NCBI GenBank assembly: GCA_034401795.1
Contig: CM067372.1
Coordinates: forward strand, 13,960,940 to 14,024,939
Source of the DNA: Chaetoderma sp. LZ-2023a
Lineage: Eukaryota > Mollusca > Caudofoveata > Chaetodermatida > Chaetodermatidae
DNA: 64,000 nucleotides
Direction: 5' to 3'
Shown here: piece by piece, positions 1 through 64,000 of the stretch
Layout of the letters: each line of letters starts with the position of its first letter
Numbering within the stretch: the first letter of the stretch is position 1
Position numbers and translations under genes: made by a program
Notes under the pieces: model-generated
Told to the model about the DNA's origin: nothing
Seen by the model: only the letters and a program-made list of their open reading frames with translations
The model's database searches: none

Positions 1-2
1 TA

Positions 3-1766
3 ACGAAAAACACCGGAGGGTGGAGGCCGATTCTCAACCTCAAGCCATTGAACAAGTTCATAGAGACGCCCAGTTTCAAGATGGAGACTGTGCGCTCGGT
101 GTTGGCGGGGTTAGTGCAAGGAATGTGGACAGCGTCAATAGATTTGAAGGATGCTTATTTCCACATTCCCATAGAAAGGAGTTTCCGTCGCTTCCTGAGA
201 TTTGCATTCCAGGGCAGACAGTGGGAATTCAGGGTATTACCCTTCGGGATTTCCACGGCTCCTCGGGTCTTCACCCGTGTGGTTCTCGCGATCACTGCAT
301 ACCTCCGCAGGAGAAGCATAGCAGTCCACACGTACATAGACGACTGGCTGTTGAAAGCACACACCCGGGAAAGATTATCGGCCAATCTGGAGATTGTTTT
401 GAAAACTCTCACGGACTTGGGCTGGATAGTCAATTTCCAAAAATCAGAGCTAACTCCATCCCAGAAGTTTGTTTACCTGGGCATGTTCTTCGATCTCGAG
501 TCGGGATATGTTTATCCAACTCAGGAGAGGGTTCAAAGACTCATCTCAGTAATACAGTCGGTGTGCGACAGTCGTCATGTCCTGGCACGGGTTTACTTGA
601 GAATGCTGGGGTTGATGGTTTCATTGGAACCAGTCATTCCGCAGGCCGCCTTGCGCAGGCGCCCGATCCAGTTGTTTCTCATGACACAGTGGACCCAGAG
701 TTCAGGTTCGCTGGACTCGAATGTGTCAGTGTTGGCGCCTCTAATTCACCACCTGCAATGGTGGTTGAATACAGAGAATCTCTTGCCGGGGGTTTTGCTA
801 ACCCCTCCCCACCCTCAGGTGACTGTGTATACAGATGCATCGATGGAGGGGTGGGGAGCTTGTCTGGAAGAGTCCACAATATCAGGGCTTTGGGATCTGG
901 ATCAGTCCAAGGAACATATCAATCTACTAGAGCTAAGAGCAGTAGTCCTGGGCCTGGAACATTTCTTACAGAAAGTTCAGGGCAAGATTGTTCTAATTCG
1001 TTCAGACAACTCAACAGTAGTGACTTACATAAACCGCCAGGGCGGAACGAAGTCGCCCAGTCTCTGTATGATGACATGGAAACTGCTTTGTTGGTGCCTA
1101 GATCATGGGATCACCTTGAAGGCAGTTCATATTCCGGGAAGGCTAAATCTGCTAGCAGACTCATTGAGCCGAAGGATGAGTGTTTTACCCACGGAATGGC
1201 AACTAAATCAATGTGTGGCGGATCGTCTGTTCGACCATTGGGGGAAACCCAACATCGATTTGTTCGCAACGAAGAAGAATGCGAAGATGACGACGTATGT
1301 CTCTCCGATTCCAGACCCAAGCGCTTTCGCAACAGATGCGTTAGCTATCAGCTGGGCGGGAATGTATGCATACGCATTCCCTCCAGCAATCCTGATTCCA
1401 AAGGTGCTTCAGAAAATCAGGCAGCAGGAGTGCCAAGTGCTTCTGATCGCCCCGGATTGGCCAAGCCGATCGTGGTATACGGATCTGCTGGACCTTCTGG
1501 TCTGCAATCCGGTTCCGCTGCCTCTGATGGACGACCTTATCTTCCAGGGCAAGGTCCTTCACGACAATCCGTCAATGTTCCGATTGACTGCGTGGATGTT
1601 GTCAAGGAATCTAGAATTAAGGAGGGCTTTTCTGAGCAAGCGGCCATATTTATGGCCAAAGCCAGGAGGGGGTCAACCTCCAGAGCATATAATTATAAAA
1701 TCAACAGATTTGCAGAGTGGTGCTCAAAAAGATGTATTGATCCAATGGACTCATCTATTCAGGTAG
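3..1766 (+). CDS. DIRS copy 1 reverse transcriptase-RNase H (5' truncated by window)
   Basis: This frame is open from the window edge to 1766. The RT palm shows DLKDAYFHIP (motif A), the LPFGISTAPRVFT block, and the catalytic YIDD at 333-344. RNase H follows with YTDASMEGWGA, an ELRAV block, IRSDNSTVV and NLLADSLSRR, giving the expected acidic set. A conserved C-terminal stretch (IDLFATKKNAK, then a FPPAILIP block and a LIAPDWPSRSW block) sits where DIRS-1 carries its methyltransferase-like domain; that assignment is tentative. No stop or frameshift is visible. The last 150 bases overlap the recombinase frame. Confidence 0.93.
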   Translation, partial: TKNTGGWRPILNLKPLNKFIETPSFKMETVRSVLAGLVQGMWTASIDLKDAYFHIPIERSFRRFLRFAFQGRQWEFRVLPFGISTAPRVFTRVVLAITAYLRRRSIAVHTYIDDWLLKAHTRERLSANLEIVLKTLTDLGWIVNFQKSELTPSQKFVYLGMFFDLESGYVYPTQERVQRLISVIQSVCDSRHVLARVYLRMLGLMVSLEPVIPQAALRRRPIQLFLMTQWTQSSGSLDSNVSVLAPLIHHLQWWLNTENLLPGVLLTPPHPQVTVYTDASMEGWGACLEESTISGLWDLDQSKEHINLLELRAVVLGLEHFLQKVQGKIVLIRSDNSTVVTYINRQGGTKSPSLCMMTWKLLCWCLDHGITLKAVHIPGRLNLLADSLSRRMSVLPTEWQLNQCVADRLFDHWGKPNIDLFATKKNAKMTTYVSPIPDPSAFATDALAISWAGMYAYAFPPAILIPKVLQKIRQQECQVLLIAPDWPSRSWYTDLLDLLVCNPVPLPLMDDLIFQGKVLHDNPSMFRLTAWMLSRNLELRRAFLSKRPYLWPKPGGGQPPEHIIIKSTDLQSGAQKDVLIQWTHLFR

Positions 1767-2605
1767 TGGCTGATTTCCTCTGTCACCTATATGATGCCTA
1801 TAGCCTCAAGCCTAACTCTATTGCTGGTTACAAATCAGCATTAATGACTGTTATTCCTTGCTTGGCTAATAGGGGGAGTGATGAAGTAAGTACATTAAAT
1901 GTATTAATTAAAGGCATGGGCAATCTAAGACCAAGGAATCCACCACTGATTCCAGTCTGGAGTTTATCCCTGGTGCTTCAGGTACTAGGAGATAAGCCTT
2001 TTGAACCACTTAGTTCCATTTCTATGAAAATGTTAATGCTTAAAACTGTATTTTTAATTGCTGCGGCCTCGGCAAGGCGTAGGAGTGAGATTCACGCCTT
2101 ATCAGCCGACGATGACCGTTTTGTGGTTACAGGGGAAGGCCTTAAGCTTCTACCTAGGATTAATTTCTTGGCTAAGAATCAGTCATTGAAATATCCAGGT
2201 CAACCTATTTTTTTGCCATCTTTAACTAGATATGATCCTAATTCTAAAGTATGGTGCCCCGTACAGGCGCTGCTCCGGTACAAACAGCGTACTTCGGAGT
2301 GGCGTACCGACCAGTCAGCGTTATGGTTGTCATATATTGAACCCCATGGCAGGGCGTCTAAGGACACCATTTCCAGGTGGATTGTAGAATGTATTCAGTA
2401 TTGTCACAAATCCGCCACCGGGAGACAGGTTGATGTGGCCAAGGCTCACAGTGTCCGCGGTGTCGTGGCATCCACTTCCCTGTTTAGTGGGGTCCCTGTG
2501 GATGACATTATGTCCGTGGCTCAGTGGCACTGTGAGTCAAGTTTTACAGACCATTACCTCCGTGACACCTCTAACCCTCTCGCCTTGTCGATTTTAAAAC
2601 ATTAA
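1613..2605 (+). CDS. DIRS copy 1 tyrosine recombinase
   Basis: This enzyme is expected to integrate the circular DIRS DNA through a phosphotyrosine bond. From about 1613 the frame gives a core-binding domain (TSRAYNYKINRFAEWC) and then a catalytic domain. The active-site set is visible: Arg in ASARRRSE near 2075-2083, His-x-x-Arg in AHSVRG at 2446-2457, Trp-His in AQWHC at 2524-2529, and the nucleophile candidate Tyr in DHYLRD at 2555-2557. It overlaps RT-RNase H in another frame. The same frame is open back to 20, and the first ATG in the domain is internal (1651), so the true start or joining mechanism is unknown. Confidence 0.92.
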   Translation, partial: RIKEGFSEQAAIFMAKARRGSTSRAYNYKINRFAEWCSKRCIDPMDSSIQVVADFLCHLYDAYSLKPNSIAGYKSALMTVIPCLANRGSDEVSTLNVLIKGMGNLRPRNPPLIPVWSLSLVLQVLGDKPFEPLSSISMKMLMLKTVFLIAAASARRRSEIHALSADDDRFVVTGEGLKLLPRINFLAKNQSLKYPGQPIFLPSLTRYDPNSKVWCPVQALLRYKQRTSEWRTDQSALWLSYIEPHGRASKDTISRWIVECIQYCHKSATGRQVDVAKAHSVRGVVASTSLFSGVPVDDIMSVAQWHCESSFTDHYLRDTSNPLALSILKH

Positions 2606-3138
2606 TCGTTTTTTAAATTTTGTGAGGAGTGCTTCCGCATTGCTTATATACTTCGCAATTTAGCGATGGTAACAACCACTTGTCGGGACTGCATCAGGCT
2701 TCTCTACTGGGATCATGATGACAGCTTCCAAGTTCAACAAGGTCAGTCTTGTTCATGTGTTGTTCATTGTTACTTGTATTGTCACATTACCCGTTATTAT
2801 TAATATGGTGATGGTTTATGTGGGAGGTGGTTCATCATAGAGAGTATACGAAAATGGAGCCTTTTCGTCTCTGTCCTATAGTACTTGGCACTTGTACGTA
2901 GAGAGCGTATAGGACATTGAGGTCATCTAGTCTTCCTCCCAGGAAGGGGGGGGGGGGAGCGCATATGACATTCGGTCATCTCTAAGGCATCGGTTGTGTT
3001 ATCCGATGGTTAGTCAAATCCTGAATGTGTTCTCACACATTTCAGACGTCATAAGTGCCTTAAACGCGTGAAAGCGTATAGGGAAGAGCTGGTCTTTTGA
3101 CCTCGCCTCCCTCCCGCCAGATTCACTTTCGAATTCTG
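2606..3138 (+). other. DIRS copy 1 3' UTR with three hairpins and a G tract
   Basis: This non-coding stretch follows the recombinase stop. It holds three potential RNA hairpins also found in other copies: GTCCTATA/TATAGGAC (2873-2915), CATCGG/CCGATG (2988-3008), and AATGTGT/ACACATT (3024-3041). A G homopolymer of more than ten bases lies near 2946. The third stem varies between copies with the pairing preserved, which suggests a selected RNA structure. Confidence 0.6.
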
Positions 3139-3239
3139 GCAATATCAAAAGTATTAGGGAGGTAAGTATACTCTTGATGTGAAATAAACGAAATCTAGGA
3201 TTTCTTTTTTCACGAGAGAGTTGATACTTACCTCCCTAG
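3139..3239 (+). repeat. Internal complementary region of DIRS copy 1
   Basis: The left part (to 3184) is the reverse complement of the expected element left end. The right part (from 3185) is the reverse complement of this copy's own right end, including its private variant CCTAG instead of CCGTG. The junction GTGAAA|TAAACG therefore equals the two joined element ends. In DIRS-1 models this region templates ligation of the circular intermediate. Confidence 0.88.
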
Positions 3240-3304
3240 ATACGGACCCGGCCTCTCCACCCCACAGAGGCTCGGTCTTCAGGCTCTTGGCAGTTGCATG
3301 TGTT

Positions 3305-3520
3305 AGCCAATAAATAAGTCAGAGGAAGTAGTAGTCGGCGCATGCGCGGTGGTGGGGCTGGCATCCGCCAGACTACGCTCTGACTCCCTGCCCAGTAGGG
3401 GCACCTAACTGTTTTAATCTGAGTGTTTATTGAGTGAAAGCCAATATTTAGCAATATCAAAAGTATTAGGGAGGTAAGTATCAACTCTCTCGTGAAAAAA
3501 GAAATCCTAGATTTCGTTTA
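3305..3520 (+). repeat. Right inverted terminal repeat, DIRS copy 1
   Basis: This is the reverse complement of the left terminal repeat seen in copy 3 (17801-17992). It contains the palindromic CGCATGCGC core and the TAGGGAGGTAAGTAT block. The last 40 or so bases (CAACTCTCTCGTG... to CGTTTA) are unique to right ends. Confidence 0.88.
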
Positions 3521-3888
3521 GTTCATCAGATTGGATGGTTTGTCTATACAAAGAGTCAGGTATTCTAGTTAATGATATGAGGTGATAATAATTATGTAAA
3601 CTGAAATTTGCCACTATTATCATTGTGTTTTCCTAGTTAGATGTTCTGGATATGAATACAATTCGTTCTTACACCTGGATGTTTGTTTCGGATCGATTTA
3701 ATTTCTGTCTTGAAGTTATGACATCATAATCAGCCTTGCTCTTTATTAACATTTAAAGTTTTGTCCAACGCTGGTTTTTCATATTGATAAGTGATCTTTA
3801 TGATGATTTCTTCCTCTCTTTTATTTTGGTTTTGAGTTTCTAACCTTAACTAAAATACTCATTGACCTCGTCTTCTGCCCTGTTTCAG

Positions 3889-5925
3889 AGACCTGGTTGT
3901 CCGTCCTGTGGTCGCTTCTTAAAGGAGAAGTTCATCCCTCACCTGTGCTTCCAATGTAGTCCTTGTGGACCATTACTTAAGTGTGATGTATGCAAGCAGT
4001 GGGGGGGGGGGAACTAATGAATGAGTTCTTATCTTTACAGGCGAAGGATACGGTCAGGGAGGAGGAGAGGAAGATGAAACGAGAGGTAGCAGGTAAAAAG
4101 GGTAAGAGGAAGGCCTCGTCCTCAGTGGACATGGAGGCCTTCTGTAGTGAGATGTTGGGAGAGATGAAGAGGACAATCAAGGATTTGGTTCCAGAGTTGC
4201 TCCGTAGCATGCTTCCTGGATCAAATCCTTTGTTGTCCTCTTCGTCTGCTTTGGAGCAGGTAATCCCCGCCTCTGAATCGAGTTTCCTTAGGCCGTTACC
4301 AGTTTTTGATGATTCAGAGGTGGCCCCATTAGAGGGGGCATTCCACGACATTGGCAGCAGGCTTGCCGCGCCGGTGGTCCGTGGACGGGTGTCACTGGAA
4401 CCTGCTGGCTGCTTATCAGCCCAGGGGTATCCGCACGCCGCAGGTGCCAGTACCTCCTATGGCACCTTTCCTGGCCAGTCCGGGTTAGCTCTCTTTGCTG
4501 ACCCGGAGTCTAATCTTTCTGGCCAGGAAGAAGAGGATTATCTGCTGGGTTCCCCCATCTGATGCCGTGGCCATGGATTTTGACGTCTGTGCACCCCTCG
4601 CGGGGAATACAGGCGACATAGTCCACGGTTCTACTCATGCAGGAGGAGAATTCACGGCTCAGAAGGTGGCCCTGGTTGGATCTGACGGCCAGTTGTTCCG
4701 CATACCTCGTCTTGCCGAGAGTATTGCTGGTTCTGGCCGGGGCCGTGGTGTGGCGGTAACTGCCCCACGCTCTACCACGGCGCCTGCTCCTGGACAAGCT
4801 AGTCAGATTAACATGCCTGCTCTTTCGGGCCCGTATGCTTTCTCTGGCTTGCCAGGAGTGTCAGCCTATCCAACTTCAAGCTTGACTCCGTTTGCTCAGG
4901 AGGAAGACGAAGGCCCTCGTCTAGTAGAGCTTTCGCAGTTAGCCACGGAGGAGGATTGGTCAGACGCTTGTCAATGGCTGATAAGCGTCAGGCCAAACCT
5001 GCCCGTGGAACAGTCGGCTAGCCAGCGAGACCACCGGCCGTGGTTAGCTGGAAAGTCGACTGTTGGCGCCATGCCATCTCTGCCGCTAGCAGAGCATATC
5101 GTTGATATGTTCTCGGCGGCGGAGACGTCCATCAAGGCAAATGGATGTCTCGCGAAGGCCCCTCCCGAGGTTGCAAGGCGCTGCCGCATTGTACCCATGG
5201 AGTACCAGAGGTACGGTGTGGTACCTAAGCCCAGCATTGATGACCGCGCGGCTTTAGGTGAAGATACGCGGCCAGGCTCCCGTTCTGACACGGGAGCCCT
5301 GTGTTCGGCCAATACCGCGTTGCGTGATGCGGAGGAGAGTGGGAGAGCGTCTATTGCGGCGCTTTCTCACGTCTCCCAGCTGTTGCAGGGGGTAGTGACA
5401 GCATCCGCATCACGCCAGCCGAGCCCGATCACGGTCCAGAGAGCCATCCAGGATGGTATCAACCTGGCTCTGGATTGTATGACTCGGGCGGTGACCAGAA
5501 GTGTCCGAGCGAGGCGCACGTTTGCGTTGGATAACCGGTGCCCGTCCCAGGACCTGTACAATAGGCTTCTGCGTACGCCTATGGCAGGTCCTGGTCTCTT
5601 TGGAGGTGAGGGATGCAAGCACCTCCAGGAGACGGTCACTCTGGTCAACAACCAGAGGGCGCTGTGCGAACAGTTTGAGGTGCTCTGTAGGGAGCGCGTT
5701 CGCGCTGCACCCCCTGCGTACCATCTCCTGCAGGCTCGAGGTGGAGGTGGCCATGTCAGAGGCCAGCCACCAGCGCAGCGTCGGCCTCGGCCGTGTGCGA
5801 TTCGGCCAGCAGTGAGCGGAGCGCAGGCTCCTCAGGCGCAGCCAGCCAGGCAGCCACCCACGCACCGAGGTGCGCGCGGTGCTGGTCGTGGCGCGCGAGG
5901 ATCTGGTCGTGGTAATCGTGCCTGA
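3889..5925 (+). pseudogene. DIRS copy 2 gag-like ORF1, frameshifted
   Basis: The main gag exon appears to begin after an acceptor (GTTTCAG at 3882-3888). It encodes a Cys/His cluster (GCPSCGRFL, PHLCFQCSPC, KCDVCKQW) and then an eleven-G tract at 4001-4011. After that come a Lys-rich segment, a Pro/Ser-rich middle and a conserved C-terminal block (TVQRAIQDGINLALDC, then a GGEGCKHLQETVTLVNNQ-type stretch) ending in RG-rich sequence. The G tract is one or two bases out of frame, and an extra base near 4550 causes a second shift. The role is inferred from position and the zinc-binding-like motif. Confidence 0.75.
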
Positions 5926-7880
5926 TGGGCCGGTTACCACGGTGAGAACCACTCCGGTGTTTCTGGCAAAGGGGACAGTGCCACTCTTGCACTCCTTATG
6001 TCCACCTCTCTCCCTAGGTGGTCCAGTGGGGGGCCGGTTGGCCCGCCACAAGCAAGAGTGGGAACGGTTGACTCAGGACCGTTTAGTCTTGCGATGGCTT
6101 TCAGTCGGGTATCATCCCGATTGGATGACAGGCCCACCATCGCGACTGTCTCTGGTGCCAATCTGGACTCAAATTCCGAGAGATCCAGATCAAAGGTTGT
6201 GTATAGAGGAGGAAATAGACTCCCTCATACAAAAATGAGCAATTCAGCCGGCACAAAAGTGTCCGGGCTTCTATTCAACCGTGTTCTTAGTGACAAAAAA
6301 CACCGGAGGGTGGAGGCCAATTCTCAACCTCAAGCCTTTGAACAAGTTCATAGAGACACCCAGTTTCAAGATGGAGACTGTGAAGTCGGTGTTGGCGGGG
6401 TTGGAGAGGGGAATGTGGACAGCTTCAATAGATTTGAAGGATGCTTATTTCCACATCCCCATAGCGAGGAGTTTCCGTCGCTTCCTGAGATTTGCATTCC
6501 AGGGCAGACAGTGGGAATTCAGGGTGTTACCCTTCGGAATTTCCACGGCTCCTCGGGTTTTCACCAGAGTGGTTCTTGCGATTACAGCATACCTCCGCAG
6601 GAGAAGCATAGCAGTCCACACGTACATAGATGACTGGCTGTTAAAAGCACACACCCAGGAAAGTTTATCGGCGAATCTGGAGATAGTTTTGAAAACTCTC
6701 ACAGACTTAGGCTGGATAATCAATTTCCAAAAATCAGAGCTGACTCCATCCCAGAAGTTTGTTTACCTGGGGATGTTCTTCGATCTAGAGACAGGATATG
6801 TTTATCCTACTCAGGAGAGGGTTCAGATACTCATCTCAGTAATACAGTCAGTGTGCAACAGTCGTCATGTCCTGGCACGGGTTTACTTGAGAATGCTGGG
6901 GTTGATGGTTTCTCTGGAACCAGTCATTCCTCAGGTGGCCGATCCAGTTATTTCTCATGACGCAATGGACCCAGAGTACAGGTTCACTGGACTCGAACGT
7001 GTCAGTGTTGGAGCCTCTAATTCACCACCTGCTATGGTGGTTGAAGACAGAGAATCTCTTGGCAGGGTTATGCTAACCCCTCCTCACCCTCAGGTAACAA
7101 TGTATACAGATGCATCGATGGAAGGGTGGGGAGCTTGCCTGGAAGAATGAACGATATCAGGGCTTTGGAATCTGGAACAGTCAAAGGAACATATCAATCT
7201 ACTGGAGTTAAGAGCAGTAGTCCTGGGCCTGGAACATTTCTTACAGAAAGTTCAGGGCAAGATTGTTCTTATTCGATCAGACAACTCAACAGTAGTGACT
7301 TACATAAACCGCCAGGGTGGAACGAAGTCACCCAGTCTCTGTGTGATGACATGGAGACTGCTTTGTTGGTGCCTGGATCACAGGATTACCTTGAAAGCAG
7401 TTCATATTCCGGGAAGGTTAAATCTGCTAGCAGACTCATTGAGCCGAAGGATGAGTGTTTTACCGACGGAATGGCAACTAAATCAATGTGTGGCGGATCG
7501 TCTGTTCGACCATTGGGGGAAACCCAACATCGATTTGTTCGCAACGAAGACGACATACGTCTCTCCGATTCCAGATCCAAGCGCTTTCGCAACAGATGCG
7601 TTAGCTATCAGCTGGGTGGGAATGCATGCATACACATTCCCTCCAGCAATCCTGATTCCAAAAATTCTTCAGAAAATCAGACAGGAGGAGTGCCAAGTGC
7701 TTCTGATCGCCCCAAATTGGCCAAGCCGATCATGGTATACGGATCTGCTGGACCTTCTGGTCTGCAATCCGGTTCCTCTGCCTCTGATGGACGACATTAT
7801 CTTCCAGGGCAAGACCCTTCACAACAATCCGTCAATGTTCAGATTGACTGCGTGGATGTTGTCAAGGAATCTAGAAATTA
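5870..7880 (+). pseudogene. DIRS copy 2 RT-RNase H, broken
   Basis: The N-terminal conserved segment (RLTQDRLVLRWLS) is followed by a TGA at 6236-6238 where other copies encode Glu or Gly. The RT domain with DLKDAYFHIPI and YIDD is then intact. A 14-base deletion near 6930 and a one-base deletion near 7065 alter the linker. A TGA near 7147 interrupts RNase H, and a small deletion near 7545 removes residues. RNase H continues in the frame that later runs into the recombinase. Confidence 0.82.
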
Positions 7881-8866
7881 AGGAGGGCTTTTCTGAGCAA
7901 GCAGCCATGTTTATGGCCAAAGTCAGGAGGGGGTCAACCTCCAGAGCATATAATTATAAAATCAACAGATTTGCAGAATGGTGCTCAAAAAGATGTATTG
8001 ATCCAATGGATTCATCTATTCAGGTAGTAGCTGATTTCCTCTGTCACCTGGATGATGCCTATAGCCTCAAGCCTAACTCTATTGCTGGTTATAAATCAGC
8101 TTTAATGACAGTTATCCCTTGCTTGGCTAATAGGGGGAGTGATGAAGTAAGTACATTAAATGTATTAATTAAAGGCATGGGCAATCTAAGACCAAGGAAT
8201 CCCCCGGTGATTCCATCTTGGAGTTTATCTCTAGTGCTTCAGGTACTAGGCGATAAGCCTTTTGAACCACTTAGTTCCATTTCTATGAAAATGTTGACTC
8301 TTAAAACTGTATTTTTAATTGCTGTGGCCTCGGCTAGGCGTAGGAGTGAAATTCATGCCTTATCAGCCGAGGATGACTGTTTCGTGGTTACAGGGGAAGG
8401 CCTTAAGCTTCTACCTAGGATTAATTTCTTGGCTAAGAATCAGTCTTTGAAATATCCAGGTCAACCTATTTTTTTGCCAGCTTTAACTAGATATGATCCT
8501 AATTCTAAAGCATGGTGTCCCGTCCGAGCACTGATCCGGTACAAACAATGTACTCAGGAGTGGCGGATGGACCAGTCAGCGTTATGGTTGTCATATATTG
8601 AACCCCATGGCAGGGCGTCTAAGGACACCATTTCCAGGTGGATTGTAGAATGTATTCAGTTTGAACATAAATCCGCCACCGGTAAGCAAGTTGACATGGC
8701 CAAGGCTCACAGTGTCCGGGGCGTAGTGACTTCCACTGCCCTATTTAATGGGGTCCCTGTGCATGACATTATGTCAGTTGCTCAGTGGCACTGTGAGTCA
8801 AGTTTTACAGATCATTATCTCTGTGACACCTCTAATCCTCTCGCCTTATCGATTTTGAAAAATTAA
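7295..8866 (+). CDS. DIRS copy 2 partial RNase H fused in frame to tyrosine recombinase
   Basis: A one-base insertion near 7875 (CTAGAAATTAAG against CTAGAATTAAG in copies 1 and 3) places the end of RNase H and the recombinase in one frame of 523 codons. The recombinase part keeps the Arg (ARRRSE), His-x-x-Arg (AHSVRG), Trp-His (AQWHC) and Tyr (DHYLCD). The Arg after the catalytic Tyr is Cys here. The fusion is probably a chance mutation. Confidence 0.8.
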   Translation: MTYINRQGGTKSPSLCVMTWRLLCWCLDHRITLKAVHIPGRLNLLADSLSRRMSVLPTEWQLNQCVADRLFDHWGKPNIDLFATKTTYVSPIPDPSAFATDALAISWVGMHAYTFPPAILIPKILQKIRQEECQVLLIAPNWPSRSWYTDLLDLLVCNPVPLPLMDDIIFQGKTLHNNPSMFRLTAWMLSRNLEIKEGFSEQAAMFMAKVRRGSTSRAYNYKINRFAEWCSKRCIDPMDSSIQVVADFLCHLDDAYSLKPNSIAGYKSALMTVIPCLANRGSDEVSTLNVLIKGMGNLRPRNPPVIPSWSLSLVLQVLGDKPFEPLSSISMKMLTLKTVFLIAVASARRRSEIHALSAEDDCFVVTGEGLKLLPRINFLAKNQSLKYPGQPIFLPALTRYDPNSKAWCPVRALIRYKQCTQEWRMDQSALWLSYIEPHGRASKDTISRWIVECIQFEHKSATGKQVDMAKAHSVRGVVTSTALFNGVPVHDIMSVAQWHCESSFTDHYLCDTSNPLALSILKN

Positions 8867-9132
8867 TCAGGTGTACTTTTTTGATGAGGCGTCCTCATTA
8901 TTTATATATATCACAATTAATTAATGGGAACAACCACTTTTTGGGACTGCATCAGCCTTCACCACTGGGAAGATGATGTCAGCAGCCAAGTTCAACAAGG
9001 TCAGTATTGTTTATGTGTTGTTCATTGTTAATTGTATTGTCACGTGACCCTTTGTTATTAATATGATGATGGTTTTGTGTATTTATGTGGTTCATCATAG
9101 AGAGTATACGAAAATGGAGCTTTTTCGTCTCT

Positions 9133-9262
9133 GTCCTATAGTACATGGCACTTGTACGTAGAGAGCGTATGGGACATTGAGGTCATTCGAGTCTTCCTCC
9201 CAGGATCCATCGGTTTGTGTTAGCCGATGTTTTTTCAAATCCTGACTGTGTTTTCACACAGT
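9133..9262 (+). other. DIRS copy 2 3' UTR hairpin module
   Basis: The same three stems as in copy 1 are present: GTCCTATA/TATGGGAC (one G-U pair), CATCGG/CCGATG (9208-9229) and ACTGTGT/ACACAGT (9245-9262). The G tract found between stems in the other copies is missing here. Confidence 0.55.
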
Positions 9263-9359
9263 TTCAGAAGTTTAAGTGCCTTAAACGCAGAAAAGCGCAT
9301 AGGGAAGAGCTGGTCTTTTGACCTCGCCTCCCTCCCGACGAATTCCCTGTCGAATTCTG

Positions 9360-9464
9360 GCAATATCAAAGCGTATTAGGGAGGTAAGTATACTCTTGAA
9401 GTGAAATAAATGAAATCACGGATTTCTTTTTTCACGAGAGAGTTGATACTTACCTACCTAATAC
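9360..9464 (+). repeat. Internal complementary region of DIRS copy 2
   Basis: The junction GTGAAA|TAAATG falls at 9406/9407. The left half is complementary to left ends of the family. The right half is complementary to this copy's right end, with one mismatch close to the junction (TAAATG against TAAACG). Confidence 0.85.
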
Positions 9465-9528
9465 GGACCCGGCCTCTCCACCCCACAGAGGCTCGGTCTT
9501 CAGGCTCTTATTAGTTGCATGTGTGTCA

Positions 9529-9746
9529 GCCAATAAATTAGTCAGAGGAAGTAGTAGTCTGCACAAGCGCGGTGGTGGGGCTGGTCATCCTCCGGACTGC
9601 CCTCTGACTCCCTGCCCAGTAGGGGCACCTAACTGTTTTTATTCTGAGTGTTTATTGAGTGAAAGCCGATATTTAGCAATATCAAAGAGTATTAGGGAGG
9701 TAAGTATCAACTCTCTCGTGAAAAAGGAAATCCGTGATTTCGTTTA
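9529..9746 (+). repeat. Right inverted terminal repeat, DIRS copy 2
   Basis: This is homologous to 3305-3520 and 24493-24709 and is the reverse complement of the left ITR type at 17801. It ends in TTTCGTTTA. Confidence 0.85.
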
Positions 9747-9902
9747 TTTTGTTTGTTTATCAGGCGGTGATGTTGTTTTGTTTATCAGGCGGTGAGCTTT
9801 TTTTGTTTTTGTTTATCAGGCGGTAAGTTTGTTTTGTTATTTGTTTATCAGGCATTGCTGTTGTCTTGTTGTTTGTCAGGTGTTCATGTTTTATTTTCTC
9901 AG
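9747..9902 (+). repeat. Degenerate tandem copies of an AP5Z1 3' splice site
   Basis: About five imperfect units resemble the true acceptor and exon start (TTTCTCAG|GCGCTGACGTTG at 9895-9914). Examples are TTTATCAGGCGGTGATGTTG, TTTATCAGGCGGTGAG, TTTATCAGGCGGTAAG and TTTATCAGGCATTG. Each carries a usable-looking pyrimidine-AG. Confidence 0.65.
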
Positions 9903-10081
9903 GCGCTGACGTTGTGTATGATCCACAGCCAGCATATGATCATTATTTTGGACAAGTGTTAGCCAAGAACTACAGTAAACACGGTGTTGCTTTTGATACA
10001 GTTATGTTTCTCCGTGATAATCTGCATGCAGTGTGCTTCAAGACAAACATACTCAGCAAATACTTCCCTAACATTATGAAG
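9903..10081 (+). CDS. AP5Z1: AP5Z1 exon (first of ten in window)
   Basis: This exon encodes part of the AP-5 complex zeta subunit, which acts with SPG11 and SPG15 in late endosome and lysosome sorting. It begins two bases into a codon after TTTTCTCAG and ends in AAG before gtgagt. The peptide runs GADVVYDPQPAYDHYF, then FLRDNLHAVCF and FPNIMK. It aligns with the human segment containing RDNLH and FPNLFK as I remember it. Frame and phase fit the next exon at 11685. The preceding exon must be upstream of copies 1 and 2, outside the window. Confidence 0.9.
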
Positions 10082-10589
10082 GTGAGTTGGTGAAATGTGT
10101 TATTTCCTCTGCCATTGTGTAACGTCAGGGATGGTGAATGTGTCCTCTTTCCCCTTGTGACCTGTTCTTCATGGGTTTTGTAGAGTCTTTCGTAATGTTG
10201 CTTTTGTAAAATATTTCCAAGAGAGTTTGGCTGAAAACGAGTCACATACCAAAACATAGTATGATGTCCAAAATGGCCATCATGAAATTAGTCTCCGTGC
10301 ATTGACTGCATTGAGTATTGAAATAATGTATGTGTGTCGCTACATTGGGTTCTAAAGATATCTTAATTTAACAGTTTCCTAGTTTGTCTCTAAGATTGTG
10401 AACCTGGAACACCTGCTATCTGGAAAGCCATTTTTAACCGAAGAGCATTCACTTTGTGCAGGTGTGCCTGATTAGGTCTGTTAATTCACTGGTTGACTAG
10501 TTAATGAATTATAATTGCCTAACGAATTGCTGCCGGGGGAGCAATAATACATGTATTTCATTGTTGATTGATTGTACATGTGTGGTTTT
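10082..10589 (+). other. AP5Z1 intron, nothing recognised
   Basis: AT-rich intron sequence between the donor at 10082 and the start of the exon-derived array. I see no open frame of interest and no clear repeat. Confidence 0.5.
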
Positions 10590-11684
10590 AATCACTAGAC
10601 ATTAGCATGGAATCCACGAACAATCATGACAGAATGACTGATTATACATGTTTCTAATCACTAGAAAATAGCATGGAATCCACGAACAATCATGACAGAA
10701 TGATTGATTGTACATGTGTGGTTTTAATCACTAGATATTATCATGGAATCCACTAATAATCATGACAGAGTGATTGATTATACATATAGTTCTAATCACT
10801 AGATATTAGCATGGAATCCACGGACAATCATGACAGAATGATTGATTGTACATGTGTGGTTTTAATCACTAGATATTAGCATGGAATCCACGAACAATCA
10901 TGACAGAATGATTGATTGTACATGTGTGGATTTAATCACTAGATATTAGCATGGAATCCACGGACAATCATGACAGAATGATTGATTATACATATGGTGA
11001 TTTAATCACTAGATATTAGCATGGAATCCACAGACAATCATGGCAGAATGATTGATTATACATATGGTTCTAATCACTAGATATTAGCATGGAATCCACG
11101 GACAATCATGGCAGAATGATTGATTATACATATGGTTCTAATCACTAGATATTAGCATGGAATCCATGGACAATCATGACAGAATGATTGATTATACATA
11201 TGGTTCTAATCACTAGATATTAGCATGGAATCCACGGACAATCATGACAGAATGATTGATTGTACATGTGTGGTTTTAATCACTAGATATTAGCATGGAA
11301 TCCATGGACATTCGTGACAGAATGATTGATTATACATGTTTCTCATCACCAGATATTAGCATGGAATCCACGGACAATCTTGACAGAATGATTGATTATA
11401 CATGTTTCTAATCACTAGATATTAGCATGGAATCCATGGACATTCGTGACAGAATGATTGATTATACATGTTTCTCATCACCAGATATTAGCATGGAATC
11501 CACGGACAATCTTGACAGAATGATTGATTATACATGTTTCTAATCACTAGACATTAGCATGGAATCCACGGACAATCATGACAGAATGATTGATTATACA
11601 TGTTTCTAATCACTAGATATTAGCATGGAATCCACGGACATTCGTGACAGAATGATTGATTATACATATGTTTCTAATCACTAG
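10590..11684 (+). repeat. Tandem array built from the AP5Z1 exon-11685 acceptor and exon start
   Basis: About sixteen units of 65-70 bp each carry a copy of the splice acceptor plus exon start (TAATCACTAG|ATATTAGCATGGAATCCA). The real exon follows as the last unit with TTAGCGTGG. After about 33 exon-like bases each decoy reads into GAATGATTGA, an in-frame stop for anything spliced there. Confidence 0.85.
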
Positions 11685-11768
11685 ATATTAGCGTGGAATC
11701 CACGGACATTTGTGACAGAATACCTGGACTTAATTCCAGCCTTTATGTCCTCATCTACTGCTATTGAG
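11685..11768 (+). CDS. AP5Z1: AP5Z1 exon (28 codons)
   Basis: The peptide begins ILAWNPRTFVTEYLDLIPAF and ends in STAIE. It matches the human region containing LAWNS and LLPALVDAGTALE as recalled. The exon is bounded by CACTAG and gtaatc, enters and leaves in phase 0, and fits its neighbours exactly. It is preceded by about sixteen decoy copies of its own acceptor. Confidence 0.88.
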
Positions 11769-13195
11769 GTAATCATATATTTAGTGATGATGCACGCTAA
11801 TCATAGCACATGCACGCTTGCTCACACGCACGCACACATTGCAGGAATACCTGCTATTAGGGACCATGTTTCCATGTCACACGCTTGTTTCTCATCTGGC
11901 CTGAATTCTCAGAAGCATGCCTTCAATACGTATACTTGTGAGAATAATTTAGCTTTTGTGGCCTCATAAATTTCTGTAAAACTGATTTCACAATATTCGT
12001 TCATATATCAGATAATCGGCTGCATTTAGCGTGGAATAACAGCTCTCATAATCAAGCTTTATTTCCTTTATGTATCACTCAGGAAATCATTGCGTACCAT
12101 GATATCTTCCGCCAGTGTAGAATCATCCAGTAGTTTTACTCGCTAGTGATATATGTCGTTACAGTACAGCTCATAAAACAGAAACAGAAACTTATCAGTT
12201 AATTCAATTTTAAACACAATGCAAGACATTTTTTGTTGAATATTTTGAACATAATTGGAATGGAAGACATGTCTTCCAATACAATTATCTTCAAGATATT
12301 CAACAGAATAGTTTATTTTGTTTTTGAAATATTAAGTTATGCGTAAGCTGTACTTTAATTACCTGAGATAGTGCGATGGACCGGTGATTGGCATTCATCC
12401 TGACCACCTCGCTGTCGCTATGTATTATTACTCCCATATTGTTGCCTAGAAGTTATGACTTAAGAATCTTGGTTGTGGCGTTATTTTATTACATTTAGAA
12501 TGTTGGTAAAATGAAATATGTTGATAAATTTTAATGAAAGTATGTTTCCAACTGAGATCATATTAAGTATGTATGGATATAAAATCGCACCTCATTTGAT
12601 ATCTGAGACATGTACAAAATGTTATGCATGCTAAATCACGAAGCAGATTAATGTTGACAATGATCGTCACAGCAATCAGCAAAGCTGTGGTAAAAGATGT
12701 GGTAAACTGAATTTGCCACAGCAAATATTTGCCGTGGAAGAAAATTGCAGGCCTAGGTATTTAAATGTGATTTTCTCATAGATATAGGGTATCAACCATG
12801 GTGTCATATTAAAGCAAGGCTCTACAATTCACCAAAAATAGAAAAAAGATTATAGTTAATGAAATTTGGAAAAAAACTGCTGTAGTAGTGCTGTGGTGAA
12901 CCAGTTCTGCCACAGCATTTTTGTGCCGTGGCAGAATTTTCCTGAATTTCAAGGACTGCGGTGACATCATAATCAAAATGACTATTAGTAATGTATTAAA
13001 ACACTGCCATGAAGCTGGAAATTCTGCCAAATCTACGAATTGTATGTCTTTGATGAATTTACGATTTAATAAACATTCTCCAGTCAAATTAGTTTAAATA
13101 TATTCATTAGTGTACTGGCATAGTTACCTTGAAATTGGGCTTCTGGGAAGTCAGGGTTCAGATTATAAAAATTGATCCCAACATGGACAAATGAT
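11769..13195 (+). other. AP5Z1 intron with one palindromic repeat
   Basis: AT-rich intron. Apart from the hairpin at 12234-12304 and two related short segments containing TGCCACAGCA (near 12712 and 12912), nothing is recognised. Confidence 0.5.
12234..12304. repeat. Palindromic hairpin repeat (GTTGAATATTTTGAA family)
   Basis: The arms start GTTGAATATTTTGAAC and end with the near-reverse complement AGATATTCAAC around a GACATGTC centre. Related hairpins are at 35394-35470, 45688-45762 and 57761-57842, so this is a dispersed MITE-like family. Confidence 0.6.
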
Positions 13196-13505
13196 GGGTG
13201 AAGCTTAGTTAGAAATGGGTGGGGTATAGCTAGAAATGGGCGGGGCATAGCTAGAAATGGGTGGGGTATAGCTAGAAATGGGCGAGGCATAGCTAGAAAT
13301 GGGCAGGGCATAGCTAGAAATTGGCGGGGCATAGTTGGAAATGTGTGGGGCATAGCTGGAAATGTGCAAGGCATAGCTGGAAATGGGCGAGGCATAGCTG
13401 GAAATGGGTGGGACATAGCTGGAAATGGGCGGGGCATTGCTAGAAATGGGTAAGGCATAGCTGGAAGTGAGCCAGGCATAGCTGGACATGGACGGGGCAT
13501 AGCTA
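13196..13505. repeat. 20-bp minisatellite (GGGCATAGCTAGAAATGG)
   Basis: About fifteen units of 20 bp lie just upstream of the exon at 13543. A short unexpanded relative (GGGCGGGGCATAGCTAAAAA) is at about 57938, so the array expanded from a dispersed sequence. The antisense open frames here follow from the repeat period. Confidence 0.85.
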
Positions 13506-13542
13506 ACCCTCTATTGTATCAAAATGTTATATTATTTTCTAG

Positions 13543-13745
13543 GTGTTTCATCTAATCCTCGACCTTCCCTGTACGGCCGCTGCTCTAGATGTGTCAAAAA
13601 GAGTTTCCAAGGTGGAGAATGCTCCATCACAAGTCACAACCTCTACCCCGTCAAGTTCTGTCGAAGCGTATAATAACCAGCTTTATCATCCGATGTTCAA
13701 GTTTATGTTGCGTATTGAAGGGGGACATGGTGATACGATTAATAG
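13543..13745 (+). CDS. AP5Z1: AP5Z1 exon
   Basis: This exon starts after TTTTCTAG in phase 0 and ends AATAG before gtaata, leaving two bases of a codon. The peptide VFHLILDLPCTAAALDV matches the human DLPCLTAVLDL block as recalled. The C-terminal half (NNQLYHPMFKFMLRIEGGHG) leads into the next exon. The last 65 bases of the exon plus its donor have been amplified downstream into a 90-bp array. Confidence 0.9.
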
Positions 13746-16320
13746 GTAATAGAGAGCTTATAGAGACTCACTTTATTAACTGATGTTCAAGTTTATGTTG
13801 CGTATTGAAGGTGGACATGGTGATACGATTAATAGGTAATAGAGAGCATATAGAGACTCACTTTATTAACTGATGTTCAAGTTTATGTTGCGTATTGAAG
13901 GTGGACATGGTGATACGATTAATAGGTAATAGAGAGCATATAGAGACTCACTTTATCATCCGATGTTCAAGTTTATGTTGCGTATTGAAGGGGGACATGG
14001 TGATACGATTAATAGGTAATAGAGAGCATATAGAGACTCACTTTATTAACTGATGTTCAAGTTTATGTTGCGTATTGAAGGTGGACATGGTGATACGATT
14101 AATAGGTAATAGAGAGCATATAGAGACTCACTTTATCATCCGATGTTCAAGTTTATGTTGCGTATTGAAGGGGGACATGGTGATACGATTAATAGGTAAT
14201 AGAGAGCATATAGAGACTCACTTTATTAACTGATGTTCAAGTTTATGTTGCGTATTGAAGGGGGACATGGTGATACGATTAATAGGTAATAGAGAGCATA
14301 TAGAGACTCACTTTATTAACTGATGTTCAAGTTTATGTTGCGTATTGAAGGGGGACATGGTGATACGATTAATAGGTAATAGAGAGCATATAGAGACTCA
14401 CTTTATTAACCGATGTTCAAGTTTATGTTGCGTATTGAAGGTGGACATGGTGATACGATTAATAGGTAATAGAGAGCATATAGAGACTCACTTTATTAAC
14501 TGATGTTCAAGTTTATGTTGCGTATTGAAGGTGGACATGGTGATACGATTAATAGGTAATAGAGAGCATATAGAGACTCACTTTATTAACTGATGTTCAA
14601 GTTTATGTTGCGTATTGAAGGTGGACATGGTGATACGATTAATAGGTAATAGAGAGCATATAGAGACTCACTTTATTAACTGATGTTCAAGTTTATGTTG
14701 CGTATTGAAGGTGGACATGGTGATACGATTAATAGGTAATAGAGAGCATATAGAGACTCACTTTATTAACTGATGTTCAAGTTTATGTTGCGTATTGAAG
14801 GTGGACATGGTGATACGATTAATAGGTAATAGAGAGCATATAGAGACTCACTTTATTAACTGATGTTCAAGTTTATGTTGCGTATTGAAGGGGGACATGG
14901 TGATACGATTAATAGGTAATAGAGAGCATATAGAGACTCACTTTATTAACCGATGTTCAAGTTTATGTTGCGTATTGAAGGTGGACATGGTGATACGATT
15001 AATAGGTAATAGAGAGCATATAGAGACTCACTTTATTAACTGATGTTCAAGTTTATGTTGCGTATTGAAGGGGGACATGGTGATACGATTAATAGGTAAT
15101 AGAGAGCATATAGAGACTCACTTTATTAACTGATGTTCAAGTTTATGTTGCGTATTGAAGGTGGACATGGTGATACGATTAATAGGTAATAGAGAGCATA
15201 TAGAGACTCACTTTATTAACTGATGTTCAAGTTTATGTTGCGTATTGAAGGTGGACATGGTGATACGATTAATAGGTAATAGAGAGCATATAGAGACTCA
15301 CTTTATTAACTGATGTTCAAGTTTATGTTGCGTATTGAAGGGGGACATGGTGATACGATTAATAGGTAATAGAGAGCATATAGAGACTCACTTTATTAAC
15401 TGATGTTCAAGTTTATGTTGCGTATTGAAGGTGGACATGGTGATACGATTAATAGGTAATAGAGAGCATATAGAGACTCACTTTATTAACTGATGTTCAA
15501 GTTTATGTTGCGTATTGAAGGTGGACATGGTGATACGATTAATAGGTAATAGAGAGCATATAGAGACTCGCTTTATTAACTGATGTTCAAGTTTATGTTG
15601 CGTATTGAAGGGGGACATGGTGATACGATTAATAGGTAATAGAGAGCATATAGAGACTCACTTTATTAACTGATGTTCAAGTTTATGTTGCGTATTGAAG
15701 GGGGACATGGTGATACGATTAATAGGTAATAGAGAGCATATAGAGACTCACTTTATCATCCGATGTTCAAGTTTATGTTGCGTATTGAAGGGGGACATGG
15801 TGATACGATTAATAGGTAATAGAGAGCATATAGAGACTCACTTTATTAACTGATGTTCAAGTTTATGTTGCGTATTGAAGGGGGACATGGTGATACGATT
15901 AATAGGTAATAGAGAGCATATAGAGACTCACTTTATTAACTGATGTTCAAGTTTATGTTGCGTATTGAAGGGGGACATGGTGATACGATTAATAGGTAAT
16001 AGAGAGCATATAGAGACTCACTTTATTAACTGATGTTCAAGTTTATGTTGCGTATTGAAGGGGGACATGGTGATACGATTAATAGGTAATAGAGAGCATA
16101 TAGAGACTCACTTTATCATCCGATGTTCAAGTTTATGTTGCGTATTGAAGGGGGACATGGTGATACGATTAATAGGTAATAGAGAGCATATAGAGACTCA
16201 CTTTATTAACTGATGTTCAAGTTTATGTTGCGTATTGAAGGGGGACATGGTGATACGATTAATAGGTAATAGAGAGCATATAGAGACTCACTTTATTAAC
16301 TGATGTTCAAGTTTATGTTA
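13746..16320 (+). repeat. 90-bp tandem array derived from an AP5Z1 exon end and 5' splice site
   Basis: Counting the genuine exon end as the first unit (13681-13770), 29 complete 90-bp units run to 16290 with a partial one to 16320. Each unit is 65 bases of exon 3' end plus 25 bases of intron and carries the donor AATAG|GTAATA. Units are almost identical and differ mainly at TCATCC/TTAACT and at one G/T. This gives 28 extra donor sites. Confidence 0.95.
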
Positions 16321-16515
16321 CGAACTTCAAGGAAGATTGAATTTCATTGTGAAAATGTTTGAAATAAAATCTTCTTTTCGTAGCAAATATTTTAAATCAT
16401 ATGAAAGGCAGTTACAGTTATGCTCATGCAAGCTTATGCTCATGCAAGCTGTAAGTGACATATAACACTTCAGCAGTAAAGTACGTATTCAACCCTGCTA
16501 TATTTCCTGTTGCAG

Positions 16516-16602
16516 GTTGAATGTGTTACATAGTGTCCTGGAGGATTTGAATGGACATGCGAGAGTGATTGTGTGCTCACAGATTGTGCCAGTATTGCTC
16601 AG
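16516..16602 (+). CDS. AP5Z1: AP5Z1 exon (87 bp)
   Basis: The acceptor TTGCAG and donor gtgaga bound a phase 2 to phase 2 exon. The peptide LNVLHSVLEDLNGHARVIV followed by CSQIVPVLLR matches the human stretch ending AVPTLLQ as recalled. The first base completes the Arg codon begun at 13744-13745. A GA microsatellite follows the donor. Confidence 0.88.
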
Positions 16603-16649
16603 GTGAGAGAGAGAGAGAGAGAGAGAGAGGATCTTAAACCAGTTATTAC

Positions 16650-17800
16650 CAGTATAGTGCCAGTGTTGATCAAAGCTGTTATGTATTGGTGCCAGTATTG
16701 ATCACAGCTGTTATGTATTGGTGCCAGTATTGATCACAACTGTGATGTATTAGTGCTAGTAATGATCACAACTGTTATGTATCAGGGCTGGTATTGCTCA
16801 TAGCTGTGATGTAATAGTGCCAGTATTGATCACAACTGTGATGTATCAGTGCCAGTATTGATCACAACTGTGATGTATCCGTGCCAGTATTGATCACAGC
16901 TGTGATGTATCAGTGCCAGTATTGATCACAGGTGTGATGTATTAGTGCCAGTATTGATCACAGGTGTGATGTATTAGTGCCAGTATTGATCACAGCTGTG
17001 ATGTATCAGTGCCAGTATTGATCACAGGTGTGATGCATTGGTGCCAGTATTGATCACAGCTGTTATGTATTAGTGCCAGTATTGATCACAGGTGTGATGT
17101 ATTAGTGCCAGTATTGATCACAGCTGTGGTGTATCAGTGCCAGTATTGATCACAGGTGTTGCCCTGTAGGTGGGGCTTAGAATACACCTTCCGTATCCTC
17201 TGCATGTCGTAAGAGGCGACTAAAGGAGGTAAGGGGGAGGTAACCCTGACAGAAACCTCGAGTGCTGAAGACGGATGTTCCAGGCCGCACGGCGCACTCT
17301 AATAAACCATGGATCCACGCACTTACCGCTTATGATCATGTTGATAGTCACTTACAGCACTGGCGGTATGATCAGCGAACGAAAAGAAGAAGAAGAAGAT
17401 CACAGGTGTGATGTATTAGTGCCTGTATTGATCACAGCTGTGATGTATCAGTGCCAGTATTGATCACAACTGATGAATCAGTGCCAGTATACATCACAAC
17501 TGTGATGTATCAATGCCAGTATTGATCACAACTGTGATGATGTATCCGTGACAGTATTGATCAAAGCTGTGATGTATCAATGCCAGTATTGATCACAACT
17601 GTGATGATGTATCCGTGACAGTATTGATCAAAGCTGTGATGTATCAGTGCCAGTATTGATCACAACTGTGATGTATTCGTGCCAGTATTGATCACAACTG
17701 ATGTATCGGTGCCAGTATTGATCACAGCCATGATGTATTAGTGCCATAACTGATCACAGCTGTGATATATTAGTGACAATATTGATCACAGCTGTGATGT
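16650..17800 (+). repeat. Minisatellite of about 36 bp (GTGCCAGTATTGATCACAG), left block
   Basis: About thirty imperfect units contain GTGCCAGTATTGATCACAG, usually followed by CTGTGATGTATTA. The core resembles the end of the preceding exon with its donor (GTGCCAGTATTGCTCAG|GTG at 16586-16605), so the array may have been seeded there. It is interrupted by a SINE-like insertion at 17160 and split by DIRS copy 3 at 17801. Confidence 0.85.
17160..17398 (+). mobile_element. SINE-like insertion with AAG-rich tail
   Basis: This 239-bp non-minisatellite segment lies inside the array and ends in a (GAA)n-type tail. GATCACAGGTGT occurs on both sides (17148-17159 and 17399-17410), consistent with a 12-bp target duplication, although the array itself repeats that word. 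It contains GTCGTAAGAGGCGACTAA, a motif I associate with mollusc SINEs. I could not make out clear tRNA promoter boxes. Confidence 0.55.
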
Positions 17801-17992
17801 TTTCACTTCAAGAGTATACTTACCTCCCTAATACTCTTTGATATTGCTAAATATCGGCTTTCACTCAATAAAACACTCAGATTAAAAAAGTTAGGTGCCC
17901 CTACTGGGCAGGGAGTCAGAGGGCAGTCCGGCGGATGCCAGCCCCACCACTGCGCATGCGCAGACTAGCACTTCCTCTGCTAATTTATTGGC
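17801..17992 (+). repeat. Left inverted terminal repeat, DIRS copy 3
   Basis: The first 15 bases (TTTCACTTCAAGAGT) are specific to left ends. The remainder is the reverse complement of 24493 onward, including TAGGTGCCCCTACTGGGCAG and the TGCGCATGCGCA core. Confidence 0.9.
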
Positions 17993-18084
17993 AGAGGGTC
18001 AACACATGTTTTCATGCTCAAAGCTTTTCTAAGCTATTTCTAAGTCATTTAAGCAAATTATTGGAAGTGTTATCACCTGTAGAG

Positions 18085-20856
18085 ATGGCAGAAGGCATTA
18101 ATTCGCCAGAGGAGGGCCCAGGACCTATCCATCAGGTGACTTCTAGTATATTTTAGCGAGTTTATCCCGGTGTAATGTGTTTCCAAGACTCACGTTTATC
18201 GTGATAAGCGCCTAATATAGTTGGTTTATTTCAAAATGGCGCTATGTAATACTAATCTCTCTTTGTGTTTATGTCCACAGGTATCTGTCTATGATTGTAC
18301 AGGACATCACATCAACAGAGGGTTTGTTTCTCTCCACCAAGGTTCCATTTCCTACTAATACTGTTAGGTTATCTAACCAAAAAGTCTATGTCCAGTGACT
18401 CGGAGGTTCCAGTTCATCAGTTTGGATGGTTTGTCTATGCAAAGAATCAGGTATTTTAGTTAATGATATGAGGCACTTCTCTTATTTTTGAAAATAATTA
18501 TATAAACTTTTGCCATTTTATCATTGTTTATCTGATGTTTGTGTAGCCTGAATATTCTATCCTTTCTAGTCAGGATGTTCTGGATATGAATACAATTCAT
18601 CCTTACACCTGGATGTTTGTTTCGGATCGATTTAATTTCTTTTTTTGAAATTATGACGTCATAATCAGCCTTGCACTTTATTAACAATTAAAGTTTTGCC
18701 CAACGCTGGTTCTCTAATATCTGATAGGTGATCTTTATGATCACTTTCCTCTCCTCTTATTTTGGTTTTGAGTTTCTACCCGTAACTAAAATACTCATTG
18801 TCTTCATCTTCTGGCCTGTTTCAAATTACCTGGTTGTCCGTCTTGTGGTCGTTTCCTCAAGGAAAGATTCATTCCACATTTATGTTGTCAATGTAGTCCT
18901 TGTGGCCCGTTACTTAAATGTGATGTATGTAAGCAGTGGGGGGGGGGAGGCGATCTAATGGCAGATTTTTTATCTTTGCAGGCGAAGGATAAGATCGTGG
19001 AGGAGGAGAGGAAACAAAAGAGAGTGGTAACGAGTAAAAAGGGTAAGAGGAAGACCTCGTCCTCAGTGGACATGGAGGCCTTCCGTAGTGAGATGTTGGG
19101 AGAGATGAAGAGGACAATCAAGGATTTGGTTCCAGAGTTGCTCCGTAGTATGCTTCCTGGATAAAATCCTTTGTTGTCCTCTTCATCTGCTTCGGAGCAG
19201 GTAATCCCCGCCTCTGAATCTGGTTTCTTTAGGCCTCTACCAGTTTTCGATGATTCAGAGGTTGCCCCATTAGAGGGGGCGTTCCAGGACACTGGCAGCA
19301 GGCTTGCCACGCCGGTGGTCCATGGATGGTTGTCGCTGGAACCTGGTGGCTGCTTATCAGCCCAGGGGTATCTGCACACCGCAGGTGCCAGTACCTCCTA
19401 TGGCACCTTTCCTGGCCAGTCCGGGTTAGCTCTCTTTGCTGACCCGGAGTCTAATCTTTCTGGCCAGGAAGAAGAGGATTACCTGCTGGGTTCCCCTACT
19501 GATGTCGTGACCATGGACATTGACGTCTGTGCACCTCTCGCGGGGAATACAGGCGACATTTCCACGGTTCTACTCGCGCAGGAGTAGAATTCACGGCTCA
19601 GAAGGTGGCCCGGGTTGAACCTGACGGCCAGTTGTTCCACATACCTCGGCTTGCCGAGAGTATAGCGGGTTCTGGCCAGGGCCATGGTGTGGCGATAAGC
19701 ACCCCACGCAATACCACGGTGCCTGCTCCTGGACAAGCCAGTCAGATTAACATGCCTGCTCTTTCGGGCCTGCATGCTTTCTCTGGCTTGCCATGAGTGT
19801 CAGGCTATCCAGCTTCTAGCTCGCCTGCGAATGCTCAGGAGGAAGACGAAGGCCCTCGTCTTGTAGAACTTTCGCAGGTAGCCACGGAGGAGGATTGGGC
19901 AGACACTTGTCAATGGCTTATAAGCGTCAGGCCAGACCTGCCCGTGGAACAGTCGGCTAGCCAGCGAGACCACCGGCCGTGGTTAGCTGGTAAGTCGACT
20001 GTTGGCGCCATGCCATCTCTGCCGTTGGCAGAACATATTGTTGATATGTTCTCGGCGGCGGAGACGTCCATCAAGGCGCATGGACGTCTCGCGAAGGCCC
20101 CTCGCGAGGTTGCAAGGCGCTACCGCATCGTAGCCGTAGAGTATCAGAGGTACGGTGTGGTACCTAAGCCGAGCATTGATGACCGCGCGGCTTTAGGTGA
20201 AGATACACGGCCAGGCTCCCGTTCTGACACGGGAGCCCTGTGTTCGGCCAATACCACGTTGCGCGATGCGGAGGAGAGTGTGAGAGCGTCTATTGCGGCG
20301 CTTTCTCATGTCTCCCAGCTGTTGCAAGGGTTAGTGACAGTATCCGCATCGCGCCAGCCTAGCCTGATAACTGTTCAGAGAGCCATCCAGGATGGTATCA
20401 ACCTGGCTCTGGATTGTTTGACTCGGGCTGTGACCAGAAGTGTCCGGGCGAGGCGCACGTTTGCGTTGGACAACGTGTGCCCATCCCAGGACCTGTACAA
20501 TAGGCTGCTGCGTACGCCTATGGCAGGTTCTGGTCTCTGGAGGTGAGGGATGCAAGCACCTCCAGGAGACGGTCACTCTGGTCAACAACCAGAGGGCGCT
20601 GCGTGAACAGTTTGAGGTGCTCCGTAGGGAGCATGTTTGCGTAGCACCCCCTGCGTACCATCCCCTGCAGGCTCGAGGTAGAGGTGGCCATGTCAGAGGC
20701 CAGCCACCAGCGCAGCGTCGGCCTCAGCCATGTGCGATTCGGTCAGCAGTGAGGGGGGGGGGCGCAGGCTCCTCCAGTGCAGCCAGCCAGGCAGCCACCC
20801 GTGTACCGAGGTGCGCGCGGTGCTGGTCGTGGCGCGTGAGGATCTGGTCGTGGTAA
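18085..20856 (+). pseudogene. DIRS copy 3 gag-like ORF1, broken
   Basis: A short first exon (ATG at 18085, MAEGINSPEEGPGPIHQ) ends at a donor gtgact. The main exon (from about 18826) has the Cys-rich motif and a ten-G tract at 18938-18947. Here the tract is in frame, reading KQWGGGGDLMADFLSLQAKD. Damage includes a mutated acceptor (TTTCAAAT), a TAA at 19162-19164 for Ser, an indel near 19560, and a two-base deletion near 20538 before the conserved GGEGC block. Confidence 0.78.
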
Positions 20857-20938
20857 TCGTGCCTGATGGGCCGCTTACCACGGTGAGAATCACTCCGGTG
20901 TTTCAGGCCAAGGAGACAGTGCCACTCTTGCACTCCTT

Positions 20939-22954
20939 ATGTCCACCTCTCTCCCTAGGTGGTCCAGTGGGAGGCCGGTTGGCCCACCACAAGCAAGAGA
21001 GGGAACGGTTAACTCAGGACCGTTTAGTCTTGCGATGGCTTTCAGTCGGGTATCATTCCGATTGGATGACAGGCCCACCATCGCGACTGTCTCTGGTGGC
21101 AATCCAGATCAAAGGTTCTGTATAGAGGAAGAGATAAACTCCCTCATACAAAAAGAAGCAATTCAACCGGCGCAAAAGTGCCCGGGCTTCTATTCAACCG
21201 TGTTCTTAGTAACGAAAAGCACCGGAGGGTGGAGACCAATTCTCAACCTCAAGCCATTGAACAAGTTCATAGAGACACCCGGTTTCAAGATGGAGACTGT
21301 GAAATCGGTGTTGGCGGGGTTGGAGAGGGGAATGTGGACAGCTTCAATGGATTTGAAGGATGCTTATTTCCACATTCCTATAGCGAGGAGTTTCCGTTGC
21401 TTCCTGAGATTTGCATTCCAGGGCAGACAGTGGGAATTCAAGGTGTTACCCTTCGGAATTTCCATGGCTCCTCGGGTCTTCACCTGAGTGGTTCTTGCGA
21501 TAACAGCATACCTCCGCAGGAGAAGCATAGCAGTCCACACATACATAGACGACTGGCTGTTAAAGGCGCACAACCGCGAAAGTTTATCGGCGAATCTGGA
21601 GATAGTTTTGAAAACTCACAGACTTAGGCTGGATAGTCAATTTCCATCCCAGAAGTTTGTTTACCTGGGAATGTTTATCGATCTAGAGACAGGATATGTT
21701 TATCCTACTCAGGAGAGGGTTCAGACACTCATCTCAGTAATACAGTCAGTGTGCACCAGTCGTCATGTCCTGGCACGGGTTTACTTGAGAATGCTGGGAT
21801 TGATGGTTTCTCTGGAACCAGTCATTCCTCAGGCAGCCTTACGCAGGCGGCCGATCCAGTTATTTCTCATGACGCAATGGACCCAGAACACAGGTTCACT
21901 GGACTCAAACGTGTCAGTGTTGGAGCCTCTAATTCACGACCTTCAATGGTGGTTGAAGACAGAGAATCTCTTGGCGGGGGTTATGCTAACCCCTCCTCAC
22001 CCTCAGGTAACAATGTATACAGATGCATCGATGGAGGGGTGGGGAGCTTGTCTGGAAGAATCTACGATATCAGGGCTTTGGAATCTGGAACAGTCAAGGG
22101 AACATATAAATCTATTGGAATTACGAGCAGTAGTCCTGGGCCTGGAACATTTCTTTCAGAAAGTTCAGGGCAAGAGTGTTCTAATTCGATCAGACAACTC
22201 AACAGTAGTGACTTACATAAACCGCCAGGGCAGAACGAAGTCGCCCAGTCTCTGTATGATGACTTGGAAACTGCTTTGCTGGTGCCTGAATTACAGGATT
22301 ACCTTGAAAGCAGTTCATATTCCGGGAAGGTTAAATCTGTTAGCAGACTCATTGAGCCGAAGGATGAGTGTTTTACCGACGGAATGGCAACTAAATCAAT
22401 GTGTGGCGGATCATCTGTTCGACCACTGGGGGAAACCCAACATAGATTTATTCGCAACGAAGAAGAATGCGAAGATGACGACGTACATCTCTCCGATTCC
22501 AGATCCAAGCGCTTTCGCAACAGATGCGTTAGCTATCAGCTTGGTGGGAATGTATGCATACACATTCCCTCCAGCAATCCTGATTCCAAAAATTCTTCAG
22601 AAAATCAGACAGGAGGAGTGCCAAGTGCTTCTGATCGCCCCAAATTGGCCAAGCCGATCATGGTATACGGATCTGCTGGACCTTCTGGTCTGCGATCCGG
22701 TTCCTCTGCCTCTGATGGACAACATTATCTTCCAGGGCAAGGCCCTTCACAACAATCCGGCAATGTTCAGATTGACTGCGTGGATGTTGTCAAGGAATCT
22801 AGAATTAAGGAGGGCTTTTCTGATCAAGCAGCCATATTTATGGCAAAAGCCAGGAGGGGGTCAACCTCCAGAGCATATAATTATAAAATCAACAGATTTG
22901 CAGAATGGTGCTCAAAAAGATGTATTGATCCAATGGATTCATCTATCAAGGTAG
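20939..22954 (+). pseudogene. DIRS copy 3 RT-RNase H, interrupted
   Basis: A deletion near 21096 removes about 23 bases and shifts the N-terminal segment. RT continues with DLKDAYFHIPI, and a TGA at 21485-21487 replaces Arg in the APRVFTRVVL block. The rest, with YIDD, RNase H and the conserved C-terminal region, is open to 22954. Two small deletions (2 and 19 bases) near 21615-21650 compensate each other. Confidence 0.83.
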
Positions 22955-23793
22955 TAGTTGATTTCCTCTGTCACCTGTATGATGCCTATAGCCTCAAGCC
23001 TAACTCTATTGCTGGTTATAAGTCAGCTTTAATGACAGTTATCCCTTGCTTGGCTAATAGGGGAAGGGATGAAGTAAGTACATTAAATATTTTAATTAAA
23101 GGCATGGGCAATCTAAGGCCAAGGAATCCCCCTGTGATTCCGTCTTGGAGTTTATCTCTAGCGCTTCAGGTACTAGGTGATAAGCCTTTTGAACCACTTA
23201 GTTCCATTTCTATGAAGATGTTGACTCTTAAAACTGTATTTTTAATTGCTGCAGCCTCGGCTAGGCGTAGAAGTGAAATTCATGCCTTATCAGCCGAGGC
23301 AGACCGTTTTGTGGTTACAGGGGAAGGTCTTAAGCTTCTACCTAGGATTAATTTCATGGCTAAACATCAGTCTTTGAAATATCCAGGTCAACCTATATTT
23401 TTACCAGCTTTAACGAGATAGGATCCTAATTCTAAAGCATGGTGTCCAGTCCGAGCATTAAACCGGTACAAACAACGTACTCAGGAATGGCGGACGGACC
23501 CGTCAGCGTTATGGTTGTCATATATTGAACCCCATGGCAGGGCGTCTAAGGACACCATTTCCAGGTGGATTGTAGAGTGTATTCAATTTTGTCATAAATC
23601 CGCCACAGGTAAACAAGTTGACATAGCCAAGGCTCACAGTGCCCGGGGCGTAGTGGCTTCCACTGCCCTATTTAATGGGGTCCCTGTGGATGACATTATG
23701 TCGGTAGCTCAGTGTCACTGTGAGTCAAGTTTTACAGACCATTATCTCCGTGACACCTCGAATCCGCTCGCATTATCGATTTTGAAAATATAA
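22801..23793 (+). pseudogene. DIRS copy 3 tyrosine recombinase with one stop
   Basis: The domain is the same as in copy 1, but a TAG at 23419-23421 replaces the Tyr of LTRYDP. In addition the Trp of AQWHC is Cys and HSVRG is HSARG. The frame otherwise continues to the usual C-terminus (SILKI). Confidence 0.85.
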
Positions 23794-24043
23794 TTAGGTG
23801 TACATTTTTGATGAGGTTTCCTCATTATTTATATATATCACAATTAATTAATGGGAACAACCACTTATTTGGGACTGCATCAGTCTTCACCACTGGGAAG
23901 ATGATGTCAGCAGCCAAACTCAACAAGGTCAGTCTTGTTTTTTGTGTTGTTCATTGTGATCCTTGGTTATTAACATGGTGATGGTATGTGTTTTATGTGG
24001 TTCATTATTGAGAGTATACGAAAATGGAGCCTTTTCGTCTCTT

Positions 24044-24227
24044 GTCCTATAGTACATGGCACTTGTACATAGAGAGCGTATGGGACATTGAGGTCATTCA
24101 GTCTTCCTCCTAAGAAGAGGGGGGTGGGGGTGGGGGGGGGTAGTGCATATGACATTCGGTAATCTCTCATCCATCGGTTTGTGTTAGCCGATGTTCGCAT
24201 CTAATCCTGACTGTGTTTTCACACAGT
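24044..24227 (+). other. DIRS copy 3 3' UTR hairpin module
   Basis: GTCCTATA/TATGGGAC (24044-24086), CATCGG/CCGATG (24172-24193) and ACTGTGT/ACACAGT (24210-24227) flank a G-rich tract interrupted by T. Confidence 0.55.
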
Positions 24228-24324
24228 TTCAGAAGTTTAACTGCCTTAAATGCAGAAAAGCGCATAGGGAAGAGCTGGTCTTTTGACCTCGCCTCCCTCC
24301 CGCCGAATTCCCTGACAAATTCTG

Positions 24325-24428
24325 GCAATATCAAAGAGTATTAGGGAGGTAAGTATACTCTTGAAGTGAAATAAATGAAATCACGGATTTCTTTTTTCAC
24401 GAGAGAGTTGATACTTACCTCCCTAATA
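24325..24428 (+). repeat. Internal complementary region of DIRS copy 3
   Basis: Bases 24325-24371 are the reverse complement of the left end at 17801-17847. Bases 24372-24428 are the reverse complement of the right end, with one mismatch. The join predicts exactly the two outer boundaries found from the empty-site reconstruction. Confidence 0.92.
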
Positions 24429-24492
24429 CGGACCCAGCCTCTCCACCCCACAGAGGCTCGGTCTTCAGGCTCCTGTAAGTTGCATGGTGTCA

Positions 24493-24709
24493 GCTAATAA
24501 ATTAGTCAGAGGAAGTGCTAGTCTGCGCATGCGCGGTGGTGGGGCTGGCATCCGCCGGACTGCCCTCTGACTCCCTGCCCAGTAGGGGCACCTAACTTTT
24601 TTAATCTGAGTGTTTTATTGAGTGAAAGCCGATATTTAGCAATGTCAAAGAGTATTAGGGAGGTAAGTATCAACTCTCTCGTGAAAAAAGAAATCCGTGA
24701 TTTCGTTTA
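24493..24709 (+). repeat. Right inverted terminal repeat, DIRS copy 3
   Basis: This pairs with 17801-17992. The final 40 or so bases, from CAACTCTCTCGTGAAAAAAG, are found only at right ends and in the internal complementary region. Confidence 0.9.
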
Positions 24710-25432
24710 ATTAGTGCCAGTATTGATCACAGCTGTGATGTATCAGTGGCAGTATTGATCACAACTGTGCTGTATCAGTGCCAGTATTGATCACAGCCAT
24801 GATGTATTAGTGCTATTACTGATCACAGCTGTGATGTATTAGTGCCAGTGTTGATCACAGGTGTGATGTATTAGTGCCAGTGTTGATCACAGCTGTGATG
24901 TATTAGTGCCATTACTGATCACAGCTGTGATGTATTAGTGCCAGTATTGATCACAGCTGTGAAGTATTAGTGCCATTACTGATCACAGCTGTGATGTATT
25001 AGTGCCAGTATTGATCACTGCTTTGATGTATTAGTGACAATATTGATCACAGCTGTGATGTATTAGTGCCAGTATTGATCACAGCTGTGATGTATTAGTG
25101 ACAATATTTATCACAGCTGTGATGTATTAGTGCCAGTATTGATCACAACTGTGATGTATCAGTGCCAGTATTGATCACAGCAGTGATGTATTAGTGCTAT
25201 TACTGATCGCAGCTGTGATCTATCAGTGCCAGTATTGATCACAGCTGTGATGTATTGGTGTCAGTATTGATCACAGCTGTGGTGTATTAGTTCCAGTATT
25301 GATCACAGCTGTGGTGTATTAGTGCCAGTATTGATCACAGCTGTGGTGTATTAGTGCCAGTATTGATCACAGCTGTGATGTATTAGTGCCAGTATTGATC
25401 ACAGCTATGACGTATTAGGGCCAGTATTGCTA
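24710..25432 (+). repeat. Minisatellite of about 36 bp, right block
   Basis: This continues the array cut by DIRS copy 3, with about twenty units reading AGTGCCAGTATTGATCACAG or close variants. It ends before unique intron sequence at about 25433. Confidence 0.9.
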
Positions 25433-25615
25433 TTTTTACCATATACACCCTGTATTTCGCTAATATAGGAGACATATAGCCTAAGACATAGTAATTAATA
25501 TTCACATATATTTCCTAAGTCTTTCACTGAACGTGAAATGCGTTGATCAAATCCAAGCATACACAGTGGAATGATTTACTATAATGCCTGTATGTGTGTC
25601 TCTGTATTTTCGCAG

Positions 25616-25738
25616 GTATTATTTCACTGTGGTGCTGGAGGATGGTGATTCTGCCCTGGCTAAGCATCTGTTACCTGTTATGCTGGAGAGGATTGGACTT
25701 TTGTATAATGTTCCCGAGTACAAGGCAGATGTGAGAAA
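25616..25738 (+). CDS. AP5Z1: AP5Z1 exon (123 bp)
   Basis: The acceptor TTTTCGCAG and donor gtaagt give a phase 2 to phase 2 exon. The peptide YYFTVVLEDGDSALAKHLL then LYNVPEYKADVRK corresponds to the human region with SAVTQVADGS and SLYPAPGYAAGV as recalled. It joins in frame to both neighbours. Confidence 0.88.
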
Positions 25739-26164
25739 GTAAGTGCAGTAACATTGTCCTCAAAGACCATAAATTCATTACAAAGTACGAAATATTGTGT
25801 TCAATATTTTGAAAAATAATTTGCCTGAGGAAGCTGCATCAAATTATTGTCTTCTCCATGTCAGAAATGGAGACATTGAGATCACATATGCCGTCGACGT
25901 TGTGTATTATGATTAATGGTTTTTGTTCTGGTATTTAATTCAGCTTTCTGTTCAACAATGTTTCTTCAGATTTCACTAAATCATTATACACATGTTTTAT
26001 GCCATTCAGCAATTCAATCTGTATTATTACAATTCAAATATTGGGAATTTCCATATTTTTCTCATCGCTTTCGAGGGTATTTTTCATGGTTTTTGTCTCA
26101 CCTGCGAATCAGAAAAAGCGAGACATAGGTACCACCTTTCCGACGGCGATAACGACGGTGTCAA

Positions 26165-27215
26165 TATTAAGTTTTTGCGTTTAGCAAAACTTCAGCTTAT
26201 ATTTCAGGATTGTTTAAGCCTATTGCAACTGACCTTGGATACATGGTTACCTATAATGTTAGGAGGCATCATGATGATGTTGGGGTCACAAGATCAAAAG
26301 TCAAGGTCACTGTGACCTTAATACAGAACTCTGCTTTTTCAATATTGGGTTTTTGCGTTTAGCAAAACTTCAGCTTATATTTCAAGATTGTTTAAGCCTA
26401 TTGCAACTGACCTTGGATACATGGTTACCTATAATGTTAGGAAGCAGCATGATGATGTTGGCGGTCACAAGGTCAAAGGTCATGGTCACTGACTTTGATA
26501 CAGCACTCTATTATTTCAATATTAAGTTTTTGCATTTAGCAAAACCTCTTGGCTTATATTTCAGGATTGGTTAAGCCTATTGCAACTAAACTCAGCTACA
26601 TGGTTACGTATAATGATAGGAAGCAGCATGATGATGTTGGGGTCAAAGGTCAAGGGCACTGTGACCTTGATACAGAACTCTGTTATTTCAACATTAAGTT
26701 TTTGTGTTTAGCAGAACTTCTCAGTTTGTATTTCAGGATTGGTTACGCCTATTGCAACAATTCACTTGGATACATAGGTACCTATAATGTTAGGAAGCAG
26801 CATGATGATGTTGGCAGTCATAAGGTCAAAGGTCAAGGTCACTGTGACCTTGATACAGAACTGTGTTATTTCAACATTAAGTTTTTGCGTTTATCAAAAC
26901 TTCTCGGCTTATGTTTCAGGATTGTTTAAGCCTATTGCAACTGACCTTGGATACATGGTTACCTATAATGTTAGGAGACAGCATGATGATGTTGGGGTCA
27001 CAAGGTCAAAAGTCAAGGTCACTGTGACCTTAATACAGAACTCTGCATTTTCAATATTAGGTTTTTGCGTTTAGCAAAACTTTTCAGCTTATATTTCAGG
27101 ATTGGTTAAGCCTATTGCAACTAAACTTGGATACATGGTTACCTATAATGTTAAGAAGCAGCATAATAACATTGAGGGCAGAAGGTTAAAGGTCAAGGTA
27201 ATTGTGACAAACAGG
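26165..27215. repeat. Tandem repeat of about 180 bp, six units, with AGGTCA inverted repeats
   Basis: Each unit begins near ATTAAGTTTTTGCGTTTAGC and includes TACATGGTTACCTATAATGT and GCAGCATGATGATGTTGG. Three units contain the perfect palindrome AGGTCACTGTGACCT (26304-26318, 26836-26850, 27016-27030); others have decayed versions. No protein is implied. Confidence 0.82.
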
Positions 27216-27359
27216 AGACAGGCGAGACATTTAATTCCACGGAATTCTTGTTTGTTAATGATTTTTATTCGCCTTGTTAGTCAGAGATGGTAGTTCATAT
27301 TTCAATGACATTACAACAGTGTTATGTGCCATGAAATCTACATTATTGTTAGTTGTTTT

Positions 27360-27890
27360 TTAAATTGTTAGCTCACCAGGCCTGAAAGGCTAAGTGAGCA
27401 TATGCCATGGTGCCCATCCATAGTCTGAATGGCTGTCTGTCGTCCATCTGTCTGTCATCAAACCTTTCCATTAAACAACTTCCCGAGAACCACTTTGCCA
27501 AGTTCGGTTAAATTTGGCAGGAGGCACCGCTATGGCATAGAATTCTAAGATTATTCAAACATCTCTGATTGGTCGATTTGAGTGACAACCATCTTGGATT
27601 TTAATCTATTTTTAGCAAAAATTTTAACATTTTTGAAAACTTATTGTGCGATTGATTTGAAACTCAAGAGACTTCATCTAGGTCAAGACGACCGTGACCA
27701 AGTTTGTTCAAGAGAACTTGATTGGGTGATTTGTCTGGCAGCCATCTTGGATGATTTTACTTTCGCAGACATGGCTTCTCTCAAATTACTGAAGGGATCA
27801 GGCCAAAATTTTGGACATATAATTAGGAAGACTGAGCATTTAGCTTTGTTCAAGAGGAGTGGATTCCTATAAAAAATATGTCTGGCATTG
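27360..27890. repeat. Dispersed invertebrate repeat (TTAGCTCACC type)
   Basis: The sequence from TTAGCTCACCAGGCCTGAAA through GAGCATATGCCATGG and TGCCAAGTTCGG resembles a family common in marine invertebrate DNA (from memory). Related sequence recurs at 58345-58430 and 59580-59730. Confidence 0.5.
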
Positions 27891-28196
27891 ACCAATCATA
27901 ATTGAGCATATATTAATTGATGGATTTAGACAGTGAAAATACATAGATTTTGATGGGTGATGGATGTGAATTTAACATGTTCAAATAGATTGCCTAACTT
28001 GGTTGACCTAGTTTTTGAAGAAATGTATTCTTTGGAAATGCTGAAGGGATTGGGCTGAAATTTTGGAAATATTAAGTGTCCAAGGAAAGTTGATTCATGA
28101 AAAACATGGGTGACATCAACCAATCAATATTAAGCGTCAGTCAGTTGATAGATTTTGGTTTCTACTAAATACCAATCTGATCTAAGGTTTTACTCT

Positions 28197-28392
28197 TTTC
28201 ACATCATGATATCATACTTACCTCCCTAACACTCTTGATATACTAGTATATCGGCTCTAAATTCAATAATATTCAGAATTATAAAAAGTTAGGTGCCCCT
28301 AATGGGCAGGTAGAAGTACACAGTCATGCACATGACAAACACCACCCACTGCGCATGCGCACACCGGTACTTCCGTTTTCTAATATATTGGC
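28197..28392 (+). repeat. Left inverted terminal repeat, DIRS copy 4
   Basis: This is the reverse complement of 34623 onward, with TTAGGTGCCCCTAATGGGCA and TGCGCATGCGCA. The outermost bases TTTCACATCATG are specific to the left end. Confidence 0.88.
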
Positions 28393-28467
28393 TGAAAGCA
28401 ACTTGTGGAAAATCTTCACAGGCTCTTTATCGAGAATTTCTCTATTTAAAATCATCCTATTCCATCA

Positions 28468-30933
28468 TGGCTGATGCAAAACTGTTGGAGGAGTCCTCCT
28501 CGTCATCATCTAAGGTGACATTGTTCCTGGCATTTATTTAAGACTTGTAACTTTTATGTGTTACCGGTTTTCGTCGCGGCCGTTTCGGCGGTACCGCGTT
28601 TTCAGGCGCTGGGAATCCTTGTAAATTTTTTCCCAGCGCCTAGGGCTATTAATCTCTTGTGTTTTATGCTTACAGGTTTGTCGTGTGACTAAACAAGGAT
28701 TCCTGTTCTTCTCTCGAAGGTTGTTCACGTCCCAGGGTGACTTATCATCGTGATATGTCTAAGGGTTGGAGATATATTAAATTAATAAATAAAATATCTC
28801 CTTCCTTTTGTCCCATCCTCCTCATCAGTTCTTCTGGAAGAGGAGTCTCGGCGGATGGAGGGACATGTTCTCCTGCACAAGAGGATGGTTGCCTGTGCTC
28901 AGGCTAAGGGAGTTTATTAATTATGGCGCATAATTATTTGAAAATAATTACAATTTTCTGCTGCCTTTTGCTATTGCACTATATTCTCTCTTGCATGTGC
29001 ACGGGTTCTCGAATATATATAGTTTAATATTATATTATTCGGGAGGTATGAATGTCTTTAATATCTAGATATTTCTTGCATTCTTTCTGACGTCCCCTCT
29101 CCTTGAAGGAGCTTTTGCATTGAGGTTTGATGTCATAATCAAGAGTTTTTTCTCTTTCCTTGATGTCATAATCTTAGTTTAGAGGAGTCTGTGATGTGTT
29201 CATCTCCCTGTTTATTAGGAGTGTGGAGAGATATCTAGATAGTCATAATCCTTCTCTCTCTCTCTTAATTTGGGGTCCTGGTTGTGATTGTTTTTTATTA
29301 ACTAGAGAAGTCACCTGTCCCGTCAGGGTTGTCTGTCATAAAAGTGGATGTCTTCTCTCGAGTTTGTTTTGGTTTCTACTAAATAGTCAATTAACAAGGC
29401 TTTGAAACTATCATACTCATTGTCTTCGTATCCCTTCCATTTTCAGAAGTGTCCATCCTGTCTGAAGCCCATGAAGGCTAGATTCTTCCCCCACCCTTGC
29501 CATCTGTGTTCAGCTTGTAGGCTGACTAACAAATGTGTCATTTGTAAAGAGTGGGGGGGTGGGGGATCTAACCTCTGAATTCTTCTCTTTTCAGGCTAAG
29601 ATGATGGCTGAGGAGGGCAAGAAGTCGAAGAAGGAGGGTAAGAAGAAGGCCTCTGATACGGGTGGGCTCGAGGCCTTCAAGGTTGTGTTAGTGAGTGAGA
29701 TGCGCAGGACTTTGAAAGACCTGATGCCTGACATGCTTCGCGGCATGTTGCCTGGCACAGGTATTTCAACTTCCTGCGCATCGACCTCAGTGCAGGTAGC
29801 CCCCGTCCCTGGATCATGGCCTACTAGCTCGGACAAAGTGTTTAGTGATCCAGGGGTGGCTGTCTTGGACCCAAGCTTGATGTTCGCATCGCCTGGTGTT
29901 CCAGCGGCGTGAGAAGCATCAGGCGGGACCCGACCAGCGGGCCTGACCACGATCACTCGCGGAGTACACTCATCATCTGCTTTCGAGCAGTCTCCTGGTC
30001 AGTCTGGATTAGTTTTCTTTACTAATCCAGAGTCTAACTTTCCTGACCAGGAAGATGATGAGGACTACCTGCTCGGTCCACAGGTTGACCATGAAGACAT
30101 GGATGTGAATGTCTACACTCCTCTCATGGGGGGCGTGAAGGCTCGCACCTATGGCACTGTTCCCTCGGGAGCAGGTTTCATGGTTCAGCCTGTGGCCCGC
30201 TTTGGCGCAGATGGCCGGCCGTATAAGATTCCACGCTTGGACGTGGAATCTCATACGGACGTTCCGGGCCGCGCTGGTGTGCATGAACGCCCTCGCACAA
30301 GCGCGGCCTTGGTGCCTGGTTTGCCTATGGAGAATGCTATGCCAGCCCTCGCGGGCCCGTATACATTGCAACACTGGGTTAGCAGCCTCGGTGCAGCAAC
30401 AGCCTAGTCCCATGACAGTCCAACGAGCCATCCAGGATGGCATCAACCTGGCGTTGGACTGTCTGACTAGGTCGGTCACAAAGTCACTGAGAACGAGGCG
30501 CACTTTTGCTTTGGACAATTTGTGCCCGTTTCAGGAGCTCAAGTTGCGCTTGTTGCAAGCGCCGATGGCGGGCCCTGGACTCTTTGGGGGTGAAGGTTGT
30601 CGGCACCTCCAGGAGACAGTGACTTTGGTGAACAACCAGAGGGCGCTGCGCGCACAGTTTGAAGTGCTGCGCAGAGAACATGTGCGTGTTCAGCCCTCGG
30701 CTGCTCGACAGCAGTATGCTCGTGGCGGTGCTGGCAGTGTCAGAGGCCAGCACGCCGGCCGGTTTCAGAGACTGCGTCGGCTGCGCCAGCAGCAGCGTGC
30801 TGTTGTACGTCAGCCAGCGCCTCAAGCGCAGCCAGCCAGACAGCAGCCCGCGCACCGTGGTGCACTTGATGCAAGAAAACTTTCCGGTTATCACAAGTGT
30901 TGTCACTCGTACCATAGACGCTCCCACTTCTAA
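28468..30933 (+). pseudogene. DIRS copy 4 gag-like ORF1, broken
   Basis: The first exon MADAKLLEESSSSSSK (28468-28515) ends at gtgaca. The second begins at 29447 after TTTTCAG and encodes KCPSCLKPMKARFFPHPCHL and a CVICKEW motif, followed by a tract of seven G, T, five G. The downstream frame (DLTSEFFSFQAK) is shifted by one at that tract. A TGA occurs near 29910. About 500 bases of the middle are missing near 30380 relative to copy 2, and the conserved TVQRAIQDG block follows. Confidence 0.75.
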
Positions 30934-30938
30934 AATTT

Positions 30939-32987
30939 ATGGGCACCCCATCAACCCTAGGTGCACCAGTGGGAGGTCGTTTGACTTGTCACATTCAGAA
31001 GTGGGGGCGGTTAATTCAGGACCGCTTAGTCTTGCAATGGCTTTCGCACGGATACAGTCCAGAATGGATAAGATGTCCGCCATTGCATTTGTCTCTGGTA
31101 CTGGTCTGGACTCAAATTCCAAGAGATCCAGACAAGCGGTTGTGCATAGAAGAGGAGATAAGATCTCTAATTCTAAAAGAAGCAATTCAACCGGCGCAGG
31201 ATTGCCCGGGCTTCTATTCAACCGTGTTTCTTGTGGCGAAGAACACCGGGGGGCTGGAGACCAATTCTCAACCTCAAACCTCTAAACAAGTTTTTAGACA
31301 CACCGAGTTTCGAAATGGAAACAGTAAGATCGGTGTTGTTGGGGTTAGAGAAGGGGATGTGGACAGCATCTATAGATCTCAAGGATGCTTAGTTCCACAT
31401 TCCAATTGCAAGGAGTTTTCGTCGGTTCCTGAGATTTGCTTTTCAGGGACGCCAATGGGAATTCAAGGTTCTTCCATTCAGCATCTCGACGGCTCCAAGG
31501 GTCTTCACTCGAGTCGTACTTGCTATCACGGCATACCTCCGCAGGAGAAATATAGCTGTTCACACTTACATAGACGACTGGTTGCTGAAAGCACACAACC
31601 CAGAAAGTTTGACAGTAAATCTGGAGATAGTTTTTAAAACTCTCACGGATTTAGGCTGGATAATCAACTTTCAGAAATCAGAGCTGACTCCATCCCAGAA
31701 GTTTGTTTACCTGGGTATGTTCTTCGATCTGGAGATAGGATATGTTTATCCATCCCAGGAGAGAGTGGAAGGTCTCCTCTTGTGCATTCAATTGGTTTGC
31801 AACAGTCATTATATTCTAGCACGGGTCTATCTGAGAATGTTAGGTCTGATGGTTCCAATGGAACCAGTCATTCCTCAGGCGGCTGATTCAATTGTTTCTC
31901 ATGACTCAGTGGACGCAGAGTTCAGGATCACTGGACTCGCACATTCAAGTGTTGGACCCTCTCATTCATCACTTTCATTGGCGGATGGAGAGAGGAAATC
32001 TCCTGGCGGGGATCATGCTGACCCCCTCCCCACCCTCAAGTAACGATGTTTACGGATGCATCGATGGAGGGTTGGGGAGCTTGCCTGGAAGAAGCCACTA
32101 TATCAGGGCTTTGGAATCTGGAACAGTCAAAGGAACATATCAACATGCTAGAATTGCGGGCTGTAATTCTAGGCCTGGAACACTTCTTAAAGGAAGTGGA
32201 GGGAAAATTTGTGATGATACGTTCAGACAACTCTACAGTAGTGAGTTACATAAACCGCCAGGGCGGAACGGAGTCACCCAGTCTCTGTATGATGACATGG
32301 AAGCTGCTTTGCTGGTGCATGGATCATATGATCACCTTGAAAGCAGTTCATATTCCGGGAAGGCTGAATCTGTTAGCAGACTCATTGAGCCGAAGGATGA
32401 GTATTCTGCCTACGGAATGGCAACTAAATCAATGTGTGGCGGATCACCTGTTCAATCATTGGGGAAAGCCCAACATAGATTTGTTCGCAATGAAGAAGAA
32501 TGCGAAGATGACGACGTACGTTTCTCCGATTCCAGATCCAAGCGCTATCGCAATAGATGCGCTAGCTATCGGTTGGAAGGGAATGTATGCATACGCATAC
32601 CCTCCAACAATCCTGATTCCAAGGATCCTTCAGAAGATCAGACAAGAGGAATGCCAAGTGCTTCTGATCGCCCCGAATTGGCCAAGCCGATCATGGTTTA
32701 CGGATCTGCTGGACCTTCTGGTTTGCAATCCGGTTCCTCTGCCGCTGATGGACAATATTATCTTCCAGGGCAAGACCCTTCACAACAATCCGTCAATGTT
32801 TCAATTGACTGCATGGATGTTGTCAAACAATCCACTATTAAGGAGGCCTTTTCTGAGCAAGCAGCCAATTTCATGGCCAGAGCCAGAAGGGGGTCAACCT
32901 CCAGAGCTTATAATTATAAAATCAACAGATTTGCAGAATGGTGCTCAAAGAGATGTATCAATCCGATGGAAGCATCTATTCTGGTAG
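30939..32987 (+). pseudogene. DIRS copy 4 RT-RNase H, broken
   Basis: A one-base insertion near 31250 shifts the frame. A TAG near 31390 replaces Tyr of DAYFHIP in RT motif A. YIDD is retained near 31571-31582. The 14-base linker deletion (near 31881) is present as in copies 2 and 5. RNase H (YTDAS reads FTDAS here) and the C-terminal region are open at 32046-32987. Confidence 0.82.
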
Positions 32988-33826
32988 TAGCTGATTTTCT
33001 CTGTCACCTGTATGATACATATAGTCTTAAACCTAATTCTATTGCTGGATACAAATCAGCATTGATGACTGTTATCCCTTGCTTGGCAAAGAGGGGAAGT
33101 GATGAAGTAAGTGTTTTAAATACTTTTATTAAAGGTATGGGCAATCTCAGACCTAGAAATCCTCCACTGACACCGTCATGGAGTTTTTCTCTGGTTCTGC
33201 AGGTTTTGAGTGGTAAGCCTTTTGAACCACTTAGTGCTATATCTGTTAAATTATTGACACTTAAAACTGTATTTTTAGTGGCGGCGGCTTCAGCCAGACG
33301 CAGGAGTGAAATTCATGCCTTGTCTGCCGAGCCGGACCGCTATATAGTTACAGGTGAAGGCCTTAAGCTTCTACCAAGATTGAATTTCTTGGCTAAGAAT
33401 CAATCTTTAAAGTATCCGGGTAAACCTATTATTTTACCTGCCTTAACCAGATATGATCCTGGGGCTAAAGTATGGTGTCCAGTCCGTACTTTGAATAAGT
33501 ACAACAAAAGAACTCAGGTTTGGCGGACGGACCCATGTTCCCTATGGTTGTCATATATTGAACCCCATGGTAGGGCGTCAAGAGACACTATTTCCAGATG
33601 GATAGTGGAATGTATCCAATTCTGTCATAAAACAGCCACTGGAATCCAGGTAGATAGAGCCAAGGCTCATAGTGTCCGTGGTGTGGTAACTTTCACGGCA
33701 TTATTTAATGGTGTTTCTATTGAAGACATTATGTCAGTAGCCCAGTGGCACTGTGAGTCAAGTTTTACCGACCATTACCTTCGTGACACTTCTAACCCAC
33801 TCGCCGTCTCAGTCCTCAGCAAATAA
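32831..33826 (+). CDS. DIRS copy 4 tyrosine recombinase, intact domain
   Basis: The frame is open through the whole domain to a TAA. ASARRRSE, AHSVRG, AQWHC and DHYLRD supply the Arg, His-x-x-Arg, Trp-His and Tyr set. The sequence differs from copies 1-3 at many positions (for example SKPFEPLSAIS-type changes) while all catalytic residues are kept, as expected of an older but once functional lineage. The start is not visible, as in copy 1. Confidence 0.88.
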   Translation, partial: STIKEAFSEQAANFMARARRGSTSRAYNYKINRFAEWCSKRCINPMEASILVVADFLCHLYDTYSLKPNSIAGYKSALMTVIPCLAKRGSDEVSVLNTFIKGMGNLRPRNPPLTPSWSFSLVLQVLSGKPFEPLSAISVKLLTLKTVFLVAAASARRRSEIHALSAEPDRYIVTGEGLKLLPRLNFLAKNQSLKYPGKPIILPALTRYDPGAKVWCPVRTLNKYNKRTQVWRTDPCSLWLSYIEPHGRASRDTISRWIVECIQFCHKTATGIQVDRAKAHSVRGVVTFTALFNGVSIEDIMSVAQWHCESSFTDHYLRDTSNPLAVSVLSK

Positions 33827-33902
33827 AATATTTATGCAGAGGTTTATGTTTGTAAATAGTTTGCCTCCTCTGCTATTTTCAAATATCACATTTGTTGGTA
33901 GG

Positions 33903-34000
33903 GTATCCCTACTATTAGCTGGTACACTTCTCTTCATCCGGTGGGGGAAGGGTATCCCTACTATTAGCTGGTACACTTCTCTTCATCCGGTGGGGGAAGA
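33903..34000 (+). repeat. 49-bp tandem duplication in DIRS copy 4 3' region
   Basis: Two adjacent near-identical units start GTATCCCTACTATTAGCTGG and end CCGGTGGGGGAAG. The other copies lack it. Confidence 0.85.
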
Positions 34001-34458
34001 GATGAGTGCCGTGTCCAAGACACCAGAGGTCAGTGGTTATGACCATTTTTTGATTTTCTGTCTTGGTGATGGTGTCATTTTATTTTTTAATATGGTGATG
34101 GTTAATGTCTCTTAATTGTGGTTTTTGAGAGAGTTTTTGAAATAGAAGCAATCCTTCTTTTTCCAATGTCTAGTAATACTTTCATTAAGTATTAGAGAAC
34201 GTGCTAGTCATTTAGAGCAGCGTTTTTTCCTTAACCTTCCTCAGAAAGAGGGGGGGGGGAGCGCATTTGCCTTTTGATCAATCTCTCTTCATCGGTCGAT
34301 TATCCGATGCAAAATTCTATTCCTGGTTGTGGTTTCAGTCACAATTTCAGATGTTTTAAATCTCTTGAGAATTCAAGGAGCCTAGCCTCTTCGAGGGTGT
34401 GCGGGTTTTCAGGACCTTGCCTCCCTCCCACCAAAATTTACTTTCAAATTCTTGTTTT

Positions 34459-34560
34459 TATCAAGAGTGTTAGGGAGGTAAGTATGATCTCATGATGTGA
34501 AATAAGTAAATTTATCAAATTTCTTTTTCACGAGTGAGATGACATACTTACCTCCCTAAC
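34459..34560 (+). repeat. Internal complementary region of DIRS copy 4
   Basis: The junction GTGAAA|TAAGTA at 34502/34503 joins the complements of this copy's left end (TTTCACATCATG) and right end (ATCTACTTA), with one mismatch to the right end. It differs from copies 1-3 in the same way as the ends do. Confidence 0.9.
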
Positions 34561-34622
34561 AGGATCCCGGCCTCGCCACGGAGGCCTGGTCCTTTGGCTA
34601 TTGAATAGTTGCTTCTATGTCA

Positions 34623-34840
34623 GCCAATATTTAGTAACGGAATTACCGGTGTGCGCATGCGCAGTGGGTGGTGTTTGTCATGTGCATGACTGTGTACTTC
34701 CACCTGCCCATTAGGGGCACCTAACTTTTTATAATTCTGAATATTATTGAATTTAGAGCCGATATACTAGTATATCAAGAGTGTTAGGGAGGTAAGTATG
34801 TCATCTCACTCGTGAAAAAGAAATTTGATAAATCTACTTA
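34623..34840 (+). repeat. Right inverted terminal repeat, DIRS copy 4
   Basis: This pairs with 28197-28392. The right-specific tail starts GTCATCTCACTCGTG and ends AAATCTACTTA. Confidence 0.88.
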
Positions 34841-34999
34841 ATTTCATTGAAGCCATCGTGTCACATTGCTGTTTTTCCCACATGGTTGCACACACTGATG
34901 ATATATTACTCACTAAATCTAATACTTTAATCCATCTATTTCTATGTTGTCTGTCATAAAACACTGGGGTTTAGCATTACGTTCTTCTTGATGGTGCAG

Positions 35000-35132
35000 G
35001 ATTCTCTCTGAGGCAGTATACATGATGTTTCGGACACACCCACATCTTGTCGGTGAGGAACATGAGGAAATCATGGAGTACTTTGGAAGCACCAGAAACA
35101 TCACAGATAAAGAGGAGTTCTTCTCACACCTG
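35000..35132 (+). CDS. AP5Z1: AP5Z1 exon (133 bp)
   Basis: The acceptor ATGGTGCAG and donor gtaata bound the exon. With the two bases carried from 25738 it reads KILSEAVYMMFRTHPHLV and then EEIMEYFGSTRN and FFSHL. This matches the spacing of the human segment before VVWAIGEY as recalled. It ends in phase 0. Confidence 0.88.
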
Positions 35133-35393
35133 GTAATAAACACTTCATATTTCAATACTAACTTGCTAACTGTCTACTCATATCATCCTAACCTGGTCAA
35201 AATGACTTCTGCAGCGGTCTTGAGAAAAGTCCATTTGCATGCAAAGAAACTAGTTTATGAAACTTGACCACTGGAATAACTGGCTCGATAACCTCTTATG
35301 GTAAAGTTTAAAATCTAGAAGTTGTTGGCCTGAAAATTTAAAGGATTAATTCCCAGAATCCCAATATCAAGGTAACTATACAGTTAAGATGTT

Positions 35394-35470
35394 TAATATT
35401 TTGAAACTAATTTGACTGGTTGCCGTTATCAGCAACAGCGTCTAATCAAATTAGTTTAAAAATATTCAAT
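35394..35470. repeat. Palindromic hairpin repeat (AATATTTTGAAACTAATTTG family)
   Basis: The left arm AATATTTTGAAACTAATTTG and a right arm carrying CAAATTAGTTTAAAAATATT flank a short centre. It belongs to the same family as 57761-57842. Confidence 0.7.
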
Positions 35471-35484
35471 ATAATGGTTGTTAA

Positions 35485-35716
35485 CCCTTTAATGGTCAAG
35501 ATTTAAAAAATAAAAATTGAAATCTTTCCTCGGTGTATGTCCTTTTGCAGGACAAAAAATGGCAGTTAAAAAAAATGTATTACTGGAGTAATTGGCTCGA
35601 TTATCTAGCCAGTCATTCCAGTGATAAATTTTCAAAAAGTCTTATCTTGACCTGCAAGTTGACATTCCTCAAGACCACTGCAGAGGCCAGTTTTGGCCGT
35701 CATGGCCATTAAAGGG
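35485..35716. mobile_element. piggyBac-type MITE with TTAA target duplication
   Basis: TTAA flanks both ends (35481-35484 and 35717-35720). The ends are CCCTTTAATGG and CCATTAAAGGG. The centre is a near-palindrome with TGGCTCGATTATCTAGCCAG. The CCC...GGG ends and TTAA target are hallmarks of piggyBac-family elements. It has no coding capacity. Confidence 0.75.
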
Positions 35717-35939
35717 TTAAGTAGTAAAGACAAACAATTCGTACGCATCACAGCCTTTATTCATACCTTGCTGCCAATGGTTATTCCCCTTAGATGGATG
35801 CCAGTTGTTTTGGTGGTAGCTATGCCAAACTATTGGTTTCTATAAGCAATTTGGAGTATACGTAGTTCTTTCTGCTCCAAATCTGCAATAACTCAGTACA
35901 GTTATGCATGGGTGCCAGTTGGATAATATTGCTAATCAT

Positions 35940-36301
35940 TACAGGTGTGGTCAGTCGGAGAGTATTGCTTACCTTTCCTCTATTACAGGTGTGGTCAGTG
36001 GGAGAGTATTGTTTTCCTATCTGTTACAGATGTGGTCAGCGGGAGAGTATAGTTTAATTGTAATCTCTCTTACAGGTGTGGTCAATGGGAGAGTATTGTT
36101 TACCTGTCCTCTCTTACAGGTGTGGTCAGTGGGAGAGTATTGTTTACCTGTCATTTGTCTTACATGAGTGGTCAGTTGGAGAGTATTGTTTACCTGTCAT
36201 CTCTCTTACAGGTGTGGTCAGTGGGAGAGTATTGTTTACCTGTCCTCTCTTACAGGTGTGGTCAGTGGGAGAGTATTGTTTACCTGTCATGTCTCTTACA
36301 G
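35940..36301 (+). repeat. Tandem array built from the AP5Z1 exon-36302 acceptor and exon start
   Basis: About eight units of 42-46 bp each repeat TCTCTTACAG|GTGTGGTCAG followed by TGGGAGAGTATTG. The last unit is the genuine exon. Each decoy has a good acceptor and the first 25 or so exon bases. Confidence 0.9.
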
Positions 36302-36490
36302 GTGTGGTCAGTGGGAGAGTATTGTTCACCTGCAGTGGCAGTTCAGTGCACATCAGAGGTGATTACACACTATTATGAGGCATTAGAGGTGTTGACATAT
36401 GAAGTATCAGGTTTGGTACAGGTGTGCTCCGAGGATAAAGCACCATTTACACCGAAGCTGATCTGCATGTTCATGTCGGCTCTGGCTAAG
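36302..36490 (+). CDS. AP5Z1: AP5Z1 exon (63 codons)
   Basis: The exon is phase 0 at both ends, from CTCTTACAG to gtatga. VWSVGEYCSP matches human VVWAIGEYLS, and YYEALEVLTYEVSGL matches FFEALEALLFEVTQ, both as recalled. The exon ends in MFMSALAK, equivalent to LMTTLTK. This is one of the most diagnostic exons for AP5Z1. Confidence 0.93.
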
Positions 36491-36865
36491 GTATGAATCA
36501 GACAATAATTTTAAATGAGTACAAATTCTTTACTTACTGAATATTTTGAAAACAATTTAACTGAAAGTTGTTTTCAAAATATGTTGTCTGCAAAAACTCA
36601 GCAGTCATATGGTTAAAGCATACTACCTTTAAATTCTGTTTTTCTTGTCTATACAGACTAACACAGCTAGCTAGCTTTTCGAGGATCAAACCAGACAGGA
36701 TTGCAGCAATAGTGTAGTAGAATTAGAGTTTAACAAGGAAAAAATTGGGTACCGCAGGTCTTTTGCACTATTCGACACAGAATTATGTCCTTATTAACAT
36801 GTCCAAAATCCGCAAAAATCCACTTTGGACAGAATCTTTTATAAGCAAATTAAGTTATCGACCTA

Positions 36866-37050
36866 TTTCACTTCAAGAGATTTACTTACCTCCCTAAGAC
36901 TCTATGATATTTCCTAAATATCGACCTTCACTCAATAACCCCAGATTAAAAAAGAGAGGTGCCCTTAATGGGCAGGTAGACAGGTGACAGTCAGCCGGAT
37001 GCCGGCCCCAACCTCGCGCATGCGCAGACTGTCACTGCCTCTTTCTTGGC
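36866..37050 (+). repeat. Left inverted terminal repeat, DIRS copy 5
   Basis: This is the reverse complement of 42988 onward, with GAGGTGCCCTTAATGGGCAG and TCGCGCATGCGCAGA. It is diverged from the copy 3 repeat but pairs with its own partner. Confidence 0.85.
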
Positions 37051-37142
37051 TATTGGCCTATACCACATGCTTGTGTTTTGATATCCAATTGCTGAGTTTT
37101 GCTCAATATTCTTTCTAAAGTTATTCTAGAATTCTTATAATC

Positions 37143-39082
37143 ATGTCTGATAAGTTCAATTCGCCTGAAGCCACACCAGGACCAAGTTATCAGGTGAACT
37201 CTAGTACAATTATGTTTTAATTACGTCTTAATTACGCGGTGTCACCTATTTCCGTGATGTGGTATAGACGTTATAGGCGCTCAGAAAACTGGTAACTTTA
37301 TTATCTGGCGCCATAAAATGCTAATATCTCTTTATACTTGTGGCCACAGGTTTCTGTAAGGAGGTTTGTTCACATCTAAAGAGGTTTGTCTCCACTATTT
37401 CCGTATAAATGTTAGGGGAAAAAAGACTGTGCCCAGAATGATATAGGCTCCCGTAAGAGAGGGATTTTCATTCTGCCCTCTGGTCCCACCCCTCCCTTTA
37501 TAAGTGAGTGGTGATGTAGAGTGGTTGTCTGGTGGTGCTTCCAAGAGCAGGATGTGGTGGTATGCCTTTGCTAAAGACTCAGGTACTCTAGTTATGCTTT
37601 ATGGCACATTAAAAGATTTGAAAATAATTGTAATTATTTGCTGCCAAGATTGTTTCAGTCATACTGTTTATCTGTGTCATTATCATGAGCTATTACTGTG
37701 TTCACATTACTGTTGCTCTTAAATTCATACAATTCGTCTTACACCTGGATGTTGTTCGTCTGTTTTCTTTTTTGAAAATTATGATGTCATAATCAAACTT
37801 ATTATTATTTTTTAATATCCTCTATGATGCTGGTTGGTTGTTCATCTTTTTTCACTGTCCTTTATAGGCCTATAGGTGATTTCTTTCTCCTTTATGAGTT
37901 ATTTAATTTATTTAAAATTATTAAAGACTCTTTAACTCATTGTCGTCGTCTTGTCCCCTTTTTTCAGAAGCCTTCTTGTGTCGCTGTAAACGTACCATCA
38001 AGACAAATTTTGCTCCTCACCTCTGTGTCAAATGTTCACCTTGTGGTCCATTATTAAAATGTGATGTTTGTAAACAGTGGGGGGGGGGGGGGTGACGTAT
38101 TCTTTGAATTCTTGTCTTTACAGGCGAAGGATAAGGCGTCGGAGGAGGAGAAGGGTGCGAAGAACCCACATGTTTTCCACGGTCGGCCAGCAGTATCCAC
38201 AGCTCCAGTCACGTCCACCTGTGAGTGCATTAGAGGATGACGAAGGCCCGTGCCTTGTCGAGTACTCACAGGTGGCCACAGAGGAGGACTGGTCTGATGC
38301 GTGCCAAAGGCTGGTAAGCGTTAGGTCAGAGCTCTGTGTAAATCAGTCAGTAAGCCAGAGGGACCAGCGCCCGTGGTTGGCTGGAAAGCCGGCAGTTACC
38401 GCCATGCCATCTGCCGTTAGCAGAACATATAGTGGATATGTTCACGGCGGCAGAGATGTGCATTAAGCCTAATGGATGGCTTGTGAAGCCCCCCCCCCCC
38501 CAAGGTGGCGAGGCGGCGCCGTATTGTTGCTGGCCAATGCCAGAAATACGGTACAGTGCCAAAGCCGAGCGCTGATGATCGCGCAGCGCTTGGCGAGGAC
38601 ATATGGCCAGGCTCCCGTTCTGATACAGGAGCGCTGTGATCGAGTGCTCTGCGCTCAGCAAACATCGCGATGCAGAGGAGAGCTCGAGAGCGTCCATAGC
38701 GGCGCTCTCGCATGTCTCACAGCTGTTACAAGGTGTAGTAACAGTGTCTGCATCATGCCAAGCAATCCCTGTCTCAGTACAGAGAGCCATCCAGGATGGT
38801 ACTAACCTGGCTCTGGACTTTATAACTAGGGCAGTGACTAGAAATGTCAGGGCGAGATGCACATTTGCACTAGACAGTGTGTGTTTGTCTCAGGATCTGT
38901 ACAACAGGCTGCTGCGGATGCCTATGTCAGGTACTGGTCTCTTTGGGGGTGAGGGATGTAGACACCTCCAGGAGACAGTCACTCTAGTCAATAATCAGAG
39001 GGTGCTACATGAACAGTTTGAGGTGCTTCGTAGGGAGCATGTTCGCGCAGCACCCCCTGTGTACCGTCCACAGCAGGCCTGA
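37143..39082 (+). pseudogene. DIRS copy 5 gag-like ORF1, broken
   Basis: The first exon MSDKFNSPEATPGPSYQ (37143-37193) ends at gtgaac. The main exon begins at 37968 with the Cys-rich segment and CDVCKQW, then a fourteen-G tract at 38079-38092 that is out of frame with the following FEFLSLQAKDK. A large internal deletion follows EEEKGAKN. Later blocks (EDWSDACQ, TVQRAIQDG-like, LFGGEGCRHLQETVTL) are in different frames, and a poly-C tract interrupts near 38490. Confidence 0.75.
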
Positions 39083-39161
39083 GGTGGCGCTGGTCAAGTC
39101 AGAGGCCAGCTGCCGGTGCAGTGCGTAAGTTGCGGCCACGCCAGCACTGGCCTGCAGTGGG

Positions 39162-41300
39162 GTGGTGTGGGTGGGGGGGCGCAGGTTCCTCAAGCGCAGG
39201 CGCCCGCGCATGCCCGCGCACCTTGGCCCACGCACCAAGGCGCGTGTGGAGCGTGCCATGGCACGAGGAATGGGCTGTAGCGCGGGCGGTCCAAGCCGTG
39301 GTGCACGAGGATCTGGTCTTATAATCATGCCTGATGGGCCGATTTCCACAAGAACCACACCAATGTTAGAATCAGAGACAGTGCCACTCTTGCACTGCTT
39401 ATGTCCACCTCTCTCCCTAGGTGGACCCGCGGGAGGTCGATTGACCTTTCACAAGCAGCAGTGGGAGCGGTTAACCCAGGACCGCTTAGTCTTGCGATAG
39501 CTTTCAACTGGGTACCAGCCCAACTTGACGATAGGCCCACCATCGCACCTGTCTCTGGTTCCGATCCTGACTCAAATTCCAAGAGATCCAGATCAATGAT
39601 TGTGTATAGAGGAAGAGATAAATTCCCTCATACAAAAAGGAGCAATTCAACCGGCACAAAATTGCCCGGGCTTCTATTCAACTGTGTTTCTAGAGACAAA
39701 GAGCGCTGGAGAGTGGAGACCAATTCTTAACCTCAAGCCATTGAACACGTTCATAGACACACCGAGTTTCAAAATTGAAACAGTGAAGACGGTGTTGGCG
39801 GGGTTGGAGATGCGAATGTGGACGGCTTCCATAGATCTGAAGGATGCTTATTTCCACATTCCAATTGTGAATAGTTTTCGTCAGTACTTGCGAGTCACAT
39901 TCCAGGGCCAACAGTGGGCATTCAAAGTTTTACCATTCAGAATTTCCACGGCTCCTCGGGTCTTCACCAGGGTGGTTCTTGCAATAACAGCATACTTCCG
40001 CAGGAGAAGCATAGCAGTCCACACTTACATAGATGATTGGCTGTTAAAAGCACACAATCGGGAAAGTCTTGCAGCAAATCTGGAGATAGTTTTGAAAACT
40101 CTCACAGACTTAGGCTGGATAATAAACTTTCAGAAATCAGAACTGACTCCATCCCAGAAGTTTGTTTACCTGGGAATGTTCTTCGATCTAGAGATAGGGT
40201 ATGTTTATCCTACTCAGGAGAGAGTAGAAATACTCATCTCAGTAATACAGTCAGTGTGCAACAGTCGTCATGTACTGGCAAGGGTTTACTTGAGAATGCT
40301 GGGTTTGATGGTTTCTCTGGAACCAGTCATTCCACAGACGGCCTATCCAGTTATTTCTCATGGGACAGTGGACCCAGAGGACAGGTTTCCTAGACTCGGA
40401 GGTGTCAGTGTTGGAACCTCTTATTCACCACCTTCAATGGTGGATGAAGAGAGAGAATCTCCTGGCGGGTGTGATGCTCACCCCACCCCACCCTCAAATA
40501 ACGATGTACACAGATGCATCAATGGAGGGAAGGGGGGGGGGGCTTGCCTGGAAGAAGCCACAGTATCAGGGCTTTGGAATCTGGATCAGTCACAAGAACA
40601 TATAAATCTACTGGAATTACGAGCTGTAGTTCTGGGCCTGGAACATTTCTTAAAGAAAGTTCAGGGCAAGATTGTTCTAGTTCAATCAGACAACTCAACA
40701 GTAGTGACTTACATATACCACGAGGGCGGAATCAAGTTGCCCAGCCTCTGTATGATGACATCGAAACTGCTTTGCTGGTGTCTAGATCATATGATCACCT
40801 TGAAGGCAGTTCATATTCTGGGAAGGTTAAATCTGCTAGCAGACTCATTGAGCCGAAGGATGAGTGTTTTACCTATGGAATGGCAACTAAATCAATGTGT
40901 GGCGGATCGTCTGTTCGACCACTGAGGGAAACCCAACATAGATTTGATCGCAACGAACAAGAATGTGAAGATGATGACGTACATCTCTCCTATTCCAGAT
41001 CCAAGCGCTTATGCAACAGATGCGTTAGATATCAGCTGGGAGAGAATGTATGCATACACATTCTCACCAGCAATCCTGATTCAAAAGGTCCTTCAGAAAA
41101 TCAGGCAGGAGTCGTGCCAAGTGCTTCTGATCACCCCAAATCGGCTAAACCAATCATGGTATACGGATCTGCTGGAACTTCTGGTCTGCAATCCGGTTCC
41201 TCTGCCTCTGATGGACAATATTATTTTCTAGTGCAAGTTCCTTCACAACAACCCGTCAATGTTCCAATTGACTGCGTGGATGTTGTCAAGGAATCTAAAG
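39162..41300 (+). pseudogene. DIRS copy 5 RT-RNase H, broken
   Basis: The N-terminal segment stops at 39498-39500 and again near 39598. RT with DLKDAYFHIPI and YIDD is open from 39600. The 14-base linker deletion occurs near 40345. A G-run expansion near 40535 changes frame just before the ACLEEATVSGLW part of RNase H. The RNase H and C-terminal region are then split into further frames. Confidence 0.82.
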
Positions 41301-41303
41301 TTA

Positions 41304-42282
41304 AGGAGGGCTTTTCTGAGCAAGCAGCCATGTTTATGGCAAAAGCCAGAAGGGGGTCAACCTCCAGAGCATAAAACTATAAAATCAATAGATTTACAGA
41401 ATGGTGCTCAGAGATGTTAATCCAATGGATGCATCTATTCAGGTAGTAGCCGATTTTGTCTGTCACCTGTATGATGCCTATAGACTCGAGCCTAACTCTA
41501 TTGCTGGCTACAAGTCGGCTTTAATGTCAGTTATCCCTTGCTTGGCTGATAGGGGAAGTGACGAAGTCTGTTCATTGAACACTAATAAAAGGCATGGGTA
41601 ATCTAAGACTGAGAAATCCACCAGCAATTCCGTCTTGGAGTTTATCTCGAGAACTTCAAATGCTAGCAGACAAACCCTTTGAACCACTAAGTGACATTTC
41701 TATGAAAATGTTGACGCTTAAGACTGTATTTCTAATTGCTGCGGCCTCTGCAAGACGGAGAAGCGAGATTCATGCTTTATCCGCTGAGGCCGACCATTAT
41801 GTGGTTACAGGGGAAGGACTTAGGCTTCTACCTAGGATAAATTTCATGGCTAAGAACCAGTCTTTGAATTATCCAGGTCAACCAATTGTTTTACCAGCTT
41901 TGACTAGGTTTGATCCTAATTCAAAAGCATGGTGTCCAGTCCACGCATTAAATAGGTACAAACAACGTACACAGGAATGGCGGACAGACCCATCCTCGTT
42001 ATGGTTGTCATATATTGAACCCCATGGCAGGGCATCAAAAGACACTATATCTAGGTGGATTGTGGAATGTATTCAATTTTGCCACAAATCCGCCACTGAT
42101 AAACAAGTAAACAAGCCAAGGCTCACAGTGTCCATGGTGTAGTGGCATCCACCACTCTGTTTAACGGGGTGCCGGTGAATGACATTATGTCGGTAGCTCA
42201 GTGGCACTGTGAGTCAAGTTTTACCGACCATTACCTCCGTGACACCACTAATCCTCTTGCCTTATCGATATTCAAAATATGA
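41304..42282 (+). pseudogene. DIRS copy 5 tyrosine recombinase, broken
   Basis: A TAA at about 41373 replaces Tyr of RAYNYK. Small deletions near 41410 and 41585 shift the frame, and another near 42105 disrupts the sequence before the His-x-x-Arg motif (which reads HSVHG here). The Arg box ASARRRSE and the terminal AQWHC and DHYLRD sequences can still be traced. Confidence 0.82.
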
Positions 42283-42804
42283 TCAGGTGTATATATTGTA
42301 GATAAGTTGCACTTGCTGTCTTCAGACAGCACCTTTTAATTGGGGAAACAACCGCATATTCGTGTATAATTTTTCCTTCACTGATGTGGACTGGATGGAT
42401 ACAGCTTACATGCATAAGGTCAGTACTGCCTTTTGTTGTTACATAATCTATTGTCACAATGTATTACCCTTATTTAACAATAATGTAATTGTACCTGTGT
42501 ATTATGCAGTTCATTTATTGAGAGTATACGAAATGAAGCCTTTCGTCTCTTGTCCTTTAGTACTTAGCACCAGTACTTAGAGAGTGTATGGGACATTGAG
42601 GTCATAGCTTCTCCTTTCCCAAAAGGAGGGGGGAGTGCATTTGGCATATGTTCATTACTCTCACCATCGGTTATGTTATCCGATGTTCAAATCATTGCCT
42701 GATTGTGTGTGTCACACAATTTCAGATGTTAGTGCTTCATGCGCAAGGGATGATCTGGTCTTTTGACCTTGCCTCCCTCCCGCCAGATTCTCTTACAAAT
42801 TCTG

Positions 42805-42911
42805 GCAATATCATAGAGTGTTAGGGAGGTGAGTATATCTCTTGAAGTGAAATAAACGAAATCACTGATTTCTTTTTTCACGAGAGAGTTGTTATACATA
42901 CCTCCCTAACA
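42805..42911 (+). repeat. Internal complementary region of DIRS copy 5
   Basis: The junction GTGAAA|TAAACG at 42852/42853 gives the complements of this copy's two ends, with a few mismatches consistent with its age. Confidence 0.85.
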
Positions 42912-42987
42912 CGGACCTCGCCTCTCCACCCAACAGAGGCTCGGACTTCAGGCTTTTAAGTTGCATATGTCGGCAAATAGTCAAGCT

Positions 42988-43184
42988 GAGGCAGTGACAG
43001 TTTGCGCATGCGCGAGGTTGGGGCCGGCATCTGGCTGACTGTCACCTGTCTACCTGCCCATTAAGGGCACCTATCTTTTTTAATCTGGGGTTATTGAGTG
43101 AAGGTCGATATTTAGGAAATATCATAGTGTTAGGGAGCTAAGTATAACAACTCTCATGAAAAAAGAAATCCGTGATTTCGTTTA
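42988..43184 (+). repeat. Right inverted terminal repeat, DIRS copy 5
   Basis: This pairs with 36866-37050 and ends TTTCGTTTA. The right-specific tail has lost a few bases (CAACTCTCATGAAAAAAG). Confidence 0.85.
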
Positions 43185-43185
43185 T

Positions 43186-43359
43186 TCACCGTTGGTTTTC
43201 TCCTGCATTGCTACATTCAGTACTGTGGCATCCCCCACAAGCTGTGACACATTGCAAGCCATTCTTGCGATACGAGCACTGATTCCCAGAACATGGGTTT
43301 TTACTTGTTGACTTACACTTGCAACGGATGACATTTAGAATATCTGGCGGGCCAGCATC
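43186..43359 (-). pseudogene. 3' end of a nuclease-like/Cys-rich transposon gene
   Basis: Read on the minus strand, this gives KDAGPPDILNVIRCKCK, then NPCSGNQCSY, NGLQCVTACGGC and a TGA. It aligns with the end of the frame at 54136-56727 (SKDPAPFGLIELTSCRCQK and its following Cys pattern). Across the hAT insertion the upstream codons continue at about 47948-47985 (ILVPVRST). Only the last 70 or so codons of the gene remain, so the element is non-autonomous. Confidence 0.72.
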
Positions 43360-43939
43360 CTTAGTGGTAGGGCTTCACGGTATTGGAAAAACGAAAACCG
43401 GTTATGGTATCAATTTCAATACCGGTATACCTTTCATACCGGTATTACTCATATGTGCATTGAATGATGTTGTAGGGGGTACTTTGGGCGCCATAGCATT
43501 TGTATATTCTACATAAAACATGTGTTTTGTTGTCATTTCCCCACCCCCAAATCATCGTTGTCGTATAATGTATTAGTGTTTGAACGACATACATATGACA
43601 CCATGCTCGGACATTAAATACTATTCTCAGTTCGAATTTGTTTCCATAAATGAACAAGCGGAACTATTTATATTATCATCTATATACAAAGATAACAATA
43701 TAAATCGCGTTACTTGTGTATTTTGGAAGCAAAGTCGCGATATTAGTTCATAAAATGTTGACTCACGTAAAATATGTGCAAGCCGGAAGTGACCCCGTAA
43801 AGTGCGCAGAATGTTTACGCGCACTTGATAACGGGTGAATGATTGACAGCTACCATTAGTCAGCAGAAATAACAGCGAGCCACAAATATTAAATGTAAAT
43901 TTTATTCCAAATATTTAAAACAAATCAACAATATAATCA

Positions 43940-44290
43940 AATGATAAACTTTTTTTGAAAATGTATCCTTGGAATGACTGACTCGGCTATCAAGCCAGTC
44001 ATTCCAGGGATAACTCTTTTCAATAGTTTTTGCTAGGCCTATTCACTCGAGAGCACTATGTTTACTAATCTAAATGTGTGATTTTAGCACTTAAGAATAC
44101 AAAACACGGGGGTCATGAGTACAACAATAGGTCTCTTATGGTTCTTAGGTGTAGAGTTAATTGCAAATAATGCATTTGCACACCAAGTGAAAACTTATTT
44201 TGAAAATTTCCCACTGGAATGACTGGCTCGGTTATCTAGCCAGTCATTCTAGTAAAAAATGTTCAAAAATAGTTTTCATTTGGTCTGCAA
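43940..44290. repeat. Palindromic GACTGGCTCG cores inside the hAT 3' flank
   Basis: Two hairpins (near 43970-44020 and 44213-44262) share the core TGGAATGACTGGCTCGG and CTAGCCAGTCATTC with the piggyBac-type MITEs at 35485 and 52469. Confidence 0.65.
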
Positions 44291-44315
44291 ATGGATAATT
44301 CTCACTGCTACAGCA

Positions 44316-45224
44316 TTATTGTTTTACAAAGTTTGACATATTTCCTGCCAGAAAAGATAGCATGTTGACCTTATCAGGTTTTAAGCAAGCACGATTGGGG
44401 TTAACAATCTGGCCTGCTTTGCTAAAGAGTCGTTCTGAGGGACAGCTTGTGGCAGTCACACAAAGATACTTCTTAGCAAAGTTGGCTAAGGTCGGATAGC
44501 TCTTTTCATGAATTTTCCACCAGTCTAGTGGATTGGAGTCTTGGTCTGGTTCAGGGGCACCTAAATACAATACAAGTTCACTATCTACTGGGAGAGTGTC
44601 TACTGAGCTACATTGATTGTCACTTGATTTCTTGGTTTTGACAAACAAACTTGCTAAGGTTTTCTTAGCTGGTGTGTGTTTAACATGGACATCGTTACTG
44701 ATAGACACAGGCTTGACATGTAGTGATACACTGATAGACACAGGCTTGACATGTAGTGATACATCCATACGAATTTTCTCCTTCACAGTGTGGTACTCCT
44801 CCTCGGTCAGATATTAATTCTTGAACTTAGGATCAAGAAAGGTTGCCACACATAGAAGTTCATTAATTTTATCGTCATTGTAACGTTTTGACAGAGATTT
44901 CTTTTTCGAATCTCGCATCTCGGTTGTCAAGTCATGAACAATTACATCATCCTCTGTTGGCGGATTGAGAACATTGACATTGATGACGTTAAGCAGAGGT
45001 TTCAATGAAGATACACTAACATATTTCTCCTGTGACAAAATATCGGTAAAGTCTCCTACACTTTCTAGGGCACTACACACTGCTTCCAAAACATGGGAAT
45101 CCTGCCAAGTAGGGACTAGTTGTTTAGTCTTCCGATCTAAATTTAATACTCTGGTAATGGCTGGCTCCTGCTCAACTATCCTCTTCATCATGGCAAACTT
45201 GGCTCCCCATCTAGTGGCACAATC
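44316..45224 (-). pseudogene. hAT transposase exon 2 with one stop codon
   Basis: The exon begins after a minus-strand acceptor (TATTCACAG) with DCATRWGAKFAMMKRIVEQE, a typical hAT block. It ends with the C-terminal dimerisation region (SCPSERLFSKAGQIVNP, then NMLSFLAGN). A TAA near 44814-44816 interrupts it at CATFLDPKFKN; the same frame continues on both sides. Joined to exon 1 it would give about 634 codons, a normal hAT length. The single stop suggests recent inactivation. Confidence 0.88.
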
Positions 45225-45239
45225 CTGTGAATAGATAAG

Positions 45240-45560
45240 ATTAAGACATATTCATCTTAGGGCTTGCAAATGAACAATTTAGTCAATGTCCATATCATAG
45301 TAACTTAGCCAGTCATTCCAGCGGTAAATTTTCAAAAAATAATTTTATCTTAGGGCTTGCAAATGAACAATTTAGGATAACATATCTAATTCTAACAGAA
45401 TAATATGGGTCAATGTCCTCATCATAGTAACTTAGCAAGTCATTCCAGCGGTAAATTTTCAAAAAATAATTTTATCTTAGGGCTTGCAAATGAACAATTT
45501 AGGATGACATATCTAATTCTAACTGAATTAAATGGGTCAATGTCCTCATCATAGTCATCT
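45240..45560. repeat. Tandem repeat of about 120 bp in the hAT intron
   Basis: Two to three units with TTAGCCAGTCATTCCAGCGG and TTAGGGCTTGCAAATGAACA lie between the two transposase exons. They contain half of the GACTGGCT hairpin core. Confidence 0.7.
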
Positions 45561-45687
45561 TGCCGGCTAAGCGGTCAAGCGTTACTAAGGCAACAACTAC
45601 TGGCCTACTATAGAAATAATACACCACATACTGTGCTTGACTGATCAACCATTTTCATCCCAAACACACATAATAGATGAATTCTGC

Positions 45688-45762
45688 TGAATATTTGAAT
45701 AATTATTTTACTGAAAACTATTATAATGATTCAGTTAAACTATCACTGCAAATATTCAGCAA
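45688..45762. repeat. Palindromic hairpin repeat inside the hAT
   Basis: TGCTGAATATTTGAAT and AAATATTCAGCA arms surround an imperfect centre. It belongs to the same family as 12234 and 57761. Confidence 0.55.
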
Positions 45763-45816
45763 GAGTACATGTAGGCCTACTATATGTAAACTACAATATA
45801 TAGATAACAAACTTAC

Positions 45817-46812
45817 TGTAATCAGCTGATGCTTTGGAAATCCAAGGGTTTCCTGCGCCTCCTTGAGCTCGCGTCGCTTCTTCCAGCTGGTAGAGAATGT
45901 CGACACAATCGTACGGCATACACCTAACGTTCTCGAGATACGCTTATCGTTCATTGCACCATTTACTGCTAGATGCAAATTGTGGCCAAAGCATGACATG
46001 TTAATCCAATCCAGATCTCGTAGAGCCTTTTTTATGTTGCTGCCGTTATCCGTCGTCATGCACACATGCTTGTCAGTGCTAAGTCCCCAGTTTGCAAAAC
46101 ATTCTGTCAAAGTTTGTCCGATGTTATCTGCCGTATGGTCATTTGGAAAATACAATGTTTCTAACACACGAGCCTGTAGGGTCCACGTCCTATCGATGAA
46201 ATGGACGGTCAGGCCAAGATACGGCACCATATTTTCTGATGACCAAAGATCCGTGGTAGTAGCAAAGTAGTCTGCACATTTCAGTTCATCGACGATCTTA
46301 TTGCGCACCTCAATATAGAACTGCGGAATCGCAGTATCGCCAAAGTAATTACGACCAGGCAATTTGTACCGGCTGTCAAACTGTGAGAGCATGTTAATGA
46401 AGTGATCGTTGTCTACTGTGTATATAGGAATCATACCTCCGGCTAAGTATCGCGTCACTGCTTCAGTCAGGCGTTTGTGTCGTGGATGCGATTTCTCGTA
46501 GATCGTTCCTTTACAGAATGACTCACTTATCTTCTGCTGCTTTCGCGGCATTGTCTCTGTCTCATCATCAAGGGTTAAATCGTCACTCTTTCGTTTACCA
46601 GGCGTGAACGTCAGTTGCAAAAATGCTTGCGGATGATGCTTGCGTAAATGAAATCGTAAATTAGAGGTGTTACCACCTCTGGCGCACACAGACTCTTTAC
46701 ACAATTTACACACTGGCTTTTCTTCATCAGTTGCTTTACCGTCATCGCCTGCTATAAATCCGAAATGTAACCAAACGGGAGACGTTCCCTTGGCTTTAGG
46801 AATCAATTCCAT
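45817..46812 (-). CDS. hAT transposase exon 1 (BED finger and catalytic N-terminal part)
   Basis: This exon has 332 codons from ATG at 46812 to a donor (ACA|gtaagt at 45817/45816). A BED-type zinc finger is visible (VWLHFGF, PVCKLCKESV, SNLRFHLRKHHP: Cys-Cys...His-His). The hAT core follows with the DLWSSENMVPYLGLTVHFID block and DNGSNIKKALRDLDW, matching the first catalytic Asp region and the conserved C-x-x-H segment (MSCFGHNLHLAV). It is open throughout. The partner exon at 44316-45224 carries a stop. Confidence 0.9.
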
Positions 46813-48423
46813 AGTATTGAAAAGATATAATCGTCCGAAATTAATTTTAAAACATTAATACTAGTATGGGCTAGGACGGCTATATTTATAAAAAGGTCTT
46901 CTTGAGCTTGGGTCACATGACGATCAATAATTTATCAATAATTTGTATGAATAGAATGGATTAATAGCCTAATAATAGGGCCATTGATTTCGCGGTGATC
47001 AGAGTGTGTGACCTATACTCTTGTTTTCTTTACCAAAAAATTTAAAAAATCAGTAAAGTTGAAACACTTTTTCCAAAATAATTTTAGTGATATTTGTTAT
47101 CAAGAACAGCACAACAAATTTGAAGGAAATTTTTTTCAAAATAATCATTTGATCATATACTACATATTATGCATTCAAAATTCTGCCACTGTATATCGAA
47201 GGGTTAGGCGGCCAGGGCGGGCAATCAATAGTCTTAGTTAAATTAGTCAATAAACGCTGGACACATACAGGTTTGAATGAGCATTCTTTCTCAATTCTAG
47301 TTTTGACAAGGATTTATTGTATGATCACCACGCGCAAAGCGAAAGTTAACAATAGGTGTCGACCTTGTAATGCCGTCAATAGCGTCATCAGAATGGAATG
47401 TGGATGGAGTATTCCCGTAATGATAATCAGAACGAGGCTGAGCTGTGTTTATTTTAATTTATTCTTGAGCATAATGACGTCAAACGCGTCATCATCACCC
47501 TTTATGGCGGACATTTATCGGAAATTGCGTTGCAAAAAAACTTTGAAATTTTATAGTTAAATGACCTTTATTGGCATAGAAAATCGTTACACAATGAAGG
47601 ATTAATATAATATGAACTGAACAGGTATGGATATAACAATAAGGCATGATAAATTTGTAGATATTTCAGCATTTTTACTTTTCAGTGCCGATAAAATGTA
47701 CTTATGACTTTCAAATCTCGTGAGATTTGCGCGAGATTCGCGAGACTTGGCGGTTGTGATTACTTCCGGGTTGGATTTTGACAGTTTTTGTTTACGACAA
47801 AATGATCATTGCAAACTCTACAAATAATATTTTTTATAATATTTCGATATTTCGGTATTGAAAATATCATTCCGGTATGACAACCGGTATGGGTATGATA
47901 CCGGTATTCGGTATCATACCGAAATACCGTGAAGCCCTACTTAGTGGACCTAACAGGTACAAGTATGGACCCTTCATGGACGAATAATAGCTGAGATATA
48001 GACCATTACATCTCATTCTCTACCATTAAAAGGTTCACTTTCTAAATCCCCATAGAAAGCAATGGTGAATAAGTCGATAATTTAATTTGCTTATAAAAAA
48101 TTCAGCCCAAAGCGGATTTTTGCGGATTTTGGATATGTTATTAAGGACATAATTCTGCGTTGAATGGCGTTAAAATTGTGGTACCCAATTATTTCCTGGT
48201 TCGGCCAGTTTTTGGCTTAATTCTACTACACTACAATGAGACCATTATGCCTAACCTAGTTTGTTTTGACAAGCAGGTGAGTTTGTCATACTGAAGTATG
48301 GAGTTATTCCTAATTAACTCTAGTGAGAACAGCCTAAGTTATAGTCTTAAAAGGTGCTAGCTTTGAATCATGTTTTATGGTTTGATCATGTATATGTATT
48401 TCTGCAAGGGTTTAAATTGCCAG

Positions 48424-48424
<1 letters not shown>

Positions 48425-48453
<29 letters not shown>
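48425..48453. repeat. TA dinucleotide microsatellite
   Basis: About fourteen TA repeats lie in the AP5Z1 intron. Confidence 0.95.
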
Positions 48454-48455
<2 letters not shown>

Positions 48456-48671
48456 CTGTATTATTGATTTACATTTTCCAGGCGTTGCTACCCTCATCCT
48501 TCATTCCGCTTGTGGCATGTCCTCATTGCTAATCTAACTGTTCCTAGAGAGAGAAATGCAGCACATTAATCAGCCCACATACAGTTTATAGTCGTCAGTA
48601 AACATTGACATGCATTGCAAAACCCACTGAGTAGCATAGAGTATACAGTATATTTGGATATTCACATAGCA

Positions 48672-51600
48672 TGGTCAGGATTTACAGCGCCAATGCTCAT
48701 CATGTTGTTTATACGATAGCACCAATGCTCATCATGTTGTTTATATGATAGCACCAATGCTCATCATGTTGTTTATACAATAGCGCCAATGCTCATCATG
48801 TTGTTTATACGATAGCACCAATGCTCATCATGTTGTTTCTACGATAGCGCCAATGCTCATCATGTTGTTTATACGATAGCGCCAATGCTCATCATGTTGT
48901 TTATACGATAGCGCCAATGCTCATCATGTTGTTTATACGATAGCGCCAATGCTCATCATGTTTGTTTATACGATAGCACCAATGCTCATCATGTTGTTTA
49001 TACAATAGCACCAATGCTCATCATGTTGTTTATACGATAGCACCAATGCTCATCATGTTGTTTATACAATAGCACCAATGCTCATCATGTTGTTTGTACG
49101 ATAGCACCAATGCTCATCATGTTGTTTATACAATAGCACCAATGCTCATCATGTTGTTTATACGATAACGCCAATGCTCATCATGTTGTTTATATGATAG
49201 CACCAATGCTCATCATGTTGTTTATACGATAGCGCCAATGCTCATCATGTTGTTTATACGATAGCGCCAATGCTCATCATGTTTGTTTATACGATAGCAC
49301 CAATGCTCATCATGTTGTTTATACAATAGCACCAATGCTCATCATGTTGTTTGTACGATAGCACCAATGCTCATCATGTTGTTTATATGATAGCACCAAT
49401 GCTCATCATGTTGTTTATACGATAGCACCAATGCTCATCATGTTCTTTGTACGATAGCACCAGTGCTCATCATGTTGTTTATACGATAGCACCAATGCTC
49501 ATCATGTTGTTTATACGATAGCACCAATGCTCATCATGTTGTTTGTACGATAGCACCAATGCTCATCATGTTGTTTATACGATAGCACCAATGCTCATCA
49601 GGTTGTTTATATGATAGCACCAATGCTCATCATGTTGTTTATACGATAGCACCAATGCTCATCATGTTGTTTATACGATAGCACCAATGCTCATCATGTT
49701 GTTTGTACCATAGCACCAATGCTCATCATGTTGTTTATACGATAGCGCCAATGCTCATCAGGTTGTTTATACGATAGCGCCAATGCTCATCATGTTGTTT
49801 GTACGATAGCTCCAATGCTCATCATGTTGTTTATATGATAGCACCAATGCTCATCATGTTGTTTATACGATAGCACCAATGCTCATCAGGTTGTTTATAC
49901 GATAGCGCCAATGCTCATCATGTTGTTTATACGATAGCACCAATGCTCATCATGTTGTTTATACGATAGCACCAATGCTCATCATGTTGTTTACACGATA
50001 GCACCAATGCTCATCATGTTGTTTATACGATAGCACCAATGCTCATCATGTTGTTTATACGATAGCACCAATGCTCATCATGTTGTTTGTACGATAGCAC
50101 CAATGCTCATCATGTTGTTTATACGATAGCACCAATGCTCATCATGTTGTTTATACAATAGCACCAATGCTCATCATGTTGTTTGTACCATAGCACCAAT
50201 GCTCATCATGTTGTTTATACGATAGCGCCAATGCTCATCAGGTTGTTTATACGATAGCGCCAATGCTCATCATGGTGTTTGTACGATAGCTCCAATGCTC
50301 ATCAGGTTGTTTATACGATAGCGCCAATGCTCATCATGTTGTTTATACGATAGCGCCAATGCTCATCAGGTTGTTTATACGATAGCGCCAATGCTCATCA
50401 TGTTGTTTATACGATAGCGCCAATGCTCATCATGTTGTTTATACGATAGCACCAATGCTCATCATGTTGTTTATACAATAGCACCAATGCTCATCATGTT
50501 GTTTATACGATAGCACCAATGCTCATCATGTTGTTTGTACGATAGCACCAATGCTCATCATGTTGTTTATACGATAGCACCAATGCTCATCAGGTTGTTT
50601 ATACGATAGCACCAATGCTCATCATGTTGTTTATACGATAGCCCCAATGCTCATCAGGTTGTTTATACGATAGCACCAATGCTCATCATGTTGTTTATAC
50701 GATAGCACCAATGCTCATCATGTTGTTTATACGATAGCACCAATGCTCATCATGTTGTTTGTACAATAGCACCAATGCTCATCATGTTGTTTATACGATA
50801 GCACCAATGCTCATCATGTTGTTTATACGATAGCACCAATGCTCATCATGTTGTTTATACGATAGCACCAATGCTCATCATGTTGTTTGTACGATAGCAC
50901 CAATGCTCATCATGTTGTTTATATGATAGCACCAATGCTCATCATGTTGTTTATACAATAGCACCAATGCTCATCATGTTGTTTGTACAATAGCACCAAT
51001 GCTCATCATGTTGTTTATACGATAGCACCAATGCTCATCAGGTTGTTTATACGATAGCACCAATGCTCATCATGTTGTTTATATGATAGCACCAATGCTC
51101 ATCATGTTGTTTATACGATAGCACCAATGCTCATCATGTTGTTTGTACAATAGCACCAATGCTCATCATGTTGTTTATATGATAGCACCAATGCTCATCA
51201 GGTTGTTTATACGATAGCGCCAATGCTCATCATGTTGTTTGTACGATAGCACCAATGCTCATCAGGTTGTTTATACGATAGCGCCAATGCTCATCAGGTT
51301 GTTTATACGATAGCGCCAATGCTCATCAGGTTGTTTATACGATAGCGCCAATGCTCATCATGTTGTTTATACGATAGCACCAATGCTCATCATGTTGTTT
51401 GTACAATAGCACCAATGCTCATCATGTTGTTTATACGATAGCACCAATGCTCATCATGTTGTTTATATGATAGCACCAATGCTTATCATGTTGTTTATAC
51501 GATAGCACCAATGCTCATCAGGTTGTTTATACGATAGCACCATTGCTCATCATGTTATTTATATGATAGCACCAATGCTCATCGTTATTTATATGATAGC

Positions 51601-51705
51601 ACCAATGCTCATCAGGTTGTTTATACGATAGCGCCAATGCTCATCATGTTTATATGATAGGGCCAATGCTCATCATGTTGTTTATATGATAGTGACAAGC
51701 TCAGG
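48672..51705. repeat. 32-bp satellite array, about 95 units
   Basis: The unit is GCACCAATGCTCATCATG followed by TTGTTTATACGATA. Variants are mainly GCACC/GCGCC, CATG/CAGG and TATAC/TGTAC/TATAT. It fills 3 kb of the largest AP5Z1 intron. I see no similarity to an AP5Z1 splice junction. Confidence 0.96.
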
Positions 51706-51911
51706 GCTCAGTTCCTCTGGCTATGGTTTTGCAAGATATGAGATAGGGGCACAAATGTTTTTTATCATCTGATATTATCTTCTTTCCTTTCTGCCTAGCT
51801 ATATATGCTGAACAGTTTCACCGGTAATGCCTCTGGAACGACAATTCTACAGATGTTACTGTATCCTGACCAACAATATGTAGCGTATTAGACCAGCGTC
51901 AGGGAAGTTCT

Positions 51912-51955
51912 GACGAAGATTGTTCTAATTACAGTTAAGATTGTTCTAATTACAG
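51912..51955 (+). repeat. Two-copy duplication of the AP5Z1 exon-51956 acceptor
   Basis: AGATTGTTCTAATTACAGTT occurs twice in tandem (22-bp period). The second copy provides the acceptor used by the exon, and the first is an upstream decoy. Confidence 0.85.
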
Positions 51956-52107
51956 TTGGCGACGCGGTGTCAGGATCTAATTCCTCGTGTTATTCTCTGT
52001 CTAACCAAAGTTCTACAGCAGCAAGGTCAAGGACACCTGGATTCAGAAAGTCGTGAGGCAGTTACTGAGCGTGCTCAAGAATTGATCAATCTGTTAAAAC
52101 TACCAAA
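51956..52107 (+). CDS. AP5Z1: AP5Z1 exon (152 bp)
   Basis: The acceptor TAATTACAG and donor gtaagt give an exon entering in phase 0 and leaving two bases. LATRCQDLIPRVILCLTKVL matches human LASRSQDLIPRASLLLSKM, and TERAQELINLLKLP matches TRATELLTLLKMP, both as recalled. This is strong evidence for AP5Z1 identity. Confidence 0.94.
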
Positions 52108-52468
52108 GTAAGTGTAATGAAGGGAAAAATATGAATACAAGGCATTAGAAATTAGACATTTCACACAGTTTGCATATTTCATGTTTAGCTCATCTTCCAC
52201 ACACATTCTTTGTTCTGTAGGTAATAGAGCCATACAGACCACACAATAACAAAGGCAGGTGTAAGAATCTACACATACTTAGCATCCCTCATGGGTTGAT
52301 GATAATCAGAGTTAGTAGACCCTCGACCCACACAGATATTTTGAGATCGTTTATATCAACCAAGATTTTCATTTGCCGAAATTCATAGGCTACTGTTTAA
52401 AATTGTTGACATTTTCTGTCATTTGTGCTATTGATCAGTATATGTGCATCCTAAGCAATCTTCATCAA

Positions 52469-52686
52469 CCCTTTAACACGCGTATCAACCAAAAACGGCT
52501 TGTGCAGTGGTCTTGAGAAATGTCCATTTGCAGACCAAGAAGACTGTTTTTGAAAATTTACCATTGGAATGACTGGCTCGATAAGCGAGCCAGTTATTCC
52601 AATGGCAAATTTTCAAAGTTTTCTCTTGGTCTGCAAATGTACATTTTCTACGAGAAAATTTCACTTTTTTTGAACAAATTTGAGGG
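52469..52686. mobile_element. piggyBac-type palindromic MITE
   Basis: It starts CCCTTTAACACG (left flank TCAA) and ends GAGGG|TTAA. The centre TGGCTCGATAAGCGAGCCA is close to a perfect palindrome, with arms containing CCATTTGCAGACCAAGA. It belongs to the same family as 35485-35716. Confidence 0.65.
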
Positions 52687-52785
52687 TTAAAAGTTTAGCA
52701 GCCACACCATATTCTAGTCAGTAAATTAACGTATATTCTCACGTAGCTTACTACTTCAGCGATAGTGTGTGTTTGTCATTTCCAG

Positions 52786-52833
52786 CTTTGCATCATCAAT
52801 GTTGAATCCATCGTCTGAAGTTGAAACTGGCAG
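52786..52833 (+). CDS. AP5Z1: AP5Z1 small exon (48 bp)
   Basis: The exon lies between CATTTCCAG and gtttgt. With carried bases it reads NFASSMLNPSSEVETG, equivalent to human FVLTPSTEV as recalled. It is phase 2 on both sides. Confidence 0.85.
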
Positions 52834-53128
52834 GTTTGTATCTAAACTATCATTACCATGTATTCAGGAACACGCACCCGCCCGCCTGCCCGCCCACCCG
52901 CACGCACACACTTGTCATATCCAGTGCTTGTCAGCATTTCCACTTATGTTGCGGTTGCCTGAACACACGCATCACCACTGAAAACCTCAATTTTATAACA
53001 GTCATACAGATAAGCTGTTGAATATTTTGAAACTATTTTAATTGTAAGAAGATATCAATGTACGATTTACCAGAATTTAAGTCATCGAGACTATGTCCTA
53101 TTTGGTCAATGTGGCTGAAAGTTTTAAG

Positions 53129-53340
53129 CTTTAATGATCAATCCGATCAAATTGTCTTATGAAGTGCTCTTGTGGGATGTCCATTATGCAGACTAAAAGA
53201 ACATTTTTGAAGATTTACTACAGTAATTACTGGTCTGTTAACCGAGTCAGTCATTCGTGAAGTAAAAATTCAAAAATAGTCTGACCTTGCAAATGGACAC
53301 AAACTAAGCAATTCCTGTTATTTTCTTGACCATTAAGGTG
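53129..53340. mobile_element. Diverged piggyBac-type MITE
   Basis: It runs from CTTTAATGATCAAT to TTGACCATTAAGGTG with TTAA-like flanks. The core reads TAATTACTGGTCTGTTAACC. It is an older member of the 35485 family. Confidence 0.45.
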
Positions 53341-53485
53341 TTAATATGAGTTTAATGAGGCAGACATGTTCAGCCAACTGGCGAAACACATGTAATGTCA
53401 CACTGCCGTGACACAAAGTATTAATAATTCATACTTTGATCTGTCTGGCCTGTTGTAAAGTTATATCATTGATTTATTTTCTCAG

Positions 53486-53573
53486 GTGGCACACAGACAA
53501 TCATTCTCAATCTGCCATTCTTAGAGCCACGCATAAGATTCTGACAACCACCGCTATACAAAGACATTCATAA
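53486..53573 (+). CDS. AP5Z1: AP5Z1 terminal exon with stop
   Basis: After the acceptor TTTTCTCAG the peptide RWHTDNHSQSAILRATHKIL ends TTTAIQRHS and TAA (53571-53573). Human RYHRDANTALPLALRTV aligns as recalled. The C-terminus is shorter than human by about 10 residues. Confidence 0.9.
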
Positions 53574-53783
53574 ACCACCAGGCCATCAGTAAACTGGAGC
53601 CAGTATCAAGCATACAGCGCTTCACAAAGACATTCGGATACTACTAAGACGCCACTATGCCAGTAATAGTGCCAGTATCAAACATAGCGCTCCACACAAA
53701 CACATAAACCACAATGCTATCAACACGCCAGAAGCATGATCAATAGAGATGGTAACATATAGTCCAGGAGCTAAAGCTAGGTC
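53574..53783 (+). other. AP5Z1 3' untranslated region
   Basis: Short imperfect copies of the terminal exon end recur here (CACAAAGACATTCGG; CACATAAACCACAATGC beside CATTCATAAACCACCAGGCC). I did not identify a clear polyadenylation signal before the transposon at 53784. Confidence 0.5.
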
Positions 53784-53897
53784 AGAATCGTGACGTAGCA
53801 CACCCAGTATTCGGAAGGTCTGACACTTGCTGTGGCTTGGGGGACATGTCCCACACATTTTAAGCCCTGTTGTACAAACAAATTGTGGTAGCACTAA
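53784..53897 (+). repeat. Left terminal inverted repeat of the 53.8-57.2 kb element
   Basis: This is the inverted partner of 57075-57188. Conserved blocks are AGAAT, CGTAGCACACCCAGTATTC, GTTGTACAA and AAATTGTGGTA. Confidence 0.7.
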
Positions 53898-54135
53898 TTA
53901 GTTATCCTGATTTCTTTGCAAAGGGGGTCTAGGCTTTGGCTGTATCCACAGTGCACAACGATATAAGCATGATCGTGTCATAACTCAAAGTAATATCGTA
54001 TTAGATTCACCATATATGATATTTAGACGGATATCGACCTAACATATATCCAACATACATTTTGCATGCATATACCAAAGGCGAGGGTGAAATGTGAAGG
54101 TTATATTTTATGTATGTATACTAACTCCATCATAG

Positions 54136-56727
54136 AATCTGTATATCCAGCTGTACCACTGTGACAAAGCACAATGGCAGTCTTTTTCCAAATGGGTTCA
54201 ACAAAATGGACAACATGAAGACCACATTACTCCAACAGATTTGGAGAGTCTGGATGAGAAAAATAAGATGTGCCGAAGCAGCATTGACGACTTAGACGCA
54301 CTGCAAGAAAATTTCAAAGAGGTGTGTATGTACGTGAATAAATTGCAACACCTGTTCAAATCCTTTAAAGTTGAGTCAAGCTCGAAATCACACCTGTTCG
54401 CATTTTGGAACTCATATATTCATATGGTAGAGCTGCTGCTTGGATTAATAAGAGCTGAGAGAACTGGAGATTGGCAGGCACACCTATCCGCTACTGCTGC
54501 TATGGCGCCATATTTCTACAGCATGGACAGAACCAATTATGCAAGATGGCTGCCAATATATCTTGCGGACATGAAGATGCTTCCAAGTACACATCCCCAT
54601 GTACATGAACAATTCTTGAATGGAAATCATTCCGTAAGTCGCTCACACCATCCATTCAATCAAGTATGGACAGATATGGCCTTAGAGCAATCGATTAATT
54701 TGGATTCCAAAAAGCGAGGTGCTATTATTGGAATAACACAAAAGCCAGGAGCTCTGGAGAGGTGGTTTTTAACTAGCCACGAGAGGGCAGCCATAACAAC
54801 GGTCACAAAGCAAATGTCTGGGTTACAAGATAGTCACATGTTTGGAGTACATAAGGAAATGGGGACTAATCGAATGAACAGGGATGAAACCGATGTGCAG
54901 AAGATACTTTCGATGTTCTCATCAGATATAATGACCAATCCCTTTAATATTGCGGAAAACGATGACAGCGAGTGTCTTCCGCTTGTAAACATTGCAACTG
55001 GCGTGGTATTGCCTAGTGAAATCGCCAAGAGACTTGTTTCCGCCTGTGACATTGGTAAGGAGATTATGGACAATTTTGTTCAGGAGCGGCTGGACACTAA
55101 CACGAGAAGCTTTTGGGACACGTTGCCACACTTAAAACTTAAAACATTTGCCAGCCTAGCACAGAAGAAAAAACTCAAAACAAATGATGAAAAAATTCAC
55201 AATGTGAGATCTGACCGCGAACTATTTGGTCGATTAATTATTGCCGCAAGGTCCAGAGATGTTGATTTAAAACTAGTGATGACGTATGAACTGTGTGCTG
55301 TTCCACTATCATTGTCACATACGGATGGGACTCTAAGAAAGAATGTGAAAAGTGTTTTGTTAAGTGAACTAGAAAAGGAAGTAAATGTTGATGGATGGCT
55401 TCCACCTGTTGACAAGACAGGCGCAACAGCTTATGTAGTAGATGGCATGGCAATTGTGCAAATGGTTAAAACTGGAGGTACGTCTACATTTGGAGAACTG
55501 GCTGATAAATACTGGCACATCTTTACAGTTCCACTGAATCAAGAAGACTGCAACAGAGTAGATATAGTTTTTGACAGATATGATAGACTGGAATCTCTCA
55601 AAGCGGAAGAGCGGCTAAAACGTGGGTCATCAACAGCATTGGAAGTAAAGATTGCTGGAGAAAATACTCCCGTTCCAAAGCAATGGGCCAAGTACATCAG
55701 CAATCCAAGCAACAAAAGTAACCTGGTTGCATTTCTCAGCAAGCGGTGGCATGATACTGGTCCAAATATGCTATCTGCCGACAATTGCGTCATTCTTGCT
55801 GGTGGCTTTAACGATGGAATGGATGTTGTTGTCATTTCAGCGAACAATTCGTCGTATTTGGAAGAACTTCGATCAGATCACGAGGAAGCAGATACGCGTA
55901 TGATGTTGCACGCGCTACACGCTTCAAAAGACCACATGCGTGTTGTTATACAGTCTCCTGATACAGACGTGGCAGTACTTAGTATATATACGTGTCGTTC
56001 GCTTCACTGTTCTGAACTATGGTTCCGTACGGGCACAAAGGACAAATTGCGATACATACCAATACATACAGCTGCTCAAGTACTGGGCCCAGCTATCTGT
56101 CTGTCTTTGCCTGGGTTTCATTCTCTTACAGGTTGTGATAGCACTAGTGCATTATTTGGAGTCGCTAAGAGAAAAGCATTCAATCTCTTAAAGTCATCTG
56201 AATGTCATCAGCTTAGCTTAGCCCAACTCGGCGAACATGTTGACTTATCACCGAATACTGCAATTCTATGTGAGAAATTTGTCTGTGAGTTGTATACCAC
56301 CAGGGATGTGGGAAAGACAGCTGATGAAACCCGTTATTGGCTCTTTTGTCAAAAGAGACAAAGAAATGAAAATCTTCCACCTACATCGAATAGTCTAAAG
56401 CATCACACCGAAAGGGCCAATTTTCAAGCTCTTGTTTGGAGACGTTCATTGCAAGCTGTTCAGAATCTTCCATCTCCAAATGGACATGGCTGGAGTATAG
56501 TGGATGGTCTACTCAAGCCTGTTCTAATGTCAAAGGATCCTGCTCCATTTGGATTAATTGAACTCACATCATGTAGATGTCAAAAGTCTGCCTGCAAAAG
56601 AACAGATCTCTGTCAATGCAAGGCTAACAATCTACTCTGCACTGAAGCATGCCTTTGTATGGGAGGTGAAATGTGTGACAATGTTCAGCATACAATTGTC
56701 GAAGATGACTCTGACACGGATGAGTAA
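54136..56727 (+). CDS. Uncharacterised nuclease-like protein with Cys-rich tail, transposon-borne
   Basis: The open frame follows a possible acceptor (TATATCCAG at 54142-54150). The first in-frame ATG is 54268, so the N-terminus may lie in another exon. An N-terminal block contains LIRAERTGDWQAHL. The C-terminal half has DHEEADTRMMLHA, QSPDTDVAVLSIY and LTGCDSTSALFGVAKRKAF, arranged like the acidic motifs and glycine-rich turn of FEN/XPG (PIN-like) nucleases. The tail has CRCQKSACKRTDLCQC and CTEACLCMGGEMC, a CXC-type cluster. There are no stops over more than 820 codons, implying recent activity. Cellular role is unknown; a transposition role is inferred from the TIRs. Confidence 0.8.
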   Translation, partial: NLYIQLYHCDKAQWQSFSKWVQQNGQHEDHITPTDLESLDEKNKMCRSSIDDLDALQENFKEVCMYVNKLQHLFKSFKVESSSKSHLFAFWNSYIHMVELLLGLIRAERTGDWQAHLSATAAMAPYFYSMDRTNYARWLPIYLADMKMLPSTHPHVHEQFLNGNHSVSRSHHPFNQVWTDMALEQSINLDSKKRGAIIGITQKPGALERWFLTSHERAAITTVTKQMSGLQDSHMFGVHKEMGTNRMNRDETDVQKILSMFSSDIMTNPFNIAENDDSECLPLVNIATGVVLPSEIAKRLVSACDIGKEIMDNFVQERLDTNTRSFWDTLPHLKLKTFASLAQKKKLKTNDEKIHNVRSDRELFGRLIIAARSRDVDLKLVMTYELCAVPLSLSHTDGTLRKNVKSVLLSELEKEVNVDGWLPPVDKTGATAYVVDGMAIVQMVKTGGTSTFGELADKYWHIFTVPLNQEDCNRVDIVFDRYDRLESLKAEERLKRGSSTALEVKIAGENTPVPKQWAKYISNPSNKSNLVAFLSKRWHDTGPNMLSADNCVILAGGFNDGMDVVVISANNSSYLEELRSDHEEADTRMMLHALHASKDHMRVVIQSPDTDVAVLSIYTCRSLHCSELWFRTGTKDKLRYIPIHTAAQVLGPAICLSLPGFHSLTGCDSTSALFGVAKRKAFNLLKSSECHQLSLAQLGEHVDLSPNTAILCEKFVCELYTTRDVGKTADETRYWLFCQKRQRNENLPPTSNSLKHHTERANFQALVWRRSLQAVQNLPSPNGHGWSIVDGLLKPVLMSKDPAPFGLIELTSCRCQKSACKRTDLCQCKANNLLCTEACLCMGGEMCDNVQHTIVEDDSDTDE

Positions 56728-57074
56728 CATTCTCTCATTTGCTCACGTGATAAATATGTCCTGCCAGCTTGTGTAGACATGCACTGCATGTCAGTTAAAA
56801 GTTTAATTATGAAAAATGTAGAAAACATGGGCATTGTTGTAGCTAAGGTATTGCTAGTCACAAGAAGACCTAAGTGCCCCAATATGTACAAAGCAACATA
56901 CAGGTGTCTTAAACGAGGTTGATTATGTATAAATCTGCGATATACGATCACTCCTTTCCATTTTGGTTAAGATTGTATTGATATAACATGCGCTTAAGTT
57001 TGTGAAAAATTTACCATTGTGAAAATTGTCTGAAAACTACATTCAACACCTATTGTAAATGGGCTTCTCACGGG

Positions 57075-57188
57075 TTAGTGATACCACAATTTTCTTGTAC
57101 AACACGGCTCAGAATATACCCAAGACATCGGTTTAGCATAATATAGAGACAAACCTTCTGAATACTGGGTGTGCTACGAAACCATTCT
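57075..57188 (-). repeat. Right terminal inverted repeat of the 53.8-57.2 kb element
   Basis: This is the reverse complement of 53784-53897 at roughly three quarters identity, with no obvious length difference. Confidence 0.7.
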
Positions 57189-57760
57189 TCTAGACCCCTT
57201 TTGAAAATTGGCTCCCGGACTAATAACCACTCTAGCCAGTTGTTGAAGAGCTCAGAATACACAGCTGTTCACCAATAACATTCCAAATCTTAATTTGAAA
57301 ACAATCAGTTAGATAAGCTGATGAATATGTTGAAACTAATTTAACTGGAAGTCACATTTGAGTCAAATAAGTTTTAAGATATTCACTAGACTATATCTTA
57401 AATCATCAACCCTTTATTGTGTGTGGTGTGTGAAGGTTTAATTATTATTAATTAACAATATTTACAAATCATTTGTGCAATAAACTGTATCAAATTTTTT
57501 TGGACTAATTAAAATTGCATATCCACACCAAAATGCTTGAAAATAAAATTGTTAAAATTATAAACCTTTAGAGGCGTAAATTCACCTTTCCAGAGTGCCC
57601 ACCCATCATATGACGTCATAATCATCTACATGGTGTGTAGAATGACATCATAATGGATGACGTCATGAATGACATCGATAAGTACGTCACGAACGCATAT
57701 TTGAAGACGGGTCTATGCCTTGTTGTACAAATTGTTTGCTTTTACTATTTAAAAAATATT
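57189..57760. other. Intergenic AT-rich sequence
   Basis: Downstream of AP5Z1. It includes half-copies of the GAATATTTTGAAACTAATTT hairpin near 57325 and a cluster of TGACGTCA-like words near 57610-57690. No gene is seen. Confidence 0.45.
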
Positions 57761-57842
57761 CTGTTGACTATTTTGAAACTAATTTGACTGGGCGCTGTTG
57801 CTGAACAGCACCCAGTCAAATTAGTTACAAAATATTCAACAG
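57761..57842. repeat. Near-perfect 82-bp hairpin (MITE-like)
   Basis: The arms are CTGTTGACTATTTTGAAACT and, complementary, AGTTACAAAATATTCAACAG. The inner stem TTTGACTGGGCGCTGTT pairs with AACAGCACCCAGTCAAA. It is the cleanest member of this dispersed family. Confidence 0.8.
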
Positions 57843-58329
57843 CTTCCCTCTATAGCTTTCAGGAAATTGATAGCTAGGGCGTTTGGGGATCGATCAAACC
57901 CAACACGGCGAGGTGTGGGTGGAGCTTAGCTAGCGATGGGCGGGGCATAGCTAAAAATGGAAAGGTCCATTGTGTCCCGATGTGTAATGAAACGAAATAA
58001 ATCTTAACATGTGATGATTTCATTACGTACAAATTAATATAATTTTTTTAGTTGTAAAGTTGAATTAGGAATACAGGTTTCTAATTCAACAATTTTAACA
58101 ATTTTATTTTCAAGCATTCTGATGGTGAATATGTACCGTTAAAGATTTTATTTACCGCTATGTTGTATGGATAACAATGACAGTATCTATATATGCTTAT
58201 CTGTGATATTAATAATGAAACAACATAAACATGGTGTTACTGAGCATATTGGTTTCTATTTTCACTTTGACAGGATGCTCTTGCAAGTGTTAGCTACATC
58301 TATCATGTAAGCTGCCTTATTAACTGGCT

Positions 58330-60060
58330 AGAATCATGTAGAATCATGGTCAAGGGAGCTTATGCCATGCTGGTCATCCATTCGTCGATCTATCAACTTT
58401 TCTCAAGAACCACTGGGCAGATTTCCCCTGACACTACCGTCAAATGGCTCATGTGTCCCAGTACATGATAACGGCACAATTGTAACAGTAAAAGTGATAA
58501 AATATTGGCATCCTTGACACTATTGACCAACGAGAAAAGTACCATTGATCAATAGGGCAGCCATCCCTGACACTATTGTCAAATGCTTAAAGTGTACTAG
58601 ATGAACATGTCTGTTAAATCTTGTTTTAAACCACTAACAATGGACACAGATGTTTTTCCCGTGTAGAGTTCAATATCTTAAAATGCTTTAAAGAACCAGA
58701 GTTATGACCCTTGCTAGACGTCATGGCCTCTTCACATTCATAGGGCAAGTAGGTATTGCCTGAAGGAACACATCTTGCTACATTTGATTTTAATCCAACA
58801 ACAACAACTGACGAAACAAATGCATTTTCAATAGTTTAGTCTTAATGAACTAGAGTTATGGACCCTGTTTAAGGCGTGGCCTCTTCATTTCTATAATTAA
58901 ATAGATATTGCCTAAGGGAGCATATCGGCCAAATTTCGTTTTAATCCAGTGATAAATGATGAAAGGTGCCACAAACATATTTTCCCCATAGGCTTCAATA
59001 TTGCAAAGGCCATACTCTGGTATTTGAATGTGTGGCCTCTGACATTCATAGCCCAAATAGATATTGCCTAAAGGAAGATCTCTGACAAATTTGCTTTTAG
59101 TCCATCAACAAATTGAAGAGTTCTGCAGTGTGTGAAGAATAGTTAACAGAAACAATAGTCCCTTATCTTAAAATTCAAAATGGACCCACATGAAACGCTG
59201 ACCAGAATTTGCATCTATTTTGTAAATGCTGATATCATGAGCTACTGGATGGATCGGGATGATACAAAGCAACACGACCCACATTGGTGCATTTAGTCCC
59301 ACTATGGAGACAAACTAGATCCCAACCCATCTGGTCTCCAAAGTAAAGTCTGTGTAACAGTCTAGTCATATTGATGACATGAGGTGCATTCTCGACAGGA
59401 AACCACGCCTCTTGAGATTGGCTTGTTGACTATGCTGTTAAGAATCATACTGATGAAATTGATGTCACAAGGTCAACAGTCAAGTTCAGTGATGCTTATT
59501 GGCAGTAAAGACAAGCCAGATGCTTAATTCCGCAGAATTCAAGTTAAAACACCTATATAGATCTTCACTAAAACCACTTGACATGAAACTCAAGAAACTT
59601 TGTATAGGGCAAGAAGTAAACCAAGTTTGTCAAGCGAATCTGATAGGGTGATTTTCCTGGTGGCCATCTTGGATGACATATTTTCCTTAAGAATTAACTC
59701 CGGAATCGCTGAAGGGATCGGGCTGAAATTGTGGAACTATGATTATGGATGCTTATTCGTATTTCTTCAAAGAAGTCTATGTAAACAAACATTGGTGCCA
59801 CCGACAAGTCAAAATCAGTCTTGTTGGTCTATGGGTTTGGACAATGAATGAGACTGATCGTCATTTGATCGGGTTGTGGATATTTTTTTATTTCTGTTTT
59901 CTCCCCGGAAAATATTCACATTTTGAAGTTAAATTTTCTAGCTTTGTACAGAAATGTTCACAGTTCCAGTCCAAGTTTTCAAATTTCTGCTTCAAAAACT
60001 GGCGACACAAGCCCTTTGAGCGTCTTGTTAGTAATATGATTAAATGTATTTTCTGAAATC
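58330..60060. repeat. Dispersed repeat relics related to 27360-27890
   Basis: Recurring words include GAGCTTATGCCATG, GCCATCTTGGATGA and CTGAAGGGATCGGGCTGAAA, also seen at 27390-27830. Several phrases (GGCCTCT...ATTGCCTAA) repeat within the block. No gene is seen. Confidence 0.5.
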
Positions 60061-60224
60061 TTGATTGATTGATTTGAAACTCAAGAACCATGTAGAACAA
60101 CTGCACATTGACTGAACCAAAAGCTGATTACTCTAAAACTAAGGGCAAGAGGATGTCCTGTATAGATCGGAGATCAATACGCTTGTATTCTTGAGCAACT
60201 CATTTGATTTATTTTTAAAAACAA

Positions 60225-60740
60225 TTGAATAGAGCCAGGGAGAGAGTAAGGAATAGAGTGAGGGAGAGAGTGAGGAATAGGGTGAGGGAGAGAGTGAGGG
60301 AGAGAGTGAGGAATAAAGTGAGGGAGAGTGAGGAATATAGAGTGAGGGAGAGAGTAAGGGAGAGAGTAAGGAATAGAGTGAGGGAGAGAGTGATAGAGAG
60401 AGAGTGAGGAATAGGGTGGGGGAGAGTGAGGAATAGAGTGCGGTATATAGAGTGAGGGAGAGAGTAAGGGTGAGAGTGAGAAATAGAGGGAGAGAGAGAG
60501 TGAGGAATAGTGAGTGAGAGTGAGGGGTAGAGTGTGAGATAGAGTGTGAGATAGAGTGTGGGGTAGAGTGTGGGGTAGAGTGTGGGATAGTGTGGGATAG
60601 AGTGTGGGGTAGAGTGTGGGATAGAGTGTGGGGTAGAGTGAGGGAGAGAGTGGGGAATAGAATGAGGGAGAGAGTGAGGAATAGAGTGAGAGAGAGTGAG
60701 GGATAGAGTGAGGGAGAGTGAGGGAGAGAGTAAGTTATAT
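60225..60740. repeat. Purine-rich simple repeat (GAGGAATAGAGTGAGGGAGA)
   Basis: Irregular GAGAGTGAGG and GGGATAGAGT motifs extend over 500 bp. Open frames on either strand are low-complexity artefacts. Confidence 0.9.
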
Positions 60741-60745
60741 TTGTT

Positions 60746-60862
60746 TAAACCTTTAATAGTCAATATGACCAAAATGGTCCTCTGCAGGGGTCTTGATAAA
60801 TGTACAACTGCAGGCCAAGAGGACTATTTCTGAAATTTTAGCCCTGAAATAACTGGCTCGAT
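60746..60862. mobile_element. Truncated piggyBac-type MITE (left half)
   Basis: It starts ACCTTTAATAGTCAA after TTTAA, has the CTGCAGGGGTCTTGATAAAT arm, and breaks off at AACTGGCTCGATCACC. Confidence 0.45.
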
Positions 60863-61579
60863 CACCGCTCACAAGTTTAGTTCTCAAGAGAACTTGTGTT
60901 AACATTCCAGACGCACGCACACGCACGCACGTGATAAATTGAGGTAATTAATTATAAAAAGAAAGCTAAGCAGTGAATAATGATAGAATTGATGAATTTT
61001 AATTGGCCACCACATGTTAACAATGTCATCACTTCCAATAAATAATTATAGACATTTATAAGTAATCAATAATTAACTCATATCTTTGTTCCTAGTAATA
61101 ATACAGTTAACTTTTATACACAATATGTACACACTAAATATGAAGTATTCACAATTATTATAGTATTTATATTATATATCTAGTTATAAGATGTTATCTG
61201 GCATACTGTAAGTCGCAGCTGATAGAGGATGATGATGCATTCTAACAACACATCACTACATCATTCTAACAACACATCACTACATACTACAGATTTATGG
61301 TCAGGGGATGAGGTACTTGGAGCAATCTATGGCATAAATATGAAGCTGTGGCTAATAGCGTGTTGCTAAGTTTACAGGAGATGTTTGCAACACAGTGAAT
61401 TTTGTCTCCTAATAATTACGTGTATAATTTGTTAGAGATATTTGTTAGTTTATGTGTACTTTAAGATACTTGCAATGTTCATACCTTTATACCCAACTAA
61501 GCATCTTCTATTTGTCTACACAAGAAGCAGATTATTGCAGAAAGCCTGTCATAGACACTAATCATCTACATTTTATCCA
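60863..61579. other. Intergenic, nothing recognised
   Basis: AT-rich, with a short CACGCA microsatellite near 60912 and a 21-base duplication (CATCACTACATCATTCTAAC) near 61250. No gene is seen. Confidence 0.5.
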
Positions 61580-63062
61580 TCTATGAACCGCAAATGGCTT
61601 CATCATCCGTCATACAAACATTTCACTGTCAATGATCAGATGAACCGCAAATGGCTTCATCCTTCATACAAACATTTCACTGTCAATGATCAGATGAACC
61701 GCAAATGGCTTTCCTTCATACAAACATTTCACTGTCAATGATCAGATGAACCGCAAATGGCTTCATCATCCTTCATACAAACATTTCACTGTCAATGATC
61801 AGATGAACCGCAAATGGCTTCATCATCCTTCATACAAACATTTAACTGTCAATGATCAGATGAACCGCAAATGGCTTCATCCTTCATACAAACATTTAAC
61901 TGTCAATGATCAGATGAACCGCAAATAGCTTAATCCTTCATACAAACATTTAACTGTCAATGATCAGATGAACCGCAAATGGCTGCATCATCCTTCATAC
62001 AAACATTTAACTGTCAATGATCAGTTGAACTGCAAATGGCTTCATCTTTCATACAAACATTTAACTGTCAATGATCAGATGAACCGCAAATGGCTTCATC
62101 CTTCATACAAACATTTAACTGTCAATGATCAGATGAACCGCAAATAGCTTAATCCTTCATACAAACATTTAACTGTCAATGATCAGATGAACCGCAAATG
62201 GCTGCATCATCCTTCATACAAACATTTAACTGTCAATGATCAGTTGAACTGCAAATGGCTTCATCTTTCATACAAACATTTAACTGTCAATGATCAGATG
62301 AACCGCAAATGGCTTTATCCTTCATACAAACATTTAACTGTCAATGATCAGATGAACCGCAAATGGCTTCATCATCCGTCATACAAACATTTCACTGTCA
62401 ATGATCAGATGAACCGCAAATGGCTTCATCCTTCATACAAACATTTCACTGTCAATGATCAGATGAACCGCAAATGGCTTCATCATCCTTCATACAAACA
62501 TTTAACTGTCAATGATCAGATGAACCGCAAATGGCTTCATCATCCTTCATACAAACATTTCACTGTCAGTGATCAGATGAACCGCAAATGGCTTCATCCT
62601 TCATACAAACATTTAACTGTCAATGATCAGATGAACCGCAAATGGCTTCATCCTTCATACAAACATTTCACTGTCAATGATCAGATGACCCGCAAATGGC
62701 TTCATCATCCTTCAAACATTTAACTGTCAATGATCGATGAACCGCAAATGGCTTCATCCTTCATACAAACATTTCACTGTCATTGATCAGATGAACCGCA
62801 AATGGCTTCATCCTTCATACAAACATTTAACTGTCAATGATCAGATGAACCGCAAATGGCTTCATCATCCTTCAAACATTTCACTGTCAATGATCGATGA
62901 ACCGCAAATGGCTTCATCCTTCATACAAACATTTCACTGCCATTGATCAGATGAACCGCAAATGGCTTCATCCTTCATACAAACATTTAACTGTCAATGA
63001 TCAGATGAACCGCAAATGGCGTCATACAAACATTTCACTGTCAATGATCAGATGAACCAAAT
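61580..63062. repeat. 54/57-bp tandem array, about 27 units
   Basis: The unit is ATGAACCGCAAATGGCTTCA, then (CAT)TCCTTCATACAAACATT and a TAACTGTCAATGATCAG ending. Presence or absence of one CAT triplet gives 57 or 54 bp. A block of three units (about 165 bp) is itself repeated near 61930-62280. Periods divisible by three create an open frame of 178 codons with an MNRKWLHHPSYKH unit. Confidence 0.95.
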
Positions 63063-63570
63063 GGCCTGAAGCATTGTAAAACAAATGAATATACCACTAT
63101 CTATAATTTCATAAAATCAAGAAATATGAATTGATCTTAAGTCTTACTACCGACAAATTGTAGGAAATGAAAATAAATTGTTAAATTATTGCACACTAAT
63201 TAATATGTCCAGGAATGTATCAAGTGTGTGCGTGCGTGTGTGTGCCTGCGTGCATGTGTGTGTATTCATGTCTTCAAAGGATTTCTGCCAACAATTGCTA
63301 TATACTAGTAGTATTCACTTCACTGCATTTATATTTGACTAAATTTAACTAACTGGTTAAATATTAACAATTTTATAACGCAATAGTTTTCAATCCATTT
63401 ACTCCTCACGAATAAATCCAAACTTTAATTAGCTACGCATCACGTGGTCCGCATGACGTCATTGTAGAGGAAGCGAAATTTGCCATTACCAGCTGATTAC
63501 AGCTGACAAGTTGACATTTGCTAACTTTCCTACCTTTTCTGCCCGTGTCTGCCTTATCGTTCTACAGAAA
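63063..63570. other. Intergenic with a GT-rich microsatellite
   Basis: AT-rich sequence with a GTGTGCGTGCGTGTG tract near 63225-63262. No gene is seen. Confidence 0.5.
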
Positions 63571-63574
63571 GGCA

Positions 63575-63690
63575 ATGTCTGACGAAGAGTTTGTTACTTA
63601 TATCACACCATAGGATCAGTTAAACCCATAATAGACCCGATATTGACGTGAAAAGCGATGACGAGGCGGATTCAGAGGAGGATCTTTAAG
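63575..63690 (+). pseudogene. Possible N-terminal relic of a transposase (acidic leader)
   Basis: An ATG at 63575 reads MSDEEFVTYITP then TAG. After it, KSDDEADSEEDL and TAA can be read in another frame. AAGGG|TTAA occurs at about 63774. Acidic leaders and GGGTTAA ends occur in piggyBac elements, but the evidence is thin. Confidence 0.2.
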
Positions 63691-64000
63691 ACAGCAACAT
63701 CTTCCAGCAAATTTGTTGAAAAATAAACACCACTTAATCATTTAATTTAACTTAAAAATTTTGACAGAGTGGTAAGGGTTAAAGGGTCAATGCATCTCAT
63801 TTGCTATTGTCAATACTTATGTGGGCCAAATGGTGTTGGTTAATTAACATGCTTAAGTCAGATGGTTGCATGGTCCTCCTATGACCCAGTCTTGCATGAC
63901 ACGGTTAGTGTGGCATCAATTATTGTCAATAGTAAGTGTTCAACACTTCAGAACTTGTATAAAAGATTTTGACTGTTTGAATTTTTTGGGTGCCCATCTG

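Follow-up and report, generated by a model that had tools for sequence, protein, structure and literature searches.

Tandem arrays copied from six exon edges of AP5Z1 resemble amphioxus 'mirages'

The AP5Z1 gene and its junction arrays

The window (the whole 64,000-nucleotide stretch of DNA analysed here) contains the 3' portion of an animal AP5Z1 gene, with 10 exons and 19 splice boundaries, all 19 of which have the AG or GT required. AP5Z1 is widespread among animals. The exon model reads in a single frame of 427 codons and matches Pfam TPR_AP5Z1_C (3e-129) as well as the AP5Z1 chain of 8yab (8e-68). Its exons are as follows.

9903..10081, + strand, AP5Z1 exon A, first in the window
11685..11768, + strand, AP5Z1 exon B
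13543..13745, + strand, AP5Z1 exon C
16516..16602, + strand, AP5Z1 exon D
25616..25738, + strand, AP5Z1 exon E, without a detected junction array
35000..35132, + strand, AP5Z1 exon F, without a detected junction array
36302..36490, + strand, AP5Z1 exon G
51956..52107, + strand, AP5Z1 exon J
52786..52833, + strand, AP5Z1 exon K, without a detected junction array
53486..53573, + strand, AP5Z1 exon L, last, carrying the stop codon, without a detected junction array

We discarded an additional exon at ~48484 because exon G runs into exon J in frame and with a match to AP5Z1; two of the three frames at 48484 hold stops. Six peptide patterns tried for AP5Z1 in IMG/VR gave zero matches, and Rfam gave none at gathering scores; a text search on a SINE-like motif was likewise empty.

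Six of the 19 exon edges are repeatedly copied into the adjacent intron, four of them acceptors (9903, 11685, 36302 and 51956) and two donors (13745 and 16602). Units span 21-90 bp, and the exonic share of a unit ranges from 2 to 65 bp across the six arrays listed here.

9752..9915, + strand, array A: units of 25-32 bp (~13 exonic bases each), with five diverged copies preceding the authentic acceptor copy of exon A at 9903
10565..11721, + strand, array B: units of 66-70 bp (37 exonic bases each), with 16 copies preceding the authentic acceptor copy of exon B at 11685
13681..16319, + strand, array C: units of 90 bp (65 exonic bases each), with the authentic donor copy of exon C at 13745 followed by 28 near-identical copies and then a partial unit at the end
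16655..17159, + strand, array D block 1: units of 32 bp akin to the terminal part of exon D with its donor at 16602
17398..17800, + strand, array D block 2: the 32 bp unit family of array D
24710..25429, + strand, array D block 3: the array D unit family, with a DIRS-like retrotransposon between blocks 2 and 3
35939..36332, + strand, array G: units of 41-46 bp (31 exonic bases each), with 8 copies preceding the authentic acceptor copy of exon G at 36302
51916..51957, + strand, array J: a perfect 21 bp duplication (2 exonic bases in each unit) including the acceptor of exon J at 51956

Copies total 29 in array C and ~51 across the three blocks of array D, and junction arrays contribute ~5.9 kb of intron DNA overall. 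Judged by reading the sequence, the retrotransposon that interrupts array D occupies ~17806-24709. An earlier sequence-only reading of this DNA had held that at least four, probably six, AP5Z1 boundaries are flanked by copies of themselves, and aligning units to junctions placed all six where it had put them. Its unit length of 90 bp for C stands, and its figures of about 29 bp for A, 67 bp for B and 45 bp for G fall within the ranges above; J is 21 bp rather than 22, and D is 32 bp rather than 36. The further statement that every unit includes several exonic bases does not fit array J, which has only 2.

Attachment of the arrays to exon edges

Unit-to-boundary alignments were obtained at all six array-bearing edges. 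Arrays detected by Tandem Repeats Finder physically include four of the boundaries (acceptors 11685, 36302 and 51956, and donor 13745). The other two, 9903 and 16602, were assigned by homology rather than containment because the detected arrays stop 26 bp and 53 bp short of them, respectively. The boundary windows there align with array A and array D block 1 at a score of 34, a value that none of 8151 control windows attained (maximum 32). Taken alone, array D blocks 2 and 3 are less specific, with 23 and 25 of the 8151 control windows, respectively, matching the boundary equally well. In every array it is the terminal copy that carries the authentic splice site, as seen directly for B, C, G and J and by homology across the gaps for A and D.

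At the other 13 boundaries, a search for decayed arrays returned best flank scores of 15-23, compared with 27-75 at the six. Lowering the Tandem Repeats Finder thresholds added two small arrays, neither at a junction. Four arrays in the gene were not tied to an edge: x21 (13206), x16 (16418), x180 (26161) and x32b (48686). As candidates for an edge-derived origin, x21 and x180 were rejected since each scored no better than controls at the single edge tested, and x32b and x16 had no convincing source within the window. For x21 and x180, similar stretches of sequence lie near 57.9 kb and 59.4 kb.

Mean pairwise divergence among copies was 0.116 in A, 0.083 in B, 0.015 in C, 0.08-0.11 in the D blocks and 0.083 in G, and the two copies of J are identical. 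Age, unit length and exonic share vary from array to array, so their births are separate events, as the sequence-only reading had concluded. The exon copy looks ancestral to the array copies, as the exonic portions of the units in B, D and G (and, less tightly, in C) align with residues shared with the AP5Z1 chain of 8yab. In array B, likeness to the exon rises with proximity (Spearman 0.71, P = 0.002); no significant gradient of this kind was seen at G or C, and at A it runs the other way. Upstream variants of the exon itself are present in four of the 28 array C copies.

We consider it most improbable that the arrays are artefacts of assembly. A globin mirage is described as aberrantly assembled in a draft amphioxus genome. 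However, the AP5Z1 arrays contain distinct copy variants (J excepted), the unit differs from junction to junction, and one array is split by a transposon.

Splice signals persist in many of the copies. AG is retained in 29 of 30 acceptor decoys and GT in all 28 donor decoys of array C, such that exon C has 29 donor sites identical over nine bases. The earlier assertion that each unit has its AG or GT fails at array D, where just 5 of 16 scored units of block 1 have GT and the consensus of blocks 2 and 3 has CT at that position. Retention of this sort might be expected if extra copies had been selected as redundant splice sites, an option raised in the sequence-only reading, here by aiding the splicing of long introns. 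Nevertheless, 28 of the 30 acceptor decoys would introduce a stop codon, extension to the first array C donor decoy meets stops at once, later extensions include that same stretch, and 11 of the 16 scored D decoys lack GT altogether. Conservation of AG and GT is also not special because 50-96% of columns are invariant anyway in B, C, D and G. We therefore regard selection for redundant sites as very unlikely.

Junction births compared with random placement

We compared the arrays with a null in which each was reduced to one founding unit and placed randomly in the transposon-free sequence of the gene. The comparison comprised 10 arrays from one gene, with transposon ends set by eye and the three D blocks treated as one array in the main count; the count left out any array that lay inside a transposon, had a period below 10 or fell outside the gene. 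The window was selected for this feature, and all P values are post hoc and uncorrected for that choice. Boundary-containing arrays numbered 6 of 10 as compared with 0.92-0.98 expected (P = 3.5e-5 to 5.6e-5, post hoc). Counting strictly, with only the four physically contained boundaries, gave 4/10 (P = 0.007-0.009), and requiring at least five exonic bases, which excludes array J, gave 5/10 (P = 2.5e-4 to 3.6e-4). Both restrictions together left 3/10 (P = 0.033-0.040). When the D blocks were counted apart, the totals were 6/12 (P = 1.2e-4 to 1.8e-4) and, strictly, 4/12 (P = 0.012-0.016). By plain coverage there was no excess, as arrays span 53% of transposon-free gene DNA versus involvement of 6/19 boundaries (32%).

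The local excess over random birth positions is strong if all six edges count and weak by the strictest count, and the junction pattern probably exceeds chance in AP5Z1. To this extent the sequence-only reading was correct that births prefer junctions.

What causes the excess is a sub-question within the mirage explanation given below, and two accounts of it bear consideration. Duplications may arise uniformly and simply be tolerated unequally, with exonic ones purged, intronic and edge ones persisting, and many edge cases due to luck. Such an account needs no special mechanism and sits well with the 4 of 10 arrays not tied to an edge, two of which resemble dispersed repeats, as well as with a window picked for its oddity and the modest P value of the strictest count. 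However, barring wholly exonic births from the null still left only 0.94-0.98 of 10 expected, compared with 6 observed (P ~5e-5) or 4 strictly (P = 0.008-0.009), and mirages are described in several unrelated amphioxus genes. Uniform birth is a possibility that we hold with some doubt.

The second account posits a germline hot spot coupled to splicing or transcription, wherein paused polymerase, R-loops or nucleosome edges lead to breakage or slippage at exon edges. The excess involves acceptors (4) as well as donors (2), with differing units and ages, which would be in keeping with this process. However, the breakpoints lie 2 to 65 bases inside the exon without a fixed register to the junction, and AGGT is present at just three of the six edges (C, D and G). 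The lack of register also tells against the specific proposal of slippage at AG|GT, although the J unit does end at most 2 bp from its junction. We entertain the coupled hot spot only tentatively. The same caution applies to the broader proposition that exon edges might be germline hot spots for minisatellite birth, with splice junctions repeatedly seeding arrays that lengthen introns.

Proposed origin and relation to known systems

We think it likely that the arrays are mirage-type minisatellites born at six AP5Z1 exon edges by tandem duplication and grown on the intron side, with edge bias and tolerance behind their excess. In this scenario, a short segment across a splice junction (21-90 bp, of which 2-65 bp exonic) would have been duplicated head to tail at differing times. 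One copy would remain attached to the exon body and retain the working splice site, while additional copies would sit on the intron side. Because these extra copies presumably leave with the intron when it is spliced away, the duplication would be nearly harmless. Unequal exchange and local homogenisation could then enlarge arrays to tens of copies, and some mutational bias toward exon edges, plus tolerance at those edges, may account for the excess. The units, their match to the exon edges, their differing ages and the local excess are seen in the sequence, whereas we infer that splicing is correct, that the arrays grew through unequal exchange and what brought about the excess.

The arrays matter in several ways. 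The founding unit of each array is readable, so junction seeding of minisatellites could be counted in any assembled genome. The ~5.9 kb of added intron means that the process bears on intron growth, and exon C with its 29 alike donors offers a natural test of how the spliceosome chooses one true site. Were the hot-spot reading true and the host not a lancelet, the process would be a wider animal one rather than a cephalochordate oddity.

The sequence-only reading had also linked the arrays to intron gain by AGGT duplication, in which case they would be relics of intron birth. The published model likewise involves tandem duplication including a splice-like site (PMC3443670); the arrays offer the same raw material, and AGGT occurs at the C, D and G junctions. 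However, the two ends of the same intron showed no clear homology across 9 introns, with donor/acceptor scores of 14-24 against a mean of 22.8 for other pairs, some of whose windows overlap. Every array copies a single exon edge, and instead of an evident new intron there is lengthening of introns from one side. Hence, we consider intron gain by this route extremely unlikely here.

Two other systems share part of the pattern. Human segmentally duplicated genes likewise have variable repeats where an exon meets an intron, with possible effects on the structure of the intron, although these internal tandem repeats are recent paralogue variants with transcript support (PMC2812944), whereas AP5Z1 has several arrays in one gene, seen at the DNA level only. 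CeRep25B of C. elegans is a minisatellite enriched in introns beside alternative splicing; unlike the AP5Z1 arrays, it is a family repeated at many places and is not described, in the portion of the source available, as derived from a neighbouring exon edge (PMC4039745). The available text of the Lucina globin and amphioxus huntingtin literature contained no such arrays.

The closest likeness is with amphioxus 'mirages', and the AP5Z1 junction arrays, judged by their structure, appear to belong to this known kind, although the earlier reading had treated the pattern as new. Mirages are described in Adh3 and the globins BflGb6 and BflGb9, and also in troponin C and PGBD5, with units of 10-72 bp in Adh3 and 150-160 bp in the globins (PMC3087553; PMC3902484). 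Many but not all of their copies keep AG or GT (PMC3087553; PMC3902484), and RT-PCR by their authors suggests regular splicing (PMC3087553). Common to both systems are minisatellite-like tandem copies across a 5' or 3' exon-intron boundary, variable units and partial retention of AG and GT. AP5Z1, known here from DNA alone, differs in having arrays at six edges within a single gene, one of them with 29 copies.

Tandem copies at exon edges of AP5Z1

On its + strand the window carries an animal AP5Z1 gene, represented by its 3' part. Its ten exons join into a single 427-codon frame, with AG or GT present at 19 of 19 splice boundaries. The predicted protein matched the Pfam family TPR_AP5Z1_C (3e-129) and the AP5Z1 chain of 8yab (8e-68).

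AP5Z1 exons, all with AG/GT boundaries and in the joined frame
9903-10081, +, exon A
11685-11768, +, exon B
13543-13745, +, exon C
16516-16602, +, exon D
25616-25738, +, exon E
35000-35132, +, exon F
36302-36490, +, exon G
51956-52107, +, exon J
52786-52833, +, exon K
53486-53573, +, exon L

The sequence-only reading had proposed tandem arrays at the splice junctions of this one gene, to which our array analysis was confined. When each flank was aligned to its own boundary, array copies matched that boundary at six exon edges. Copies lie upstream of the acceptors of B (16 copies), G (8), A (5), and J (1), and downstream of the donors of C (28 full copies) and D (a diverged 32 bp family). No comparable flank copies were found at the other 13 AP5Z1 boundaries, where best scores were 15-23 versus 27-75 at the six. 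Four of the 12 merged Tandem Repeats Finder rows, corresponding to 4 of 10 arrays if the three D blocks at 16655-17159, 17398-17800, and 24710-25429 are taken as one, contained a boundary (B, C, G, and J); at A and D the detected rows ended 26 bp and 53 bp from it, respectively. The boundary windows of A against its array and of D against block 1 each scored 34, a value reached by 0 of 8151 control windows (maximum 32). Taken alone, D blocks 2 and 3 had boundary scores equaled by 23 and 25 of 8151 controls, and we tied them to the D edge because they share their unit with block 1. Flank alignments, Tandem Repeats Finder, and controls thus bear out arrays at 9903, 11685, 13745, 16602, 36302, and 51956.

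Direction, age, and expectation by chance

In the B, D, and G units, and more loosely in C, the exonic portion aligns with residues common to the 8yab AP5Z1 chain. This match points to the exon edge as source and the array as product, such that the edge would be ancestral at B, D, and G and, more loosely, at C. We infer the same direction at A, where conservation of the edge is lower, and at J, where each unit holds 2 exonic bases. Mean pairwise divergence among copies was 0.116 in A, 0.083 in B, 0.015 in C, 0.08-0.11 in the D blocks, and 0.083 in G, and both J copies are identical. Differing divergence and differing units therefore imply separate events of different ages; the sequence-only reading had also held the events to be independent. 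Resemblance to the exon rose with nearness in array B (Spearman 0.71, P 0.002); no significant trend appeared at G (0.59, P 0.13) or C (0.28, P 0.15), and array A ran the other way (-0.89, P 0.04, n = 5 copies). Upstream variants of exon C itself occur in 4 of 28 array C copies, a pattern that exchange among array units would be expected to leave.

Removing transposons, with ends set by eye, left 19392 bp of gene. Plain coverage gave no excess, with 6 of 19 boundaries involved against arrays making up 53% of this sequence. We consider a founding-unit null the appropriate comparison because an exon edge can only be an array's last unit. Here, a single unit stood for each array and was placed randomly in the remaining 9548 bp, and the main criterion was a unit spanning a boundary with 2 or more bases on either side. 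All P values under this null are uncorrected and post hoc, the pattern itself having prompted the test: 6 of 10 arrays held a boundary against 0.92-0.98 expected (P 3.5e-5 to 5.6e-5), or four by Tandem Repeats Finder containment only (P 0.007-0.009); requiring at least 5 exonic bases excluded J and left 5 of 10 (P 2.5e-4 to 3.6e-4), or 3 of 10 with strict containment (P 0.033-0.040); and separating the D blocks gave 6 of 12 (P 1.2e-4 to 1.8e-4), or 4 of 12 with strict containment (P 0.012-0.016).

Decoy splice sites and origin of the arrays

Duplication across an exon edge would leave the intact edge on the exon and shift the spare copy into the intron. Slippage at AG|GT had been suggested as a possible cause. 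Although the J segment ends within 2 bp of AG|GT, the exonic share of the duplicated segment varies from 2 bases (J) through about 13 (A), about 20-23 (D), 31 (G), and 37 (B) to 65 (C), so segment ends have no fixed register and are not tied to the junction, which leaves slippage at that motif unsupported.

The other suggested cause was selection for redundant splice sites, with every unit holding an AG or GT. AG is indeed kept in 29 of 30 acceptor decoys (extra splice-site copies inside an array), and 28 of 28 C donor decoys, spaced at 90 bp, carry a nine-base site identical to the true donor. This does not extend to D, where GT occurs in just 5 of 16 scored units of block 1 and the consensus of blocks 2 and 3 reads CT at the donor position. 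Moreover, 50-96% of columns in the B, C, D, and G arrays are invariant, so AG/GT conservation outside D is not special. Use of an acceptor decoy would run into a stop codon in 28 of 30 cases (the open exceptions are 9852 and 36212), and extension to the first C decoy meets immediate stops that any longer extension necessarily includes. Decoy use would, on these predicted products, usually harm, which argues against selection for redundancy. Because decoy use would mostly be harmful and AG/GT conservation is not special, we favor near-neutral duplication tolerated in the intron, with some bias toward exon edges.

The D unit consensus (16655-17800, 24710-25429) includes a 14 bp palindrome, ATCACAGCTGTGAT, which presumably arose when the donor-position GT became CT.

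We saw no sign that AGGT duplication gave rise to these introns. Within an intron, the donor region scored 14-24 against the acceptor region, versus a mean of 22.8 for other pairs, and the bearing on intron gain that had been proposed for these arrays is unsupported.

Neighboring elements and known parallels

Other features of the window
1-9746, ~17806-24709, 28209-34842, 36868-43186, retrotransposon copies that we take to be DIRS-like
43367-47945, probable hAT element whose - strand encodes a BED zinc finger protein (PF02892, 2.7e-8)
48686-51692, 32 bp array of 94 copies
54241-56727, open frame of 828 codons, a short way downstream of AP5Z1

The first DIRS-like copy has a clear reverse transcriptase (RVT_1, 4.9e-21) and weak RNase H-like, Dam-like, and phage-integrase-like (Phage_int_SAM) matches under curated cut-offs. 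Read against this copy, the element at ~17806-24709, which splits array D, was judged DIRS-like. Two DIRS-like copies adjoin or interrupt minisatellites, at array A (9746-9752) and array D (17800-24710), and such elements might prefer arrays for insertion. TTAGGGAGGTAAGTAT, in which there is a near-consensus splice donor, is present 10 times on the + strand and 8 times in reverse (one mismatch allowed). As read from the sequence, the J unit (51916-51957) and the first DIRS-like element (~985) have in common the 15-base AAGATTGTTCTAATT (score 31), perhaps by chance, and the probable hAT element has inverted terminal sequences around GTAGGGCTTCACGGTATT. The 94-copy array had no convincing source within the window. 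The 828-codon frame had no Pfam match at 0.001, its sole trace being a sub-threshold cysteine-rich TCR hit (0.045).

Going by passages of later amphioxus papers, Canestro 2002 is reportedly the original paper on such structures, named 'mirages'. We met the word in this sense in two amphioxus papers; for other papers that use it we went by the title, and the search reached only a minority of subscription papers. In the passages available, the same structure is reported in amphioxus as mirages by authors who also suggest intron gain from such repeats (PMC3087553); PGBD5 is added to the mirage genes and troponin C mentioned (PMC3902484); amphioxus VCBP3 introns hold whole or partial exons, of which some have canonical splice sites (PMC2632668); and related intron-gain ideas appear (PMC3443670, PMC2812944). 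The phenomenon is thus already named, and AP5Z1, with the same structure, is unusual in density, at six edges of one gene. For a lancelet host, this is a strong further case of known mirages; for any other host, it would extend them to another group.
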